A stretch of 64,000 nucleotides of DNA, from the IMG/VR virus record IMGVR_UViG_3300034022_000723, positions 1 to 64,000 of that record; one strand, 5' to 3'. Made by a program: the position numbers and the translations under genes. Positions 1-64,000 of the stretch are shown here, in pieces. Under the pieces are notes generated by a model. That model searched no databases. It saw nothing but the letters and a program-made list of their open reading frames with translations, and was not told where the DNA came from. This DNA comes from a virus. Numbering within the stretch: the stretch's first letter is position 1; each line of letters opens with the position of its first letter.

Positions 1-534
1 AGTTCAGGTTCTAATGGTACAGATGGTTCATCAGGTTCTAATGGAACAGATGGTTCATCAGGTTCATCAGGTTCTAATGGTACAGACGGATCTTCAGGTT
101 CATCAGGTTCTAATGGAACAGATGGTTCATCAGGTTCATCAGGTTCATCAGGTTCATCAGGTTCTAATGGTACAGATGGTTCTTCAGGTTCATCAGGAAG
201 TAATGGCACCGACGGTTCTTCAGGAACAAGTGGTTCAAATGGTACTGACGGAAGTTCTGGTTCTAACGGAACAGATGGTAGTTCAGGATCAAATGGTACA
301 GATGGTAGTTCAGGAACTAGTGGTTCTAATGGTACGGACGGTAGCTCAGGTTCTAACGGAACAGATGGTAGTTCAGGAACTAGTGGTTCAAACGGAACAG
401 ATGGTAGTTCAGGAACTAGTGGTTCAAACGGAACAGATGGCACTTCAGGTAGTAATGGTACTGATGGTTCTTCAGGAACAAGTGGTTCAAATGGTACAGA
501 TGGTACGTCAGGTACATCAGTATCAGTAACAGGT
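1..534 (+). repeat. Collagen-like coding repeat block
   Basis: Degenerate 9-base-multiple repeats of tcaggttctaatggaaca type encode Ser-Gly-Ser-Asn-Gly-Thr-Asp triplets. A stretch around 361-435 repeats with a 36-base period. Because of this low-complexity structure several other frames are also open here; those frames are not genes. Confidence 0.85.
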
Positions 535-1341
535 ACAAACAACTACATTGGTAAATTTGATTCAACAGGAGCAACAATCACATTAGTAGATTCAAGTATA
601 GTTGATAATGGAACAAATGTAACAGTTAATTCAGATTTAGTTGTAACAGGAAAAACAAATATACAAGGTAATACAAGTGTTACAGGAGCGTTCACAGTTG
701 GTTCAGGTTCATTAACAAGTTTAGGTGGTGATTTATTTGTATCAGGAAACTTACAAGTATTAGGTTCATCAACAAATGTAAGTTTACAATCAAATACAGT
801 AGCAATCGGTGATAATATCATATTAGTAAACGCTTACTCACCATTCCAAAGATACGCAGGTATCAGTGGATATGATTCAGGTTCAGCGGATCAATCAGGT
901 TCATTATTATGGGATTCTCTTAATAACAAATGGTTAACTGTAAACGGTTCAAATAGTTCAAGTAAAATAGTTGGAACAACTGCAGCAACATTAGGAAGTG
1001 AAACAAGTTTAACAAGTGGAACATTCCCAATCGCATCGGCTGATAATACAATTACTGATAGTTTATTAACTTACTCAGGTACAACATTACAATTCAACAC
1101 AGATAAATTCACAGTTGAATCAGCATCAGGAAACACAGTAATAGCGGGTACATTGAAAGTAAGTGGAAATGGTGCAGATGCGGGTACAAACACCTCAACT
1201 GTAACATTCAAAAACTCAACTGATGTATTTGGTGAGATTTCAGCAACATCTTCAAGTGTGGCGGTTACATCAATGTTAGGTTATAAAACATCTGACGGAA
1301 CGTTAACCTTCACCGATACAATAGACGGAGGAACGTTCTAA
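1..1341 (+). CDS. Collagen-like tail fibre protein, 5' end outside window
   Basis: Frame 1 is open from base 1 to a TAA at 1339-1341, so the start lies upstream of the window. The first ~178 codons are Gly-rich triplets of the type SSGSNGTDG and SSGTSGSNG, a collagen-like shaft as found in phage fibres. After it comes a beta-rich region with short repeats such as VTGKTNIQGNTSVTG and a domain around AIGDNIILVN and DSLNNKWL. That domain has a clear counterpart in the 1278-aa fibre at 5214-9050 (VNDNVITVN, DSLNNQFV), so the two genes are paralogous in this part. It ends in DTIDGGTF without an S74 chaperone. A strong hairpin terminator follows. Role inferred: virion surface fibre or adhesin subunit. 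Confidence 0.8.
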   Translation, partial: SSGSNGTDGSSGSNGTDGSSGSSGSNGTDGSSGSSGSNGTDGSSGSSGSSGSSGSNGTDGSSGSSGSNGTDGSSGTSGSNGTDGSSGSNGTDGSSGSNGTDGSSGTSGSNGTDGSSGSNGTDGSSGTSGSNGTDGSSGTSGSNGTDGTSGSNGTDGSSGTSGSNGTDGTSGTSVSVTGTNNYIGKFDSTGATITLVDSSIVDNGTNVTVNSDLVVTGKTNIQGNTSVTGAFTVGSGSLTSLGGDLFVSGNLQVLGSSTNVSLQSNTVAIGDNIILVNAYSPFQRYAGISGYDSGSADQSGSLLWDSLNNKWLTVNGSNSSSKIVGTTAATLGSETSLTSGTFPIASADNTITDSLLTYSGTTLQFNTDKFTVESASGNTVIAGTLKVSGNGADAGTNTSTVTFKNSTDVFGEISATSSSVAVTSMLGYKTSDGTLTFTDTIDGGTF

Positions 1342-1360
1342 AAGTAGAATAAAAATTAAC

Positions 1361-1390
1361 AAGGAGGACTCAAAAAGTCCTCCTTTTTTT
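1361..1390 (+). terminator. Rho-independent terminator
   Basis: A perfect 10-bp stem (aaggaggact 1361-1370 with agtcctcctt 1376-1385), a 5-base loop caaaa and a T run 1384-1390 lie 20 bases after the fibre stop codon. It separates this gene from the unit starting at 1426. Confidence 0.93.
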
Positions 1391-1411
1391 ATCCATAAAG
1401 ACAATATAATA

Positions 1412-1419
1412 TATTTATA
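1412..1419 (+). promoter_or_regulatory. TATTTATA element, putative structural-gene promoter
   Basis: TATTTATA lies between the terminator and the ATG at 1426, only 6 bases before the start codon. The same octamer occurs upstream of 3146, 5214 and 53109, and as TATTTATT upstream of 63818. If it is a -10-like element, the transcript would be almost leaderless. Inferred only from recurrence and position. Confidence 0.5.
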
Positions 1420-1425
1420 GTTTAT

Positions 1426-3120
1426 ATGGGTATATTATTTAATAAAATTAAGATAGTTCCAAACTCAAATGTAACACCAACTCCTACACCAAGTGTAACT
1501 CCTACAGTTACACCAACAAATACTATTACACCAACTCCTAGTGTTACACCAACGAATACCACAACATCGACACCAACAGTTACACCAACACCTACGGTTA
1601 CACCAACGAGTTCCGTTACGCCAACCAATACAGTTACACCGACACCATCATCAACTCCAAATATAATAACAAATGGATTGGTTATTCAATTAGACGCATA
1701 TAATAATTCAAGTTATCCTGGTACAGGAACAACAGTTTACGATGTAACAAGTGGATATAATCATACATTAATTGGTGCGACTTACACAGTTCTTAATGGT
1801 ATAAAATGTTTTGATTGTACGACAGGGAATAATAGAGTTGATTACAACGCAACAGGACCTACGTTACCAACAACAGGGTACACATATATTACTTGGACAA
1901 GATTGATGACAAGTAATCCTTCATCGTTTAGAACATTACTTTACACAAAAGGATCTACTAAAATCACACCAATTACTATACCTAATGCATCAAACACATT
2001 AGGATATTGGGCAACAGGATTCGTAAGTTCAGGGTATGATGTTTCAGCTTCAAATGGTGTTTGGGTTCAATTTGCGGTAGTTGGAACTAACTCATCTCAA
2101 AAATTCTACATAAATGGTTCACAGGTGGGAAGCACAATCAATGAGGGTTCGGGTGGAAATACACATTGGGGATTGGGTAATAATGATGTTGTTGCTCAAC
2201 CTTGGGGACATGTTGCCAACATGTATTTTTACAACAGACAATTAAATCTTGCTGAAATAACGGAACAATACAATTATTTGGCACCAAGATTTGTGGAACC
2301 AACTCCAACACCTACCGTTACACCTACGCCGACGGTTACGAATACTCCTACACCTACCGTTACACCAACGAACACATCAACTGTTACTCCAACACCTACT
2401 GTAACAACATCGTCAGCAATACAACCTGTGTCAAATTCTTATTTTTATTATGATCCAGGTAATGTTTCAAGTTACGTAAGTGGAACTACATTATATGACT
2501 TATCGGGTAATAATAGAAATGCAACGATAAGTAATAGCCCAACATATACTTCAGGTGTTGGTGGTTATTTCACATTTGATGGTGTAAATGATTATATCAC
2601 AAGTCCAAACTCATATAACGCGGGTAATACTGCACATACACTTGAAATATGGATAAGACCAACTGCGGTTGATGATTGTTTATGGTCAGATACGGGAGAT
2701 CAAACTCCAAATTCGGGTTATCATTATGCGGGTGGTCAAATATTTCAAACCGGGCCAGTTCAATCAATAATTTCTAATATATATAATCAAACTAATGGTG
2801 TTCAAAGAGTGGTTAATGGTGCTGCAACATATCTTAATAATTGGATTCAAGTTGTTAAAACATATAGTGGTACCACATTAACAGGTTATATAAACGGCAC
2901 TGCTGGTACCCCATCTACAATAAATTGGTATCCACCTTGGGTTCAAATTGCAAATTCATGGTATATGCATTTTGGGGCAATAGATACTACAACATATAAT
3001 GCGTCAACTGCCGGTTATTTTGCTGGTCGTTATGGAATAATAAGATTTTATAATAGAGCATTAACATCAACTGAAGTTTTACAAAACTTTAATTCGGATA
3101 AAACAAAATACGGATTATAA
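1426..3120 (+). CDS. Pro-Thr-linked protein with two LamG/concanavalin-like domains
   Basis: 564 aa. Order: short N-terminus (residues 1-15), a VTPTPT-type Pro-Thr linker (~16-80), a first LamG-like jelly roll (~82-290, motifs LVIQLDAYN and MYFYNRQLN), a second Pro-Thr linker (~291-330) and a second LamG-like domain (~335-564, motifs FDGVNDYI, YFAGRYGIIRFYNRAL). Both domains keep the usual pattern of an initial ligand strand and a final FYNRxL strand followed by a helix. Such two-lectin proteins with flexible linkers are common as phage surface decorations. No signal peptide or catalytic motif is visible. The ATG at 1426 is chosen because the terminator and promoter-like element lie directly upstream. 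Likely role: glycan-binding virion surface protein (inference). Confidence 0.75.
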   Translation: MGILFNKIKIVPNSNVTPTPTPSVTPTVTPTNTITPTPSVTPTNTTTSTPTVTPTPTVTPTSSVTPTNTVTPTPSSTPNIITNGLVIQLDAYNNSSYPGTGTTVYDVTSGYNHTLIGATYTVLNGIKCFDCTTGNNRVDYNATGPTLPTTGYTYITWTRLMTSNPSSFRTLLYTKGSTKITPITIPNASNTLGYWATGFVSSGYDVSASNGVWVQFAVVGTNSSQKFYINGSQVGSTINEGSGGNTHWGLGNNDVVAQPWGHVANMYFYNRQLNLAEITEQYNYLAPRFVEPTPTPTVTPTPTVTNTPTPTVTPTNTSTVTPTPTVTTSSAIQPVSNSYFYYDPGNVSSYVSGTTLYDLSGNNRNATISNSPTYTSGVGGYFTFDGVNDYITSPNSYNAGNTAHTLEIWIRPTAVDDCLWSDTGDQTPNSGYHYAGGQIFQTGPVQSIISNIYNQTNGVQRVVNGAATYLNNWIQVVKTYSGTTLTGYINGTAGTPSTINWYPPWVQIANSWYMHFGAIDTTTYNASTAGYFAGRYGIIRFYNRALTSTEVLQNFNSDKTKYGL

Positions 3121-3130
3121 AAAATAAAAG

Positions 3131-3138
3131 TATTTATA
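3131..3138 (+). promoter_or_regulatory. TATTTATA element, putative structural-gene promoter
   Basis: TATTTATA preceded by G, 7 bases before the ATG at 3146, in the 25-base gap after the previous stop codon. Part of the recurrent set described for position 1412. Confidence 0.5.
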
Positions 3139-3145
3139 TAACATA

Positions 3146-5086
3146 ATGGCAACAACAAGACCCTTCGCATACAACACAGGATCCACCATAGATGGAACAA
3201 CACAAATTGGAAACATCGCAATAGGTGTTTCAGAACAAGATTATTCACAAAATCCAGGTGGGGTTAAATGGTGGATGGGACCTGATGAAGAGTTAGGTTA
3301 TGTTATTGCCAACCAAGTACCAACGGGAAATCATCCAACACCGACAGATGAGGATTCATATATTAATTTCTGGAGATCAACAGATTTAACAGAACAATCT
3401 TTATTAGAGTTATTAAACGTTTTACCAATAACAGATGGTTTAGAACCATTTACAAATGCAACTGATGCTAAAACTTGGTTAAATGATAATGGTCATTTCA
3501 CATCATATGGTGAAGGTGCACCACCTCCAACCCCAACACCAACTATTACACCAACTGCAACAGTCACACCAACTCCAACATCTAGTGAAATAATTCCTGA
3601 TACACCTACACCAACACCTACCAATACTACAACACCAACACCAACTAATACTCCAACAGAAACACCTACGAATACACCAACTCCAACTCCAACTGATTCG
3701 AGTTCAATAACTACATACACAATTTCAGGATGTACTAATCTAAATGTTTTAGTTGTCGATTTAGGACCAGGATTTATAGTTCTTGGAGATGTAAACTATT
3801 ACACATTCACAGGAGCAACACCAAGTGGGTGTTATTCAGTCATTGGTAAGATAAATGCTCCGATAGACGACGCGTTTACCACATCATTTGGAACTGGTGG
3901 ATGTAATGATTGTGAGAGTACTTATATAACTCCAACCCCAACTCCTACGAATACCGAAACTCCTACTCCTACTCCTACAGAAACTGAAGTATTAACACCA
4001 ACTCCTACGAATACCGAAACTCCTACTCCTACTCCAACAAATACACCAACAAATACGGTAACACCAAGTATCACACCAACTAACACACCTACCAATACAC
4101 CAACACCAACAATAACACCGACAGCAACATCAATGACGACTAATGTAATTGTTGCTGCGGGTGCTGTAAACGTATTAAGTTATTCATATGATGGTGGTGA
4201 TAATTGGACAAATTCATCTAATGGTGCCACATTTATAACCCAACCGGCACTTGCCGTTGCAACTGATGGAAATATATTTGTTGCAGGAGGAACTGCAGGT
4301 GGAGGTAATTCAAATGCTTTACTTTGGTCTTCTGATGGAAATACATGGTCGGGATCAACAAATGGTTCATCCATGTTTACAACAAATGTTAGAGGTATAG
4401 GATATGGAGGAGATAAATGGGTTGCGGTCGGTATTTCATCAGGCGCCGCCAAATTTGCATATTCAACAGATGGTATAACTTGGACAGCGGCATCAAATTC
4501 GAATGTAATTGGTAGTGTACCAAATACTGTGGCATATAATGGAAGTAGATGGGTTGCGGTAGGTTCATCACCTGCTGGTGGTACTGGAAATAGAACAACA
4601 ATAGCATATTCAGATGATGGTATATCTTGGACGGCATCCGCAAACAGTGGTACAATATTTACAGGATCATGTAATAATGTAGTTTGGGGTGGTGATAAAT
4701 GGGTTGCAGTTGGTACAGGTGCAAATAGAATCGCATATTCATCAGACGGCATAACATGGACAGGTTCAACAAGTGGAAATAGCAGAATCTCAGGTACTGG
4801 TTATGGTATATCATATAATGGTTCACAATGGGTTGCCGCAGGACAAGGTACAAACGCATTGGCATATTCATCTGATGGTATAACATGGTCGGGATCTACA
4901 AACGGAAACACAATATTCTCATTCTCGGCGTTAAGTGTAACTTGGGCCGGTACTAAATGGGTTGCGGGCGGTGTAGGAGGACCAAATCAATTGGCAACAT
5001 CAACCGACGGTTTAACTTGGTCAGCAACAACAAATGGTAATACCATAATGAACAATAGAGTTAACTCAATAGCCGCAAAATATTAA
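3146..5086 (+). CDS. Pro-Thr-linked protein with seven Asp-box (BNR) repeats
   Basis: 646 aa. An N-terminal domain of ~125 residues ([12 protein letters not shown] start) is followed by a Pro-Thr linker, a small Cys-containing domain (~190-265, ends [10 protein letters not shown]), a second Pro-Thr linker (~268-330), then ~310 residues with seven copies of an Asp-box motif such as YSSDGITW and WSSDGNTW, each preceded by a GGDKWVAVG-type strand. Seven copies suggest a seven-bladed beta-propeller of sialidase/BNR type. I see no assignable catalytic sialidase residues, so binding is more likely than hydrolysis. Residues 1-125 could be the virion attachment domain. A terminator follows the stop codon. 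Confidence 0.75.
3938..4035 (+). repeat. Direct repeat in Pro-Thr linker
   Basis: A 38-base segment at 3938-3975 is repeated exactly at 3998-4035, a period of 60 bases (20 codons). It encodes the Pro-Thr-rich linker, so slippage would change linker length by 20 residues without shifting frame. Confidence 0.85.
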
Positions 5087-5104
5087 CAATAAATAAAAAC
5101 ATTC

Positions 5105-5133
5105 AAGGAGACCGTAAAAAAGTCTCCTTTTTT
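5105..5133 (+). terminator. Rho-independent terminator
   Basis: Stem aaggagac (5105-5112) pairs with gtctcctt (5122-5129) around loop cgtaaaaaa and runs into six Ts ending at 5133. It lies 18 bases after the stop codon at 5086 and has the same aaggag...ctcctt arms as the terminator at 1361. Confidence 0.9.
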
Positions 5134-5145
5134 ATTTATTAAATG

Positions 5146-5153
5146 TATTTATA
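5146..5153 (+). promoter_or_regulatory. TATTTATA element, putative structural-gene promoter
   Basis: GTATTTATAA lies just after the terminator and 60 bases before the start of the large fibre gene, giving that gene a longer leader than the other TATTTATA genes. Confidence 0.5.
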
Positions 5154-5178
5154 ATAAGACCTACATAGGTCGTTAACC

Positions 5179-5192
5179 GTGATATATATCAC
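5179..5192 (+). promoter_or_regulatory. 14-bp perfect palindrome in fibre leader
   Basis: GTGATATATATCAC is a perfect inverted repeat in the leader of the 5214 gene, between the TATTTATA element and the start codon. It could be an operator or an mRNA hairpin; the sequence does not say which. Confidence 0.35.
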
Positions 5193-5213
5193 AAGGATTT
5201 AGAACACATATAT

Positions 5214-8200
5214 ATGAGTCAAATAGTAAAACTACGTAGAAGTTCCACTGGTGGGAATAGGCCTACCAATTCCCAATTACAATTAGGAGAATTAGCAATA
5301 AACACAACCGATGGTAAATTATATTTTGCCAAATCAGGATCATTATCAGCCTCAATAGAGGAAGTTTTAACTACAAATACTCAAAACACAGGTTCATTAA
5401 ATCTAAGTGGAAGTTTCAATTTACTTGGAACAGAAAATATTACGGGTTCATTAAATGTTACAGGTTCTTTAAAAGTTTTAGGTAACACATCATTAACATC
5501 ATTAGTCGTTTCGGGTTCTGACCCTGTTGCAAATGTTCAAGCATTCGTACCTGATAGTTCAGTTTACAATCCTGCAAGTTTCAACACTCCAGATAGAGTT
5601 GCTGCAGGTATTCGTTTTAATTGGAGCGGTGAGAATTGGACGATAGGTGCTGCAAGAGGTGCAACAACCGATGTTGATGGTTTAGTTTTCAGTAGAAATG
5701 GTAACAGACAAATGTTACTTGATGAGAATAATAATTTAGTTCTATCAGGTTCAATTAATTTAACAGGTTCATTTAATATAAACGGAACTGAATATACCTC
5801 AACTACAAGTGGTACATCAGGAAGTAACGGAACCAACGGTTCTTCAGGAACTAGTGGTAGTAATGGTACAAATGGTTCATCAGGATCTTCTGGAACATCA
5901 GGGTCAAATGGAACCAACGGTTCATCAGGAACTTCAGGCTCTAACGGAACGAATGGTTCTTCAGGTTCTAACGGAACTAACGGTTCATCAGGTTCTAATG
6001 GAACAGACGGGTCTTCAGGAACTAGTGGTAGTAATGGAACAAACGGTAGTTCTGGAACTAGTGGGTCTAACGGAACCAACGGTTCATCAGGAACATCAGG
6101 AGATAGTTTATTTGCTTTAACAGGTTCAGTTTGGGAAACCACAAATAACGCAAAAGTAAATGGTGATTTAACAATTACAGGAACACTTACAGCAAAAGAA
6201 ATTCACACAGCATTAGTTACATCTTCGGTATTGTATGAATCAGGTTCTACCGCATTTGGTAATACATTTGACGATAATCACAATTTTACTGGATCAGTAA
6301 AGATTACTGGATCATTATATGTTAATGGTGCAGTTGTGGGTACAGGTAAGTTAGACGAAACGGCATTTAACACATATACAGGTTCAAATACATCTACATT
6401 TGCAGGAACATCATCATTTGCAACATACGCCTTAACCGCCTCATATGTTGAAAATCCATTTATTGTTTCAGGTTCAACAATGAAGACAACAGTTACAGTT
6501 GCGGCAACCACATGGTCATTAAATCATGGTATGAATGAAAGATACCCATCAATTACAGTATTTGATAGTGATGGTTATGTTGTTATACCAACAGGAATTA
6601 GAGCGATAGATTCTAATAATATTGAAGTATATTTTTCAATTGCACAAACAGGTACAGTGATTGCCACATTAGGTGGTGTCGGTGCAACAGGTGCTAGTGG
6701 TATTGGTGGTTATACAGAAACATACACATCGGCAACAACATGGTCTGTTGCTCACAATTTAGACATTGATTATCCAGGTGTAACAGTTTGGGATAGTAAT
6801 AGAAAAGTTATAATCCCAAGTGAGATAACATCAATAGATTCAAACAATTTACAAATAACATTCCCAATTGCACAAGCGGGTGAAGTTCATATAGTTAGAG
6901 GTGGACATCAAGTAGAAGGTGCTCAAGATTTATCTGCTGTTGGGACAATAACACCATCAGCAAATGGTCTATATAATTTAGGTAGTTCATTAAAACAATT
7001 TAATAACGTTTATATTTCAGGTAGTCTATTAGTTAATGGAACACCACTCACAGGTGGATCAAGTACATCAGGTTTAGCAACTACAGGATCAAACACATTT
7101 AAAGGAGACCAAACATTTAGTGGATCATTAATACCTTTTGGTAGTGGGTCATATGATTTAGGTACGGTAACGAATCCGTTTAGACACTTATACTTATCAA
7201 GTGCATCTTTATACATTGACGGACAAAAAGTATTAGGTTCGACAAATCAAGAATTACAGATTACAACCGACAACGGTCAATCAATTAAAATTTTAGAACA
7301 AGGTACAGATACAATTACATTTCAAACAGCGGATGGAGATATCCAATTGAAATCATCTGGCGGAGGTAATATATTAATTGACCCAACGACAGGTTCGGTT
7401 GACATTAGAGGAAATGTTATAGTTCAAGACGGATTTAAAATATTAAGTTCAGGTGGTAATAGTGTTGTTTTTGCTGATGATATTATAGTATCAGGTTCAG
7501 CAAATTTCACAAACGGAATTACTGTTAATGGTACAACATTTAGTTCAATGACATCAGGAACATCAGGTTCTAATGGAACCAACGGTTCTTCGGGGACAAG
7601 TGGAAGTAACGGATCATCAGGGTCTAACGGCACAAACGGAACTAGTGGAACAAATGGTACATCAGGTAGTAATGGAACAAATGGTACATCAGGTAGTAAT
7701 GGAACAAATGGTACATCAGGTAGTAATGGAACAAACGGTAGTTCAGGTTCAAGTGGTTCTAACGGAACAAATGGTAGTTCAGGTTCTAACGGAACAAATG
7801 GTTCTTCAGGAACTTCAGTTACAGTTTCTGGTACTGACAATGTTTTGGGTAAGTTCTCGTCTAACAGTATGGTTAATTCAAACATAACCGATAATGCTTC
7901 ATTAGTTAATATTAATTCAAACACAACAATTACTGGTTCATTAACAATTACACAAAACTTAAATGTTTTAGGGTCATCATCAATAATTTATGTGACAGCG
8001 TCTCAACTAAGAGTAAATGACAATGTCATTACGGTTAACGCTTCATCTCCTGGTGTAAGATTTGCTGGTTTGTCAGTGTTAGATAGTGGTTCATCACCAT
8101 TAGTTTCAGGTTCATTCTTATTTGACTCATTAAACAATCAGTTTGTTTATGTTCACACAAATCAATCAACCGTAACGTCTTCGGTAGTTATGGTAGGTGC

Positions 8201-9050
8201 TCAAACTTACAATAGTTTAGGAAATGAGATTTTACCAACAACTAATAGAGTATTAAAATCATTAGGTCAAGAACATCTTGGTGATAGTAATATTTCAGAT
8301 GACGGTACAACTGTTAAAATTAGTACAAATACAGAAGTTACAGGTTCATTAAGTGTAACAAGTTTAAATATTAACGGAACATCATATACTGCGGCAACAT
8401 CAGGAACTTCAGGTTCTAACGGTACAAATGGTTCTTCAGGAACTAGTGGTAGTAACGGTACAAATGGTAGTTCAGGTTCTAATGGAACTAATGGTAGTTC
8501 AGGTTCATCAGGTTCTAATGGAACGAATGGTACTTCGGGTTCTAACGGAACGAACGGTAGTTCAGGAACAAGTGGTAGTAATGGAACCAACGGTTCATCA
8601 GGTTCTAGTGGTACAACAACAATCACAAATGCGGTAGATAATAGAGTAATGACAAGTGTCGGTGGTGTTACGTTAAATGCGGAAGCGAATTTAACATTTG
8701 ATGGTTCAACATTAACGGTAACAGGTGCAGTATCAACAACCGGTAACTTAACAGTAGGTGGAACATTAACAGAAAACTCATCAGTAAGATATAAGGATAA
8801 CATTGAAACTTTAAAATATGGTTTAGATAATGTTCTTAAAATGAGAGGTGTTTCATACATTAAAAAAGATACAGGTGTTAAAGAGATTGGTTTAATAGCG
8901 GAAGAGTTAAATGAAATTGCACCTGAATTGGTAAATAAAAATGAAGAAGGATTACCTGATTCCGTTTCTTACGGTAGAGTAGTTTCATATTTGATTGAAG
9001 CAATAAAAGATTTAAAGAAAGAAATTGAAGAACTTAAATCAAATAAATAA
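5214..9050 (+). CDS. Large collagen-like tail fibre with S74 intramolecular chaperone
   Basis: 1278 aa. The N-terminus (residues 1-45, with LRRSSTGGNRPTNSQ and GELAINTTDGKLYF) is the attachment module common at the start of phage fibre proteins. Three collagen-like GSNGTNGSSGTS shafts follow (~197-300, ~783-865, ~1063-1130), separated by beta-structured modules. Among them is a tandem pair of ~60-residue domains at ~430-560 (WSLNHGMNERYPSI and WSVAHNLDIDYPGV). The last ~85 residues form a peptidase S74 chaperone: SSVRYKDNIE, GLIAEELNEIAPELV, YGRVVSYLIEAIKDLKKEI. S74 domains trimerise fibres and then cleave themselves off with a Ser/Lys pair; here SSVRYK aligns with the usual SDxRxK, keeping Ser and Lys. 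Probable main adhesion fibre. Confidence 0.87.
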   Translation: MSQIVKLRRSSTGGNRPTNSQLQLGELAINTTDGKLYFAKSGSLSASIEEVLTTNTQNTGSLNLSGSFNLLGTENITGSLNVTGSLKVLGNTSLTSLVVSGSDPVANVQAFVPDSSVYNPASFNTPDRVAAGIRFNWSGENWTIGAARGATTDVDGLVFSRNGNRQMLLDENNNLVLSGSINLTGSFNINGTEYTSTTSGTSGSNGTNGSSGTSGSNGTNGSSGSSGTSGSNGTNGSSGTSGSNGTNGSSGSNGTNGSSGSNGTDGSSGTSGSNGTNGSSGTSGSNGTNGSSGTSGDSLFALTGSVWETTNNAKVNGDLTITGTLTAKEIHTALVTSSVLYESGSTAFGNTFDDNHNFTGSVKITGSLYVNGAVVGTGKLDETAFNTYTGSNTSTFAGTSSFATYALTASYVENPFIVSGSTMKTTVTVAATTWSLNHGMNERYPSITVFDSDGYVVIPTGIRAIDSNNIEVYFSIAQTGTVIATLGGVGATGASGIGGYTETYTSATTWSVAHNLDIDYPGVTVWDSNRKVIIPSEITSIDSNNLQITFPIAQAGEVHIVRGGHQVEGAQDLSAVGTITPSANGLYNLGSSLKQFNNVYISGSLLVNGTPLTGGSSTSGLATTGSNTFKGDQTFSGSLIPFGSGSYDLGTVTNPFRHLYLSSASLYIDGQKVLGSTNQELQITTDNGQSIKILEQGTDTITFQTADGDIQLKSSGGGNILIDPTTGSVDIRGNVIVQDGFKILSSGGNSVVFADDIIVSGSANFTNGITVNGTTFSSMTSGTSGSNGTNGSSGTSGSNGSSGSNGTNGTSGTNGTSGSNGTNGTSGSNGTNGTSGSNGTNGSSGSSGSNGTNGSSGSNGTNGSSGTSVTVSGTDNVLGKFSSNSMVNSNITDNASLVNINSNTTITGSLTITQNLNVLGSSSIIYVTASQLRVNDNVITVNASSPGVRFAGLSVLDSGSSPLVSGSFLFDSLNNQFVYVHTNQSTVTSSVVMVGAQTYNSLGNEILPTTNRVLKSLGQEHLGDSNISDDGTTVKISTNTEVTGSLSVTSLNINGTSYTAATSGTSGSNGTNGSSGTSGSNGTNGSSGSNGTNGSSGSSGSNGTNGTSGSNGTNGSSGTSGSNGTNGSSGSSGTTTITNAVDNRVMTSVGGVTLNAEANLTFDGSTLTVTGAVSTTGNLTVGGTLTENSSVRYKDNIETLKYGLDNVLKMRGVSYIKKDTGVKEIGLIAEELNEIAPELVNKNEEGLPDSVSYGRVVSYLIEAIKDLKKEIEELKSNK
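7653..7733 (+). repeat. Three perfect 27-bp tandem repeats
   Basis: Three identical 27-base units (7653-7679, 7680-7706, 7707-7733) encode three copies of NGTSGSNGT. Perfect identity at synonymous sites suggests recent expansion of the collagen-like shaft. Confidence 0.85.
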
Positions 9051-9520
9051 TGGCGACATTAATAGGTACAACTGCAACAACATACAATGCAACATCTACG
9101 TCAAATGCAAGTAGTACAATTTGTTCTAATCCAATGGCTTTACAACAATGGGGTGGAAATGTTTCTGTAATATCACCATATTATACCGCCACACCATATA
9201 CAGATGTTCTTTGTAATAATAGTAATTGGCAATGGGTAACAGGTTATATTAGTTTTTTATCATATCAAAGTTATAACGGTACTCAAAATGTTTGGTTTGC
9301 ATTATCACAATATGGTTTACAAATTACATCAGGACCAACTAACGACCAACTAATAACATTCTCATATTACCAAGACCCAAGTGATGGTAGTAAAAGTTGG
9401 TTAAGATTTACAAATCAATATAACGTATCGTGGGGAAATGCCACATGTTTAGTTAATATAACATTATTTGCTCCAAATGCTAACGCAATAACGTCACCAA
9501 TTTTAACAAGATACGTATAA
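9050..9520 (+). CDS. Small fibre-associated beta-rich protein, tandem copy 1
   Basis: 156 aa; the ATG overlaps the preceding stop codon as TAATG, indicating translational coupling with the fibre gene. Family not recognised. Visible pattern: MATLIGTTATTYNATST start, a WFALSQYGLQI strand, WLRFTNQY, WGNATCLVNI, and a C-terminal ILTRYV. The next two genes share this pattern, so this is a tandemly triplicated family. Size and place after the S74 fibre suggest a fibre-tip, decoration or receptor-binding subunit, by inference only. Confidence 0.65.
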   Translation: MATLIGTTATTYNATSTSNASSTICSNPMALQQWGGNVSVISPYYTATPYTDVLCNNSNWQWVTGYISFLSYQSYNGTQNVWFALSQYGLQITSGPTNDQLITFSYYQDPSDGSKSWLRFTNQYNVSWGNATCLVNITLFAPNANAITSPILTRYV

Positions 9521-9987
9521 TGGCAACTTTACAAAATACAACAGTAAATGGTATTTTAACCACATCTACGAGTTTCACATCACCACGTATATTAAATAAT
9601 ACAAGTTATAATCATATGATGAGGGAGTATAGTGGAACAGTCTTTATCCCAACAACGGTTAATAGTGCAACAAATTATGTTGACCTATTTGGTAATACGG
9701 GAGTTCATAATCGTATGTATGGGTTTTGTAGTTGGGTTTGCTATCAATCTCAAATACATTGTGGTAGTTTTTATTGGCAATTATCTGAATATGGTTTTAA
9801 TATACAAACATTAACAAGTACAGGTACGTGGTCTGCCGCTAGACATAATCCATCATATGGGACAAATTATTGTAGATTCTACAATACGATAGGTTCTGAA
9901 TGGGGTAATGGTACATATCTCTTTGTATTAAATGTACAAGGACCCGGTGATTTCACATCATCATATTTAACACAACGAGTAAGATAA
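9520..9987 (+). CDS. Small fibre-associated beta-rich protein, tandem copy 2
   Basis: 155 aa, starting in a TAATG overlap with copy 1. Same layout: MATLQNTTVNG start, FYWQLSEYGFNIQ in place of WFALSQYGLQI, YCRFYNTIGSEWGNGTY, and C-terminal YLTQRVR. Divergence from copies 1 and 3 is high although the pattern of Trp, Tyr-Gly and C-terminal Thr-Arg is kept, which points to an old duplication under structural constraint. Four Cys residues lie between ~67 and ~80 (SWVCYQSQIHC), possibly disulphide or metal forming. Confidence 0.65.
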   Translation: MATLQNTTVNGILTTSTSFTSPRILNNTSYNHMMREYSGTVFIPTTVNSATNYVDLFGNTGVHNRMYGFCSWVCYQSQIHCGSFYWQLSEYGFNIQTLTSTGTWSAARHNPSYGTNYCRFYNTIGSEWGNGTYLFVLNVQGPGDFTSSYLTQRVR

Positions 9988-10427
9988 TGGCAAATTTAAT
10001 AGCAACAACATCTTCTGAATTAACTGCAACTTCAATAACATCACCAAAAATGTTAATGAGTAATACATATGGGGCAATGAATGAATGGACAGGAACGGCG
10101 GCGATTAATAATGGTTCTTCCGTTGATTTAATATGTAATGTTAGTGGATACGCAAGAACAATTGGACTTTGTAATTTTTTTAATTTTACAACGGGAACAT
10201 GGAGATATGGAATATTTGAGTTTGATGTATCAAGATATGGATTACAACACACACCAATTTTATCGTGGGGAGATTATTCAGTTTCTCATTATCAAGAAGG
10301 TAATGTTGATAGAAATTGGTTAAGATTTACCAATACATCAGGACAAAATGGATTAACTGTTTATTTTAATATAAGAATATTAAATTCATCGGGATATGAA
10401 TCGTCAATATTAACAAGAGTAAAATAA
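9987..10427 (+). CDS. Small fibre-associated beta-rich protein, tandem copy 3
   Basis: 146 aa, again beginning in a TAATG overlap. Shares MANLIATTSSELTATS start, FEFDVSRYGLQHTP, NWLRFTNTSG, VYFNIRILN and C-terminal SSILTRVK with copy 1. It ends the coupled chain begun by the fibre gene. Function unknown; the three copies may form a hetero-oligomer or carry alternative receptor specificities. Confidence 0.65.
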   Translation: MANLIATTSSELTATSITSPKMLMSNTYGAMNEWTGTAAINNGSSVDLICNVSGYARTIGLCNFFNFTTGTWRYGIFEFDVSRYGLQHTPILSWGDYSVSHYQEGNVDRNWLRFTNTSGQNGLTVYFNIRILNSSGYESSILTRVK

Positions 10428-10436
10428 TTATATAAT

Positions 10437-10703
10437 ATGATACACGAATTAGATAAAGGAGAACCATTATTAAGTCCAGTTGATGGAACACCACTTACAG
10501 AAGACCAAAGATATGGTTTCTATGTTGGTTTAGCAGAACATTACTCAACACAATATCAAAGAGATAGACAACAAATATACCCATCATTAGGTAATCAATT
10601 AGATATGTTGTGGCATGAATTAAATGTGAGTGGAAGTTTAACAAGTAATGGTGAATGGTTTAATAAAATAAAAGAGGTTAAAGAAAACAATCCAAAACCT
10701 TAA
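10437..10703 (+). CDS. Small conserved phage tail-region protein
   Basis: 88 aa. The C-terminal half reads YPSLGNQLDMLWHELN, then WFNKIKEVKENNPKP. The pattern YP...QLDMLW...W...IK.VK...PKP is one I know from small proteins beside tail-fibre genes of myoviruses; exact function is not established. No membrane segment or Cys is visible. It sits 9 bases after copy 3 and 2 bases before the next fibre-like gene, so it belongs to the same transcription unit. Confidence 0.6.
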   Translation: MIHELDKGEPLLSPVDGTPLTEDQRYGFYVGLAEHYSTQYQRDRQQIYPSLGNQLDMLWHELNVSGSLTSNGEWFNKIKEVKENNPKP

Positions 10704-10705
10704 TA

Positions 10706-11569
10706 ATGTCAAATCTTACAAATCTTACCATAAACGACACTGGTTATATACAATTACCATCGGGAACAACAGCACAAAGACCTGTGTCACCATTGACTGG
10801 ATATGTTAGATTTAATACAACTATGGGTTTAGTTGAATATTACAACGGTAGTTATTGGATAGATCAAACAACCGGTAGAATTGCGGAAGGTGGTATTGTA
10901 ACATCAAACTTATTACTTCATTTAGATAGTGGTAAACCAACGAGTTATCGCGGTGGTAATGTGTGGTATGATGTTAGTTCACAATGTGCACATGGGATAT
11001 TTGTAAACAGTCCAACATATACACCAGCTGATGGTTCGGGAGGTACCGTTTCATTTGACGGAACTAATGATTATATTAGAATTTCTACATTAAATACATT
11101 ACCAACAACACAAATAACTATGGAAGGTTGGATTAAACCAACAAGAACAGTAAGTACGGGAACTGTGAGAGGTGGTGTGGTTTCTGCAACAAATACGACA
11201 TATTTAGGTATATTTAATTCCGCAGATGGTGGTAGTACACACTCTTTACATTGGGCAAATACTACCGATAGTAGTAGACCATATAGTGCAGTTGGTAATA
11301 TCCCCAATAATGTTTGGTCACACATTGTAGGTACATGGGATGGTTCAACGAGTAAAGCATATGTGAATGGTACCGAAGTATGGTCTGCGGCACAGACAGG
11401 GACAATTGCCGCCGCCACATATGTAGTTGGAACATATGGAAGTGGATTGACAGATGGGTTGCATAATTTTCAAGGACAAATTGCAATTGCAAGAATATAT
11501 AGTATAGGATTAAGTGGAGCTCAAGTTTTACAAAATTATAACGCGCAAAGAAATAGATTTAATATTTAA
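10706..11569 (+). CDS. Fibre-type protein with N-terminal RP module and LamG domain
   Basis: 287 aa. Residues 1-50 contain NLTINDTGYIQLPSGTTAQR, PLTGYVRFNTTMGLVEYYNG and YWID, an anchoring module of phage fibre and surface proteins that recurs in the next two genes. Residues ~65-287 form a LamG/concanavalin-like domain: LLLHLDSGKPTSYRGG, VSFDGTNDYIRIS, MEGWIKPTR, VGTWDGSTSKAYVNG and AIARIYSIGLSGAQVLQNYN. Such domains bind carbohydrate. Likely a virion-surface lectin. Confidence 0.75.
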   Translation: MSNLTNLTINDTGYIQLPSGTTAQRPVSPLTGYVRFNTTMGLVEYYNGSYWIDQTTGRIAEGGIVTSNLLLHLDSGKPTSYRGGNVWYDVSSQCAHGIFVNSPTYTPADGSGGTVSFDGTNDYIRISTLNTLPTTQITMEGWIKPTRTVSTGTVRGGVVSATNTTYLGIFNSADGGSTHSLHWANTTDSSRPYSAVGNIPNNVWSHIVGTWDGSTSKAYVNGTEVWSAAQTGTIAAATYVVGTYGSGLTDGLHNFQGQIAIARIYSIGLSGAQVLQNYNAQRNRFNI

Positions 11570-11574
11570 ATATA

Positions 11575-12282
11575 ATGGCAAGTTTAAAAAATTTAACAAT
11601 TAACGACACTGGATTTATTGGATTACCAACAGGTAGTACAGCTGAAAGACCATCTCCGTCTAATGGATATGTTAGATATAATACTACTTTAGGTAGACCT
11701 GAAGTTTATATTAATAATTGGTTAAATCCTTATGCTAGAACGGAAAGTTATTTACATTATTACGAAGGTAGAGATGCGAATTTATATACAGGAAATTGGA
11801 ATAATAGTACAACATTCTCAATGTTAAACTTTGGCGAATTAGGACATGTCACCGCACATGGTTGGTCGACAGGTCCTGCAACATATACATTAACATTGAG
11901 TTCAATTCCAACACATACACAAGTTCGTTATATGGTATTTTGGCATTTAGTGGACTCATTGGATACCGAAACAAGTAATTTATATTTAATGAATTCATCA
12001 GGAACAGAAACTGAATTTTGGAGATTTACAAAAATTTATAATGCCGCACCATCAACATCAGTTTTACAATCAGGGGCGTCCGCAACTTGGAGTAATCCAA
12101 AAACATACACTTATAGACCTTGGGGAAATGGTACTTATGGAAATGATGGATATGTGATATTTGATAGTGGATATTATGACCACACATCAACATCATTTAC
12201 AGCAAGACATGTATGTGGAGCAGATCAGGCACAAGCAGATGAAGCACATTATCTTTCACATGTTCAATTATGGATAAAATAA
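11575..12282 (+). CDS. Fibre-type protein with N-terminal RP module and unknown C-terminus
   Basis: 235 aa. The first ~45 residues repeat the module of the 10706 gene (NLTINDTGFIGLPTGSTAER, GYVRYNTTLGRPEVY). The remaining ~180 residues match no family I recognise; they are beta-rich and aromatic, with YEGRDANLYTGNW, VRYMVFWHLVDSLDTETSN and a C-terminal HYLSHVQLWIK. The first strand (HYYEGRDANLYTGNW) and the Thr/Ser-rich strands suggest another jelly-roll binding domain. Shared N-terminus with different C-termini implies interchangeable receptor-binding heads on one docking module. Confidence 0.65.
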   Translation: MASLKNLTINDTGFIGLPTGSTAERPSPSNGYVRYNTTLGRPEVYINNWLNPYARTESYLHYYEGRDANLYTGNWNNSTTFSMLNFGELGHVTAHGWSTGPATYTLTLSSIPTHTQVRYMVFWHLVDSLDTETSNLYLMNSSGTETEFWRFTKIYNAAPSTSVLQSGASATWSNPKTYTYRPWGNGTYGNDGYVIFDSGYYDHTSTSFTARHVCGADQAQADEAHYLSHVQLWIK

Positions 12283-12288
12283 AAAATT

Positions 12289-13950
12289 ATGGCAACACTT
12301 AAAAATACAACAATAACAAGTTCTACCGGATATTTAGGACTACCATCGGGAACTGGAACACAAAGACCATCACCAACAACTGGTATGATACGATATAATT
12401 CAAGTCGTACCGAAGTTGAAGTGTATGATGGTACTAAGTGGATGAGCGCACAAAAAAGAAAAGAAAATTATAGCACATCTGGTTTAGTTTGTTATATAGA
12501 TGCTGGTGATCCACAATGTTATAGTGGTAATGGTAGTACATTAACAGATTTATCAGGAAATTCAAATAATTTAACTCTACCTGGTTCAGGTGTTTCATTT
12601 AATACGACCGGAGGAGGTTCTTTATATTTTGATGGAACCGCAAGAGCAAACGTTGCACATCATAGTTCATTGGATTTTACGAGTACCCAACAATATACTG
12701 CGTTAATTTGGGTAAATCCATCATTAGGTGGTGGAACTTGGCACGGATTAATTAGTAAAGGAGATTCACAACAATACGCCGCAACATTGAGAAGTGCATT
12801 CGGATATATTCATTATGAAACAAATTACTCATTGGCAGCGATAGATACACCCAATAATTCAATAATAGGAAGTAAGTGGCAACAAGTTGTCATTAGAAGT
12901 GACGGGTCATCAAAAGCAACATTTATTGATACAATACGATGTGCATATGTAACAGGTGCCGTTAGTTCAACTACAAATACTGAAACATTGAGATTTGGTG
13001 AAGGTAATACGGGAGAATTACTTATTGGTTATTTAGGAGCAGTTATGATTTATAACCGAGCATTAAGTGATGAAGAAATTGGAAATATATTTAATGAACA
13101 AAGAGGTAGATACGGAGTAGATACACCATTAGGTTCAGCATTTAATCCGGCCGATTCGGCACAAACAATAAAAACCTTAAATTCAAATGCACCAAATGGG
13201 GTATATTATATAAATTTACCTAACATTGGCCCAAGAAAAACATTTTGTATTATGGATAGTGCATATGATGGAGGAGGTTGGATGATGGTAATGAAAGCCA
13301 CAAGAGGAACTACTTTTAATTATGGGGCAAGTTATTGGACAACACAAAATGTATTAAATCAAAATAACTTAAATCAAGATGATGGTGATGCTAAATATGA
13401 CGCATTCAATTATTTTGAAGGTACAGATTTAATGGCTAGATGGCCCGATATTCCAACTACTGGTGGTAGTATTGCGGGAACAGGAAATTGGATATGGATG
13501 GAAAAAGGGTTTAATGGTGGTAGAGCTAGTACGCGAACAAATTTAGTAGATTTTTTTACTAATGCAGGAACATACGAAAGTGGTGATGGTGGTACTTATG
13601 GTGGATATTTTTTAAGAGATGCAAAAACTTTTACTGGTTGGGCAAGTGGAGTATTTTCAAGTCAGGTGGATATTAGATTTTATGGATTTAATTTTAGAAA
13701 TAACCCATTATATTTTGGTACAACGGATGCAAAAGTTAGATGGGGGTTTGGTTGGAATGAAAATGGTGAAGGATTATACACATCTCCAGCTACTTTGGCA
13801 GTAGGACCATATAGAGGTTCGGATGATGTAAGTGGTGGTATTGGTATGGATAGTAGATATGGAAACTATTCTGGTGGAGATATGATTGGGTGTTGTCAAG
13901 ATACTACCGGTATCAATAGAAGTGCAAGAGTGGAAGTCTATATTAGATAA
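12289..13950 (+). CDS. Fibre-type protein: RP module, LamG and fibrinogen-like domain
   Basis: 553 aa. Order: N-terminal module (~1-50, PSGTGTQRPSPTTGMIRYNS), LamG-like domain (~60-275, GLVCYIDAGDPQCYSG, LYFDGTARANV, IGYLGAVMIYNRALSDEEI), then ~275 residues resembling a fibrinogen C-terminal-like globular domain: NGVYYINLPNIGPRKTFCIM, YDGGGWMMVMKATRG, and near the end MDSRYGNYSGGDMIGCCQD and ARVEVYIR. Fibrinogen-like domains in other systems bind acetylated sugars. An unusual combination that fits a glycan-binding receptor protein. Last gene of the structural block; the TTATATTAT promoter-like element follows. Confidence 0.72.
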   Translation: MATLKNTTITSSTGYLGLPSGTGTQRPSPTTGMIRYNSSRTEVEVYDGTKWMSAQKRKENYSTSGLVCYIDAGDPQCYSGNGSTLTDLSGNSNNLTLPGSGVSFNTTGGGSLYFDGTARANVAHHSSLDFTSTQQYTALIWVNPSLGGGTWHGLISKGDSQQYAATLRSAFGYIHYETNYSLAAIDTPNNSIIGSKWQQVVIRSDGSSKATFIDTIRCAYVTGAVSSTTNTETLRFGEGNTGELLIGYLGAVMIYNRALSDEEIGNIFNEQRGRYGVDTPLGSAFNPADSAQTIKTLNSNAPNGVYYINLPNIGPRKTFCIMDSAYDGGGWMMVMKATRGTTFNYGASYWTTQNVLNQNNLNQDDGDAKYDAFNYFEGTDLMARWPDIPTTGGSIAGTGNWIWMEKGFNGGRASTRTNLVDFFTNAGTYESGDGGTYGGYFLRDAKTFTGWASGVFSSQVDIRFYGFNFRNNPLYFGTTDAKVRWGFGWNENGEGLYTSPATLAVGPYRGSDDVSGGIGMDSRYGNYSGGDMIGCCQDTTGINRSARVEVYIR

Positions 13951-13972
13951 TAATATTTTAATTATTGAAATA

Positions 13973-13987
13973 TTTTTCTTATATTAT
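13973..13987 (+). promoter_or_regulatory. T-tract plus TTATATTAT element, putative enzyme-operon promoter
   Basis: TTTTTCTTATATTAT lies 4 bases before the ATG at 13992 and marks the switch from structural to enzyme genes. Near-identical elements precede 22906, 35355, 43723, 52049 and 60755, and the minus-strand gene starting at 35261. Proposed early or middle promoter, from recurrence only. Confidence 0.5.
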
Positions 13988-13991
13988 AGGT

Positions 13992-14672
13992 ATGAATAAT
14001 ATCGGTATAGGAGTAATGTGTTTCGGTGACGTTTCCTATTTTAATAGTACAAAAGAAAAAGTTACCAATTTAAAAGATATTGGAATTGATTGTTATGTCT
14101 TAACCGATGACACAGAACAATTTACAACTAAAACTATATACTATGGTAGACACCTTAAGTCATATCATGATAAGATAATATTAGTTAAAGAAATATTAAA
14201 ATATCATAACATAGCAATATTAATTGATGCCGACACCATCATCAATGACTATTCAATTATTAACGATTTAAAAAACCACAAATTCAAAGACGGAATCACA
14301 TACATTGATAATCTATTATCAAATAAAGTTAATAAAGAGTTTATCGGTGAAATCAATTTAACTGCACCAGATTGGGATGAATATAAGAAGTACGTTGATA
14401 AATTATTACCAACATTTACAGAGTTAGAAACAATTAACGAATATTTCATTGTCTTTAATAATCAAGGACTTAAAGATGATTTCTTTTTACAATATGAAAA
14501 GTTGCAAGTGGTGAGAGAAAGTTGTGATATCAGAAGAATTAAAGAAATATACGCAGGTGGAGAAGGATTCTCAATACATATTGCATCAAAACTATCAAAT
14601 GTGTATATACAAAAAGATAATGAATTGTTTAATATGTTAAAAGATAATGTTATAAATGTAATAAAACAATAA
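13992..14672 (+). CDS. Putative GT-A glycosyltransferase
   Basis: 226 aa from the ATG at 13992; an in-frame TTG at 13965 is upstream of the promoter-like element and is rejected. Begins GIGVMCFGDVSYFNSTKEKV, with a nucleotide-sugar-binding-like N-terminus, YVLTDDTEQF, and the acidic DxD-type motif IDADTIIND at D79-D81 expected to bind the metal and sugar nucleotide. The second half (TYIDNLLSNK, INEYFIVFNN, YAGGEGFSIHIASKL) fits an acceptor-binding half of small retaining or inverting GT-A enzymes. Exact family uncertain. First gene of a coupled glycan-modification operon; 3 bases separate it from the methyltransferase. Confidence 0.6.
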   Translation: MNNIGIGVMCFGDVSYFNSTKEKVTNLKDIGIDCYVLTDDTEQFTTKTIYYGRHLKSYHDKIILVKEILKYHNIAILIDADTIINDYSIINDLKNHKFKDGITYIDNLLSNKVNKEFIGEINLTAPDWDEYKKYVDKLLPTFTELETINEYFIVFNNQGLKDDFFLQYEKLQVVRESCDIRRIKEIYAGGEGFSIHIASKLSNVYIQKDNELFNMLKDNVINVIKQ

Positions 14673-14675
14673 GTT

Positions 14676-15401
14676 ATGATTACCAATCAAGATTTTATTA
14701 AAGAAAAAATTACAACCAATTATGGTGAACCTGTACCTTATAGATGGACACATGGTGCCACCGAAGAACATTTAGGTGATGGTATTATAGTTTATTCGTT
14801 AATACAACATATGAGAGCCAAGAACTGCGCATGTATCGGTTCTGGTGGTGGATATATACCTCGTATTATAACACAAGCAAGATTAGATTTACATAAACAA
14901 GGAATATTTGAAGGTAACGACACTTTAAATTGGGGTGATATTGGTGTAACCTATCTGGTTGACGCTTGTAATGGGGTAGGAGGACCTAACGACCTTGAGG
15001 ATGAGTATTCATACTACCGACATACGTTTCAACCCAGATTGATTAAATCAACATCAGAAGATGCATATTATAATTTCTTTGTTTTACAAGATATTAAATT
15101 AGATTTTATCTTTATAGATGGTGACCATTCATATGAAGGAGTTAAGAAAGATTTTGAATTATATTCAACACTATTAACCGATAAAGGTATTATTGTTATT
15201 CACGATACAGATTCAGATTACGAGGAATCATTAATAGTTTCAGAGGACGCAAAAAAAGACCACCATAGATTTGACGGTCCATCAAAATTTATTAAAGAAT
15301 TAGAAAAAAATCCACTTTATAATTTGATTAATTTATTTAATTTTCGTATATTACCTAACAAACCAGCATCAAGCGGTATAACGGTAATTAATAAAAAATA
15401 A
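14676..15401 (+). CDS. Class I SAM-dependent methyltransferase
   Basis: 241 aa. Motifs: CIGSGGGYIPRI (~50-61), the SAM-binding glycine loop; LDFIFIDGDHSYEGVKKDF (~142-160), typical of the Methyltransf_24 group of sugar and small-molecule methyltransferases; then TDKGIIVIHDTD (post-motif strand). Substrate unknown; the flanking glycosyltransferases suggest O-methylation of a glycan. The stop overlaps the next ATG as TAATG. Confidence 0.75.
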   Translation: MITNQDFIKEKITTNYGEPVPYRWTHGATEEHLGDGIIVYSLIQHMRAKNCACIGSGGGYIPRIITQARLDLHKQGIFEGNDTLNWGDIGVTYLVDACNGVGGPNDLEDEYSYYRHTFQPRLIKSTSEDAYYNFFVLQDIKLDFIFIDGDHSYEGVKKDFELYSTLLTDKGIIVIHDTDSDYEESLIVSEDAKKDHHRFDGPSKFIKELEKNPLYNLINLFNFRILPNKPASSGITVINKK

Positions 15402-16258
15402 TGGTTAGGTTATTAACAGTTATAGGTCACGGAGTTAATTTACTTCCACATTTCATCAAACATTATAAAAGATATGTTGATGAGATTAACATTGCAATTT
15501 ATAAAACAGATTTATACCCAACATTAGAAGAAGATATAAATGAAATTATTAAAGACCATGACAATGTGAAGATTGTTAAGGTCATTGAAGATAGAGTTTT
15601 TGATTGGGAGAAAGTAACCGCATTATATAACTTCATTAAGGATCAAATACCATTTGATTGGTGGGTGATTGCCGACATTGATGAATTTCATTTATATCCT
15701 GATGATGATATTGTTTCATTAATTAACGATTGTGAAGAATTTGGATGGGATATTGTTCGAGGTGGTTTTATTGATAGAATTGGAGAAGATGGTGAGTTTG
15801 TTGAATTAAAAGATGATGTATCAATATGGGAACAATTTCCAAATGCCGGTTTTTTTAGATATCATATGAGTAAAGCGTGTCCAAATAAAATATGTTTAAT
15901 TAGAGGTGGAATACAAATTACTTCAGGTCAACACTATGCAAATATTGATGGACACACCACATGGAAATGGCAAGGTTGGGGTCATCCATCAATTGCACCA
16001 ATACCATCCTATTCAGTTCAAGTACATCATTTTAAATGGGATAAAACTTCCATAGATAGAGTGAAAGCGGTTGCAGAATTAAAAGAAGATTATTCTTATT
16101 CAGATGAGTATTTTAAAATGTTCACTGAATTGTTAAAAACAAAATATAAAATAAATCTAAATAAAAGAGAATATATGTTTGAATTGGGATTAATATATCC
16201 CGAATATAACAGATATAAAAGTTGGAATAAATTAATAAATAAAATAACATCAATATGA
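15401..16258 (+). CDS. Glycosyltransferase family 2/92-like protein
   Basis: 285 aa. N-terminal strand MVRLLTVIGHGVNLLPHFIK followed by a WWVIADIDEFHLYP motif (D92, D94, E95), the DxDEF pattern of GT92-like and related glycosyltransferases that hold a divalent metal. Further on GWDIVRGGFIDRIGEDG and a HHFKWD motif (~209-214) that also occurs in this group. Donor and acceptor unknown. Coupled upstream by TAATG and downstream by ATGA. Confidence 0.68.
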   Translation: MVRLLTVIGHGVNLLPHFIKHYKRYVDEINIAIYKTDLYPTLEEDINEIIKDHDNVKIVKVIEDRVFDWEKVTALYNFIKDQIPFDWWVIADIDEFHLYPDDDIVSLINDCEEFGWDIVRGGFIDRIGEDGEFVELKDDVSIWEQFPNAGFFRYHMSKACPNKICLIRGGIQITSGQHYANIDGHTTWKWQGWGHPSIAPIPSYSVQVHHFKWDKTSIDRVKAVAELKEDYSYSDEYFKMFTELLKTKYKINLNKREYMFELGLIYPEYNRYKSWNKLINKITSI

Positions 16259-16485
16259 GTGTAAAACCATCAAATGACGAGTTAATGGCTCTCGAAACAA
16301 GAAAAGTAAAAGCCTTAGAAAAAATTGCAAATTCATTAGATTCTTTAACCGTTTGGTTTGAAGAAATCGATAAAGATGAGTGGGGTAACAGAGCCCAATA
16401 TTATCTAGCGGAATTTCATAACAAATTTGTAAAAGAAGGTTTCGTTGAGGACAGTAAAGTAACAACTAAGAGTGGAAAAAAGTAA
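16255..16485 (+). CDS. Small protein of unknown function
   Basis: 76 aa, ATG overlapping the previous stop as ATGA. Sequence is mostly helical and charged: LETRKVKALEKIANSLDSL then VWFEEIDKDEWGNR and a Lys-rich tail. No recognised family, no membrane segment. Its 3' end overlaps the GTG start of the next gene by 14 bases. Could be an accessory or scaffolding subunit of the neighbouring transferases; that is only context. Confidence 0.55.
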   Translation: MSVKPSNDELMALETRKVKALEKIANSLDSLTVWFEEIDKDEWGNRAQYYLAEFHNKFVKEGFVEDSKVTTKSGKK

Positions 16486-17923
16486 AAAATTAGGAGTCGT
16501 TGTTCCATATAGAAATAGAAGAAGTCATTTAAAAGAATTTAGTAGACGATTTGTTAGATATATGGAAAAATTTGATATCAATTATGAATTAATTGTTATT
16601 AACCAAGACGATGCTAAATTATTTAATAGGGGAACATTATTAAATATCGGATTTAAGTATGCTGAAGAATTAAATTGTGATTATGTCGTATTTCATGATA
16701 TTGACATGATGCCAATACATGTTGATTATTCATATTCAGAGGTCCCGTTACATTTATCAACACATTTTTTAAATAATGAAGAGTATGATAAAAAATTAAC
16801 CTTCGAAGAATATTTTGGAGGAGTTGTAATGTTCCCAATGGAACATTTTCGTCAAATAGATGGGTATTCCAATAAGTATTGGGGTTGGGGTTATGAGGAC
16901 ACTGACTTACTTTATAGATGTGAAAAAAAAGGTATACCATTAAATGATTTAGATATTCAGAATGTGGGGACATCACCATCAAAAGTATTAAAACTTAATG
17001 GTATAAATGCATATGTTAAGGCAAGAAATGAATTTAAACTTAATCAAAATATGACATTTTTCGTTTCGTTTTATCCTACTGATTTAATATTAGACCATAC
17101 AAAAGACTCTGACGATTTTACTATATTTTCAATTCCAGGATACGATTTTTCAATTACGTATAATTCATTTCGTAGATATAATTTCTGCACTTTTGATAAA
17201 GACAATAATGCGGTTTATGTTAATTCAAATATAATAACAAATTATAAAACGAATATATGTGTTGTGTTAGACAACATTAACGACGTTATTAAAGTATATC
17301 AAGACGGAAAACTGATTGGGAAAGAAGTATTTTATAAAAAAATACGTTCATACGATAATGAAAAATATTTTTATTTAGGTGTAGGTAACCCAAAAAGAAA
17401 TGACACACCTAATTCTCAATATCCTAATTATTTTAATGGTTATATTTCAACATTCGCAGTATACAATTGTAATTTAAATGACAATGAAATTTTAGAAATA
17501 TCTAAAAATGAAAATAATAATTTAAAGGAAAATTTTGGTGATTATATATCATCACAAGACCTACAACTATATTATGACCCTAATTTTACTGAAGGTTATA
17601 AATTAAAAGATTTATCGGATAATTTAAATAACGGTAAAATTTTTAATTGTGAAATTGTTGATTTAGAATTTGAAAAATATAAAAGAATAAAAATACCACA
17701 TAGAAGAGAATCGACATTTGCATTATTACCACACAAAGAAAATGGGTTTTATAAAAACAAATGGAAATTCAAAGCAACCAGATGGAATCAATTAAGATTT
17801 TATAATGAAGTTAGATTAAATGACGAGTTATTGGAAAATGACGGATTATCAACATTGGAATTTGCTGAACATTCAAAAATTCAGATAAGTGAAAACATAA
17901 CACACGTTAACGTAGCAATATGA
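16472..17923 (+). CDS. Galactosyltransferase-like (GT7) enzyme fused to LamG-like domain
   Basis: 483 aa. GTG start at 16472 is needed to include VVVPYRNRRSHL (PYRNR 12-16), the donor-binding motif of beta-1,4-galactosyltransferase-like enzymes. Then FNRGTLLNIGF (~51-61), metal-site HDIDMMP (75-81), YFGGVVMF (114-121) and GYSNKYWGWGYEDTDL (131-146), all classic GT7 positions. Residues ~165-483 form a LamG-like jelly roll (FYPTDLILDHTKDSDDF, YNSFRRYNF, YFNGYISTFAVYNCNLNDNE). In known GT7 enzymes there is no such lectin extension; here it may bind acceptor glycan or tether the enzyme to a virion. Overlaps the next gene by 4 bases. Confidence 0.75.
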   Translation: MEKSKKLGVVVPYRNRRSHLKEFSRRFVRYMEKFDINYELIVINQDDAKLFNRGTLLNIGFKYAEELNCDYVVFHDIDMMPIHVDYSYSEVPLHLSTHFLNNEEYDKKLTFEEYFGGVVMFPMEHFRQIDGYSNKYWGWGYEDTDLLYRCEKKGIPLNDLDIQNVGTSPSKVLKLNGINAYVKARNEFKLNQNMTFFVSFYPTDLILDHTKDSDDFTIFSIPGYDFSITYNSFRRYNFCTFDKDNNAVYVNSNIITNYKTNICVVLDNINDVIKVYQDGKLIGKEVFYKKIRSYDNEKYFYLGVGNPKRNDTPNSQYPNYFNGYISTFAVYNCNLNDNEILEISKNENNNLKENFGDYISSQDLQLYYDPNFTEGYKLKDLSDNLNNGKIFNCEIVDLEFEKYKRIKIPHRRESTFALLPHKENGFYKNKWKFKATRWNQLRFYNEVRLNDELLENDGLSTLEFAEHSKIQISENITHVNVAI

Positions 17924-19338
17924 GTCATAAATTAGGTATTTGTATACCATATAGAGATAGAAAAGAACACATTGATAAATTAATACCACATCTATCAAAA
18001 CATTTAACAGATAATGGAATTGACCATACGTTTTATGTTGGTCACCAAGTAGACGAAAAGTTATTCAATAGAGGTGCAATGAAAAATATTGCAGCACATT
18101 ACGCGTTTGAAGACGGATGTGACTATGTTGCATGGCACGATGTTGATATGTTACCACAAGTAGATGCTGATTATTCGTATCCTGAAGAACATCCAACACA
18201 CATTGCAACAAAGTTATCAAAATATAATTACGGGTTAGGTTATGATCAATACTTTGGAGGTGTCGTTTTATTCACAAAAGAACAAGCATATAAAACCAAT
18301 GGATATTCAAATGAATATTGGGATTGGGGTCAGGAAGATGATGACTTATTTTGGAGATGTTATTTAGAAGGATATACAACGAATAATGTTTTTAAAACTT
18401 ATAAAAATAAAACAACGGCAACTTTTAATGGAATAAATAACTTTATAATTATACCGTCTAATAAAGAATTAGATAGTTGTTTGGATAATGACCATACAAT
18501 ATCAATATTATTTAATGCTGAACAACAACCAGAAAAGGTACCGATTTGGCTTGTTGGGGACGAAGAAAAGAAATTCATTGAGTACCCATTAATAAGAAAA
18601 TTAGATTCTTGGACTTGGGGATTATCGTTTAATAATTCACGTTCAGTTAATATGGTTATGTATGATAAAGATAGTAATCACTATTACAACTATGCAAAAA
18701 GATATGAAAATCAATGGACATGGGTGACAATGTCATATAATAGTAAAAGAAAGGAGATGTCATTATATATAAACGATGAATTAATTAATAATCAAAACGG
18801 AACTAAACAAAACACACCATTTAAAATTGAGAAAAAATTAAAACCATATAATAATCTACAACCATTTATAATTGGATTTTGTTCACACGTTAATACATTT
18901 TTTAAAGGTAAAATTGCGGAAATTAGAATTTTTAATAAATCAATAAATGATATCAATGAAGCGTTACATGATTCAGATGGATTGTTATTACAAATGGATT
19001 TTAAAAAGGGAGTTGTAGAAAATATTAATAAAGAAGAATGTGAATTTAATGTTAACATTTCAAAAGAAAATATTAATGTGGTTGAAAATGTGATTCCATT
19101 CAGAAAGGAAGGTAATTTTGACTGTATACCCCATATAGATGAGGGTTATGTTAAAGGAAAATGGGCTAAGGGGGAAACTACCGCTAGAAACGAAAAAAGA
19201 TTTGTTATGGAGATGCAACAGGGTTTAATTAAACATAATGAAGATGGATTAAACAATATATTAAATGTTTTGAATGTTGAAAATATTGATGTATCTTTAT
19301 ATGAAAATACTAAATTTATAAATGTTACAATGAAATGA
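17920..19338 (+). CDS. Galactosyltransferase-like (GT7) enzyme fused to LamG-like domain, second copy
   Basis: 472 aa, paralogue of the gene before it. GT7 motifs: CIPYRDRKEHI, FNRGAMKNI (~49-57), HDVDMLP (73-79), YFGGVVLF (111-118), GYSNEYWDWGQEDDDLFWR (128-146). LamG-like part (~165-400): ATFNGINNFIIIPSNKELD, TWVTMSYNSKRKEMSLYIND, FFKGKIAEIRIFNKSIND. Residues ~400-472 are a further extension. Two tandem copies could add two sugars in series or act on different acceptors. Ends in an ATGA overlap with the LamG-radical SAM gene. Confidence 0.75.
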   Translation: MSHKLGICIPYRDRKEHIDKLIPHLSKHLTDNGIDHTFYVGHQVDEKLFNRGAMKNIAAHYAFEDGCDYVAWHDVDMLPQVDADYSYPEEHPTHIATKLSKYNYGLGYDQYFGGVVLFTKEQAYKTNGYSNEYWDWGQEDDDLFWRCYLEGYTTNNVFKTYKNKTTATFNGINNFIIIPSNKELDSCLDNDHTISILFNAEQQPEKVPIWLVGDEEKKFIEYPLIRKLDSWTWGLSFNNSRSVNMVMYDKDSNHYYNYAKRYENQWTWVTMSYNSKRKEMSLYINDELINNQNGTKQNTPFKIEKKLKPYNNLQPFIIGFCSHVNTFFKGKIAEIRIFNKSINDINEALHDSDGLLLQMDFKKGVVENINKEECEFNVNISKENINVVENVIPFRKEGNFDCIPHIDEGYVKGKWAKGETTARNEKRFVMEMQQGLIKHNEDGLNNILNVLNVENIDVSLYENTKFINVTMK

Positions 19339-22136
19339 AAGTAGAAAATCAAAAACCTTGGTTATTTGAAATTAATAATCTTGATAGTAATAAGATAAAT
19401 CCGTTTTTATCTGATAGTTCCTATTTAACAATTGAATTTAAAGTTGAAAATTTTTACGATAATGAAAAATTAGGATTTTTAGGTATGCCAGGTAAAAACT
19501 TTGGAATTAGTTATGATTTTGAAGTTGAGACTTTTGTATTTGAATTTTGGACAAAAGGGTTGAACGGTAGAGATAATTTTCACTGCCATAAAGATTTCCA
19601 TATTAATAGAATTGATGTTGAAAATGGTCTTGTTTTAACTATACATTACGATAAAGAAAAAAATATATTAGAATTATATCATGACTTTAATATATTTTTC
19701 GATGTAGAATTAGACGACCCTTTAATTGAAGATTACTATACCCAACCACTTTATTTTGGTTGTCATAACCCCGATGCTGATAATCACAAACACAAATGTT
19801 TTACAGAATTAGATTTAAAACATTTTAGTATTTTTAATGGAGAGGCGAATATAGAAGATGTTGAAAAATTTTATAATAGTAAAAATCTTAATGATAATTT
19901 GTTATGTTACTTTGATTTAAAGGAAAAATATTTAGTTCATAAAGAAGACTATAATTATTTTCTAATACAAAATCAAAAAGATAAACTAATAAACATTTCA
20001 TTTAGTGAATTAAATGTCAGTGTTGCGGATAGAATAAAATTAAAAAGAAAAAGGGTACCTGGATTAAAAATTGAACATAAAAAACCATTTAAATTAAAAA
20101 CCAATTTAGAATCTAATTTATTAACAAATAGAGATTTTTCATTAAATATTATTTTTAAAATAGAACGTCATTTTACTCAAGATGAGAAAATTGGATTTTT
20201 TGGAATACCAGGTAAAAACTTTGGTATTAGCTTTGATTATGAAGTCGAGAAGTTTGTTTTTGAATATTGGACACAAAAAGATGAAGAAAATAAAGAATTT
20301 CATTGCCACAAAAACTATAAAATAAATCGTAACGATTTACATAATGGAATTACTATTAGTTTAATTTATAAAAAGAATGAATATTTCGAATTGTATCATA
20401 ATTTTAAATTAATTGACACAATTGAAGTTAAAGATAATTTAATATCTGAATACAATACGGAATCAATTTATTTCGGTTGCCATAATCCAAGTTCTTTATT
20501 AGAAAATCATAAATGTTTTACTGAAATGGAATTAAATCATTTTAGTATTTATGATGGAATTATGAATATTGTTGATTTAGAAAAACTAACAAAAACAGAT
20601 AATTCTTTAACTTATTTTAATTTTAAAAAAACTGATAATATTGATGAAATTTTTGACAATTTAAATAAAGAAACATCAATCGAACTTGTTGATTTATTAA
20701 CATTTAAGACAATGGTAGATTTTAATCTTGTTAAAGAAAAATTAAATAAAGTTGGTTGTGGTTTTTGTTTGGCTAAATGGACACAAGTGACTATGCATTT
20801 ACATAATGGAACAACACATAGTTGTCACCATCCTGAACCACATAAAATAGGGTTAGATGAAATTAAAAGAAACCCAACCGCATTACACAATAGTAATGTA
20901 AAGAAGAGAGCTAGGAAAGAAATGTTGGAAAACAAAAGACCAAGTGAATGTAATTATTGTTGGAATGTAGAAGATCATTCCGATTCATTTTCTGATAGAT
21001 TTTTTAAATCTGCGGAACCATGGTCTGAACCTCACTTTGACGAAATTGCCAACTTACATTGGAGAGATAACTACAACCCAAAATATGTTGAAGTTAATTT
21101 TTCTAACACATGTAATTTTAAATGTGCGTATTGTGGACCTGAATATTCGACCAAATGGATGGAAGAGATTAACGAACACGGAGGATATATGTTAGATACA
21201 CATGAATTTAATGGTCTCAGAAGGATGGAGGAAAGAAATACTAAACCATATAAACAAACAGATGAAAATCCATATGTGGAAGCGTTTTGGGAATGGTTCC
21301 CTGAATTATATTCAACTTTAGATACTTTTAGAATTACCGGTGGAGAACCTCTATTATCAAAAGACACATGGAAAGTATTAGATTTCATATTGGAAACTGA
21401 CACACCTAACGAAAATTTAAAATTATCAATCAATAGCAATTTAGGTGTATCAGATGAGTTGATTGATAAATTAATTTTAAAATTAGAAAAAATAATTGCT
21501 GAAGGTAGAGTTAAGGAGGTAATATTGTTTACATCATGTGAAGGATACGGTAAACAAGCCGAATACACAAGATTTGGATTGGAGTTTGATAGACTATTCT
21601 CAAACATAGATAAAATTTTAACGGTATTGGACAAAGTAACCATTGTAGTAATGTCAACTTTTAATATGTTTAGTATATTTTCATACGAAAAACTAATTAA
21701 AAAAATACATAGTTTTAAACTTAAACATTTCAATACATCAAGATATTGGAACTCGGCAGTTATTTTAGATACATCATATTTGAGACATCCTTCATTTATG
21801 AGTTTTAGAGTATTGAAAGATTATATTGATGTTGAGTACTTTAATAGGTGGTTAAAGTACATGAAATTTAATTCAACATATAGAAGTATTAATTTCTATG
21901 AACAACAAACTATTGAAGACGTCGGATTTTCAACCCAAGAGATTGAAAAAATTTCAAGAATAAAAGACATCTTCATTACAGATTACGATACTGACATTAA
22001 AGAATTTGATAGTAGTAAAAGAGATTTTATTAAATTCATTGATGAATATGAAAAAAGAAGAGGAGTAAATTGTGAGGAGTATTATCCCGAATTAATTAAT
22101 TTTATAAAGCAAATAAGAAATGATAATAAATTATAA
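19335..22136 (+). CDS. LamG-LamG-radical SAM fusion protein
   Basis: 933 aa. Two homologous ~220-residue lectin-like domains come first (copy 1 ~1-235, copy 2 ~240-440), each with GKNFGIS, FVFEFWT/FVFEYWT, YFGCHNP and HFSIF/HFSIY. From ~455 on: KVGCGFCLAKWTQVTMHLHN, CHHPEPHKIG, ECNYCWNVED (a Cys-rich N-terminal segment), then the radical SAM core with C593xxxC597xxC600 (CNFKCAYC) and a TGGEPLL glycine motif. Radical SAM enzymes of this Cys-rich 'twitch' type are known from phages of the T4 superfamily, reaction unknown. A lectin-radical SAM fusion suggests radical chemistry on a carbohydrate or glycoprotein. Confidence 0.72.
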   Translation: MKVENQKPWLFEINNLDSNKINPFLSDSSYLTIEFKVENFYDNEKLGFLGMPGKNFGISYDFEVETFVFEFWTKGLNGRDNFHCHKDFHINRIDVENGLVLTIHYDKEKNILELYHDFNIFFDVELDDPLIEDYYTQPLYFGCHNPDADNHKHKCFTELDLKHFSIFNGEANIEDVEKFYNSKNLNDNLLCYFDLKEKYLVHKEDYNYFLIQNQKDKLINISFSELNVSVADRIKLKRKRVPGLKIEHKKPFKLKTNLESNLLTNRDFSLNIIFKIERHFTQDEKIGFFGIPGKNFGISFDYEVEKFVFEYWTQKDEENKEFHCHKNYKINRNDLHNGITISLIYKKNEYFELYHNFKLIDTIEVKDNLISEYNTESIYFGCHNPSSLLENHKCFTEMELNHFSIYDGIMNIVDLEKLTKTDNSLTYFNFKKTDNIDEIFDNLNKETSIELVDLLTFKTMVDFNLVKEKLNKVGCGFCLAKWTQVTMHLHNGTTHSCHHPEPHKIGLDEIKRNPTALHNSNVKKRARKEMLENKRPSECNYCWNVEDHSDSFSDRFFKSAEPWSEPHFDEIANLHWRDNYNPKYVEVNFSNTCNFKCAYCGPEYSTKWMEEINEHGGYMLDTHEFNGLRRMEERNTKPYKQTDENPYVEAFWEWFPELYSTLDTFRITGGEPLLSKDTWKVLDFILETDTPNENLKLSINSNLGVSDELIDKLILKLEKIIAEGRVKEVILFTSCEGYGKQAEYTRFGLEFDRLFSNIDKILTVLDKVTIVVMSTFNMFSIFSYEKLIKKIHSFKLKHFNTSRYWNSAVILDTSYLRHPSFMSFRVLKDYIDVEYFNRWLKYMKFNSTYRSINFYEQQTIEDVGFSTQEIEKISRIKDIFITDYDTDIKEFDSSKRDFIKFIDEYEKRRGVNCEEYYPELINFIKQIRNDNKL

Positions 22137-22857
22137 ACAACCTTATTGGGTTAAGTTTCAATGGGATATGTCAACCCATCATGATAATCAATATGTAACC
22201 GAATATAACAAAACAAATAATAAAATATTAGATGAATTCTTATTAAATGATAATTACATTATTACATGTGATTTTAAAATAACAGAAGAATTTATTACCG
22301 ATGAAATTTGTATGATATATGGTAAACCTGGTAAAAATATTGGGTTATCATATAATAAAACTACAAATACTATGGCATTTGAGTTTTGGAATAAAACCGA
22401 AATAGAGGAATCTTTTAATTTTATTCCATTTAAAGACATAAAAAAAGAGGACATCCATAAAGGGGTAATTATAACTGTCATAAAAAAAGAAAATGAAATT
22501 ATAGTTTATAAAAATTTTGAAGAAAATAATAGAATTAGTTTTGAGGGTAACTTAATTGATGATTATAAAAATCCAGGTTTATTTTTAGGATGTTCCAGCC
22601 CTGAATGCGATTTTGAAAATGCTAGATATTATTGTCAAGTGGATGTTAATCATTTTTCAACTATAGTTAACCATAGTGATATTAATTTTTCTAAATTAAT
22701 TTATCAAAGTGAAACTGATGTTATATTAGAGGAAGAATTTTATAACGACATTCTTTTTCTTCATAATTTTAACAATATCAATAATTTAGGTATAATTTAT
22801 GATGAGTCTAAAAATACAAATTTTTTAGAAAGAGTACCTAAGGAATATATTAAATAA
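22120..22857 (+). CDS. Stand-alone LamG-like domain protein
   Basis: 245 aa; homologous to the two N-terminal domains of the 933-aa protein: GKPGKNIGLSYNK, MAFEFWNK, LFLGCSSPECDF and VDVNHFS align with GKNFGIS, FVFEFWT, YFGCHNP and HFSIF. With the next gene (radical SAM) it reproduces that fusion in split form. Overlaps the 933-aa gene by 17 bases. No catalytic residues identifiable; binding role inferred. Confidence 0.65.
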   Translation: MIINYKQPYWVKFQWDMSTHHDNQYVTEYNKTNNKILDEFLLNDNYIITCDFKITEEFITDEICMIYGKPGKNIGLSYNKTTNTMAFEFWNKTEIEESFNFIPFKDIKKEDIHKGVIITVIKKENEIIVYKNFEENNRISFEGNLIDDYKNPGLFLGCSSPECDFENARYYCQVDVNHFSTIVNHSDINFSKLIYQSETDVILEEEFYNDILFLHNFNNINNLGIIYDESKNTNFLERVPKEYIK

Positions 22858-22882
22858 CGTTTCAGATTATCAATAAAAAATA

Positions 22883-22891
22883 TTATATTAT
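22883..22891 (+). promoter_or_regulatory. TTATATTAT element, weak promoter candidate
   Basis: TTATATTAT lies 14 bases before the ATG at 22906 but is preceded by an A tract rather than the T tract seen at the other sites. In such AT-rich DNA it could be chance. Confidence 0.25.
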
Positions 22892-22905
22892 AAAAAATAG
22901 AAAAC

Positions 22906-24354
22906 ATGTCAGAAGAATTGTCAAATTGGAGAGATGAACATTTAAATAAGATAAGTTGTAGTTTTTGTGCGGCAAAATGGTTAAATGTTAGTTTACATTT
23001 AGGTCATGGGTTTACAAATTCATGTCACCTACCATTACCACATCCAATAGATGTTGAAGCAATTAAAACCAACCCTGCGGCATTACATAATACTGATTTC
23101 AAAAAAGAAATTCGTAAAATGATGTTAGAGGGTGTTAAACCGGCTGAATGTTCTTATTGTTGGAAAATTGAGGATATCGGTAGAAATAATATTTCAGATA
23201 GAGTATATAAGAGTCAAATATATAGTTCAGAAGATATTGCGGCATTAAAAGAACTACCTTGGGATGCGGACATTGTACCACAAACTATTGAGGTATCATT
23301 TGATAGAACTTGTAATTTTGCTTGTTCATATTGTAATTCGGGATACTCAACAACATGGGGTAAAGACATAAAAGATAACGGTCCATATCAGAAATTCAAA
23401 ACAACAAGTGCGGGGGCATATTATGCTGACGGATCTTGGTCAGAGATTTATGGTAAGTACAATGAGAATAATCCATATGTGGATGCCTTTTTAAAATGGT
23501 GGCCTGAGTTATCACAAAAATTAATGGAAATACGTGTAACTGGTGGGGAACCATCACAATCTCGTAATTTCTGGCAGTTTATGGATACAATGAAACAATA
23601 CCCATCCCCTAATTTACGACTTGCAGTCAATTCTAACCTAGGTCTTAATGAAATGACTGTGAATAGGTTAATTAGTATATCTCACGAATTAGACATCAAA
23701 GAGTTTGATTTATACACAAGTTGTGAGGCTTATGGTGCACAAGCAGAATATATTAGAGATGGTTTAAATTATGAACTATGGAGAAGTAATTTAGTTAAAG
23801 TAATTGAGAGTGCTAAAATTAGACAAGTTGTTATTATGATGACAATTAATAGTTTGTGTTTATTTAGTATTACCGAATTTTTAGATGATATGTTGAAATT
23901 AAAAGAAAAATACGGAACACATAAACCAATTGTAGATTTTAACATATTAAGATGGCCAGCATTTATGTCACCACTTACATTACCAGATGACGTCAAACAT
24001 GATTTACATGGTAAGTTATCAATGTGGTGGAGAAAACATAAAAAAAATCCATTAATTAATATGAATGAAGGGGCTCAAATTCAAAGATTAATTGATTACA
24101 TTGAAGTTGTTAATAGAGGTCATAACACAAGTGAAATGGACATGTCAATGCAATATCACGATTTTAAGAGTTTTTATGTTCAATATGATATTCGTAGAAA
24201 TAAGAATTTTGTCGCAACATTTCCTGAGTTGGAAGATTGGTATAATTCATTGGTGGTTGACAATACAATTGGTGATGTTAAAGTTACTGACGGTAGAATA
24301 ACACATTTTGAACCTGGTGTTTATATTTCGGATAAAGAAAATTATAATAAGTAG
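22906..24354 (+). CDS. Radical SAM protein, twitch type
   Basis: 482 aa. N-terminal segment ISCSFCAAKWLNVSLHLGHG, SCHLPLPHPID, ECSYCWKIED matches the Cys-rich region of the 933-aa protein. Radical SAM cluster motif C136xxxC140xxC143 (CNFACSYC) binds the 4Fe-4S cluster; RVTGGEPSQS is the SAM-binding GGE motif. Then LRLAVNSNLG and LYTSCEAYGAQAEYIRDG. Closely related to residues ~455-930 of the upstream fusion, so probably a duplicate with separate lectin partner (22120-22857). Substrate unknown. Confidence 0.75.
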   Translation: MSEELSNWRDEHLNKISCSFCAAKWLNVSLHLGHGFTNSCHLPLPHPIDVEAIKTNPAALHNTDFKKEIRKMMLEGVKPAECSYCWKIEDIGRNNISDRVYKSQIYSSEDIAALKELPWDADIVPQTIEVSFDRTCNFACSYCNSGYSTTWGKDIKDNGPYQKFKTTSAGAYYADGSWSEIYGKYNENNPYVDAFLKWWPELSQKLMEIRVTGGEPSQSRNFWQFMDTMKQYPSPNLRLAVNSNLGLNEMTVNRLISISHELDIKEFDLYTSCEAYGAQAEYIRDGLNYELWRSNLVKVIESAKIRQVVIMMTINSLCLFSITEFLDDMLKLKEKYGTHKPIVDFNILRWPAFMSPLTLPDDVKHDLHGKLSMWWRKHKKNPLINMNEGAQIQRLIDYIEVVNRGHNTSEMDMSMQYHDFKSFYVQYDIRRNKNFVATFPELEDWYNSLVVDNTIGDVKVTDGRITHFEPGVYISDKENYNK

Positions 24355-24360
24355 CCTATA

Positions 24361-25125
24361 ATGAAAAAAATATTGGGTATTTGTGGTGATAGTTTTATGG
24401 CGTCAATTTCTAAAGACGATAATAATTTAGAAAATGGACATGGAAAACATTTTACAGATATTCTTAAAGAAATGTTAGGTTGTGAAATTATGACATACGC
24501 GAAGGGAGGTGTCAGTAATCAATGTATAAGATTACAGATTGATGAAGTTATAAAACATAACCCCCATCATATTATTATTGGTACAACTAGTCCTGATAGA
24601 ATTGAAATACCCTTAAATGATTTAAAAGTAAATAATTACTTTGAAAAATGGAAAAATCATTATTTTAAATCTAATAACGGATTATCGAATATTTCATATA
24701 AAAATAGTTTAGAAGAGAGCGGTAAAAATATAATATTTAACAACAGTACCCCAACCATGTTAAGTAACTCAATTAATAATATATTATATGAGAATATTGT
24801 AAACGAAGAGATGAAAAAAATTGTAAATAATTATTTTCAATTTCTTTACGACATGGAATGGAAAAAACAACAAGATACGTGGATAATTTCAGAAGGTGCG
24901 TATAAATTATTATCAAATAATATTGATTTTCATTTAATAACACCTATATTAGATGATAAATATTTTTATTTTTGTAAAGATAATGTTATTAAAAATTTAG
25001 ATGAACTAAATCCATGGACATATTATAATGAGAATAAAGAAACCAAAAATCCATTTCACGTATCAAATGAGGATAGTGAAATTTTAGCTAATAAATGGTT
25101 TGATTTATTAAAAGATAAATTTTAA
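24361..25125 (+). CDS. SGNH/GDSL hydrolase-like protein
   Basis: 254 aa. Block I: ILGICGDSFMAS near the N-terminus with the nucleophile Ser; block II: YAKGGVSNQC (Gly and Asn of the oxyanion hole); TTSPDR as block III-like; C-terminal NPFHVSNEDSE supplies the His. SGNH enzymes of glycan clusters act as acetyl or acyl esterases/transferases on sugars. First of eight SGNH-like proteins in the window, following the radical SAM gene by 6 bases. Confidence 0.6.
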   Translation: MKKILGICGDSFMASISKDDNNLENGHGKHFTDILKEMLGCEIMTYAKGGVSNQCIRLQIDEVIKHNPHHIIIGTTSPDRIEIPLNDLKVNNYFEKWKNHYFKSNNGLSNISYKNSLEESGKNIIFNNSTPTMLSNSINNILYENIVNEEMKKIVNNYFQFLYDMEWKKQQDTWIISEGAYKLLSNNIDFHLITPILDDKYFYFCKDNVIKNLDELNPWTYYNENKETKNPFHVSNEDSEILANKWFDLLKDKF

Positions 25126-25128
25126 AAT

Positions 25129-26229
25129 ATGATATACAAAAGAACATTAAGATGGTCAGAACCATACGGTGGTTGGGAAAATAATGATACTGGTTTATGT
25201 AATAGAATATTTCATTGGGAAGTGGCCTATGATATAAATAGACGTAATGATTGTGAATTCAGAATTATGTTAGATAAAACTGATTGGCCTGAACTCACCT
25301 TAATAAGTTTACCAGAAACCTCAACATTTATTTCATATGAGTATGATAAAAGGGTTAAAGATTTAAATTTTTTAACGGTTTTAGATGTTGAAAATTTTAA
25401 TGTAAGATTATCGTCAAAAATAGATAAAGATAAGTTAAGGTTAATATATGATGATGGGAAATCATTGTCAGATGATGACCATTGGTACTGTGATTTTGGT
25501 TATCAACATATTCATTCATTATATAAAAGAACATTAAAGGAAAGGCCGTTGAAATATGTTAGGTTGAAAGATCAATTTATTGAAGATTTACTTAGAAGAA
25601 ATACTTATGATGTTGTAGGTATTCATATTAGAAGAAATAGTGGAGTGAATTGTTCCGAGGAAGATATTTTTAATTTACCTGTTGAAATAAGAAAAGATTT
25701 TTCAAAAATGAAAAATATAAAACCAAAGGTAAATAAATATTATGACTTTGTCGAAGATGAAAAATACTTCAATATTATTGATAATATTCTTAAAATTAAT
25801 CCAGACCAAAAATTTTATTTAAGTACAGATTTACCATATGAATTTTTCTCATATTATAAAGATAAATATGGTGACTCTATTATAACCAGATTCGATATTG
25901 TCCCAATAATAAAAGAGTATTTATTAAATTCGGAAATGAATATTAATGATTTAATTAGAGGAAATGTTATTGAAAATATCGTTGATTTATTTTCATTAAG
26001 TTATTGTAAATTTTTAATTAAATCAGACCAATCAACATGGAGCGAATTTGCAGAGTATTATAGAAATCAACCGGCAGTCTCTGTAAATGATGACTGGGAA
26101 ACAAAAATAAAAGATAAATTTCTCAATCCAAATTGGCTACAACCAGACGGTTATTATTTTGGGCATGAAAATTTAGATTACAGAACTTTATCAAAATTAA
26201 TTCCTGATAATCTTAAAGATGGATTTTAA
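25129..26229 (+). CDS. Fucosyltransferase-like glycosyltransferase
   Basis: 366 aa. VVGIHIRRNSGVN (H166, R168, R169) matches the HxRRxD-type donor-binding motif of alpha-1,2/1,6 and O-fucosyltransferase folds (GT-B). The N-terminus has GLCNRIFHWEVAYDI, the motif for the first donor loop in this superfamily (GGLGNQLF in GT11). FYLSTDLP and FSLSYCKFLIKSDQSTWSEF (~285-305) are the usual C-terminal 'D..LS.C...' segment. Likely donor GDP-sugar; a GDP-mannose dehydratase lies at 48000. Overlaps the next gene by 11 bases. Confidence 0.65.
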   Translation: MIYKRTLRWSEPYGGWENNDTGLCNRIFHWEVAYDINRRNDCEFRIMLDKTDWPELTLISLPETSTFISYEYDKRVKDLNFLTVLDVENFNVRLSSKIDKDKLRLIYDDGKSLSDDDHWYCDFGYQHIHSLYKRTLKERPLKYVRLKDQFIEDLLRRNTYDVVGIHIRRNSGVNCSEEDIFNLPVEIRKDFSKMKNIKPKVNKYYDFVEDEKYFNIIDNILKINPDQKFYLSTDLPYEFFSYYKDKYGDSIITRFDIVPIIKEYLLNSEMNINDLIRGNVIENIVDLFSLSYCKFLIKSDQSTWSEFAEYYRNQPAVSVNDDWETKIKDKFLNPNWLQPDGYYFGHENLDYRTLSKLIPDNLKDGF

Positions 26230-26821
26230 CACTGTAATAGAATTTGAAAAAAAAATTGCGGAGTTCTTCGGATCTCCGTTTGCCGTTGCGGTCGATAGTT
26301 GTACACATGGAATTGAATTATGTTTACGTTATAATAATGTAAAATCAATTAATGTTCCTAAACAAACTTACATCTCAATTCCGTTTTTAGCTAAAAAATT
26401 AAATTTAGGATTAGAATGGAGAACTCAAAATTGGAAAGATTTTTATTATCTTTCATATAGTGTTATCGATGCCGCAGTTTTATGGAAACCAAATAGTTAT
26501 ATTCCTAAAACTTTCATGTCAATTAGTTTTCAATATCAAAAACATTTATCATTGGGAAGAGGTGGCATGATATTAACCGACAATCAAGAAGCTGCTATTA
26601 AATTAAAAAAAATGTCATATGACGGTAGATTACCAAATATACCGTGGAAAGAACAAAATATAGATATGGTTGGATATCATTATTATATGACACCTGAAAT
26701 TGCGGAAGAAGGTTTAACTAAATTACCAACAGCAATATTAAATAAACCAAAAGAATGGACAATTAATGATTGGCCAGATTTGACAAAATTAGAAATTTTT
26801 AGAAAAAATGATATCAGTTAA
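26219..26821 (+). CDS. Miniature DegT/DnrJ/EryC1 aminotransferase
   Basis: 200 aa, about half the usual ~370. Kept: FEKKIAEFFGSPFAVAVDSC (~9-28, cofactor phosphate region), D84 in SVIDAAV (pyridine-N contact) and K108 in FQYQKHLSLGRGG (PLP Schiff-base Lys with the Gly-rich loop). The C-terminal small domain is largely missing; the protein stops after KLPTAILNKPKEWTIND. DegT enzymes transfer an amino group to a keto-sugar nucleotide. Could be an active short form or a partner-dependent one. Overlaps the amidinotransferase by 14 bases, a pair that suggests amination followed by amidination. Confidence 0.65.
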   Translation: MDFNTVIEFEKKIAEFFGSPFAVAVDSCTHGIELCLRYNNVKSINVPKQTYISIPFLAKKLNLGLEWRTQNWKDFYYLSYSVIDAAVLWKPNSYIPKTFMSISFQYQKHLSLGRGGMILTDNQEAAIKLKKMSYDGRLPNIPWKEQNIDMVGYHYYMTPEIAEEGLTKLPTAILNKPKEWTINDWPDLTKLEIFRKNDIS

Positions 26822-27818
26822 TAATGAATGGGGTAAATTAAAGGAGGTGTTTGTAGGTACAATCGACAACGCTAATATGCCAAAACATGGTATAGATTTA
26901 CATGCAATTAATTATGCCGATAAAGACAGAATCCCATATATAGAACAAGGTAATTTTGACGATAAGGTGTATGAAGAAACATATGAGGATTTAGAAAATT
27001 TAGTAAAAGTATTAAAAGACCTTGATATTAAAGTTAGAAGACCCGAAGTTATTAATACTGAAAATGTAATAAGTAATGGTTTTTGGAAAACAGACCAATA
27101 TTACACTTTCTGTCCAAGAGATACTGTTACAGTTATTGGAAATACAATATTGGAAGCCCCTATGACATTAAGGTCAAGACAATATGAAACATATTGTTTT
27201 AGAAATCAATTTATTGAATACATGAACGAAGGGGCAAAGTGGATATCCGCACCAAAACCAATCTTGAATGATGACAGTTACCAAAGAGATGATTTATCTA
27301 AATTAACATTAACCGAGAGAGAACCTGTGTTTGATGCTGCTAATATTTTGAGGTCAAATAAAGATATTTTATATCTTGTTAGTAATACTGGTAACAAGTT
27401 AGGTGGAAAATGGTTACAAAACCTATTAGGAGACCAATACAAGGTACATATCCTTGAAAACATGTATTCATATAGCCACTTGGATTCAACCATCGCATTA
27501 CTCCGTGAGGGTCTTTGTTTGTTAAATCCAGAAAGAGTAAATGAAAATAATATGCCTGAGATGTTAAAATCTTGGGATAAAATATGGTCACCACCAATGG
27601 TGGACATCGGTTACCATAAAGTTGAACGAGCTTCAGTATGGGTTGGTATTAATTTGTTATCAATAGATGAAAATACAGTTATTGTGGACAATAGACAAAC
27701 TGAACTGATTAAAGAATTAAAAAAATACAATATTGAGGCATTGGATTGTAAATTAAGACATTCAAGAACGCTTGGAGGGTCTTTTCATTGTGTCACGGCC
27801 GATATGATAAGAGAATAA
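26808..27818 (+). CDS. Amidinotransferase
   Basis: 336 aa, near full length for the glycine/inosamine amidinotransferase family. N-terminal VNNEWGKLKEVFVGT is the typical start; catalytic D176 (EPVFDAANIL), H224 (SYSHLDSTIALL) and C328 (GGSFHCVTAD) form the expected triad. These enzymes move an amidino group from arginine to an amine, as in guanidino-sugar or streptomycin-type biosynthesis. Directly after an aminotransferase, so a guanidinylated amino sugar is a plausible product. I cannot name the acceptor. Confidence 0.82.
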   Translation: MISVNNEWGKLKEVFVGTIDNANMPKHGIDLHAINYADKDRIPYIEQGNFDDKVYEETYEDLENLVKVLKDLDIKVRRPEVINTENVISNGFWKTDQYYTFCPRDTVTVIGNTILEAPMTLRSRQYETYCFRNQFIEYMNEGAKWISAPKPILNDDSYQRDDLSKLTLTEREPVFDAANILRSNKDILYLVSNTGNKLGGKWLQNLLGDQYKVHILENMYSYSHLDSTIALLREGLCLLNPERVNENNMPEMLKSWDKIWSPPMVDIGYHKVERASVWVGINLLSIDENTVIVDNRQTELIKELKKYNIEALDCKLRHSRTLGGSFHCVTADMIRE

Positions 27819-27819
27819 T

Positions 27820-28731
27820 ATGAATATTTTACTAATAGGAGGAGGAGGTTATTTAGGTATACCATTATCTAAGAAACTAACAAAAAAAGGGCACAATGTA
27901 GTCGTATTTGATAAGTTCAAATATAATACACAAGATTTAATAGAATGTAAAAAAATACACGGAGACGTAGGTGGAATAACACTTAGATCTGATTTTCATT
28001 ACCCATCTTTTGATATGATATTTTATTTATCACAACCTAGATTAAATGAATTAGATACAGAAAAACAAGTTGAAACTGAAGTTAGTTATTTTAATACATT
28101 CATAAACTCATTTAATTGGTCTGGGATATATAGAACACCCAAGGTATATTTTATTAGTAGTTGTAGTGTCTACGGTAAGACGGAAGACATTGTAAATGAA
28201 AATTCAGAGGTTATACCAACGTCACTCTATTCAAAAATGAAAATAGAGTGTGAGAAAATTATTACCGAAAATAAAAATTCAAATTTTAAAATATTAAGAT
28301 TATCAACACTTTACGGTAATTTTGATTATAATACATCTGCCACTAAAATATGGAGAAATGACGTTTTTATTAATAATATAATAAATGATGTAATTGACAA
28401 AAAACCAATTGAAATATACGACCCTTTAGCTAAAAGACCACATTTACATGTTATTGATTGTGTTAAAATTATAACCACTTTAGTAAACATACAATTTAAC
28501 GAACCAATTTTAAATATTGGAGTCAATGAATTGAATATAAATAAATTAGAACTGATTAATATTATAAAAAAAATAAAATCATTTGAATACTTTGAAAATT
28601 TTACAAATGACAGTAGAGATTATGGAGTTGATTTTAGTTTATTAAAAAAATATGTAGATTTTGAACACATTAACTATGAAGAAGGTATTCGTAATTATTT
28701 CAATATTATGTCTTTTAAATCCCAAAAATAA
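27820..28731 (+). CDS. NAD-dependent epimerase/dehydratase (extended SDR)
   Basis: 303 aa. Rossmann motif IGGGGYLGIP (GGGGYLG 7-13), FYLSQPRLNELD in the place of the usual HLAA segment, SSCSVYG Ser motif, and catalytic Y137-x3-K141 (YSKMK). Typical nucleotide-sugar epimerase, dehydratase or reductase architecture but slightly short at the C-terminus. Substrate unknown. Last gene of the first enzyme run; only 27 bases follow before the next gene. Confidence 0.78.
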   Translation: MNILLIGGGGYLGIPLSKKLTKKGHNVVVFDKFKYNTQDLIECKKIHGDVGGITLRSDFHYPSFDMIFYLSQPRLNELDTEKQVETEVSYFNTFINSFNWSGIYRTPKVYFISSCSVYGKTEDIVNENSEVIPTSLYSKMKIECEKIITENKNSNFKILRLSTLYGNFDYNTSATKIWRNDVFINNIINDVIDKKPIEIYDPLAKRPHLHVIDCVKIITTLVNIQFNEPILNIGVNELNINKLELINIIKKIKSFEYFENFTNDSRDYGVDFSLLKKYVDFEHINYEEGIRNYFNIMSFKSQK

Positions 28732-28758
28732 TACTTATATTGAAGAATAACTTGTAAT

Positions 28759-30048
28759 ATGAAATTTATATTTGAAGACGGAAAAAATTTTTTAAATTTT
28801 ACCAATTGTGAAGATGTAAACCCATCTGGGATTCGTAGATTTGGTGTGTCCCCATTATTAAATGCAAGTCATTTATTTTACGTATCGAATGAAATAAACA
28901 CAACACATACTTTTCACGATAGTAATGAAGATATAAAAAAATATATAATTTCATGTGGGGTAAACCATAGTCCAGAGGATTGGACTGGTTATTACGAAAA
29001 TGTTAAAAGTCTATTCTCACATCTTAATGAAAAATATTTAAGGGATTTACAAAATGAAGACGCTATCCTATTAATTGACCAAAGTTTTGAAGGATATCAA
29101 ACAGAATGGTTATGGGATTGGTTTCATAAAGAATGTAGAGAATGGAAAATATCACCAAAACAGGTTGTTTATGTGACTGGTAATATGGTGGTTGAAGAAT
29201 TTTACACAAAATGGGCGAATGATAATGAAATCATTGAAAGGATTAAAGTAATTGGATATCCACATTTTGAGTTGGATTTAGGTATAACAGTTTTACATAT
29301 GCCACATAGAAATGAAAGTTTACCAACGTGGGAGAATCATATAAAATATAAAACAGATAATATTGATAACATAAAATCATTTGCTTGTCTTAATAAAAGA
29401 CTAAGACCACATAGAATATGGTTTTATAAGTATATGTTTGAAGCCGGTATTTTAGATAAAGGTCTCGTTAGTATGAATAAATTTGAAAAAAGTAATTGGT
29501 ACTTTGAAGGTAAAACTATAGAACCCGACTATGTTGAAAATTTAACTGAAAACTTACCATTATTAGTTTATGGAAAAAGAAATGATGAAATGGACGATAA
29601 TCATTACATAAGAAGGTTTAATGATCAAATTTGTTTGGATACGTTTGTAACAGTTATTAGTGAAGCACATTGTGGTGATAGTAATAATACAATGTTTATT
29701 AGTGAAAAAACATATAAAGTAATAGCGTGTAGACAACCGTTTATTATAATGGGTAATAAAGATACCCTAAAAAAATTAAGAGAAACTGGTTATCGAACGT
29801 TTGATGGATTTATTGACGAAAGTTATGACTCATTACCGACTTTTGAAAGAATGGAAGCAATTGTAGAATCCATAAAAAAAATAATAAACATAGAAGATAA
29901 ATTAAGTTGGTTTAAGTCTATGGAAGAAATTGTAGAACACAATTATAGAACTTTTATGGATAAACTAATAAATAGACCAATTGAATTTCTTGAGTTAGAA
30001 AGATACTCAAATGAAGTTTTTAAAATACCTAAAATAAAATTAATATAA
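28759..30048 (+). CDS. HR/TEK-family putative glycosyltransferase, member 1
   Basis: 429 aa. Belongs to a family found in six genes here (28759, 32803, 35355, 38494, 46817, 49013). Family motifs: FACLNKRLRPHRIWFYKYMF (N..xxHR), then EAHCGDSNNTMFISEKTYKV, ACRQPFIIMG, and a GYRTFDGFIDESYD segment. The (T/S)EKxxK...PF arrangement resembles the C-terminal donor site of GT10 fucosyltransferases; that is inference, not a recognised hit. No signal peptide. Stop overlaps the SGNH start as TAATG. Role: most likely a glycosyltransferase. Confidence 0.55.
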   Translation: MKFIFEDGKNFLNFTNCEDVNPSGIRRFGVSPLLNASHLFYVSNEINTTHTFHDSNEDIKKYIISCGVNHSPEDWTGYYENVKSLFSHLNEKYLRDLQNEDAILLIDQSFEGYQTEWLWDWFHKECREWKISPKQVVYVTGNMVVEEFYTKWANDNEIIERIKVIGYPHFELDLGITVLHMPHRNESLPTWENHIKYKTDNIDNIKSFACLNKRLRPHRIWFYKYMFEAGILDKGLVSMNKFEKSNWYFEGKTIEPDYVENLTENLPLLVYGKRNDEMDDNHYIRRFNDQICLDTFVTVISEAHCGDSNNTMFISEKTYKVIACRQPFIIMGNKDTLKKLRETGYRTFDGFIDESYDSLPTFERMEAIVESIKKIINIEDKLSWFKSMEEIVEHNYRTFMDKLINRPIEFLELERYSNEVFKIPKIKLI

Positions 30049-30998
30049 TGTATTATTGGCAAGAAAAAAATTTAAAAATTGATAAAAACTCAAAAATATT
30101 AATTGGGTTAGGGGATAGTTTCACCCAAGGGCAGGGAGCTTGCTCAATAGATTTGTGGGAAAAATATGATTGGGACATTAATAAAATGAATTTAAATGAG
30201 AACGTAGATGTTTTAGAATCCAATTATAAAAATTCATGGGTTAATAAGATTTGTGAAAATTATTTAACTGATTTTACCCCCATAAATTTTGGCATGTTAG
30301 GGAGAGGTAACAGGGCGGCGGCAAATGAATTGTATTTACATCCAGAGTTAAATTTAGAAATGGCAAAAGAAAAAATTGTTGTTTTTATGTTAAGTGGAAG
30401 AGAAAGGTTTGATTTTGTACATAAAGAATATGCTGAACATGTTCATTTTAAAACAATATGGCCTTCAATTAATGATGACAATCCAGAAAAAGATTTTTTT
30501 GGTGGATATTTAAATTATGCACATAGTGATAAATCTTCAGTAATAGAATTATTGTTAAATATATCATTAGTAAAAAATTGGTGTATTGTTAATAATGCTA
30601 AATTAGTATTAACAAGTGGTTTTGAAAATGATATAAATAGAAAATCATTAATTGATAATATAAAAGGTGTTTCACATGATGATAACACAATGTACAGGGA
30701 ACCAAAAAGAGTTAATGGTTTAGTTGATATAATAGATTGGAATACGTTTTTATACCCAAATGGGAGTTTATGTGTAACTGATTTATTGTTATCTTTAGAA
30801 AAGAGAGACGATTTATTAGATTTAATATTGAGCATGGATAATTTTAGGAAATTATCTGTTTCAATTGATAAAATAAGTGATTATGGTTATATTACAAAAT
30901 GTTCACACCCATCATATAAAGGTCATGAAGTAATATCGGAAATCATATATAAACACATAATAACAATGGGAGATTCCTTAATACCAAAAAATAAATAA
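30048..30998 (+). CDS. SGNH/GDSL hydrolase-like protein
   Basis: 316 aa. Block I LIGLGDSFTQGQG; block II FGMLGRGNRAAA; block III-like VFMLSGRERF; the C-terminal HPSYKGHEVI carries the His (and Asp-less variant of DxxH). The G-x-GN followed by M-x-SxxxR pattern is shared with the other SGNH genes in the window. Likely acyltransferase or esterase. Coupled to the preceding HR/TEK gene by TAATG, a pairing repeated later (37767/38494, 32069/32803). Confidence 0.65.
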   Translation: MYYWQEKNLKIDKNSKILIGLGDSFTQGQGACSIDLWEKYDWDINKMNLNENVDVLESNYKNSWVNKICENYLTDFTPINFGMLGRGNRAAANELYLHPELNLEMAKEKIVVFMLSGRERFDFVHKEYAEHVHFKTIWPSINDDNPEKDFFGGYLNYAHSDKSSVIELLLNISLVKNWCIVNNAKLVLTSGFENDINRKSLIDNIKGVSHDDNTMYREPKRVNGLVDIIDWNTFLYPNGSLCVTDLLLSLEKRDDLLDLILSMDNFRKLSVSIDKISDYGYITKCSHPSYKGHEVISEIIYKHIITMGDSLIPKNK

Positions 30999-31004
30999 TA
31001 TAAA

Positions 31005-31445
31005 ATGAAAAACAACGAAAGAAAGTATTTGCCGACTTTGGCAGAATTAGTAGATAGGTTAAGTATATCACAATTAAAGGAAGTTTTTATAACTGAACAT
31101 AAAGAGGAATACTCACAAGAAATAAGAGACATTCAACATGACGTTCAATTATTTTTAAATGAACATCCTAACACTATAAATGCAGAAACCATCAGAGCAA
31201 TAGTTGTTTTAGCACAAACCAATTTACATATTTGGCATAACGAATCTAATTATCGTAAAGGTATAAAAGATGGAAATAATTTAGAATTAACACATGGGTT
31301 AAATGGTGTTAGAAATACCGCAAAGAATAAAATACAAGAAGTTGTGGGAGGTAGAAAAGATTATAAACTTGATTGTTTGGCGGCTGAATTTCAAAATTGG
31401 GGAATAAGTTGGAGTAAAACCGACATAACAGAAGAAGAAGGTTAA
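31005..31445 (+). CDS. Conserved phage protein of unknown function
   Basis: 146 aa. KYLPTLAELVDRLSISQLKE start, IRAIVVLAQTNLHIWHNESN, LTHGLNGVRNTAKNKIQEVV and GGRKDYKLDCLAAEFQNW. I recall similar proteins in marine T4-like phages beside glycosyltransferases but know no function. Largely alpha-helical; WHNESN and HGLNGVRN are the most conserved-looking stretches. It lies between an SGNH gene and a 2OG oxygenase. Confidence 0.6.
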   Translation: MKNNERKYLPTLAELVDRLSISQLKEVFITEHKEEYSQEIRDIQHDVQLFLNEHPNTINAETIRAIVVLAQTNLHIWHNESNYRKGIKDGNNLELTHGLNGVRNTAKNKIQEVVGGRKDYKLDCLAAEFQNWGISWSKTDITEEEG

Positions 31446-31455
31446 ATGTAATTTT

Positions 31456-32067
31456 ATGTACACTAAAAACAAAAGCGATTTATTGGAAATTGGTTACACA
31501 GTAATTGACAATTTTTTACCGACCGATGTTGCAAAAAAAATACATGATTTATTCGTAAATGAACAAACATGGGAACTTAAACATCAAGTAAGAGAAAATC
31601 ACTTTGAGCACGTTTTTAAAACCGAATCACCTTACTTACCTAAAGGAGACGAAATATACTCAACAAGATATAGTAGGTCCGTTACATTAGAACAAAACGA
31701 AGATATTAAAAATACGTACAATGAATTTTTTGTACCGATGTTAAAGGAAGTATCACCATTTGAATTGAATGAATTTGACATTAGATGTCACAAATCAGAT
31801 AAAGGAGATTACTTCAGAACACACATTGATGATTATGGTGGACACATTAATTTAATATACTATGTAAATGAAAAATGGATGTGGGATTGGGGAGGAATAC
31901 TAAACGTTGTTGATGATAAAGATTTTGAATTTAATAAACAAGTTCTACCTAAATTCAATAGGGTTACATTACTAAATAATAAAGTTTTTAGATCACCTCA
32001 CTTTGTTAGTTCAGTTGAGGAGTATGCACAATTTCCAAGATACTCAATTGTATCATTTAATAAGTAA
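31456..32067 (+). CDS. 2-oxoglutarate/Fe(II)-dependent oxygenase
   Basis: 203 aa. Iron ligands H123 and D125 (THIDDYGGH) and H182 (SPHFVSSV), with R195 (PRYSIVSF) for 2-oxoglutarate; INLIYYVNEKWMWDWGGIL is the characteristic double-stranded beta-helix strand pair of prolyl-4-hydroxylase-type enzymes. Usual length. Hydroxylates an unknown substrate, perhaps a protein or sugar. Followed by one base before the next ATG at 32069. Confidence 0.8.
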   Translation: MYTKNKSDLLEIGYTVIDNFLPTDVAKKIHDLFVNEQTWELKHQVRENHFEHVFKTESPYLPKGDEIYSTRYSRSVTLEQNEDIKNTYNEFFVPMLKEVSPFELNEFDIRCHKSDKGDYFRTHIDDYGGHINLIYYVNEKWMWDWGGILNVVDDKDFEFNKQVLPKFNRVTLLNNKVFRSPHFVSSVEEYAQFPRYSIVSFNK

Positions 32068-32068
32068 T

Positions 32069-32806
32069 ATGAGGTTACATGGATATGGAGATAGTTGGAC
32101 TGAGGGACAAGGAACCACTAATAATAGAAATGAATGGAAAAAACATTCTTGGCTAAAAATAGTGTCAGATAAACTTAATGTAAAATCCATTAATAACGGC
32201 ATTTCAGGAAATTCAAATTTAAATATTTTTAATAAAATTGTTGACGATTTAATTGAAGGTAAGATTGAAAAAAATGATATTGTGGTTATTATGTGGTCAT
32301 CATCTTTAAGGGATTTGGTACCATTTTTACCTAAAAACGAATGGGTTAGCTGGTCAATAAAACACTTAATAGAATATCCCCACAAATTCGTTGAGTCATA
32401 TCAAAGTGAAAATGAAAAATATAATAATTTTTTGTGTTCATTTAAAGAATTATACGTATCCAATTTATTTAATCAAAATTATTATAATATAGTTAACCAA
32501 AACTATATTATTTTTTTACAGAAGATGTTTGATTTTTATGAAGTTAAATATGTAATGTGTGATGCTTTTGAAAGTATGATAATTGAATTAAATAAACATG
32601 ATGATAGGTTAGATATAATTGATAAAAAATATTATTGGAGGTTCGGTAAAAAAACCATAAGAGATTTCTTGAACGATACAAACAGAGAAGATATTTGGGA
32701 ACATAGTGAAAATTATAAAGATAGACCAACCCAACATCCTAATATCCATGGGTATAAATTAATTTCTGATATGTTATATGATTTTATAATAAAAGCACAT
32801 TATTAA
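32069..32806 (+). CDS. SGNH/GDSL hydrolase-like protein
   Basis: 245 aa from the ATG at 32069; an upstream in-frame ATG at 32003 lies inside the oxygenase gene and is rejected. MRLHGYGDSWTEGQG (block I), NGISGNSNLNIF (block II), VIMWSSSLRDL (block III-like), and QHPNIHGYKLISDML (catalytic His). Same sub-family as 42353. Converges with the minus-strand gene ending at 32803; the two stop codons overlap by 4 bases in a small palindrome. Confidence 0.65.
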   Translation: MRLHGYGDSWTEGQGTTNNRNEWKKHSWLKIVSDKLNVKSINNGISGNSNLNIFNKIVDDLIEGKIEKNDIVVIMWSSSLRDLVPFLPKNEWVSWSIKHLIEYPHKFVESYQSENEKYNNFLCSFKELYVSNLFNQNYYNIVNQNYIIFLQKMFDFYEVKYVMCDAFESMIIELNKHDDRLDIIDKKYYWRFGKKTIRDFLNDTNREDIWEHSENYKDRPTQHPNIHGYKLISDMLYDFIIKAHY

Positions 32807-34068
32807 TTTAATAAATTTTTAATAAAAAGATAATCACTTTTATTTTTGCCTATTTGAATTACTTTGTTTTTATTATCTTCAAATCTTTGTGAATTTTTTG
32901 AATAAAATTCAATTAAAGTCTCTTTATTTTCATGTAATCTTTTTAATTCTTCTGTAATCATTTTAAATCTTTTCTTTTGATCCGGCTCATTATCATAACT
33001 ATGATTAATTACATCATCAAAAAAATCAAAATTATATTTTTCTTTTAATGATTTAATGTGGTGGTGTGTTGCCAAAATAATCGGAAACTGATAGTAAAAA
33101 AATGGTTTAAATGATTTTTCGGTTATATGAATAACATTTCCTAAATCAATAAATTGTGATTCCGTAACAATATTAATATATGCGTTTTTATAATTGTGCG
33201 GTATGTCTGGTGGATAAAGCCTGTTTACATAAATTGGGTTTATAATTGTTATTTCATTATTATCATCAAATTCTAAATCATTTACCTCGGTGTCACTAAT
33301 TTTTATTTTTAAATTATCAATATATTCAATTTCATCATGTAGTGTCTCTAATTCACTATCATCAAATAAAGACAAATAATTTGAATTTTGACATTTTTTA
33401 GAATATAAAGGTATAAAAGACCAATTTGTGTCATCTAATAATTTATTTTTTAACATATAAATCAATAAGCTACATCTATGTATTTTAGGACCTCTATTAA
33501 AACACATAAAAAATTTATTTTTTTCATATACATCAAATGGTATGTCATTTTTTTCAAGGGATAATGCAACTACGATTGGTAAGTACATTATACTATATAC
33601 GTTAATTTCTGACTTATAATTAATGACGTAATGATTTAATTTATAATTGTTATTAACAATGTATATTTGTTTAGGTGAAACACCAATGTTATTTAAAACG
33701 GCAAATCCATTTTCATTATCTGACTCATGATGAGAAAAAAATATAAGATTAAAATTTTTACATATTTTTAAACATTCAATAATTTCTTCAGAAAGGATTA
33801 GTTTATCGTTAATAATTTCATCAATACTTATTGAAGCATGACAAATTACGTAATAAAATTTTTCATTTGAATTGTCATAAACATCTTTAATTTTATGATT
33901 TTTAATTACAATTTTACCTGACTCATCACAATTTGAAAATGAATTAATATACGACTTTATAAAATCTTCAAAATCCCAAAAAATTTTATTCGGATAATGA
34001 CTCTTTCCGTTAAAAATTGGAGCATCACCATCCCAAATATCGTACACTAAATTTAAAATGTTATTCAT
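32803..34068 (-). CDS. HR/TEK-family putative glycosyltransferase, member 2
   Basis: 421 aa on the minus strand, last of a three-gene minus operon. Motifs: FFMCFNRGPKIHRCSLLIYM, LLDDTNWSFIP, INIVTESQFIDLGNVIHITE followed by KSFKPFFYYQ, FPIILATHHHIK and FFDDVINHSYDNEPDQ. It is most like copy 2 of the 792-aa protein at 38494 (CFNKGPKRHR, HITEKSFKPFYYFQFPLILATH). The N-terminus contains LVYDIWDGDAPIFNGK, also seen in that copy (LVYDDWLDIDNTNYNG). Antisense placement relative to family neighbours implies a local inversion or an independent insertion. Confidence 0.58.
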   Translation of the reverse strand: MNNILNLVYDIWDGDAPIFNGKSHYPNKIFWDFEDFIKSYINSFSNCDESGKIVIKNHKIKDVYDNSNEKFYYVICHASISIDEIINDKLILSEEIIECLKICKNFNLIFFSHHESDNENGFAVLNNIGVSPKQIYIVNNNYKLNHYVINYKSEINVYSIMYLPIVVALSLEKNDIPFDVYEKNKFFMCFNRGPKIHRCSLLIYMLKNKLLDDTNWSFIPLYSKKCQNSNYLSLFDDSELETLHDEIEYIDNLKIKISDTEVNDLEFDDNNEITIINPIYVNRLYPPDIPHNYKNAYINIVTESQFIDLGNVIHITEKSFKPFFYYQFPIILATHHHIKSLKEKYNFDFFDDVINHSYDNEPDQKKRFKMITEELKRLHENKETLIEFYSKNSQRFEDNKNKVIQIGKNKSDYLFIKNLLN

Positions 34069-34614
34069 TTATAAATTATAAAGTTCAGGATACTCAACTA
34101 TAACATGAATTCCACCCTTTTCATACGCATTTTTATAGTGAAATTCAATTGATTCCCAATCTTTTAAATCGATAAAATTAATATTGGGACACATCGATTT
34201 AAATTCATTAAAATAATTACCTTTATGTTGATGACCTGGATCCAATGGATTATCTGAACCTTTACCCACACGAATAATCATGTTAGGTTTCCATTCACCA
34301 CCACTCATTAAACCAATTTTATCAACATGGTTAACTAATTGATTTGTTGCACATATTAAAAAGTCCCAACGAGGGTAGAATGTAATAACAAACTTACCGA
34401 CCATCGCCATCCCTAATGACATTCCCATTTGTGAATCTTCCATTACAGGAACCTCAATCATTTTTTCTTTAGAAACATTATTTAAAGTAGAACTCATTGG
34501 GTTTCCAGGCCAAATAATTTGTTGACCAATAAAAACTGTATCATTTTGTTGACCTAAATAAGTCATTGAGTTAGTCAATGCATCTTTATAAGGTGTTTGT
34601 TGTTGTGTATTCAT
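34069..34614 (-). CDS. Miniature E1-beta / transketolase pyrimidine-domain protein
   Basis: 181 aa. Reads as the first domain only of a ketoacid dehydrogenase E1-beta (usually ~325 aa): DTVFIGQQIIWP, EVPVMEDSQMGMSLGMAMVG with the catalytic-type E59, FYPRWDFLICATNQLVNHVD, MIIRVGKG. The C-terminal transketolase domain is missing. With the upstream E1-alpha-like gene it would give one split thiamine-diphosphate active site. Known short pairs of this kind in glycan clusters may do carbon-carbon bond chemistry; here that is an inference. Confidence 0.72.
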   Translation of the reverse strand: MNTQQQTPYKDALTNSMTYLGQQNDTVFIGQQIIWPGNPMSSTLNNVSKEKMIEVPVMEDSQMGMSLGMAMVGKFVITFYPRWDFLICATNQLVNHVDKIGLMSGGEWKPNMIIRVGKGSDNPLDPGHQHKGNYFNEFKSMCPNINFIDLKDWESIEFHYKNAYEKGGIHVIVEYPELYNL

Positions 34615-34628
34615 CTAATTTTTAATGT

Positions 34629-35261
34629 TTAAAATATAACCCATTTACCTGTACCATAGTGAGGCCATTGCTTTTCGTAGTCATACCAAATAATGTCATT
34701 TGGAACTCCACTTTTAACCCCCCACGTTTCAATTGTTGGGGTATTTGTCGATACTCCATTATCTTCGATGACAAATTTAATAGGTAAATCAAAATTTTTG
34801 GCATACTTGTGGTTTTCCATGAAAATACCTGTTTCATATGTCATGTCACCTAAAAAACACCATACTATGTCATTACTACCATTTCTTTTATTTGCAATTG
34901 CCGCACCAACCGCTATCGGTATAATACCGGCAACAATTCCTGAACTATAAAAATTCTCTTCTTTGTTTATAATCGTTATTGAACGACCTTCCAATATCTC
35001 TTGTTCTAACCATTCCGAAGGAACACCTTTTAATAATGCATGATAATGGGATCTCCAAGTCGAAAAAACCCAATCGGTTTTTTTAATTCGTTTAAAAATT
35101 TCAATTAATTCGTCCTCATTACCACCATTTAAATGTATGGGACCTCTTACTTTACCAGATTCCCAATAGTCGGCCATTTTCCTTTCGAATTGAATAAGTC
35201 CATGTTTATCCCAAAGTGAATTCCTAACAATTGGTAGATTATCGTTTAAATTTTTTACCAT
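34629..35261 (-). CDS. Miniature E1-alpha / thiamine-diphosphate-binding protein
   Basis: 210 aa, first gene of the minus-strand operon. E1-alpha-type motifs: STWRSHYHALLKG (R70, H72, H74), YSSGIVAGIIPIAVGAA (~105-121), and the TPP-binding segment beginning LGDMTYETG (GD 138-139) and ending FVIEDNGVS (DN 167-168). Usual E1-alpha is ~330 aa, so this is shortened. No E2, E3 or lipoyl domain lies nearby, so a complete dehydrogenase complex is unlikely. The ATG at 35261 sits just downstream of a TTATATTAG element. Confidence 0.75.
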   Translation of the reverse strand: MVKNLNDNLPIVRNSLWDKHGLIQFERKMADYWESGKVRGPIHLNGGNEDELIEIFKRIKKTDWVFSTWRSHYHALLKGVPSEWLEQEILEGRSITIINKEENFYSSGIVAGIIPIAVGAAIANKRNGSNDIVWCFLGDMTYETGIFMENHKYAKNFDLPIKFVIEDNGVSTNTPTIETWGVKSGVPNDIIWYDYEKQWPHYGTGKWVIF

Positions 35262-35265
35262 AATA

Positions 35266-35280
35266 CTAATATAATAAAAA
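35266..35280 (-). promoter_or_regulatory. Minus-strand T-tract plus TTATATTAG promoter candidate
   Basis: Read on the minus strand the sequence is TTTTTATTATATTAG, ending 4 bases before the ATG at 35261. Agreement with the plus-strand elements in a divergent setting supports a real signal rather than AT-richness. Confidence 0.5.
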
Positions 35281-35330
35281 ATAATTAAATACCGAATAGT
35301 TTTAGTTAATTTATTGTTTTTTTAAATAAA

Positions 35331-35344
35331 TTTTCTTATATTTC
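35331..35344 (+). promoter_or_regulatory. T-tract plus TTATATTTC promoter candidate
   Basis: TTTTCTTATATTTC lies 10 bases before the ATG at 35355 and forms a divergent pair with the minus-strand element at 35266. Upstream TTTTTTTAAATAAA resembles the upstream part of the 52029 element (TTTTTTAAAAAAG). Confidence 0.5.
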
Positions 35345-35354
35345 ATATATCAAT

Positions 35355-36644
35355 ATGGAAAAAATTATTTGTAGTTTAGAAGATTGGGACAGTATTTTTG
35401 ATTATTACAGACCTAACGGATCTTCTAAAACTTGGTATATAAAGGAATCAAAAAAATTGGCAATTCCACATACATTGGGGGAATGGAATGTATTAACGGA
35501 AGATGGTGAAATGTTTGACTTAGAACATTTAAGACATCAAACTACACCTAAAATTTGTAATTTAATTCAATATACACCAAAAAACGAATTAAATGGTTCG
35601 TCACATATATACATTATTAATATATATACGAATACGTTTTTTGAAAATAATTTAGATATTGGGTTTTCATGCATTTCAAAGAATTATATAGATGATATAA
35701 GAAATGGTAAATCTAAAATATTAATGTTTTTTATATATGAAGGTTATTCCGGAATGGAAAATAATGAAGATTTTGAGATAATAGAAAAATGGAGATTAGA
35801 ATCAAATTTACCAAAAAATTCTATCTTTTATGTGTGTGGAAATTTATTGTCAGAAAAAATAGTAATTGAAAGAAATTTAGGGTTTGGAGCAAAAGGGGTT
35901 TCACATTTTGAGCCGTGGAATAAATATAAGGGGAGAATCGTATCTTTTGAACCGACAAATGAAAAATATCTTTTTTTATCCTATAATAGACAATATAGAC
36001 ATCAAAGAATAAGATTTATAATTGATTTATTGGAAAAAAATCTTATATATAAAGGATTAATTAGTATAGATAAAATTTCAGAAATACCTTATGAAGTTTC
36101 AGATAATATAAAATCATTTTTTGATAATGAAACACCAATGACGATTGATACGATGCCTGAATTAAAATATAATTTGGCGGTTAACATAACTGTTGAAGAT
36201 TTTAAAAAAACATTTATTTCAGTAGTTACGGAAACATTAGTTGATGACGGGACACTATTTTTTTCTGAAAAAATTTGGAAACCAATTATGGTAGGTCATC
36301 CATTTATGGTTTACGGTAATCAGTATTCGTTAAAGTATTTAAAATCAATCGGTTTCAAAACGTTTGATAGATGGATAGATGAGAGTTATGATGATGAACC
36401 TGATAGGGATAAAAGATCTAAAATGATTGTTAATGAGTTAGAAAAATTTAGTTTAAAATCTTTAGATGAATTAAAAAAATTGAGAGAAGAAATGTTTGAG
36501 ATATGTGAATTTAATTACAACCATTTCAAAACTTATTATTTTGAAAATTACGGTGAAACCGACGAATCTAAAACAATTAAAGAAGTTTTAATAGGTATTT
36601 GGGAAGATATAAATAAAAATGGTAACAAAAAGAAATTAATATGA
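35355..36644 (+). CDS. HR/TEK-family putative glycosyltransferase, member 3
   Basis: 429 aa. Motifs: YLFLSYNRQYRHQRIRFIID, LLEKNLIYKGLISIDK, FISVVTETLVDDGTLFFSEK, IWKPIMVGHPFMVYG, GFKTFDRWIDESYDDEP. Most like member 1 in the C-terminal GxxTFDxxIDESYD segment, and both are 429 aa, so they form one sub-branch. Starts a plus-strand operon; stop overlaps the dehydrogenase start by 4 bases. Confidence 0.57.
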   Translation: MEKIICSLEDWDSIFDYYRPNGSSKTWYIKESKKLAIPHTLGEWNVLTEDGEMFDLEHLRHQTTPKICNLIQYTPKNELNGSSHIYIINIYTNTFFENNLDIGFSCISKNYIDDIRNGKSKILMFFIYEGYSGMENNEDFEIIEKWRLESNLPKNSIFYVCGNLLSEKIVIERNLGFGAKGVSHFEPWNKYKGRIVSFEPTNEKYLFLSYNRQYRHQRIRFIIDLLEKNLIYKGLISIDKISEIPYEVSDNIKSFFDNETPMTIDTMPELKYNLAVNITVEDFKKTFISVVTETLVDDGTLFFSEKIWKPIMVGHPFMVYGNQYSLKYLKSIGFKTFDRWIDESYDDEPDRDKRSKMIVNELEKFSLKSLDELKKLREEMFEICEFNYNHFKTYYFENYGETDESKTIKEVLIGIWEDINKNGNKKKLI

Positions 36645-37780
36645 GAATTGGATTTATTGGAATTGGTAAATTAGGAAAAGAGGCCGCTGAAGTTATGCAG
36701 AGTGCTAATCACGATGTTCTTGGTTACGATGTGATGGAAATTAAGGATAGTACAATATCTATGACAACATCATTAGAAGATGTTTGTAGAGATAGGGAAT
36801 TGATATTCATTGCGGTACCGACCCCACATCACAAAGATTACGATGGGAGTCAACCAACATCACATTTGGAACCAAAAGATTTTGACTATTCAATTGTTAA
36901 GGGTATTTTGAATGAGATAAATCAACATACAACAAAAGAACAGTTAGTTGTTTTAATATCAACAGTTTTACCCGGCACCACAAGACGTGAATTTATACCA
37001 TTGGTTAAAAATTATCGTTTTATATATAATCCATACCTAATTGCAATGGGTACAGTTAAAGAAGATATGGTCAAACCAGAAATGTTAATAATAGGTACGG
37101 AGGACGGGTCAAGAACGGGAGACGCGGAAAAACTAACAGAGTTCTACGGAACATTCATACACCCCGAAACAAGATGTGAAATAGGTACATGGGACGATGC
37201 GGAGGCTATTAAAATATTTTATAACACATTTATTTCTACTAAGTTATCATTAGTGAATATGATAATGGATGTAGCGGAAAAAAATGGTAATATGAATACC
37301 GATATTGTTACTGGTGCATTAGAGAGAAGTTCGTATAGAATTATGGGACCGGCTTATATGAAAGCTGGAATGGGAGATGGTGGAGGATGTCATCCGAGAG
37401 ATAATATTGCGTTGAGGTTTATGGCACAAGAATATGGTTTAACATATGATTTATTTGATGCAGTAATGAAATCAAGAGAGGAACAGGCACATAATATTGC
37501 TAATAAAATGATGGAACTAAAGGATAAATATAATTTACCACTTGTAATTATGGGAGAAAGTTTTAAACCTGGTGTTCCGTATGTGGATGGTTCTTATACG
37601 AGATTAATCGCTCATTATTTAAATTACCCAATGAATTTTGATTTAATAGACGGACCCGCAATATACTTATTAGGGCATAGAGGAACACATAATGATACTG
37701 TTTTCCCTGAAGGTAGTATTGTATTAGACCCATGGAGAGAAAGAAAATACAAAGACACAGTTTATTATGGAGGAAAATAA
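36641..37780 (+). CDS. UDP-glucose/GDP-mannose dehydrogenase-family protein
   Basis: 379 aa. Rossmann start MRIGFIGIGKLGKEAAEVM, IFIAVPTPHHKDYDG, LISTVLPGTTRREF, and the catalytic C250 in GDGGGCHPRDNIAL (family pattern GxGGxCxPKD). Then GESFKPGVPYVDGS in the C-terminal domain. These enzymes oxidise the C6 alcohol of a nucleotide sugar to a uronate in two NAD-dependent steps. Slightly short in the C-terminal third compared with ~430 aa for typical members; Arg replaces the usual Lys after HP. Substrate not predictable. Confidence 0.75.
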   Translation: MRIGFIGIGKLGKEAAEVMQSANHDVLGYDVMEIKDSTISMTTSLEDVCRDRELIFIAVPTPHHKDYDGSQPTSHLEPKDFDYSIVKGILNEINQHTTKEQLVVLISTVLPGTTRREFIPLVKNYRFIYNPYLIAMGTVKEDMVKPEMLIIGTEDGSRTGDAEKLTEFYGTFIHPETRCEIGTWDDAEAIKIFYNTFISTKLSLVNMIMDVAEKNGNMNTDIVTGALERSSYRIMGPAYMKAGMGDGGGCHPRDNIALRFMAQEYGLTYDLFDAVMKSREEQAHNIANKMMELKDKYNLPLVIMGESFKPGVPYVDGSYTRLIAHYLNYPMNFDLIDGPAIYLLGHRGTHNDTVFPEGSIVLDPWRERKYKDTVYYGGK

Positions 37781-38504
37781 AAAAATTTTAATTGCTAGTG
37801 GTTGTAGTTTTACACACCAACCTTGGAGTTGGGCATACAAACTTAAAGAGTTAAATGAATATGACTTATTGAACGTATCAATGCCATGTCAAGGAAATAA
37901 CATTATTGCTCAAAAGGTTTTATATAATGTTAATGAACAATTAAAAACAAAAAAAAGTGAAGAAATAATTGTCGGTATCATGTGGAGTGGTATTGATAGA
38001 CACAATTTCTTTATAGATAATAATTTAAGATTAGAGAATGTAGACGGATGGGAAGAAAACCCAACAAGTATAGTTGAAAACCGTAAAAATTGGGTTATAA
38101 TAAATTCACATTGGAACACACCATTAGCTAAAATGTGGTATCAAAATTTCCATACATATGTAGGTGCAATGATAGAAACGTTACGAAATATTTTATTAGT
38201 ACAATTATATTTAGAAAAAAATAATATAAAATATTTTATGACCACATATATGGATATTTTAAATAAAGAAAACGAAACAACATTAAAACATCCTGAAGTT
38301 GAATATTTATTTAATATGGTAAATTTTGAGAAATTCTTACCGATAAATGGGTGTCATGAATGGGTTAAAATTAATTGTAAAGATAAAGGTTTTAATAAAC
38401 CTGATTTTAATGGATATATAGGAATTCACCCAAATGATTATGGGCATGAAATGTTTACAAAAGAAATAATATTACCATTTTTAAAAAATATAAATGTTAG
38501 ATAA
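37767..38504 (+). CDS. SGNH/GDSL hydrolase-like protein
   Basis: 245 aa. ILIASGCSFTHQPWSW (block I with Ser in GCSFT), VSMPCQGNNIIAQ (block II), GIMWSGIDRHNFF (block III-like), and GIHPNDYGHEMFTKE with the catalytic His. Overlaps the dehydrogenase by 14 bases and the 792-aa gene by 11. GCSF rather than GDSF marks it as the same sub-branch as 40874 and 41622. Confidence 0.62.
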   Translation: MEENKKILIASGCSFTHQPWSWAYKLKELNEYDLLNVSMPCQGNNIIAQKVLYNVNEQLKTKKSEEIIVGIMWSGIDRHNFFIDNNLRLENVDGWEENPTSIVENRKNWVIINSHWNTPLAKMWYQNFHTYVGAMIETLRNILLVQLYLEKNNIKYFMTTYMDILNKENETTLKHPEVEYLFNMVNFEKFLPINGCHEWVKINCKDKGFNKPDFNGYIGIHPNDYGHEMFTKEIILPFLKNINVR

Positions 38505-40872
38505 AAGAGTTGGAATCTATAATATATCACATGTTGATGGAAGAGTAGGACAAGGTTTATCTTACATTATTGATGAAATTAAAAGATATAATTTTAACAA
38601 AATATTTTTTTTTAATATCACTGAGGCATCTTTTCGTGCGTTAGATAACGAAGAAAACTTTAAAATTTTTAAAAATTTATTGATTGATAGGAATATTAAA
38701 TTATATATTATTTGTGGTGCCGAATACCAACATCACATACATAAATCGGAATCAATATTTGGTAATAAACGTATAGTTGATTATATAAATATATTACCCT
38801 GGGGAACTTCATTGTTACACTATACAATGTACCATTTAAAATCACAAATATCTAATTTTGAAAATATAATAGATAGAAATAATTTTAATTATCTTTATCT
38901 ATGCTACAATAATAAGTCAAGATATCATAGATGTGAATTAATTGATAACCTATCAAAACATGAACTATTAAACGATGGTTTAGTATCTTGGAGAATGATT
39001 AAATACGATGATTACCAAATTAATTACGAATTTAAATATTGGAACGAAACATTGTTAAATATTGATTTAGAAGACGACGGAAAACAAATATTAAATGAAT
39101 GGACAAAACAAATATTGATACCCAATACATTTTTAACAATTGTAACAGAATCTAGTGATGATTTTCTTTTTGTAACAGAAAAAACCTTTAAGGCGATTTT
39201 ATTAGAACAACCATTTATATGTTTAGGTTATATGAACCAAAATTATATATTAGAAGAATATGGATTTGAATTATATCACGAAATAATTGATTATACATTT
39301 GATAAAAAACCAAATTTAAAGGAAAGAACTGATGGTGTAGTTAATAATTTATTAAATCTTAAAAATAAAAATTTAAATGATTTAAACAATATTATTAAAG
39401 ATAAGATTAAAAGAAATAAAAAAAGAGCGTTAGAAATCATAGAAAAAGATCCTTTTTTACCAAAAGAATTAATTGAATTATTTAAAGAATATACATATGA
39501 GGTACATGATGCAATTAATCAGGATGTAATCCCAAGTTACTTTTTAAATACGATTAAAAATATGATTAAAAAAAATACAATAAATTTAGTGTATGATGAT
39601 TGGTTAGACATTGACAATACAAATTATAACGGTAAAAAACATTTTCCTAATTTACATTTTGGAGATATGCATCATTTAATGTGGTCATATTTAGATAAAG
39701 GACTTTTTTTTGGATATCTACAAAATACATTATCGAGTAATGATAAATTTGAATTAAAAAAATGTAGATTTAATGAAGTATATGAGAGACCCGATGAAAA
39801 TTTTTATTATTTCATAACATTACATGGATTTAATTATGAACAAATTTTTAAACAAGCAAAATTTGAACAATTTTTTAATGAAAATTTAAAAAATGTTTTG
39901 TTAAAATGTGAAAATTTTTACGTGGGATTTGTTACAGAACACGAATCAGATGACGAAAACGGGTTTTTAGAACTTAATAATTTTGTAATTAAAAATAATT
40001 TAAATCCAAAACAATTTTATTTTATTAATAATAACTCATTAATTGATGATATTAAAAAAGAACATAATAGTGATATTAACGTATATAAAATTAATTTTTT
40101 ACCATTCTCATCAACTAGAGTATTAGAAATGGAGGGAGAGTGTTCTTTAATAACAGAAAAAAAAGGTAAATTTTTTATGTGTTTTAATAAAGGACCTAAA
40201 AGACATAGGTATGCGTTGTTATGTTTATTGAAAAAAAATAATTTATTAGAGGATATAAATTGGTCGTTAATACCTGACTATAATCCAAATGCTGAAAATG
40301 AATTTTATAGTCACATATTTAATTCACAAGAAATTGAATCGATAAAAGAAGAAATAAAATATTTTTTAAATATTGGAATTAAAAAAAATGATTATGAAAT
40401 AGATGCAAATTGGATAGATGGTGAGGGTAATTTTGTTAAAAATATTTTACCTGAATGGATGTTAGTCCCGACATTATGTGTGAATCATGAAAATTCTTAT
40501 ATTAACATAACTACGGAATCACAATATTTAGACGAAAATAAAGTTATCCACATAACCGAAAAATCATTTAAACCATTTTATTATTTTCAGTTTCCTTTAA
40601 TATTAGCAACTCATAATCACATAAAAAAGATGAAAGAATTATATGATTATGATTTTTTTGATGATATAATTAATCATGAATATGATAGTGAACCAAATTT
40701 CAAAAAAAGATTATACATGTTTGTAGAAGAAATAAAAAGATTGAATCAAAATAAAGAACAAATAAAAGAATTTTATAGAAATAACCAACAACGTTTTATT
40801 GATAATAAAAACAAAGTTTTAAAGATGTTGTCGGATACTTCAGATTTTACATTTTTTAAAAATTTAATATAA
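38494..40872 (+). CDS. Two-domain HR/TEK-family putative glycosyltransferase
   Basis: 792 aa made of two family copies. Copy 1 (~1-350): YLYLCYNNKSRYHRCELIDN, FLTIVTESSDDFLFVTEKTF, KAILLEQPFICLG. Copy 2 (~350-792): LVYDDWLDIDNTNYNGKKHF, FFMCFNKGPKRHRYALLCLL, SYINITTESQYLDENK, VIHITEKSFKPFYYFQ, FPLILATHNHIK and FFDDIINHEYDSEPN. Copy 1 resembles the 46817 gene, copy 2 the 32803 and 49013 genes. A bifunctional transferase adding two residues is a reasonable guess. The stop is one base before the next ATG. Confidence 0.58.
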   Translation: MLDKRVGIYNISHVDGRVGQGLSYIIDEIKRYNFNKIFFFNITEASFRALDNEENFKIFKNLLIDRNIKLYIICGAEYQHHIHKSESIFGNKRIVDYINILPWGTSLLHYTMYHLKSQISNFENIIDRNNFNYLYLCYNNKSRYHRCELIDNLSKHELLNDGLVSWRMIKYDDYQINYEFKYWNETLLNIDLEDDGKQILNEWTKQILIPNTFLTIVTESSDDFLFVTEKTFKAILLEQPFICLGYMNQNYILEEYGFELYHEIIDYTFDKKPNLKERTDGVVNNLLNLKNKNLNDLNNIIKDKIKRNKKRALEIIEKDPFLPKELIELFKEYTYEVHDAINQDVIPSYFLNTIKNMIKKNTINLVYDDWLDIDNTNYNGKKHFPNLHFGDMHHLMWSYLDKGLFFGYLQNTLSSNDKFELKKCRFNEVYERPDENFYYFITLHGFNYEQIFKQAKFEQFFNENLKNVLLKCENFYVGFVTEHESDDENGFLELNNFVIKNNLNPKQFYFINNNSLIDDIKKEHNSDINVYKINFLPFSSTRVLEMEGECSLITEKKGKFFMCFNKGPKRHRYALLCLLKKNNLLEDINWSLIPDYNPNAENEFYSHIFNSQEIESIKEEIKYFLNIGIKKNDYEIDANWIDGEGNFVKNILPEWMLVPTLCVNHENSYINITTESQYLDENKVIHITEKSFKPFYYFQFPLILATHNHIKKMKELYDYDFFDDIINHEYDSEPNFKKRLYMFVEEIKRLNQNKEQIKEFYRNNQQRFIDNKNKVLKMLSDTSDFTFFKNLI

Positions 40873-40873
40873 T

Positions 40874-41620
40874 ATGGGAACATTATGGACATTTGGATGT
40901 AGCTTTACAGCGGAATATAATCCGGTCGGTGATAAATTTGTTAGAAGTAATTATGATGATTATAAACATTGGAGAGGTGGAACTTTACCGGATGTTTGGC
41001 CAACATTATTGGGAAAAAAGTTAAATTTAGAAGTTAAAAATATGGCATTTGGTGGAGATTCAAACTATGCAATTTTGAATCAATTTTTAGAAGTGGTTGA
41101 TTTAATTAAACAAGGAGATATTGTAATATTTGGGTGGACACATGTTGTAAGATTCCAAGCTGCTAATCCAGGTTCACGAAATGGTTTTAATCAAATTTTA
41201 CCGAGTATAACTAATTATCCCGAAACCGGATTATCAAGTAGGGCCATAGAAGAAATTTTAGTTAATAGATCAAACCCAATTTGGTTAAAAGAAGTTCAAT
41301 TATGGATAAATTTTATAAATTTATTTTGTGAAAAATCAAATATAAACGTATTTCATTGGACAAGTGATATAGATATATTTAATTGTAATAGTGAATTTAT
41401 AAATGATAAAAAATTTATAACACCACCTTGTGAAAATCCATGGGAACACCATCATATGATGCTTGGTTATTTATCTTTACCATTGCAATATAGTGGAAAA
41501 ATGATTGGTAAAATAATAGATGAGACTGACGGGTTAATATCTGATTGTCATTTTGGTGAACATGGCCATAGGGTACAATCTGAATACTTTTATAAACACA
41601 TTATTAAAAATATAATTTAA
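40874..41620 (+). CDS. SGNH/GDSL hydrolase-like protein
   Basis: 248 aa. MGTLWTFGCSFTAEYNPVG (block I), MAFGGDSNYAILNQF (block II, Gly and Asn), IFGWTHVVRFQAAN (block III-like), C-terminal CHFGEHGHRVQSEYFYKHI with the catalytic His. Also EHHHMMLGY and a Tyr-rich middle. First of three consecutive SGNH genes (40874, 41622, 42353). Confidence 0.62.
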   Translation: MGTLWTFGCSFTAEYNPVGDKFVRSNYDDYKHWRGGTLPDVWPTLLGKKLNLEVKNMAFGGDSNYAILNQFLEVVDLIKQGDIVIFGWTHVVRFQAANPGSRNGFNQILPSITNYPETGLSSRAIEEILVNRSNPIWLKEVQLWINFINLFCEKSNINVFHWTSDIDIFNCNSEFINDKKFITPPCENPWEHHHMMLGYLSLPLQYSGKMIGKIIDETDGLISDCHFGEHGHRVQSEYFYKHIIKNII

Positions 41621-41621
41621 T

Positions 41622-42356
41622 ATGAAAATAGGATTTGCTGGATGTTCACATTCCACTAATTCATATGGTTTGTGTTGGTCAACACATATGAAAAAAGATT
41701 TATTGTGTGAAACCATTGATGGATCTAGTCCTGGTGCCAGTAATGAAATGTTTATTGAGAAAGTAAAAAAAATATTGGAGAGTGAAAATAACATTGATTT
41801 TTTTATAATTCAATTAACAGATCCAAGTAGAATGATGATGGGTTTATATGGTAACGACCCACAAGAAGAATATAAAAAATACAATAACGTGGTGTACAGA
41901 CCGTCAAACATTAATTGTCATAGACAAACAAATGGGATTAGTTATTACAATTTATTAATAAATGGAGGAGGAGATCTAAATAAAATATTAGATACTAACT
42001 TTTCAACAGATATTTTAGATTTTCTTCAAGAACATGTGTTAATATCGGATTATAATATGAAAATTAAAATTTTCCATACTTTAATGACATATAAAAGTTT
42101 ATTTGATTATTTTGGTAAAAAAGTTTTATTTTTTAGTTGGAATGTAGATATTAAACAATTGGCAAAAGAAAATGGGTATGGTGATATAATAAAAGAATTT
42201 GATATTATTGACGGCTGTGTGGTAAATTTTACCAAAGAAAAAAAATTAACCCCTTGCGACTCAACTCATTATGACACTGAATCACATAAAATAATCTATA
42301 ATGAATTTATAAAATCAAATATAAATGATTTTATAAAAAAATATAACATAATATGA
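41622..42356 (+). CDS. SGNH-like protein, divergent
   Basis: 244 aa. IGFAGCSHSTNSYGLC in place of GDSx with a Ser, SPGASNEMFIEKV as block II, IIQLTDPSRMMMG as block III-like, and CDSTHYDTESHKIIY at the C-terminus with the DxxH-like pair. The nucleophile position is less certain (GCSHS) than in its neighbours. Overlaps the next gene by 4 bases. Confidence 0.55.
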   Translation: MKIGFAGCSHSTNSYGLCWSTHMKKDLLCETIDGSSPGASNEMFIEKVKKILESENNIDFFIIQLTDPSRMMMGLYGNDPQEEYKKYNNVVYRPSNINCHRQTNGISYYNLLINGGGDLNKILDTNFSTDILDFLQEHVLISDYNMKIKIFHTLMTYKSLFDYFGKKVLFFSWNVDIKQLAKENGYGDIIKEFDIIDGCVVNFTKEKKLTPCDSTHYDTESHKIIYNEFIKSNINDFIKKYNII

Positions 42357-42976
42357 GATTGATAACATTTGGAGATAGTTGGACGGCAGGACATGGAATT
42401 GAAACTGATGTAAAATATAAAGAAGAACCATTTCCCCACATGTTCATTCAAAAATTAAGAGATATGAACTCATGGCCAAGATGGGTTTCAGATAAATTAA
42501 AATGTGAATATGTTAATTTAGGTGTTTGTGGTTATGGTAATGAATACATTTTAAAAGATTTAAAAGAAACAGTTGAGAACGGATTCATTAATAAAGATGA
42601 TATCGTTTTAGTAATGTTATCCTACCCATATCGTTATAAATCAAAAGACATTCACAATGTGGTTGAAATATACCTATTGATGGAAGAATTATTAGAGGGA
42701 TATAAACATTTTTATTTTAATTCATTTTATCCATCATTTAGAGAAGAAGATGTTGACACTAAAAAATTACCAAAATATTTTATAAACCCCGACGGATGTG
42801 TATCCGATACATTAAGAAAGTACGAAATAAAAAATGATATTGGCGTTTGGGAGTATGGGAGTAGAAGTGTTTGGAATGATGAAAATAATTTTTGGGAGGG
42901 AGACTATCATCCAAATTCATTAGGTTATAAACTAATAGGTAAATACATTTATCAAGAAATTAAAAAATTTTTATGA
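42353..42976 (+). CDS. SGNH/GDSL hydrolase-like protein
   Basis: 207 aa. MRLITFGDSWTAGHG (block I), NLGVCGYGNEYILKDL (block II), VLVMLSYPYRYKSK (block III-like) and WEGDYHPNSLGYKLIGKYI (block V with His). Nearest relative in the window is the 32069 gene (GDSWTEGQG). Overlaps the DUF5672-like gene by 4 bases. Confidence 0.67.
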   Translation: MRLITFGDSWTAGHGIETDVKYKEEPFPHMFIQKLRDMNSWPRWVSDKLKCEYVNLGVCGYGNEYILKDLKETVENGFINKDDIVLVMLSYPYRYKSKDIHNVVEIYLLMEELLEGYKHFYFNSFYPSFREEDVDTKKLPKYFINPDGCVSDTLRKYEIKNDIGVWEYGSRSVWNDENNFWEGDYHPNSLGYKLIGKYIYQEIKKFL

Positions 42977-43683
42977 CCTATTTAGAAATTTGGAATAAGC
43001 ATCTTGAGAACATGAAGAAAAAATTGGTAGATTATGTACCATCATTACCAGTTGATTCTGATTACTTTGCCGTTATTGTTGAACCAAGAATAGATGAAAA
43101 TATTGAGACAATAATAAAGACCGTTATGTATTATTTAGAAGACTCAAGTAAAAAGTGGGGATTACAGATTTTTCATGGAACTAAAAATATTGAACAAATA
43201 TTAAACATTACAAAAAATTGGGATAACGTTTCTTTAATGAATTTAGGTACGGACAATTTAACAAAAAGAGAATATAACGATATGATGATGACTACCGATT
43301 TTTGGAAAAAAGTTAAAGGTAAAAAAATATTATCATTTCAAAACGATTCGATATTAATAAGAGGAGGTATCGATAAGTTTTTAAAATACGATTACATTGG
43401 TGCTCCATGGATAAAACCAAAGGAGGGATATTTTGTGGGTAATGGTGGACTCTCATTAAGAAATAAGGATAAGATGATTGAAATATGTACATTAAATGAT
43501 GACAAATCAAATATACCACTAGAAGACATATTTTTTGTTAAAAATTTAAAAGGAGAAGGGGTTGCCGATATTGAAACCGCATATAATTTTAGTATGGAGG
43601 ACATTTTTTCAGAACATGCAATGGGATTACATAACCCAATTAAAATTGACCCCAATTTATTAGAAAAGGTGTTGTTATTTTAA
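42973..43683 (+). CDS. DUF5672-like glycosyltransferase-related protein
   Basis: 236 aa. ILSFQNDSILIRGGIDKFLK, YDYIGAPWIKPKEGYFVGNG, GLSLRNKDKMIEIC and PLEDIFFVKNL match the DUF5672 pattern (FQxDSxL, YDYIGAPW, GNGGLSLR, EDxFF), a family tied to glycan biosynthesis and thought to be transferases. FQNDS contains the acidic residue in the place of a DxD. Last gene before a promoter-like element at 43686. Confidence 0.68.
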   Translation: MTYLEIWNKHLENMKKKLVDYVPSLPVDSDYFAVIVEPRIDENIETIIKTVMYYLEDSSKKWGLQIFHGTKNIEQILNITKNWDNVSLMNLGTDNLTKREYNDMMMTTDFWKKVKGKKILSFQNDSILIRGGIDKFLKYDYIGAPWIKPKEGYFVGNGGLSLRNKDKMIEICTLNDDKSNIPLEDIFFVKNLKGEGVADIETAYNFSMEDIFSEHAMGLHNPIKIDPNLLEKVLLF

Positions 43684-43685
43684 TA

Positions 43686-43702
43686 TTTTTTAGTTATATT
43701 AT
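43686..43702 (+). promoter_or_regulatory. T-tract plus TTATATTAT promoter candidate
   Basis: TTTTTTAGTTATATTAT ends 20 bases before the ATG at 43723, in the 39-base gap between operon sections. Further A/T-rich sequence follows, so the start site could lie anywhere in it. Confidence 0.45.
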
Positions 43703-43722
43703 GTTATATATAAAACATAATT

Positions 43723-44904
43723 ATGAATTACAAATGGCCTCTTATTAATGACAACGTAAGTCAAAAAGATAGAGAAGTTTTATCTGATTTTATACTATCA
43801 AATCAAAGACTCACAAATGGATTAAAAGTCCGTGAGTTCGAGGATATATGGTCTAAGTGGTTGGGTACCAAACACTCTGTAATGGTTAACTCAGGGGCAT
43901 CAGGTAATTTCCTATCAATTGCATTAGTTAAAGAACTTTACGGTATCGGTGAAGTTATTGTACCACCATTAGGTTGGGTTTCCGATATATCATCTGTTGT
44001 TCAATTAGGAATGACACCCGTGTTTGTTGACATCTCAATGGATAATTTATCAATCACCGCCGAAAATATTGAAAAAGCAATTACACCACAAACAAAGGCG
44101 ATAGTTCTTGTACATTGTTTAGGTTTCAACGCCATTAATGAAAAGATTTTAGAAATTTCCAAGAAATATAATTTAGTATTAATTGAAGATTGTTGTGAAG
44201 CACACGGAGCAACATTTAAGGGTCAGAAAGTGGGTTCATTTGGTGATATATCAATATTCTCTTTTTATTTTGGACATCACATCACAACCATTGAAGGTGG
44301 TATGGTATGTGTTAATGATGATAATGCGAATGACATAGTTCGTTTATTTAGGTCACACGGAATGACAAGAGAAGGGTCACAAGAACTCCAAGATAACTTT
44401 GTTCGTAATTATCCTGAATTAAATCCTCTTTTTACTTTTGCCGTTGCCGGATTCAATGTGAGAAGTACTGAAATAAATGCCGTATTAGGTATTGAACAAA
44501 TGAATAGAATTGATTCAAATGTGGATAAACGTAGACATAATTTTAAGGTATGGTTAGATAATTTAGATAATCATAAATTTTATACCGAATTTGATGTGGA
44601 AGGTAATAGCAATTTTGCGTTACCTCTCATAATGAAAAAGGGATATGAGGATAGGTTTAATATTAATGATGATTTTAGTGGCGTTAGAGATATTTTAGAT
44701 TTATCAGGTGTGGAATATAGATTGGGCACTGCGGGTGGTGGTAATCAAGCATTACAACCATATCTAAAAAAATACGAACATCGTATTGAAGGTGAATTAA
44801 CCAATGTAAATTATGTACATAGTAATTCACTTTATATTGGTAATCATACTGATTTAAATGACGACCAAATAATAAATTTATGTAAAATGTTAAACAATGT
44901 TTAA
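43723..44904 (+). CDS. ColD/RfbH-like sugar 3-dehydratase (aminotransferase fold)
   Basis: 393 aa, full-length DegT/DnrJ/EryC1 fold: NSGASGNFLSIALV (~56-69), VLIEDCCEAHGATF (D156), and FSFYFGHHITTIEGGMV with H185-H186. In amino-sugar transaminases the first position is the PLP Lys; in the 3-dehydratases ColD and RfbH it is His (motif SFYPAHHITMGEGG). The His, plus HIT.EGG, makes a PMP-dependent dehydratase forming a 3-deoxy sugar more likely than an aminotransferase. Cys residues at ~132 and ~157-158 are noted, but I do not see the RfbH iron-sulfur Cys pattern with confidence. ATG at 43723 fits family length; overlaps next gene by 8 bases. Confidence 0.8.
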   Translation: MNYKWPLINDNVSQKDREVLSDFILSNQRLTNGLKVREFEDIWSKWLGTKHSVMVNSGASGNFLSIALVKELYGIGEVIVPPLGWVSDISSVVQLGMTPVFVDISMDNLSITAENIEKAITPQTKAIVLVHCLGFNAINEKILEISKKYNLVLIEDCCEAHGATFKGQKVGSFGDISIFSFYFGHHITTIEGGMVCVNDDNANDIVRLFRSHGMTREGSQELQDNFVRNYPELNPLFTFAVAGFNVRSTEINAVLGIEQMNRIDSNVDKRRHNFKVWLDNLDNHKFYTEFDVEGNSNFALPLIMKKGYEDRFNINDDFSGVRDILDLSGVEYRLGTAGGGNQALQPYLKKYEHRIEGELTNVNYVHSNSLYIGNHTDLNDDQIINLCKMLNNV

Positions 44905-45868
44905 AGATAAAAAAGTTTTAATTACTGGAGGTGGAGGAATGATTGGTAGATCATTGATAAACCAATTAATTGATAAGGAATGTAAAATATATATTGCAGA
45001 TTTAACAACCCCAACAGATTTACCCGAAGGTGTTGAACATTTACAAGTTGATTTAAGATTCTTTGACAATTGTTTGGATATTTGTAAAGGAATGAACTAT
45101 GTTTTTCATTTAGCGGGAGTTAAAGGGTCACCTAAAATGTGTATGGAACAACCCGTGGATTTCATGGTTCCAATGTTACAGTTTAATACAAATATGATTC
45201 AAGCGGCATACGAGGCAAATGTAGATTGGTTTTTATATACCAGTTCAGTCGGTGTTTATTCACCCGCGGAAGTATTTCAAGAAGATAGTGTTTGGTCAAC
45301 ATTTCCATCACCAAATGATAGATTTGCGGGATGGACTAAAAGAATGGGTGAATTACAAACCGAATCGTATAAAATACAATATGGCTTTGATAGATTCTCA
45401 ATTGTGAGACCGGCCAATGTATACGGACCTTACGATAACTTCAACCCAACAAATGCCATGGTTGTACCATCATTAATTAGAAAGGCAAATGAAAATGATA
45501 TATTAGATGTATTTGGAGACGGAACAGCGGTTAGAGATTTTATCTTTGCAGATGATGTCGCAAGAGGTATGGTATTTGCGGTAGAAAATAAAATAACACA
45601 ACCTTTAAATTTAGGTTCAGGTAAAAAACATACAATAGGGGATGTCGTTGATTTAGTTACAAAACATTCAAGTAGAGATAATACGGTAAAATATAACCCA
45701 AGTGGAATTAAAGGCGATGATATTAGATTGTTTGATATGACAAGAGCAAATTCATATGGATTTGAACCACAAACAAGTTTAGAGGAAGGTATTAAGTTAA
45801 CAACGGAATGGTATTTAAATAATAAAGATATTTTAGATAAAAGGTATAACCCATTTGTAAATCATTAA
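44897..45868 (+). CDS. NAD-dependent epimerase/dehydratase, atypical active site
   Basis: 323 aa extended SDR. Rossmann motif VLITGGGGMIGRSL, FHLAGVKGSP, YTSSVGVYSP, and after it RFAGWTKRMGEL. Here the usual catalytic Tyr of YxxxK (as in YGWSKRMGE) is A144 while K148 is kept; base 45326-45328 is gcg. Then IVRPANVYGPYDNFNPTNAM (donor-binding) and FGDGTAVRDFIFADDVARG. Fcl-like GDP-deoxysugar epimerase/reductases are the nearest type. The Tyr loss is either an error in the sequence or a real change of mechanism. Confidence 0.75.
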   Translation: MFKDKKVLITGGGGMIGRSLINQLIDKECKIYIADLTTPTDLPEGVEHLQVDLRFFDNCLDICKGMNYVFHLAGVKGSPKMCMEQPVDFMVPMLQFNTNMIQAAYEANVDWFLYTSSVGVYSPAEVFQEDSVWSTFPSPNDRFAGWTKRMGELQTESYKIQYGFDRFSIVRPANVYGPYDNFNPTNAMVVPSLIRKANENDILDVFGDGTAVRDFIFADDVARGMVFAVENKITQPLNLGSGKKHTIGDVVDLVTKHSSRDNTVKYNPSGIKGDDIRLFDMTRANSYGFEPQTSLEEGIKLTTEWYLNNKDILDKRYNPFVNH

Positions 45869-45869
45869 T

Positions 45870-46820
45870 ATGAGTAATTTTTTAGAAGGAAAAACAGTAG
45901 TAGTAACCGGTGGTTCAGGTTTTATTGGATCACATTTTTTATTGGAGTTAATAGAAAGGGGTGCCGATGTAAGAACACACACACATAATAAACCACTTCA
46001 AGTTAGTGATGATAAAATTAAAGTGATTAAAAACATTGATTTAACAAACTTGAATGATTGTTTAATATTAACACAAGGGGCGGACTATGTAATTCATTGT
46101 GGGGGAAGTATCGCTCACCCATCAACCGTACCAACGGATGTTCAAATATCATTAAATCAATTAACAATTATTGGTAATGTATTGGAAGCATGTGCGAAAA
46201 ATAAAGTTAAAAGATTTTTAGATTTAAATAGTTCCACTGGTTATCCTGATATTCGTAGACCATTAACCGAAGATGAGTTTTGGGTAGATGAACCATATAA
46301 ATCATATTATGGTTATGGTTGGATGAGAAGGTATAGAGAGAAGTTAATGGAACACGTATCAAGATTTTCAGGATTAGAAATTGCTTTGGCGAGATGTACC
46401 GCAATATTTGGACCATATGATAATTTTGATTTAAAAACTTGTCATGTTGTTCCCGCTTTAATTAAAAGACATTTAAGTGGAGAAGACCCGTTTGTGATAT
46501 GGGGAACACCTGATGTTGTAAGAGATTTCTTATATGTTAAAGACGTCGTAAACGGAGCACTATTAATATTGGAGAAAGGTGAATCAATGAGACCATATAA
46601 TTTAGGATATGGTGGTGGAATCACAATAGGTGAGATTGTAGACACTATTTTGAAAGTTACAGGTGAAAGACCAAAAGTTGAATACGATGTCACAAAACCC
46701 ACCACAATCCCATTTAGAGCGGTGAGTATAGATAGAATAAAAAATGAATTAGGATTTGAACCTAATTATACTTTTGAACAAGGAATAAAAGAAACCATTG
46801 ATTGGTACATAAAAAAATGA
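45870..46820 (+). CDS. NAD-dependent epimerase/dehydratase, atypical active site
   Basis: 316 aa extended SDR, paralogous to the preceding gene. VVTGGSGFIGSHFLLELIER, IHCGGSIAHPSTV, LNSSTGYP, then YYGYGWMRRYREKL: Y149 in place but Arg153 where Lys is expected. Later CTAIFGPYDNFDLKTCHVVP and WGTPDVVRDFLYVKDVVNG. Nucleotide-sugar epimerase/reductase expected. Overlaps the next gene (ATGA, 46817-46820). Confidence 0.75.
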   Translation: MSNFLEGKTVVVTGGSGFIGSHFLLELIERGADVRTHTHNKPLQVSDDKIKVIKNIDLTNLNDCLILTQGADYVIHCGGSIAHPSTVPTDVQISLNQLTIIGNVLEACAKNKVKRFLDLNSSTGYPDIRRPLTEDEFWVDEPYKSYYGYGWMRRYREKLMEHVSRFSGLEIALARCTAIFGPYDNFDLKTCHVVPALIKRHLSGEDPFVIWGTPDVVRDFLYVKDVVNGALLILEKGESMRPYNLGYGGGITIGEIVDTILKVTGERPKVEYDVTKPTTIPFRAVSIDRIKNELGFEPNYTFEQGIKETIDWYIKK

Positions 46821-47938
46821 ATAATAATTTAAGTATTATATTTCCAAATGATTTAAATCAAAAAAATTTATTATCACTAGTAAATAAAATAATAGAAAAA
46901 AAGTCTAAACATTACATTCTATGGTCGTTAGATGAGGGAATTGAACCGAGTTTTGATGAATATTTACAATGGAACTATTTCATTAATGACAATCATTGTG
47001 AAAATGTTAAAACATTAGAAAAAACACTATTAGAACATAATATAATATTATACGTCCTTACATGTGCGGACGATAGAAGTGAAATCAACAGAAATGTTTT
47101 TTATAGACCAATTGAAAATGTTAAATTTATATTTTGGCCAACATATTATTTACACTACACATATTATGGTTTAAAAGATATTAGAAACAAAAAAAGACAA
47201 GAAGATAAAATTGATAAATTATTTTTGTGTCTAAATGGTAAATATAGGTATCATAGAGCAGTATTAATGGATAAGTTAAGTGAAAACAATTTAATTGATG
47301 AGGGATTAATTTCTTGGAATGCGATTTATGAAAATGAATGTTTAAATAAACATGAATTTAAACATTGGGATGGTAAAATACTTAAAATTGATGACTTTGA
47401 TTTTGAATATAAACAAACGGAATACTCTGAATTAGTTCTCAACAATACGACATATTTCAATTTAGTTACCGAAACTACTGAATGGAATGATTGTCTCATG
47501 ATTACAGAAAAAACGTATAAACCAATATTATATGAACAACCTTTTCTATGTGTAGGTTCCATGTATCAAAATAAAATATTGGAAAAATATAATTTTAAAT
47601 TATATGATGAAATTTTTGAATATGATTTTGATGTTCAAAATAATTTTGATAGTAGAATAGACGGTATTGTTTACAACGTGTCCAAATTGAGACATAAAAA
47701 TTTAAAAGATTTGTATGAAATAACCAAAGAAAAGGTATTTTTTAATAAAAATAATGCATTAAGTATCATTAAAAATGACCCATATATACCAAAAGAAATC
47801 GTAGATATGTTTAAAACATATAATGAAGAATTTAAAGACGGATTAAAAACATTCAATCTAGTGTATAATAATCAATATGTTTTTGAAAATAACGTTAAAT
47901 TAGATATAATTGATGAAATTTTTAAACATAAAATCTAA
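46817..47938 (+). CDS. HR/TEK-family putative glycosyltransferase
   Basis: 373 aa from the ATG at 46817, overlapping the previous stop as ATGA; a TTG 15 bases upstream is rejected. Motifs: LFLCLNGKYRYHRAVLMDKL, NNLIDEGLISWN, YFNLVTETTEWNDCLMITEK, PILYEQPFLCVG, KLYDEIFEYDFD. Near relative of copy 1 of the 792-aa protein. The C-terminus (KDGLKTFNLVYNNQYVFEN) contains FNLVY, similar to the start of member 2 (LNLVYDIW), suggesting a former second copy now truncated. Confidence 0.57.
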   Translation: MNNNLSIIFPNDLNQKNLLSLVNKIIEKKSKHYILWSLDEGIEPSFDEYLQWNYFINDNHCENVKTLEKTLLEHNIILYVLTCADDRSEINRNVFYRPIENVKFIFWPTYYLHYTYYGLKDIRNKKRQEDKIDKLFLCLNGKYRYHRAVLMDKLSENNLIDEGLISWNAIYENECLNKHEFKHWDGKILKIDDFDFEYKQTEYSELVLNNTTYFNLVTETTEWNDCLMITEKTYKPILYEQPFLCVGSMYQNKILEKYNFKLYDEIFEYDFDVQNNFDSRIDGIVYNVSKLRHKNLKDLYEITKEKVFFNKNNALSIIKNDPYIPKEIVDMFKTYNEEFKDGLKTFNLVYNNQYVFENNVKLDIIDEIFKHKI

Positions 47939-47999
47939 ATTTGATTGTTTAAAATGTGAGGAATAATGATTATAATATGAAATAAATTAGAATTAAAAT

Positions 48000-49010
48000 A
48001 TGAAGAACGTATTAATAACTGGGATTTGTGGAATGGTTGGATCACACTTAGCCGATTTTCTATTAGAAAAAACAGATTGGAAAATTTATGGATTTGCAAG
48101 ATGGATTGATTCAATGGATAATTTGGAACATTTAACGGAAAGAATTAATAAGAAAGATAGAGTTGAGTTGATTTATGGTGATTTAAATGATTTATCATCT
48201 TTAATTAATGCGGTTAACATATCTAAACCTGACTATGTGTTCCATTTAGGTGGACAATCTTACCCACAGACAAGTTTTATCGCACCAGTTGAAACTCTAC
48301 AAACAAATATTATAGGTACAACAAACCTATTGGAGGCATTGAAAAACTCAGATTATAAAAATGCTAAAATACATGTTTGTGCGTCAAGTGAAGTATTTGG
48401 TAGGGTACCCAAAGAAAAACTACCAATTGATGAAGAATGTAGTTTTCATCCAGCATCCCCATATGCAATATCTAAAATAGGTACTGATTTGATTGGTAGG
48501 TATTATGGTGAGGCGTTTGGGATGACAGTGATGACAACACGTATGTTTACACATACAGGACCAAGAAGAGGTGATGTATTTTCAGAATCCACATTTGCTA
48601 AACAAGTGGCAATGATTGAAGTTGGTTTACAAGAACCTAAGATTTACGTGGGTAATTTAGAATCACTTAGAACTTATGCGGACGTTAGAGATGCGGTAAA
48701 TGCTTATTACACTTTACTTACAGTAAACCCAATAGGAGGTGAATATTATAATATTGGAGGAACTTATACGTGTAAAATTTCGGACGTACTTAATTTTTTC
48801 TTAGAAAGGTCCACAGTTAAAAATATTGAAGTAATTGTTGATCCGGAAAGATTAAGACCAATTGATGCAGATTTACAGGTACCAAACACTGATAAATTTA
48901 AAAACCATACCGGATGGGAACCATCAATTTCATTTGAACAAACAATGGGTGATTTATTGGAATATTGGAGAAATAAAGTAAAAAACGGTCGTACCTTTTT
49001 AAATAGATAA
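48000..49010 (+). CDS. gmd: GDP-mannose 4,6-dehydratase
   Basis: 336 aa, usual length ~320-370. Rossmann GxxGxxG (GICGMVG, 8-14) then SHLADFLL; HLGGQSYPQTS, ASSEVFG, YAISK with Y155 and K159, and the NAD(P)-binding FTHTGPRRGDVFSESTFAKQ. NLESLRTYADVRDAV is also typical. It converts GDP-D-mannose to GDP-4-keto-6-deoxy-D-mannose, the precursor of fucose, colitose, perosamine and rhamnose. With the ColD-like gene at 43723 it could feed a GDP-colitose-type route. Preceded by a 61-base gap without a clear promoter. Confidence 0.83.
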   Translation: MKNVLITGICGMVGSHLADFLLEKTDWKIYGFARWIDSMDNLEHLTERINKKDRVELIYGDLNDLSSLINAVNISKPDYVFHLGGQSYPQTSFIAPVETLQTNIIGTTNLLEALKNSDYKNAKIHVCASSEVFGRVPKEKLPIDEECSFHPASPYAISKIGTDLIGRYYGEAFGMTVMTTRMFTHTGPRRGDVFSESTFAKQVAMIEVGLQEPKIYVGNLESLRTYADVRDAVNAYYTLLTVNPIGGEYYNIGGTYTCKISDVLNFFLERSTVKNIEVIVDPERLRPIDADLQVPNTDKFKNHTGWEPSISFEQTMGDLLEYWRNKVKNGRTFLNR

Positions 49011-49012
49011 TA

Positions 49013-50221
49013 ATGGAGAAACGTTTTAATGTTGTATGTGATGGTGTGTATTTTACTGAATTTGAAATCAGAAATGAATTAGAATCTTCCCCATCAAGAA
49101 ATGTACATAATTTAAAAATATGTAACATTGATGACGTTTCTGAAACACCAAACGAAAATTTTTATTATATCATAACAAAAATTGGTGAGTATTTAAATTT
49201 CACAAATGAAATTGACATCGTAAAAACTATACCAAATGAAATTAAAAATTGTTTTATTAATAATGAAAATTTTAAAATAATTTTTTTAGAATTAAACGAA
49301 TCAGATTTTGATGAGACAATTGAAATGGTTGATTATAGATTAAAAAAAGAAAACTTAAACCCAAAAAGAGTTTATTACATAAATGCCAATCATAAAATTG
49401 GAAATTTAAAAAATAAAAACAATAGTGATATTAATGTTTACACAATAAATCACGGACAATATGTTAATTGTTTCAGATTATCTTTAACAAATCCTGAATT
49501 TATATTAGAAAAAGAATTTTTATTTATGACACATAATAGATCAATGAAATCCCATAGGTTGGGTTTATTGTGTTTATTAAAAAAATATGATATTTTAGAT
49601 AATGTTGATTGGAGTTTACTTAGAGGGAGTGTGTTAAAAAATATGTTTAATGATGATGACATATTTGCTGAATGGTTTTTTAGTAATGTTTTTAGTGATG
49701 AAATTACAATCAGTTTAAAAAACGAAATAAAATATTTTGCGGATTTGGGGAATAGAAAAAGTAAATATGAACATGATTATGATTTTGATGGTGGAGGACA
49801 TAGATATGATCATGATGATTCATATAAAGTAAAAACATATTCAAATTCATATATTAACATTACCACTGAAACTAATTTTGAGTCTAATAATATAATACAT
49901 ATAACTGAAAAAACGTTTACACCATTTAATTTTTACCAAATACCTGTTTTTGTGGTCACATACCAACATGTTAAATATTTAAGAGATATGTATGGTTTTG
50001 ATATGTTTGATGATTTGGTAAACCATAGTTATGATAATGAAATTGATAATGGTAAAAGGTTATTTATGGTTGCAGATGAAATAAAAAGATTAAATGAAAA
50101 TCCACAATTAATAAAAGATTTTTATAAAAATAATGAAGAAAGATTCATAAAAAATAGAAATATAATTTTTGAAATTCTTAATGATAAAAGAGACTATAAT
50201 TTTTTCCAAAGTTTAATTTAA
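49013..50221 (+). CDS. HR/TEK-family putative glycosyltransferase
   Basis: 402 aa. Motifs: FLFMTHNRSMKSHRLGLLCL, LLKKYDILDNVDWSLLRG, SYINITTETNFESNNIIHITEK, TFTPFNFYQIPVFVV, FDMFDDLVNHSYDNEID. Groups with copy 2 of the 792-aa protein and with the minus-strand member. The third residue of the HR motif region (NRSMKSHR) is typical. One base separates it from the carbamoyltransferase. Confidence 0.57.
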   Translation: MEKRFNVVCDGVYFTEFEIRNELESSPSRNVHNLKICNIDDVSETPNENFYYIITKIGEYLNFTNEIDIVKTIPNEIKNCFINNENFKIIFLELNESDFDETIEMVDYRLKKENLNPKRVYYINANHKIGNLKNKNNSDINVYTINHGQYVNCFRLSLTNPEFILEKEFLFMTHNRSMKSHRLGLLCLLKKYDILDNVDWSLLRGSVLKNMFNDDDIFAEWFFSNVFSDEITISLKNEIKYFADLGNRKSKYEHDYDFDGGGHRYDHDDSYKVKTYSNSYINITTETNFESNNIIHITEKTFTPFNFYQIPVFVVTYQHVKYLRDMYGFDMFDDLVNHSYDNEIDNGKRLFMVADEIKRLNENPQLIKDFYKNNEERFIKNRNIIFEILNDKRDYNFFQSLI

Positions 50222-50222
50222 T

Positions 50223-51890
50223 ATGTATATAATAGGAATATCCGCATTTTACCACGACTCCTCTGTATGTTTATTCAGAGATAATCAACTAATATTCGCA
50301 TGTGAAGAAGAAAAGTTCACAGGTATTAAACATGATGATTCGTTTCCGGTCAGGGCGTTGGAATATATCTATAAACAATATAAGATTACACCCAAGAATT
50401 TACAAGTGATTTGTTATTATGAAGACCCACAATTAAAATACCAAAGAGTAATAGAAAACATCAAACCTCAATGGTTTAAGAATCCATTATATTCGTTGAA
50501 GTCCTATTTAAAAATACGTAGTAACATAAAAGAAATTGATAAGAGATTGAAAGAAATTTGTCCAACTGTGTTCTATTCAACTCACCACGAAGCGCATCAA
50601 TATTATGCACATTATACATCTCACTTTGAGGAATCCACATGTTTATCGGTAGACGGTGTAGGTGAGGTTGATACGGTATCTTTAGGAGTTGCAGATTACA
50701 ACGGTATCAAATACAGTTCACTTGCAAAGTATCCACATTCTATGGGTCTTTATTACTCTGCATTGACCTCTTATTTAGGGTTTAGACCGAATGAAGGTGA
50801 GTATAAGGTAATGGGATTGGCATCTTATGGTGACCCTCAAAAGTACATTAAAGAGGTACGTGATTTGATTTCATTTAAAAGTGGTAAGTTGGTGTGTAAT
50901 ATGGATGTATTTTGTTGGAATAAGACCGATAAATCTATGTTCAATGAGAAACTTGCGGAACTATTAAGTGTTCCACAAAGATTACCTGAAGAAACATTAG
51001 AACAAACACACAAAGATTTGGCGGCGGCTGTTCAATTAAGATACGAAGAGGTATTGTTTGAGATTATCAAATCAATTAGACACGTAAGTAAAAGTCCAAA
51101 CTTAACATTAAGTGGTGGTTGTGCATATAACGGAACGGCAAATGGTAAAATTATCGATAAGACGCACTTCACCCATCTTTGGATTCCACCGGCACCATCT
51201 GACGCAGGATCAGCAATCGGGGCGGTCGTTCATTATTTGGTTAAAGAACGTAAAATAAGAAGTAAAATCACAAGAAATCCATTTTTAGGTCCCGAATATT
51301 ATATGGATGATATTAGACGAGCAATTGGTACCAACAACTTTAAAAAGTTTGAATCTGAAAATAAATTAAGAACACATATAGCACAAAAATTATTTGAAGG
51401 TAAAGTTGTGGGATGGTTTAATGGTCATATAGAATTCGGATCAAGAGCATTGGGTAATAGATCAATATTGGCAAATCCAACATTACCTAATATGAAAGAC
51501 AGAATTAATAAGGTCATTAAGAAAAGAGAAGGTTTTAGACCGTTTGCTCCAATGGTAACCAAAGAGAAACAGGATCAATTCTTTGAGATGACAGACGATG
51601 TTCCATATATGAATCAAGTTGTTAAGGTAAAGGAAGAATATCGAGATAAGTTACTTGCAGTTACTCATGTGGACGGAAGTGCTAGAGTCCAAACAGTCTA
51701 CAAACACACCGTAATTCATGATTTATTAAGGGAATTTGAAAAATTAAGTGGTTATCCAATTTTACTGAATACCTCATTCAATGTTAAAGATAAGACAATG
51801 GTGTTGACACCGAAAGATGCGGTTGACACTTTCTTTGATACTGATATGGATATATTAGTAATGGGTAATTATGTTATGTATAAAAATTAA
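50223..51890 (+). CDS. Carbamoyltransferase (NodU/CmcH/TobZ family)
   Basis: 555 aa, the normal size. N-terminal domain: IIGISAFYHDSSVCLFRDNQ, EEEKFTGIKHDDSFP, STHHEAHQYYAHY, LSVDGVGEVDTVSLG, NEGEYKVMGLASYGDP. C-terminal domain: FNGHIEFGSRALGNRSILA, REGFRPFAPMV, LNTSFNVKDKTMV. The family O-carbamoylates sugars through a carbamoyl adenylate made from carbamoyl phosphate and ATP. Fits sugar decoration next to glycosyltransferases. Visually less AT-rich than its neighbours, possibly a different source. Confidence 0.87.
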   Translation: MYIIGISAFYHDSSVCLFRDNQLIFACEEEKFTGIKHDDSFPVRALEYIYKQYKITPKNLQVICYYEDPQLKYQRVIENIKPQWFKNPLYSLKSYLKIRSNIKEIDKRLKEICPTVFYSTHHEAHQYYAHYTSHFEESTCLSVDGVGEVDTVSLGVADYNGIKYSSLAKYPHSMGLYYSALTSYLGFRPNEGEYKVMGLASYGDPQKYIKEVRDLISFKSGKLVCNMDVFCWNKTDKSMFNEKLAELLSVPQRLPEETLEQTHKDLAAAVQLRYEEVLFEIIKSIRHVSKSPNLTLSGGCAYNGTANGKIIDKTHFTHLWIPPAPSDAGSAIGAVVHYLVKERKIRSKITRNPFLGPEYYMDDIRRAIGTNNFKKFESENKLRTHIAQKLFEGKVVGWFNGHIEFGSRALGNRSILANPTLPNMKDRINKVIKKREGFRPFAPMVTKEKQDQFFEMTDDVPYMNQVVKVKEEYRDKLLAVTHVDGSARVQTVYKHTVIHDLLREFEKLSGYPILLNTSFNVKDKTMVLTPKDAVDTFFDTDMDILVMGNYVMYKN

Positions 51891-51893
51891 AAT

Positions 51894-52010
51894 ATGAAAA
51901 AACTAATCAATTGGGTAAAGAAATACTTTGCTGACAAGAAAAGAAAAAAAGAATTTAAAAAGAAATTAGAAGAATTACGTAAAAGAGACCCATTTATTTA
52001 TAACCATTAA
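51894..52010 (+). CDS. 38-aa basic small protein
   Basis: ATG at 51894, three bases after the carbamoyltransferase stop, TAA at 52008-52010. MKKLINWVKKYFADKKRKKE start, then ELRKRDPFIYNH end. Highly basic amphipathic helix. Regular position in the operon and an in-frame reading of good codons make it a likely gene; function unknown. Confidence 0.55.
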   Translation: MKKLINWVKKYFADKKRKKEFKKKLEELRKRDPFIYNH

Positions 52011-52028
52011 TTTGGTTTTTTAAAAAAG

Positions 52029-52042
52029 TTTCTTTATATTAT
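52029..52042 (+). promoter_or_regulatory. TTTCTTTATATTAT promoter candidate
   Basis: TTATATTAT at 52034-52042 is preceded by TTTC and lies 6 bases before the ATG at 52049. The upstream TTTTTTAAAAAAG stretch is close to that in front of 35355, extending the common element to ~30 bases. Confidence 0.5.
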
Positions 52043-52048
52043 AGTATT

Positions 52049-52486
52049 ATGTCAATATATTGGTTCACCGGACAACCCGCATCAGGTAAAACTACGTTAG
52101 TAAACAATCTCCTAACTCATTTTGGTAAGGAGAATACTATCATTATAGATGGTGACGATTTGAGGGACATTTTCCAAAATAAGGACTATTCTGAGGTGGG
52201 AAGGAGAAAAAATATTGAAAGAGCACAAGACATTGCTCAATTTTTGAATAAAAAGGGGTTTACGGTCTTGGTATCCTTAGTTTCACCATATAAAGACCAA
52301 AGAGAGGACTTTAAGAATAGAGAAGACGTTGTTGAGGTTTATGTTCACACGACGGAAGATAGGGGTAGAAATCAGTTTCACGTAGAGAACTATGAACCAC
52401 CTACCGAAAACTTTATAGATTTGGATACAACGGATAAAACCGAAGTAGATTCTTATTATGAAATATTAAAAAAATTAACACTATGA
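52049..52486 (+). CDS. cysC: Adenylylsulfate (APS) kinase
   Basis: 145 aa, slightly shorter than CysC (~200). Walker A GQPASGKTT (8-16), DGDDLRDIF (as DGDxxR in CysC), RRKNIERAQDIAQFLNKKGF, and SPYKDQRE, all CysC positions. The enzyme phosphorylates APS to PAPS, the sulfate donor for sulfotransferases. A sulfotransferase lies at 55427, so PAPS made here may be used for sulfating glycan or protein. Overlaps the next gene by 4 bases. Confidence 0.83.
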   Translation: MSIYWFTGQPASGKTTLVNNLLTHFGKENTIIIDGDDLRDIFQNKDYSEVGRRKNIERAQDIAQFLNKKGFTVLVSLVSPYKDQREDFKNREDVVEVYVHTTEDRGRNQFHVENYEPPTENFIDLDTTDKTEVDSYYEILKKLTL

Positions 52487-52869
52487 GTAAGAAATATGCA
52501 ATGTATGTGGGCAGATGGCAAAATTGGCACAAGGGTCACGAATGGTTACTTAACCAACAATTAGAAAAGGGAAAGAATGTGTGGGTGGCAATTAGAAATG
52601 TGGAGACAGATGAAAACAACCCAAAAACGGCACAACAAGTTATGATGGATTTAGCTGAAGAATCCTTCTTTAAGGAAAATTCACATAGAATTAACATATC
52701 CATCATCCCTGATATTGAGAGTATCAATTATGGTAGAGGAGTTGGGTATGATGTCATTTACCATGAACCACCTGAAGACGTGGCAAAAATTAGTGGTACA
52801 AGTATAAGAAACGGGTATATTGACTCAAACGGAGATATTATAGAATATCCAGATATGAATGACAAATGA
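52483..52869 (+). CDS. Small nucleotidyltransferase (HxGH family)
   Basis: 128 aa. YVGRWQNWHKGHEWLLNQQL with HxGH (H16-H19), the nucleotide-binding motif, and KISGTSIRNGYI (~104-115), the second conserved motif of the cytidylyltransferase/NMN-adenylyltransferase fold. Full-size members are larger, and I cannot tell the substrate: an NMN adenylyltransferase or an ATP-sulfurylase-like APS-forming activity are both conceivable. Sandwiched between APS kinase and DUF2061. Confidence 0.7.
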   Translation: MSKKYAMYVGRWQNWHKGHEWLLNQQLEKGKNVWVAIRNVETDENNPKTAQQVMMDLAEESFFKENSHRINISIIPDIESINYGRGVGYDVIYHEPPEDVAKISGTSIRNGYIDSNGDIIEYPDMNDK

Positions 52870-53081
52870 TAGTAGAACGTAAACGACATATAGCTAAAAC
52901 CATCTCATATCGTATTGTAAGTACCCTTATTGGGTTTCTAATAATATGGTGGGTAAGTGGATCAATTAAGGTCGGTACGGCTTTCGGAGTGGTAGAACTG
53001 ATATATAAACCCATCCAATATTATCTTCATGAAAGAATTTGGTATAAATGGATAAAATTTGGATTAAAAGATAAAAAATAA
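52866..53081 (+). CDS. DUF2061 small membrane protein
   Basis: 71 aa. RHIAKTISYRIVSTLIGFLI then WWVSGSIKVGTAFGVVELIY, KPIQYYLHERIWYKWIKFG: the DUF2061 signature with two hydrophobic segments and the conserved KPIxYYxHERxW end. In bacteria this family is often next to sulfate-assimilation genes; here it follows APS kinase. Role unknown, possibly sulfate uptake or membrane anchoring. Confidence 0.8.
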   Translation: MIVERKRHIAKTISYRIVSTLIGFLIIWWVSGSIKVGTAFGVVELIYKPIQYYLHERIWYKWIKFGLKDKK

Positions 53082-53082
53082 G

Positions 53083-53090
53083 TATTTATA
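53083..53090 (+). promoter_or_regulatory. TATTTATA element, putative structural-gene promoter
   Basis: GTATTTATATA starts right at the end of the DUF2061 gene and 18 bases before the ATG at 53109. It is the only TATTTATA element in the enzyme region, and the gene it precedes is the one that looks structural. Confidence 0.5.
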
Positions 53091-53108
53091 TACAAATAAC
53101 AAAACAAT

Positions 53109-54638
53109 ATGAGGACAGTATTAATAGGTTCGGACTTTATGTACGACAAAGATGGTAATTTAAAACCAATTGAAATCAATACCGCAGTTGGTTGGCATAA
53201 TAATACAATTGAAGAAACCGACTCACTGTTGGATTTAACAACATTGACTACATTTATAACCGATAATTCTTTTACCAAAGTCGTATATATCGGAAATATT
53301 TCTAATTTAGATGTAGAATTATCAGGTTCATGTACCACATTAGGAATTGAATATGAAAAACATTTGGTATATACAAACTCAATCACCATCCCATTTGTTG
53401 AGGATAACAATCAAACTCTAATTATTAGAAGTGCTTACGACACCACTGCATTGGTAGATGACACATATTGTAGAGATAAAGTTAATTTTTTAAATTTAAT
53501 AAAAGATTCTTCTTTTGGGTCTCAATTTGCTTATTTAGATGAAAACAATTCAATCGTTAGTAATATAACAACAATTAACGATAATGGGGAACATCCAAAT
53601 TTTATTTTAAAAGCAAGATTACCTGATTATGATAAAGAAGTTTATCCTAAATTTTATAAAGTATCTACACAAGAAGAATTAGATAGTCTTATTTCAAATG
53701 TAGTTACTTCTGATTATTTTTTAATGGAGTTTCATTTAAATCAATCTGAATTAATACAAGACCATATAAAAGTTTTTAGAGGATTAAATTTATTATTCCC
53801 ACCAAATTTAGAATCTATATCATTAGGTGGTTATACAAGAGCATGCGATGATAAGATTACAATAAACTCATCATTTAATCCTACTACATTTGAATTAACA
53901 AATGGTCGTGAAAAATATATTGCAGGTAATTATCAATTATTACTACCAAAATTATCAGATACAGACTTGGTATTGATGAGTGATGGTACATACAAGGTTG
54001 CAACCGAATTGGTGGTAGGGGATGTATTAAAAACAATCGATATTCCTAATCCATTTGATGTTGTAGATATGAGCGCAGTTGCAAATTATAGAATATCACA
54101 ATCCGAATTAGAGAGTGGTACAACATACTCAACAAATGCTATTACTAACATAAGACGAGTGAATACATATTCTAAAATTGTTAAAATAACATTTACCGAT
54201 GGTAGTGATTGGTTTGATAACCGACATTCAAATTACCTTTCAATTAGAAATAATGAAGTAAGATTTTTAAAACTAAATGGTGGGGATAACGATGATTCAA
54301 TGGTTATTGGTGACAATATATTATTATTAGATACATTAAATTTTGAAACACCTTTATTTATAATAAAAGAAGTATCAAATATTGAAATGGTTTCTGAATT
54401 TTTTGGTGGGTATGAAATAACCGTAGAAAACGCTCATATATTCTTAACAAAATCAGATGTGGACTCAGATAAATCATATGTTTCAATTGAACATAATGGA
54501 GTGGATTGTACATATGAAAGTTTAAATAATTGTGAGTTCGGTGGTATATGTGGAAAAAACCAGCAGTGTTGTCCACTATCATGGAACGATAGACAATGTC
54601 TAAAAACGATTCAATGTCTCGCATGTAACCAAAAATAA
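53109..54638 (+). CDS. Hint-domain protein with ATP-grasp-like N-terminus
   Basis: 509 aa. N-terminal SDFMYDKDGNLKPIEINTAV looks like the end of an ATP-grasp fold (FMxDxdGxxxxiEiNt). Residues ~280-440 contain a Hint-like module: DLVLMSDGTYKVATELVVGD, VLKTIDI, ending YEITVENAHIFLTK. The Cys that starts a splicing or cleaving Hint domain is not at its usual position (Lys or Leu there), so self-splicing is doubtful. The C-terminal ~45 residues are Cys-rich (CGKNQQCCPLSWNDRQCLKT and a final CLAC). Upstream TATTTATA groups it with virion genes; function unknown. Confidence 0.6.
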   Translation: MRTVLIGSDFMYDKDGNLKPIEINTAVGWHNNTIEETDSLLDLTTLTTFITDNSFTKVVYIGNISNLDVELSGSCTTLGIEYEKHLVYTNSITIPFVEDNNQTLIIRSAYDTTALVDDTYCRDKVNFLNLIKDSSFGSQFAYLDENNSIVSNITTINDNGEHPNFILKARLPDYDKEVYPKFYKVSTQEELDSLISNVVTSDYFLMEFHLNQSELIQDHIKVFRGLNLLFPPNLESISLGGYTRACDDKITINSSFNPTTFELTNGREKYIAGNYQLLLPKLSDTDLVLMSDGTYKVATELVVGDVLKTIDIPNPFDVVDMSAVANYRISQSELESGTTYSTNAITNIRRVNTYSKIVKITFTDGSDWFDNRHSNYLSIRNNEVRFLKLNGGDNDDSMVIGDNILLLDTLNFETPLFIIKEVSNIEMVSEFFGGYEITVENAHIFLTKSDVDSDKSYVSIEHNGVDCTYESLNNCEFGGICGKNQQCCPLSWNDRQCLKTIQCLACNQK

Positions 54639-54657
54639 TAAAATAAAATAATATAAA

Positions 54658-54735
54658 ATGACAATAACAGAAAAACAAACAATTAATAATGTAATGGGTC
54701 AAATTGGTTCACTAATTATTACCGCAAATTCTTAA
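54658..54735 (+). CDS. Possible 25-aa peptide
   Basis: MTITEKQTINNVMGQIGSLI start; ATG at 54658, TAA 54733-54735, in the gap between the Hint gene and the zinc-ribbon gene. No homology seen; a chance reading frame is possible. Confidence 0.2.
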   Translation: MTITEKQTINNVMGQIGSLIITANS

Positions 54736-54756
54736 TAAAGAAATAAAATAAGTTAT

Positions 54757-55041
54757 ATGGATTTTGATTTCAAAAAAATCACTAAGGCTTGGTTTGATTC
54801 GTATTTTGGTTCGGATAAACAAAAAGAGATGGCGGTAAAACGTTCATCAATATGTGAAGTGTGCCCATCCCGTGACGTAAAAGTTAAAGGGATTGATTTA
54901 TTAACAGTATGTGGTGAATGCGGGTGCCCAATCAAGAAAAAAATATTTTCAGACGTTTTCAACGATTGTCCATTAAAAAAATGGGAATCAGTTGATTTAG
55001 AATATTTTCCATCAAGAAAAACTAATAAAACTTTATATTAA
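54757..55041 (+). CDS. Zinc-ribbon protein
   Basis: 94 aa. Cys residues C33, C36 (SICEVCPS), C52, C55, C57 (CGECGCP) and C71 (DCPLKKW) give a metal-binding knuckle pair; similar small proteins (AxKRxxIC..CP...CxxCGCP) are common in phages. Function unknown. It starts the coupled run of small genes that ends at 60723. Confidence 0.6.
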   Translation: MDFDFKKITKAWFDSYFGSDKQKEMAVKRSSICEVCPSRDVKVKGIDLLTVCGECGCPIKKKIFSDVFNDCPLKKWESVDLEYFPSRKTNKTLY

Positions 55042-55046
55042 ATTGT

Positions 55047-55427
55047 ATGATAACAGAAATCCATACATCAAATAAAATTTATATAAAATTTATTGATACT
55101 AAAAAAGGTTGGGGTGTCTTTTGTAAAGAAAAAATATTAAAAGATGAAATTGTAGAACAATGTTACGGAATAATTGATAATTATAAAACTACACCGTTAA
55201 AAGATTATTGTTTTGTATTAAACACAAAAAATCATCAGAACCACGACGCAATAATGCCAGTGGGGTATGGTGCAATATATAATCATAGTGATACACCAAA
55301 CATAACTTGGCAAAATATAGGTAAAATAGTAGAATTTATAGCCACTCAAGATATTGAAATTGGTGAAGAAATTTGTCATAATTATGGAGAAGGATATTTA
55401 GAAAAATGGGCCCACCGATTTATATAA
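55047..55427 (+). CDS. SET-domain protein, putative lysine methyltransferase
   Basis: 126 aa. GWGVFCKEKILKDEIVE (N-terminal SET strand), GAIYNHSDTPNITWQN (NHS 79-81, SAM site), and EEICHNYGEGYL (catalytic-type Tyr 113). Small SET proteins methylate protein lysines; in phages the target is unknown. The stop codon forms TAATG with the sulfotransferase start at 55427. Confidence 0.75.
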   Translation: MITEIHTSNKIYIKFIDTKKGWGVFCKEKILKDEIVEQCYGIIDNYKTTPLKDYCFVLNTKNHQNHDAIMPVGYGAIYNHSDTPNITWQNIGKIVEFIATQDIEIGEEICHNYGEGYLEKWAHRFI

Positions 55428-56026
55428 TGAAAATCGCATTAATATATATCGCTAGAACAGGATCAACTTCCTTATTGAAGTATTTTGCAAAATTAAAACC
55501 TAATTATGTTTGTTATAATGAACCATGGTTTCCATGGGCAAAGAAAAATATACATACCGAAAATACGGAGTACAATGAATTAATTAAAAACGATAATTTA
55601 TTTATAAAATCTACATTAACCCATCTACCATGTTCATTAGAAACATTAATTTCTGATTTTGATACTGTTATTTTTTTAATAAGAAAAGACCTTAAATCCC
55701 AAATAGAAAGTCATATTTTAGTGAATAAAGAAATGTCATATTTAAACACCACAAAAAGAAAATATAACATACACAATATAACTGAAAGTGAAATTGAACA
55801 TTATAGTGAGATTACAAATAATCACATACAAAAAATAAAAACCACATCTAATACATATAATGTACCTCTATTTTATTATGAAGATTTATATTATGGTGAT
55901 TTTCAACCGATATTTGATGAATTGGGAATTGTATATAATAAAGAATATTATGATGAATATTTAAATATTTCTAACAAATATAGAATTGGTAATATGGACA
56001 TTAAAAACCATAAAACTTTAATTTAA
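55427..56026 (+). CDS. Sulfotransferase
   Basis: 199 aa from the ATG at 55427 (an upstream ATG at 55406 lies in the SET gene). MKIALIYIARTGSTSLLKYF has the 5'-phosphosulfate-binding loop RTGSTS (R10-S15); IFLIRKDLKSQIESH (R86) is the 3'-phosphate-binding segment. PLFYYEDLYYGDF fits the C-terminal part of the family. PAPS-dependent, a possible user of the product of the APS kinase gene at 52049. Acceptor unknown. Confidence 0.8.
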   Translation: MKIALIYIARTGSTSLLKYFAKLKPNYVCYNEPWFPWAKKNIHTENTEYNELIKNDNLFIKSTLTHLPCSLETLISDFDTVIFLIRKDLKSQIESHILVNKEMSYLNTTKRKYNIHNITESEIEHYSEITNNHIQKIKTTSNTYNVPLFYYEDLYYGDFQPIFDELGIVYNKEYYDEYLNISNKYRIGNMDIKNHKTLI

Positions 56027-56503
56027 ATGAATATATGTAAAAATTTATTATCAGACAAAGAGTTATTTTTTTTAAATTCAATATGTTCAAATTTTGTTGA
56101 GACACAATTACCACACAATCGTAATAACTACGTTAGAAAAAACTTAAATATAAAAGAAGAGTTGTTAGAATATCAAAAAAGATGCTCAAAATATTTACCA
56201 GATGGGTATCAATTATATGATTTATGGATTAACAAGGTAACCAATAAAACAAATATTGATGACAATTATCATATTGATGTTGCGGATTTAAGTATCATCA
56301 CCTACATTAATGAAAATTTTGAGGGTGGAGAATTTCAGTATATTTTTAAAAATGAAGAAATAAAAGTAAAACCAATTATAAACCATAGCTTAATTATAAA
56401 TAAAGAAATAGAACATAGAGTTCTTAATGTAACTAATGGAGAAAGATTTAGTTTAATTTCTTTTTATAAAAAAATACAAAAAAAACAAAAAACATTAATT
56501 TAA
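56027..56503 (+). CDS. 2-oxoglutarate/Fe(II)-dependent oxygenase
   Basis: 158 aa. H82xD84 (NYHIDVADLS), H130 (EIEHRV), R140 (GERFSLISF), with ITYINENFEGGEFQYIF as the core strands. Short, like other phage members. The start is in a TAAATG context right after the sulfotransferase. Likely hydroxylase in the decoration cluster. Confidence 0.75.
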   Translation: MNICKNLLSDKELFFLNSICSNFVETQLPHNRNNYVRKNLNIKEELLEYQKRCSKYLPDGYQLYDLWINKVTNKTNIDDNYHIDVADLSIITYINENFEGGEFQYIFKNEEIKVKPIINHSLIINKEIEHRVLNVTNGERFSLISFYKKIQKKQKTLI

Positions 56504-57565
56504 ATGAATACATTTAAAAATATAGATTTAAAAAATTATGTTTGTAGTGTTCCATTTAATTCATTAGAAATACATAATAATGTTTGCTTTGTATGTTGTC
56601 CATCTTGGTTACCAAATAAAATAGAACTTAATGAGATTCCTTTAAAAGATGTATATAATAGTGAACCTGTTATTGATATTAGAAATTCTATTTTAGATGG
56701 TTCATTTAAATATTGTAATAAAGAACTTTGCCCATATTTAAGTAAATTGGTAAATTACGGGGTAACATCTGGACCCGTTACTTTAAAAACAAAATTAAAC
56801 CCAAGTTTTTATAATCCTATTATAAAAAATAATACACCGGATTATCTTATAATGAATTTTGACAGGACATGCAATTATAAATGCCCTTCATGTAGAATTG
56901 ATTTAATTGTTGAAAATGGAGAAGGTATACAACGTGTTGAAAAAACAATTGAAGATATAGATAATTATTATTCTGCAAATGTAAAAACACTATACATAAC
57001 TGGTTCAGGTGACCCATTTGTATCGGTGGGGTTTAGAAATTATTTAAGAAATTTTAATCCTAAAAAATATCCAAAATTAATATCAATTCATTTACATACA
57101 AATGCAAGTATGTGGGATAAAAAAATGTGGGATAGTATGCCAAATATTCATAATTATGTAAACACTTGTGAAATCAGTATAGACGCTGGCACTAAAGATA
57201 CTTACGAAAATAAAACAAGAATAGGTGGCAATTGGGAAAATTTAATGAATAATCTTAAATTTATCAATACATTACCAATACGTGTTAAAACATCGTTTGT
57301 TGTTCAAGATAGTAATTATATGGAAATGGAAACATTTTATAATTTAATGTATTCTATATTTAGAAAAAAAGTAGATGTGTTTTTTGGAAAGATAACAAAT
57401 TGGGGAACATTTTCCGAAGGTGAATTTAAATTAAAACAAGTATGGGATGCCGAACATCCAGAACATGAATTATTTAAAAAAGAATTTAATAAAATATGGA
57501 AAAATCAAAATCTATTCCATAATTTATATGAGTTTATTGATAACACTAATAAAACTTTAATATAA
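56504..57565 (+). CDS. Radical SAM protein
   Basis: 353 aa. C123xxxC127xxC130 (CNYKCPSC) binds the 4Fe-4S cluster; YITGSGDPF replaces the usual GGEPL; ISIDAGTKDTYE is the typical radical SAM strand. N-terminal CSVPFNSLEIHNNVCFVCCPS and KYCNKELCPYL hold extra Cys. Unlike the two 'twitch' members at 19335 and 22906 it lacks the HxxHP segment. Reaction unknown. Confidence 0.75.
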   Translation: MNTFKNIDLKNYVCSVPFNSLEIHNNVCFVCCPSWLPNKIELNEIPLKDVYNSEPVIDIRNSILDGSFKYCNKELCPYLSKLVNYGVTSGPVTLKTKLNPSFYNPIIKNNTPDYLIMNFDRTCNYKCPSCRIDLIVENGEGIQRVEKTIEDIDNYYSANVKTLYITGSGDPFVSVGFRNYLRNFNPKKYPKLISIHLHTNASMWDKKMWDSMPNIHNYVNTCEISIDAGTKDTYENKTRIGGNWENLMNNLKFINTLPIRVKTSFVVQDSNYMEMETFYNLMYSIFRKKVDVFFGKITNWGTFSEGEFKLKQVWDAEHPEHELFKKEFNKIWKNQNLFHNLYEFIDNTNKTLI

Positions 57566-57571
57566 TTAAAT

Positions 57572-58087
57572 ATGAAACATAACATAATAAAAATTGACAT
57601 AAATGACATAAATTTAATAAAACAAGTTTATAAAAATGGTGAAGAAAATGGTCATAATGTAGAAACAAATCCATACAATAAAAGAAGGGATAAAAATACT
57701 TATAGTACTGAATTAGTTAAAAGTGAAACGTTTTTTTGTGATACACGTAATAAAGAATTAGTCGATATTGTTAAAAAATATATTAACATAAATGAAACAA
57801 CGGAATATATTGTTAATATGCATTATATTAATTATAAAATAGGTGAGGAAGCAAAAGAGCATATTGATACCGGTGCCTCAATAAGAACATATATAATATT
57901 ATTAAATGATAATTTTAATGGTGGTGAATTTTATCTGGATAATATCCATATCCCTCTAAAATTGGGCGAAATAATTGAATTTGATGCCAATTTATTACAT
58001 AAGGTTACTCCCATAATATCTGGCAATAGAGAAGTATTAGCGATATGGATTTTACCATCGCAAAAAAATAAAAAAACTTTAACATAG
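57572..58087 (+). CDS. 2-oxoglutarate/Fe(II)-dependent oxygenase
   Basis: 171 aa. H97, D99 (EHIDTGASIR), H143 (LLHKVTPI), R153 (GNREVLAIW); TYIILLNDNFNGGEFYL core strands. Typical small prolyl-4-hydroxylase-like enzyme. Its stop overlaps the next start as TAGTG. Confidence 0.77.
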   Translation: MKHNIIKIDINDINLIKQVYKNGEENGHNVETNPYNKRRDKNTYSTELVKSETFFCDTRNKELVDIVKKYININETTEYIVNMHYINYKIGEEAKEHIDTGASIRTYIILLNDNFNGGEFYLDNIHIPLKLGEIIEFDANLLHKVTPIISGNREVLAIWILPSQKNKKTLT

Positions 58088-58251
58088 TGATAGTCCTGAT
58101 TTTATCACGTACAAGATGTGGATCTACTACATTATGTAAATGGATATCAAAAGAATTAGATATTGAATTAGATGAAACCCCATATGATAAAAAATATAGA
58201 AAAGACACATATACTTTAACGTATGATTTTAAAAGAAAAAATATTATTTAG
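58087..58251 (+). pseudogene. Truncated sulfotransferase fragment
   Basis: 54 codons from GTG 58087 to TAG 58249-58251. MIVLILSRTRCGSTTLCKWI is a sulfotransferase N-terminus with the PAPS-binding loop RTRCGSTT, like RTGSTS in the 55427 gene, followed by KELDIELDETPYDKK and then a stop. The remaining ~150 residues (including the 3'-phosphate motif) are missing; the next gene starts inside the last 29 bases. Probably the remnant of a second sulfotransferase, cut by recombination with the oxygenase repeat. Less likely a functional mini-protein. Confidence 0.6.
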
Positions 58252-58777
58252 TAAAGAGGAGTGTCAGTCCATTTTGAAAAATATTGAAAAATGGGATGAT
58301 ACTATTATAAGCGTACGATTGGGTGGACAATTAACCAACAAAGGAGGTATTATGAAATCGTTTAAAATAAATTGGGACGATAATAATAGTTGGATTAAAA
58401 ATAGAGTTATAAATTGGGTTAATTCTTTGGATGAGGTTTTGTATAAAATAAATCATAATAAAAACTTAAATGCGGGTTATAGAAAATATATCAAAGGTGA
58501 TTATTTTATAAAACATGATGATCATATTTACAATGGGGATAGGAGATTGTATACTATTGGTGTGATGATTCATAAATCGGAAGATTTAATTGGTGGAGAT
58601 TTAAAAATGTATATTAATAATGATGTAGTTAATATTGATTTTAATTTAGGTAATGTATATATATTTGATTCAAATACACCACATTCAGTTGATTTAATTG
58701 AATTGGGAGAAAGAATTACACTTATGTTTTTTATAGTTCAATCTGATACTATTAAAAATATAAAACATATTATATGA
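58223..58777 (+). CDS. 2-oxoglutarate/Fe(II)-dependent oxygenase
   Basis: 184 aa. H98, D100 (IKHDDHI), H154 (NTPHSVDL), R164 (GERITLMF); IGVMIHKSEDLIGGDLKMY core. N-terminal LFSKEECQSI is identical in the next gene and is encoded by a 29-base direct repeat, so the pair is a recent partial duplication or recombination product. Overlaps the next gene by 4 bases. Confidence 0.75.
   Translation: MILKEKILFSKEECQSILKNIEKWDDTIISVRLGGQLTNKGGIMKSFKINWDDNNSWIKNRVINWVNSLDEVLYKINHNKNLNAGYRKYIKGDYFIKHDDHIYNGDRRLYTIGVMIHKSEDLIGGDLKMYINNDVVNIDFNLGNVYIFDSNTPHSVDLIELGERITLMFFIVQSDTIKNIKHII
58245..58273 (+). repeat. 29-bp direct repeat, copy 1
   Basis: Identical over 29 bases to 58793-58821 (spacing 548). 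Lies at the codons for LFSKEECQSI and spans the stop codon of the truncated sulfotransferase. Confidence 0.9.
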
Positions 58778-59271
58778 TAAAACAAAATAAACTATTTAGT
58801 AAAGAGGAGTGTCAGTCCATTATTTTTTATGGAAGTAATAATATTACCGATTGGGATTATAACGATAGAAAATACCACTCACAACCAATTAATTATTCAT
58901 TAGATACTAAATGGTTATTTGATAAGTTAAAGGATTTTGTTGAAAGAGAAACAACAATTAGGATTAGAACAATAAAAAAAACGATACATTTTCATAAATT
59001 TACAAAAGGTGATTGGTTTGGAAAACATAACGATGTTAGAGATAGAAGATTATACGCCGTGGGAGTTTTATTGAACGATGATTTTGAAGGTGGTGATTTT
59101 AAATTATACAACCCAAATGAAATTATATTAGATAAAGTTATTGGAAATACATATTTATTTGATGTAAGAATAGACCACGAAATAACACCAATTTTAGATG
59201 GAGAACGATATTCTTTATTGTGGTTTTTACAAAACGAACATGTAAAAATAGAAACAAATAAATTAATATAA
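58774..59271 (+). CDS. 2-oxoglutarate/Fe(II)-dependent oxygenase
   Basis: 165 aa. H85, D87 (GKHNDVRDR), H135 (RIDHEITPI), R145 (GERYSLLWF), VGVLLNDDFEGGDFKLY. The C-terminal half is close to the 58223 protein in layout but clearly different in sequence; only the start is nearly identical. Tandem copies may hydroxylate different sites. Confidence 0.77.
   Translation: MIKQNKLFSKEECQSIIFYGSNNITDWDYNDRKYHSQPINYSLDTKWLFDKLKDFVERETTIRIRTIKKTIHFHKFTKGDWFGKHNDVRDRRLYAVGVLLNDDFEGGDFKLYNPNEIILDKVIGNTYLFDVRIDHEITPILDGERYSLLWFLQNEHVKIETNKLI
58793..58821 (+). repeat. 29-bp direct repeat, copy 2
   Basis: Second copy of the repeat at 58245-58273. Recombination between the two would delete or duplicate one oxygenase. 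Confidence 0.9.
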
Positions 59272-59272
59272 T

Positions 59273-59923
59273 ATGGAAAAAATATACTTTGATGATGAGA
59301 CATACATATGGAAAACTAAATTTGATATATCACATATGAAAGATAGTGTATTAGAAGAATGCCTTATTATTATTAAAGATATGGAAGATTTAAAGCCGAC
59401 GGATGCTTTTGGATTCTTTAGTGAATGGAAAGAAAATATAGATTTTAATGGTAATTTTGAATCAACTGCAAAAATACATGAAATAGTTAAAGAAGGAATA
59501 AATGTGTGTATTGAATTGTTTAATGAAAATATAAAATTACCATACAATAAAATAAATACAGAGGCGTGGATAAATGTTGTGAGAGCTAAAAATCCAAAGC
59601 AAAAAGATATTTCTAAGGAAAACGAAATAGTAATGCACAATCATACTGATTTAAATCATATGAGTAAAGTTTTTAGACCTGATTACACATATGTTCACTA
59701 TGTTCAGATGCCTGATAATTTAGAAGGTAACGATGGTGTGTTATACATAGAGGGTAAAGATGGAATTATTTATAATATTCTTCCAAAAGAAAATGATATA
59801 ATAATAATGGAAGGAAGAGTTCCACACGTACCTGCCTCTGCTAGAAAATCTACCAAAGATAGAATAGTTATAGCGGGTAATGTTGGATTTGAAATGATTA
59901 AAAAAACAAATACCTTAATATGA
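59273..59923 (+). CDS. 2OG-Fe(II) oxygenase-like protein
   Basis: 216 aa. MHNHTDLNHMSK (H124, D126), VHYVQMPDNLEGNDGVLYIE (core strands), IIIMEGRVPHVPASAR (H185) and R197 (KDRIVIAGNVGF) give the HxD...H...R set of Fe(II)/2OG enzymes in a cupin-like fold. Longer N-terminus than the other five. Overlaps the SGNH gene by 4 bases. Confidence 0.65.
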   Translation: MEKIYFDDETYIWKTKFDISHMKDSVLEECLIIIKDMEDLKPTDAFGFFSEWKENIDFNGNFESTAKIHEIVKEGINVCIELFNENIKLPYNKINTEAWINVVRAKNPKQKDISKENEIVMHNHTDLNHMSKVFRPDYTYVHYVQMPDNLEGNDGVLYIEGKDGIIYNILPKENDIIIMEGRVPHVPASARKSTKDRIVIAGNVGFEMIKKTNTLI

Positions 59924-60723
59924 GTCCATTAGAATATTGGAAACCTGAGACTTTTGAAATCTCATCATTTAAGTTTAAATTAGATGAACGAAAAAACAAA
60001 ATATTTAAAACATCGGGATCAGATAATACAGGTTTATGTACCTACACCTATAATGAATTAGGATTTAGGGGGGATAGTATAAAAAAAGAAGGATTTAAAG
60101 TAATGTCTTTGGGTTGTTCAATTACGGAAGGAGTTGGTGTAAATGATAATGAAACTTGGCCTGCACAATTTTGTAGTCATATGGAAAATGCGGTAAATTT
60201 TAATTTCGGAACAGGTGGAAGAAGTAATGATTTTATATGTAGATGTTTAATGAGTTATTATGATTTGATTAAACCAGATTTGGTTTTAATAATGTATACA
60301 TTCCCACATAGAAGAGAAATTTATACCGAAGATGGTGGAATTGAACCATTTATTCCAACAACTTCTTGGGGTTATTTAAAGGAGACGGATGACGGTATTA
60401 AAACACAAGAATATTTAACTTATTTACAAAATAATAATGAGGACATAATAAATTGGTATAAAAATCATTTATTAATAAAATATTTTTTAGAATCAAAAAA
60501 ATGTAATTGGATTTGGAATGGTGGAGAATTAAAATCACTTGAATATGATGACCCCAATAGGTTTGATGGAGATTACGGGAAATATTTAGATTTAGGTGTG
60601 GATAATCATCATCCAGGTCCAAACCATAATAAAACATATGCTCATAATTTACATGATTTTATATCAAAAAATTTCCCACAGTACATAAATAATTTACCAA
60701 AAAATATAGAAAATTTGATTTGA
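59920..60723 (+). CDS. SGNH/GDSL hydrolase-like protein
   Basis: 267 aa. LGCSITEGVGVNDNETW (block I, GCSITEG), GTGGRSNDFI (block II), IMYTFPHRREIY (block III-like), and DNHHPGPNHNKTYAHNLHDF (His). The N-terminal ~60 residues before block I (YTYNELGFRGD) are an extension typical of lipolytic SGNH proteins with a substrate-side strand. Last gene of this coupled run. Confidence 0.67.
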   Translation: MSPLEYWKPETFEISSFKFKLDERKNKIFKTSGSDNTGLCTYTYNELGFRGDSIKKEGFKVMSLGCSITEGVGVNDNETWPAQFCSHMENAVNFNFGTGGRSNDFICRCLMSYYDLIKPDLVLIMYTFPHRREIYTEDGGIEPFIPTTSWGYLKETDDGIKTQEYLTYLQNNNEDIINWYKNHLLIKYFLESKKCNWIWNGGELKSLEYDDPNRFDGDYGKYLDLGVDNHHPGPNHNKTYAHNLHDFISKNFPQYINNLPKNIENLI

Positions 60724-60734
60724 TTTTTCATTTA

Positions 60735-60749
60735 TTTTCATTATATTAT
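60735..60749 (+). promoter_or_regulatory. TTTTCATTATATTAT promoter candidate
   Basis: T-rich tract followed by TTATATTAT (60741-60749), 5 bases before the ATG at 60755. Only signal visible in the 31-base gap before the 998-aa gene. Confidence 0.5.
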
Positions 60750-60754
60750 CATTA

Positions 60755-63751
60755 ATGAAAATACTTGCACATACATGTTTTATCGGAGTAACAGGATATG
60801 CTAATCACGCAAAGTCCTTTTTTTGTGCTCTGAACAAATACCACACAGTTAAGGTTAGAAACTCTACCATAGGTGGGGGTTGGAAGGGAATGAACGATAC
60901 ACCTCATGATGATGAACCATATATCACCGATGAGATGAAGGATATGTTAATTCTACAAACCCTAATCAATGGTGATGGTAGTAGATCTCATTTACCTATG
61001 TATGGTTATAAGAATGATTATAAACCTGACGTTCATATTGTATTGGTGGATATGAACAACTATTATTTTCACGAGAATTACGATGGATATAAGATAGCAT
61101 ATAACGTTTGGGAATCAACACGTTACCCACAAGATTTCTTTAAAAGATTAATGTATTTTGATGAGGTATGGGTACCGACCCAATGGCAGTTTGATTGTTT
61201 GGTTGAACAAGGATATCCATCATCAAAAATATCAATTGTACCTGAAGGAGTTGATGTGGAGACATTTAAACCGTTAAATAAGACACCAAAGAAAGATAAA
61301 TTTAGATTCTTACACTTTGGTAGATGGGATTATAGAAAAGGAACTACAGAGGTTTTAAGGACATTTGGTGAGGTTTTTAAAGGTAGAACCGATGTGGAGT
61401 TGATTGCGTCAGTTGAAAACCCATACGCATACGACGGAATGAAGACCACAGATGAAAGGGTTAAGTATCATAATATTAATGATGAGAATATTAACTTTAT
61501 TAAGTTCACCCCAAGAGAGGATTATGTGAAGTATCTACAAGAAGGTGACGTGTTCGTTACTTGTGCTCGTAGTGAGGGATGGAACTTACCGTTGATTGAG
61601 GCTATGGCTTGTGGAACACCATCAATTTACTCTAATTGGGGAGGTCAATTAGAATTTGCGGAAGGTAATGGTGTTCCCGTTAAGATAGATGGTTTAAGAC
61701 CTGCAAATGTGGAACATAAAGATTTCCCTGGTGAATATTGTGAACCAGATTGGAAAGATTTGGGAGAACAAATGTTAAATGTAATGAATGATTATAAAAA
61801 GTTTAAATCATTCGCAATAGAAGAATCAAAGGAAATTCATATAGATTTCAATTGGGATAAAATAGCAAAAACAGCATCAGAAATATTAATGGAAAAGAAA
61901 ACAATTAGAGAAGATGATTTTTATAAATCAGGAAAATTCTACACAGATGTAGACGTATTAGAAAATTTAGGGGACATTAAAGATTACCAAGGAGGGACTC
62001 TTGAAGTTGCGGATAAGTTTGGTTGGCCGAGAGCAATTTATCATGAAATTTTTAATTTAAAAGATTATTATAAATTCCCCAATCAAGACAAACGAATATT
62101 TGATGGAGATGTGGTAGTTGATTTAGGAGGAAACTTAGGTATCTTTAATAGATGGGCTTATAGTCAAGGTGCGTCTAAAGTAATTTCATTTGAACCAGAT
62201 AGAAGGTATTTCCAATTACTTTCAAAAAATGCCGACCCACGTTCAATATTATATAATGGTGCAATTGCGGATGAGATGGGTGAATTGGTTTTATCCGAAA
62301 CTGGACATTTAGGTGGATCTACATTATTGGAAACAAATGAAGTAACTAACACTTATGCTGTTAAAACATATACATTAAATCATTTGTTTGAAACAGGTGT
62401 TGTAAATAAAATAGATTTTTTAAAGATGGATATTGAAGGTGCTGAACATCACGCATTTTTAGGTATATCGGATGAAAATCTATTAAAGGTTAGAAACATA
62501 GCAATGGAATATCACCATAATTTATTAGGGTATAATGTTGAACTAAGAGAAAACCTTATCAAAAGAATGGCAGGATTAGGATTTGGTCATTTTACTTTAT
62601 TTTGTGGAGGTAACGACAACTTACAAATGTTATATTTTGAAAGAAAGGTCGCATCAAATAGAAGAACAAATGTACATTTCGTAGATGGTCCATTTGTTGA
62701 AATTAATGAGGATAATGAACACCAGTACAATGTTCAATTTATTGATGGGGATACGGGTGACATTGTCTATGAAACCAACATCAAGAGTAATCATTGGACA
62801 AGAGCATCTAAAAAATATTATGTTAATTGGATTGTTAAGATTAAAGGTATTGATAATAATTTTTATAGAGAGGAGAAATTTAATCCTGAAGGTCAAAGAA
62901 TTATGATATGTTTCGAATCTAAATCTTTGGGGGATAGTTTAGCGTGGATACCATATGTAGAAGAGTTTAGAATTAAAAATAAGTGTCATATTATATGTTC
63001 AACATTTAAAAATGATTTATTTAAAGGGCAATATCCTGAAATTGAATTTGTGGAACCTGGTGTTGGGGTGAATAACATTTATGGTCTATATAGATTAGGT
63101 TTATTTTATGATGATAAAAGAACAATTAGATATGATAATCATCCGTCCAATCCTAAAGTAGAACCATTGGGTAAAATGGCAACGGATATATTGGGTTTAG
63201 AATATAAAGAGATTAGACCTAAATTACCAACTTTTAGTAATAAGAAAAAGAAAAGAGTGTGTATTGCTGTCCATTCAACATCACAATGTAAGTATTGGAA
63301 CAACGCAACAGGATGGCAACAAGTGGTTAATCATCTTAAAAGGAAAGGTTATGAGGTAAGATTATTATCTAGAGAAGAGGATGGATATATGGGTAATAAG
63401 AACCCACAAGGGGTCGTACAACAAAAATCAGGACCAATCGAGAAGGTAATTCAAGTTTTAGAAGAGTCGGAACTTTTTATAGGTATTGGTAGTGGATTAA
63501 GTTGGTTGGCGTGGTCTGTGGGTATTCCTTGTGTCATCATTTCAGGTTTTAGTGAGGAATATAGTGAACCAACAATCGGAGTTTCAAGAATTATTAATAA
63601 AGATGTTTGTCATGGATGTTGGAATGTTTACGATTTTAACCCTGGAGATTGGAACTGGTGCCCTGTAAATAAAGGTACAAAACAACAATTTGAATGTTCC
63701 AAATCAATCACAGGTCAAGATGTCATAAAAGAAATTGATAAATTAATATAA
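60755..63751 (+). CDS. GT4 glycosyltransferase, FkbM methyltransferase and O-heptosyltransferase fusion
   Basis: 998 aa, three domains. (1) ~1-385, GT-B glycosyltransferase of GT4 type: VWVPTQWQFDCLV, FLHFGRWDYRKGT, ARSEGWNLPLIEAMACGTPS (donor site with E of the EX7E motif). (2) ~420-640, FkbM-type methyltransferase: VVVDLGGNLGIFN, VISFEPDRRYFQLL, DFLKMDIEGAEHHAFLG. (3) ~650-998, like bacterial autotransporter O-heptosyltransferases (TibC/BAHT, GT9-like): SKSLGDSLAWIPYVEEF, FIGIGSGLSWLAWSVGIP, and four Cys C952, C955, C969, C981 that match the iron site of that family. Could act as a self-contained glycan initiator or tailor, with protein O-glycosylation by domain 3. Visually less AT-rich than its neighbours. 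Confidence 0.82.
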   Translation: MKILAHTCFIGVTGYANHAKSFFCALNKYHTVKVRNSTIGGGWKGMNDTPHDDEPYITDEMKDMLILQTLINGDGSRSHLPMYGYKNDYKPDVHIVLVDMNNYYFHENYDGYKIAYNVWESTRYPQDFFKRLMYFDEVWVPTQWQFDCLVEQGYPSSKISIVPEGVDVETFKPLNKTPKKDKFRFLHFGRWDYRKGTTEVLRTFGEVFKGRTDVELIASVENPYAYDGMKTTDERVKYHNINDENINFIKFTPREDYVKYLQEGDVFVTCARSEGWNLPLIEAMACGTPSIYSNWGGQLEFAEGNGVPVKIDGLRPANVEHKDFPGEYCEPDWKDLGEQMLNVMNDYKKFKSFAIEESKEIHIDFNWDKIAKTASEILMEKKTIREDDFYKSGKFYTDVDVLENLGDIKDYQGGTLEVADKFGWPRAIYHEIFNLKDYYKFPNQDKRIFDGDVVVDLGGNLGIFNRWAYSQGASKVISFEPDRRYFQLLSKNADPRSILYNGAIADEMGELVLSETGHLGGSTLLETNEVTNTYAVKTYTLNHLFETGVVNKIDFLKMDIEGAEHHAFLGISDENLLKVRNIAMEYHHNLLGYNVELRENLIKRMAGLGFGHFTLFCGGNDNLQMLYFERKVASNRRTNVHFVDGPFVEINEDNEHQYNVQFIDGDTGDIVYETNIKSNHWTRASKKYYVNWIVKIKGIDNNFYREEKFNPEGQRIMICFESKSLGDSLAWIPYVEEFRIKNKCHIICSTFKNDLFKGQYPEIEFVEPGVGVNNIYGLYRLGLFYDDKRTIRYDNHPSNPKVEPLGKMATDILGLEYKEIRPKLPTFSNKKKKRVCIAVHSTSQCKYWNNATGWQQVVNHLKRKGYEVRLLSREEDGYMGNKNPQGVVQQKSGPIEKVIQVLEESELFIGIGSGLSWLAWSVGIPCVIISGFSEEYSEPTIGVSRIINKDVCHGCWNVYDFNPGDWNWCPVNKGTKQQFECSKSITGQDVIKEIDKLI

Positions 63752-63789
63752 AAATTTATAGATTTATTTCACAAATGTGATTTATAAAG

Positions 63790-63797
63790 TATTTATT
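63790..63797 (+). promoter_or_regulatory. TATTTATT element, putative structural-gene promoter
   Basis: GTATTTATTA lies 20 bases before the ATG at 63818. A TCACAAATGTGA inverted repeat sits just upstream at 63769-63780. Last-base mismatch to the other TATTTATA elements. Confidence 0.42.
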
Positions 63798-63817
63798 AGG
63801 GTATAACAATATAACCT

Positions 63818-64000
63818 ATGAAAATATTTGACGCAAACATCTCGGGATCACTTAATGTATCGGGCGCAGCTCGTTTTTTTGGAGATCTTCAGGTAGACGG
63901 AACAATAAATGCCACCATAAGTGGTACCACATCAAACGCTTCGGCCCTAAACACAACAGGTTCCGCTCGTTTTGCAACCACAGGTAGTAACCTATTCACC
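63818..64000 (+). CDS. Fibre-like structural protein, 3' end outside window
   Basis: 61 codons reach the window edge without a stop. MKIFDANISGSLNVSGAARF starts a Ser-Gly-Ser-repeat protein, continuing FGDLQVDGTINATISGTTS; the NISGSLNVSG and TGSARF repeats resemble the modules between collagen segments in the 5214 fibre. Codon use is visibly more GC-rich than the rest (gca, cgt, ctc, tcg). Promoter-like element upstream. Probably a second fibre or virion structural gene. Confidence 0.7.
   Translation, partial: MKIFDANISGSLNVSGAARFFGDLQVDGTINATISGTTSNASALNTTGSARFATTGSNLFT

Follow-up and report, generated by a model that had tools for sequence, protein, structure and literature searches.

Pelagimyophages carry hypervariable host recognition clusters (HRCs) of fibres and glycosyltransferases with a mean size of 44.6 kb, for which a change of the host O-antigen is the role favoured by the authors (PMC7029224). 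Prochlorococcus phage P-SSM2 encodes 24 LPS genes, which are arranged in two clusters (PMC2984593). The fibril glycosylation clusters of Megavirinae reach 49 kb and 33 genes in Tupanvirus and include adenylyl-sulfate kinase genes (PMC10117803). The window analyzed here (the whole stretch of 64,000 nt) contains a sugar-enzyme cluster at 13,965–63,751 (~50 kb), which lies inside the tail-fibre region of a large uncultured T4-like phage. The initial annotation knew of no such phage system; the pelagimyophage HRCs and the LPS genes of P-SSM2 are precedents, and the cluster is a larger version of something known in marine phages.

Placement and phage origin of the cluster

Pfam scans of 50 ORFs recovered the annotated kind of enzyme families throughout the cluster, and its proposed placement between virion-fibre genes is borne out by PHROG tail-fibre matches upstream and a collagen-like fibre at 63,818 downstream. 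The upstream block (1–13,950, plus strand) contains collagen-like (GSNGTDGSSG)n fibres, mucin-like (TP)n fibres (1426–3120 and 3146–5086, with 28 and 35 TP pairs) and LamG-type repeats. The same block is found in two relatives, G004 and G005, which keep the order of fibre block, cluster and fibre and each have one (TP)n fibre with 66 or 108 TP pairs. Full-length T4 Gp23 (PF07068) is present in the relatives G003, G005, G007 and G008; the Gp23 of the window's contig and of G002, from the same virus, is a piece of only 87 residues. The locus resembles an HRC in being a big nonsyntenic island with fibres and glycosyltransferases in a T4-like phage, as judged by Gp23 in the relatives. The HRC of T4-like marine phages is positioned between VrlC and gp14; the neck protein profile PF11649 had no match anywhere, controls included.

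The sugar genes continue past 63,751 into a minus-strand block at contig positions 67,056–81,524, which lies on the far side of the fibre and is no longer part of the window, in which further glycosyltransferase-, SDR-, DegT- and methyltransferase-like genes were recognized by eye and which retains its place in related phages. The T4-type late promoter TATAAATA is not enriched ahead of the cluster genes, and AT-rich upstream k-mers were uninformative.

Phage homologs of the flanking fibre genes, together with Gp23 in the relatives, support phage-borne glycan synthesis between fibre genes. A bacterial capsule locus wrongly binned as a virus is an explanation of negligible probability for the window: bacterial homologs exist for many of the enzymes, but fibre genes lie on both sides, the same architecture recurs in several virus records, and the relatives carry T4 Gp23. 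No bacterial synteny was seen in a limited test, in which 46 loci surrounding the closest bacterial homologs of a single gene all lacked this gene order. Within one relative, neighbouring genes are either 95–100% identical or missing, a mosaic pattern in which related phages exchange cassettes while keeping the same fibre genes on either side.

Enzymes of the cluster

The left cassette opens with a conserved Methyltransf_24 gene (14,676–15,401, +; Pfam; 73–83% identity in G004, G005 and G007), which is followed by two proteins that each join a GT7 glycosyltransferase to LamG (lectin-like) domains (16,472–19,338, +; Pfam). The segment 19,335–24,354 (+; Pfam, NCBIfam, phmmer) encodes LamG-like repeats with a radical SAM domain (19335), a LamG-like protein (22120) and a twitch-domain radical SAM protein (22906; N_Twi_rSAM, NCBIfam NF033640, 298 bits). 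An amidino cassette (25,129–28,731, +; profile and PDB matches), which is shared with G007 and G008 only, comprises an HIRR-motif glycosyltransferase-like protein (25129, by eye), a half-length DegT protein (26219), an amidinotransferase (26808) and an SDR (27820). The annotated amidinotransferase is confirmed as StrB1-type by full-length similarity (326 bits over residues 1–335) and by the catalytic Cys in the retained HSRTLGGSFHC.

Seven domains missed by Pfam belong to one GT-B-fold glycosyltransferase family, as judged by alignment, AlphaFold and Foldseek, with T4 BGT as the best fold match. The family is represented by 28,759–30,048 (+; pLDDT 85.7) and by paralogs at 32,803–34,068 (−), 35,355–36,644, 38,494–40,872 (two copies), 46,802–47,938 and 49,013–50,221; GenBank phages have no match at E≤1e-5. 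A split TPP enzyme (34,069–35,261, −; Pfam, PDB) consists of an E1-alpha-like (34629) and a transketolase-pyr-like (34069) subunit, and a single ORF in loci L025 and L035 joins 34069-like and GT-B-like parts.

The UDP-glucose-dehydrogenase-like assignment holds for 36,641–37,780 (+), which keeps the catalytic Cys (GDGGGCHPRD, by eye). The ColD/RfbH-type 3-dehydratase (43,723–44,904, +; PDB 2gms, 181 bits) likewise stands as ColD-like; its PLP Lys is replaced by His (FGHHITTIEGG, by eye), and it scores 219.5 bits against NCBIfam RfbH, under the cutoff. Two GDP-fucose-synthase-like SDRs follow (44,897–46,820, +), for which a ColC-type step is possible. The SDR at 48,000–49,010 (+), previously called a GMD, is instead of the GDP-D-glycero-D-manno-heptose 4,6-dehydratase type, with 362 bits to PDB 7us5 as the best match versus 138 to E. 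coli GMD, and its 170 bits against TIGR01472 lie below the NCBIfam cutoff of 415 bits. A 44897-like SDR, the heptose dehydratase and the two TPP subunits are also close to each other in L082 and L088, two loci from SAR11 single cells.

The annotated carbamoyltransferase (50,223–51,890, +) has a Pfam match and phage relatives, and belongs to the NodU/TobZ family; 145 phage records in GenBank include a carbamoyltransferase. A conserved operon at 52,049–53,081 (+) encodes a kinase of the APS-kinase family, an NMNAT-like nucleotidyltransferase (NTase) and a DUF2061 membrane protein; this gene order is conserved and a natural kinase–NTase fusion exists. DUF2061 neighbours sought in plasmids gave no match. 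The identification as APS kinase stands at the family level but not at the level of NCBIfam apsK (64.6 bits, cutoff 138.7), and the neighbour is weakly NMNAT-like rather than the sulfurylase partner expected of APS kinase. The sulfotransferase is without Pfam support and remains unproven. At the right end, 60,755–63,751 (+; Pfam) encodes a GT4–FkbM methyltransferase–GT9 protein with the C-terminus DKLI.

Overall, Pfam recognizes two DegT-type proteins, four SDRs, a SET protein, FkbM and type-24 methyltransferases, the E1-alpha/Transket_pyr (TPP) proteins, five 2OG-Fe(II) oxygenases (a sixth, 59273, was assigned by eye), two radical SAM proteins in addition to 22906, and two SGNH/GDSL proteins, with others of the latter seen by eye. 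The set is not complete, as had been proposed: sulfurylase and GDP-heptose precursor enzymes were not recognized, nor was lipid-linked assembly machinery.

An ATP-grasp/HINT protein and C-terminally tagged enzymes

The gene at 53,109–54,638 (+) encodes a glutathione-synthase-like ATP-grasp, a HINT domain and a Cys-rich tail, as revealed by alignment, 57 homologs, a structural model and Foldseek (HINT 6y75, E 4e-8; glutathione synthase, E 5.5e-5), with a pLDDT of only 68 for the full-length model. All 57 homologs contain an invariant His-Asn followed by a hypervariable tail of 23–56 residues with a median of 8 Cys. The fold and the C-terminal His-Asn are those of HINT domains. With positions mapped by eye, residue 280 (HINT position 1) is Pro in 55 of the 57 and residue 374 (block-B His) is Ser in 54, and the +1 residue is variable; the protein lacks the N-terminal nucleophile, the conserved +1 nucleophile and the block-B His of a splicing intein. 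HINT activity is uncertain because position 1 and the block-B His are replaced. The HINT domain always occurs with the ATP-grasp part (188/188), and none was found on other proteins. At least 230 virus contigs encode the protein; a search of 50,697 GenBank phage records gave no match at E≤0.01. As far as searched, its predicted domain composition appears to be a new protein architecture.

A 94-residue Cys-motif (zinc-ribbon-like) partner with the C-terminus KTLY (54,757–55,041, +; alignment) accompanies the HINT gene in 80 of 80 loci. The tailoring enzymes at 55,047–60,723 (+; Pfam and tag statistics) include a SET protein, a sulfotransferase-like protein, four Pfam 2OG-Fe(II) oxygenases plus 59273, a radical SAM protein and an SGNH protein; most of them end in [KN][TSKN][LI][IL]-COOH or a close variant. 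This tag is common to unrelated tailoring enzymes after the HINT gene; a Trp halogenase, an Asp/Asn hydroxylase and a B12-radical SAM protein are among the tagged relatives, and UGDH and GT-B proteins also occur with the tag. It ends 29% of the proteins in these loci versus 0.3% in bacterial loci, and 0 of 196 proteins in four cultured-phage stretches; tagged genes rise from ~10% upstream to ~51% downstream.

A start-site motif of the next gene in the DNA was rejected as the source of the shared C-termini, and K, T and L codon use follows the background. The next start lies >40 nt away for 33 tagged genes, and genes that overlap the next one directly, among them the NTase ahead of DUF2061, show the tag in 0 of 48 cases; the last Ile alone is skewed to ATA (73% vs 48%). 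The codons of the tag point to selection at the protein level, and the tag would most likely bring the enzymes to a single shared partner. It does not seem to depend strictly on the HINT gene, since 12% of proteins are tagged in NTase loci where HINT is not seen vs 24% where it is, many of these loci being truncated. Full-text literature searches found no paper on the HINT/ATP-grasp and tag systems, and the 53.1–60.8 kb block is apparently new to description.

Proposed role and alternatives

At about even probability, we favour a cassette-swapped host-recognition/glycan locus whose enzymes add sugars, in the cytosol, to the Ser/Thr-rich fibres of the phage itself; the substrate specificities and the fibre target are what we infer. 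Soluble enzymes, with steps assigned from their families, would make unusual activated sugars, with a uronic acid, a GDP-6-deoxy-heptose or 3,6-dideoxy sugar, and amino/guanidino and carbamoyl groups among the products. About a dozen glycosyltransferase domains and the tailoring enzymes would most likely attach and modify these sugars in the cytosol, the mucin-like and collagen-like tail fibres being the acceptors, and recombination would swap the enzyme cassettes between phages. Ser and Thr make up 0.23–0.38 of the fibre residues, compared with a median of 0.10 across the cluster, and the fibres contain mucin-like (TP)n stretches and G-S/N/T repeats. Fibre adjacency is weak evidence for function because islands near fibres are hypervariable anyway. 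Precursor routes are incomplete in the cluster.

The main rival, in which the enzymes change the host O-antigen or capsule and thereby hide receptors from competing phages or prevent progeny from sticking to debris, is somewhat unlikely in our judgement. It has been proposed for P-SSM2 (PMC2984593) and pelagimyophages (PMC7029224), and some of the enzymes have bacterial surface-sugar relatives, as in the SAR11 loci. In hydropathy analysis, however, DUF2061 is the one (short) membrane protein of the cluster and four other proteins, each with a single hydrophobic segment, are soluble enzymes; nothing resembling Wzx, Wzy or a PGT is seen. A lipid-linked initiating glycosyl-phosphate transferase, a flippase and a polymerase are absent by hydropathy (14–64 kb) and Pfam, and an acceptor ligase was not recognized; host-surface change would therefore be wholly reliant on host machinery. 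The contig is a fragment, and membrane steps could come from other parts of the genome. The fibre context also stays constant while the cassettes vary. Modification of phage DNA by the carbamoyltransferase, glycosyltransferases and oxygenases is very improbable. Same-family 5-hydroxymethylcytosine carbamoyltransferases are known in phages (PMC8670742), T4 BGT is the top fold match of the GT-B family, and a DNA methylase-like ORF lies at 87,270 (by eye). Yet a thymidylate-synthase/dCMP-hydroxymethylase homolog is absent from the window's contig and its near-identical counterpart G002 as well as from G003, G004 and G005, and occurs only in G007, whose fetched loci show no 50223 homolog. PF00303 was absent from G000, G002–G005 and G008, possibly fragment records, with a positive control in 9 genomes; Tet_JBP (PF12851) gave no match in a search without a positive control. 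Glycosyltransferase-flanked carbamoyltransferases are those of unmodified contigs (PMC8670742), and the gene content far exceeds the need.

Fibre decoration is compatible with a different role for the right-hand 8 kb, which is probably a separate module that does something other than plain glycan synthesis, built from the ATP-grasp/HINT/Cys-rich protein and the tagged tailoring enzymes. A RiPP-like or protein-tailoring function, in which HINT would release the Cys-rich peptide and tagged enzymes modify the peptide or a shared partner, is a possible but tentative reading. The invariant His-Asn end with its Cys-rich tail, the constant ATP-grasp partnership, the downstream rise of the tag and the tagged halogenase, hydroxylase and B12-radical SAM relatives favour it, against which stand the two replaced HINT residues, the low model confidence, and the tagged UGDH and GT-B proteins, which fit sugar work. 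The likeness to RiPPs (graspetide-like) would come from the architecture only. In a more specific version, which we consider unlikely, cleavage at the C-terminal Asn would free a hypervariable Cys-rich miniprotein and the tag would recruit swappable enzymes (2OG oxygenases, radical SAM proteins, sulfotransferases, halogenase, SGNH proteins, methyltransferases and some sugar enzymes) to one partner.

Comparison with known systems

T4-like host-recognition islands can resemble swappable capsule loci without membrane steps, and such islands would make phage fibre glycosylation testable. A tag common to unrelated enzyme folds points to an undescribed phage way of organising enzymes. The 53109 protein shares the fold and the invariant terminal His-Asn of intein and BIL HINT domains; in contrast to these, it has mostly Pro at position 1 and Ser for the block-B His (by eye), lacks a conserved +1 nucleophile, and is fused to an ATP-grasp and a Cys-rich tail. 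Megavirinae such as Tupanvirus likewise encode nucleotide-sugar pathways, many glycosyltransferases, methyltransferases and adenylyl-sulfate kinase with fibre proteins nearby, but they are unrelated giant viruses of eukaryotes, whose fibril glycans were shown chemically. Synechococcus phage S-SCSM2R (PQ898602) has the amidinotransferase (42%) and the short DegT protein (48%) alongside glycosyltransferases, radical SAM proteins and 2OG oxygenases, without the carbamoyl, HINT or heptose cassettes in the stretch compared. P-SSM2 also carries surface-sugar genes and a Nol carbamoyltransferase, but has fewer genes than the present locus, and the part of its genome that was compared, a 50-kb stretch around Nol, gave only two weak protein matches to the window's contig. 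The HRCs of pelagimyophages and cyanomyophages (PMC7029224) are similarly T4-like, hypervariable over ~35–45 kb, and rich in fibres, glycosyltransferases and radical SAM cassettes; compared with these, the present locus belongs to another lineage and adds the heptose, ColD, amidino and carbamoyl cassettes, the GT-B family and the ATP-grasp/HINT tagged block.

Genomic setting of the cluster

The IMG/VR virus record that contains the window is 116,519 bases long, of which the window is positions 1–64,000; 144- and 212-kb IMG/VR contigs represent the same virus (100% protein identity across the compared loci). After the tail-fibre genes (1–13,950) come some 50 ORFs (13,965–63,751), almost all of them plus-strand and many for sugar-related or tailoring enzymes; the next gene, at 63,818, again encodes a fibre. 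By eye, look-alikes of T4-type structural and replication genes are present in the upstream sequence, taken from the 212-kb contig. HMM searches found full-length T4 major capsid protein Gp23 in four related viruses (G003, G005, G007 and G008); from the window's contig and its near-identical relative G002 they recovered no more than an 87-residue piece.

The 87-residue protein (contig 78,408–78,671, minus strand) matches Gp23 positions 135–195 only. It lies inside a second group of sugar-type genes (contig 67,056–81,524, minus strand; gene types assigned by eye), whose position is kept in relatives. It occurs in locus L004 and in G001, G002, G004, G005, G010 and G011, with 88–95% conservation in G004 and G005. 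The motif F[KRV]F[FL][RHET][GD] ('KFFRG'), typically close to the N-terminus and possibly a second peptide tag, appears in eight mostly small ORFs, at contig 106,430–116,186 (locus L006) and at 78,408. IscU-, IscA- and ferredoxin-like genes, identified by eye at contig 90,102–91,165 and 98,631–98,948, form an iron-sulfur assembly set of the phage that perhaps serves the radical SAM enzymes.

Shine-Dalgarno motifs are absent as a signal (7% vs 8% background), and Bacteroidota-like lipoprotein and signal peptides are present by eye, which together would fit a Bacteroidota host. The large aquatic 'moraphages' have been suggested to infect such hosts (PMC12619734). Inspection by eye also picked out, at contig 102,570–104,000, a protein that resembles a lipoprotein, carries VCBS/FG-GAP-type repeats and has a signal of Bacteroidota type.

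The cluster is a mosaic among related phages

Comparison of ten groups of related phage loci revealed that the locus is a mosaic. The left cassette (14676–22906) is common to G004, G005 and G007 and, in part, G008; the amidino cassette is shared with G007 and G008. Loci L024 and L025/35 have the heptose/ColD cassette, whose gene 48000 (genes are named by start coordinate) is present in L021 as well. The TPP cassette is common to G004, G005 and L025/35, with one subunit in G003, and the carbamoyl-kinase-NTase-DUF2061 run occurs in 8 of the 10 groups, at up to 100% identity. G004 and G005 share the fibre block before the cluster and fibre 63818 after it, with a differing middle. The cluster gene order was not found in 46 bacterial loci around 48000 homologs, which have only scattered single genes in common with it; this limited test supports the initial view of a phage-borne locus.

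Predicted sugar chemistry

Gene 48000, initially annotated as GMD, is reassigned: its closest PDB match is GDP-D-glycero-D-manno-heptose 4,6-dehydratase (362 bits), compared with 138 bits for true GMD. The initial labels hold for the ColD-like dehydratase (43723; 181 bits to ColD, with His replacing the PLP lysine of aminotransferases by eye), the amidinotransferase (26808; 326 bits to StrB1 inosamine-phosphate amidinotransferase over the full length) and the UGDH-like enzyme (36641). Genes 44897 and 45870 are GDP-fucose synthase-like. Together, the matches of 48000, 43723 and 44897/45870 make plausible a route of 4,6-dehydration, 3-deoxygenation and epimerisation/reduction, on an inferred substrate.

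Gene 34629, weakly similar to PDH E1-alpha (38 bits), and 34069 form a predicted split TPP enzyme. Two single-cell loci from Pelagibacteraceae (L082 and L088) carry homologs of both subunits near that of the heptose dehydratase. Elsewhere, single ORFs combine TPP-subunit-like and GT-B-like parts (L025/L035:8255–9997) or SDR-like and GT-B-like parts (L009:11013–13136), hinting at coupled steps.

The 'APS kinase' 52049 retains similarity to that family at 64.6 bits, below the cutoff of 138.7; sulfation is thus only a possibility. Downstream lies an NMNAT-like nucleotidyltransferase (52483). The two are separate neighbours here (52,049–52,869) and a single protein in the Casjensviridae phage Bhz60 (Stenotrophomonas phage vB_SmaS_Bhz60, L255:3587–4324), which suggests that they probably catalyse successive steps. 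In all 80 nucleotidyltransferase loci compared, DUF2061 comes next after this gene, and in 55 of them the kinase comes before it.

Six genes with seven domains, all unrecognised by Pfam, form one family. Genes of five of the seven domains were linked by blastp and representatives aligned; the two-copy 38494 and 46802 were placed by eye and blast links. The AlphaFold model (pLDDT 85.7) retrieved GT-B glycosyltransferases in Foldseek, with T4 beta-glucosyltransferase on top (E 6e-4) and PglA and a fucosyltransferase among the weaker matches. Because these scores are modest, the putative GT-B assignment is kept at the fold level.

An ATP-grasp/HINT protein and a shared C-terminal tag

The model of 53109 has two halves: an N-terminal one similar to the ATP-grasp enzyme glutathione synthase of eukaryotes (E 5.5e-5), and a C-terminal one predicted to be a HINT domain, best matched by BIL2, inteins and hedgehog (E 4e-8). 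Residues E22, N24, R107, K168 and the terminal HINT His462-Asn463 are invariant in 57 distinct sequences, in which a Cys-rich tail of 23–56 residues (median 8 cysteines) follows. Since the family has other residues at HINT position 1 and in place of the His of block B, splicing or N-terminal cleavage is unlikely; C-terminal Asn cleavage is possible. In loci L107–L109, ATP-grasp homologs carry a second, tandem HINT with canonical Cys1...VHN in place of the Cys-rich tail. The protein is encoded on at least 230 IMG/VR stretches, had no match in 50,697 GenBank phage records (E≤0.01), and is accompanied by the small protein 54757 in 80/80 loci.

Genes downstream of 53109 end in [KN][TSKN][LI][IL]. 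Among 11 genes counted at 54757–60755, five carry this strict tag and nine end in [LIVF][ILV], against 5/230 and 14/230 elsewhere (p = 1.6e-5 and 6e-9, descriptive values for a pattern found during inspection). In relatives, a partly independent check given common ancestry and the inclusion of near-identical records, the strict tag ends 288/993 ORFs of HINT loci, and a broader form, whose K, T and L codons follow background usage, ends 208 of the 261 distinct proteins in nine families. The strict tag is found in 0/196 ORFs of four cultured-phage stretches, 2/652 in bacterial loci and 1/86 in the upstream region of the window's virus. The tagged share of genes rises from ~10% to ~51% at the HINT gene. 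The 282 distinct tagged proteins fall into 32 unrelated clusters and include Trp halogenase, Asp/Asn hydroxylase and B12-radical SAM proteins. The simplest reading of these termini is a docking tag for one common partner, to which, if so, the unrelated enzymes would be recruited.

Function of the locus

The cluster proteins appear soluble, with no convincing membrane protein in the cluster beyond DUF2061, and Ser/Thr-rich fibres with mucin-like and collagen-like repeats lie on either side. With the giant-virus precedent, the solubility and the flanking fibres lead us to prefer, at about an even chance, a model in which these enzymes decorate the fibres of the phage itself in the cytosol, over a change of the host surface. 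The latter is the published reading for similar clusters (PMC7029224, PMC2984593) and is the main, less likely rival here. DNA modification is unlikely: the search found no hydroxymethylase homolog in relatives bearing the carbamoyltransferase (50223), and carbamoyltransferases flanked by glycosyltransferases fall in the unmodified class in a published contrast (PMC8670742).

Decoration of the phage's own fibres would have a parallel in giant viruses, for which virus-encoded fibre glycosylation is chemically established (PMC10117803). Their fibril clusters also include adenylyl-sulfate kinase genes; the glycans have been shown chemically there and are predicted here.
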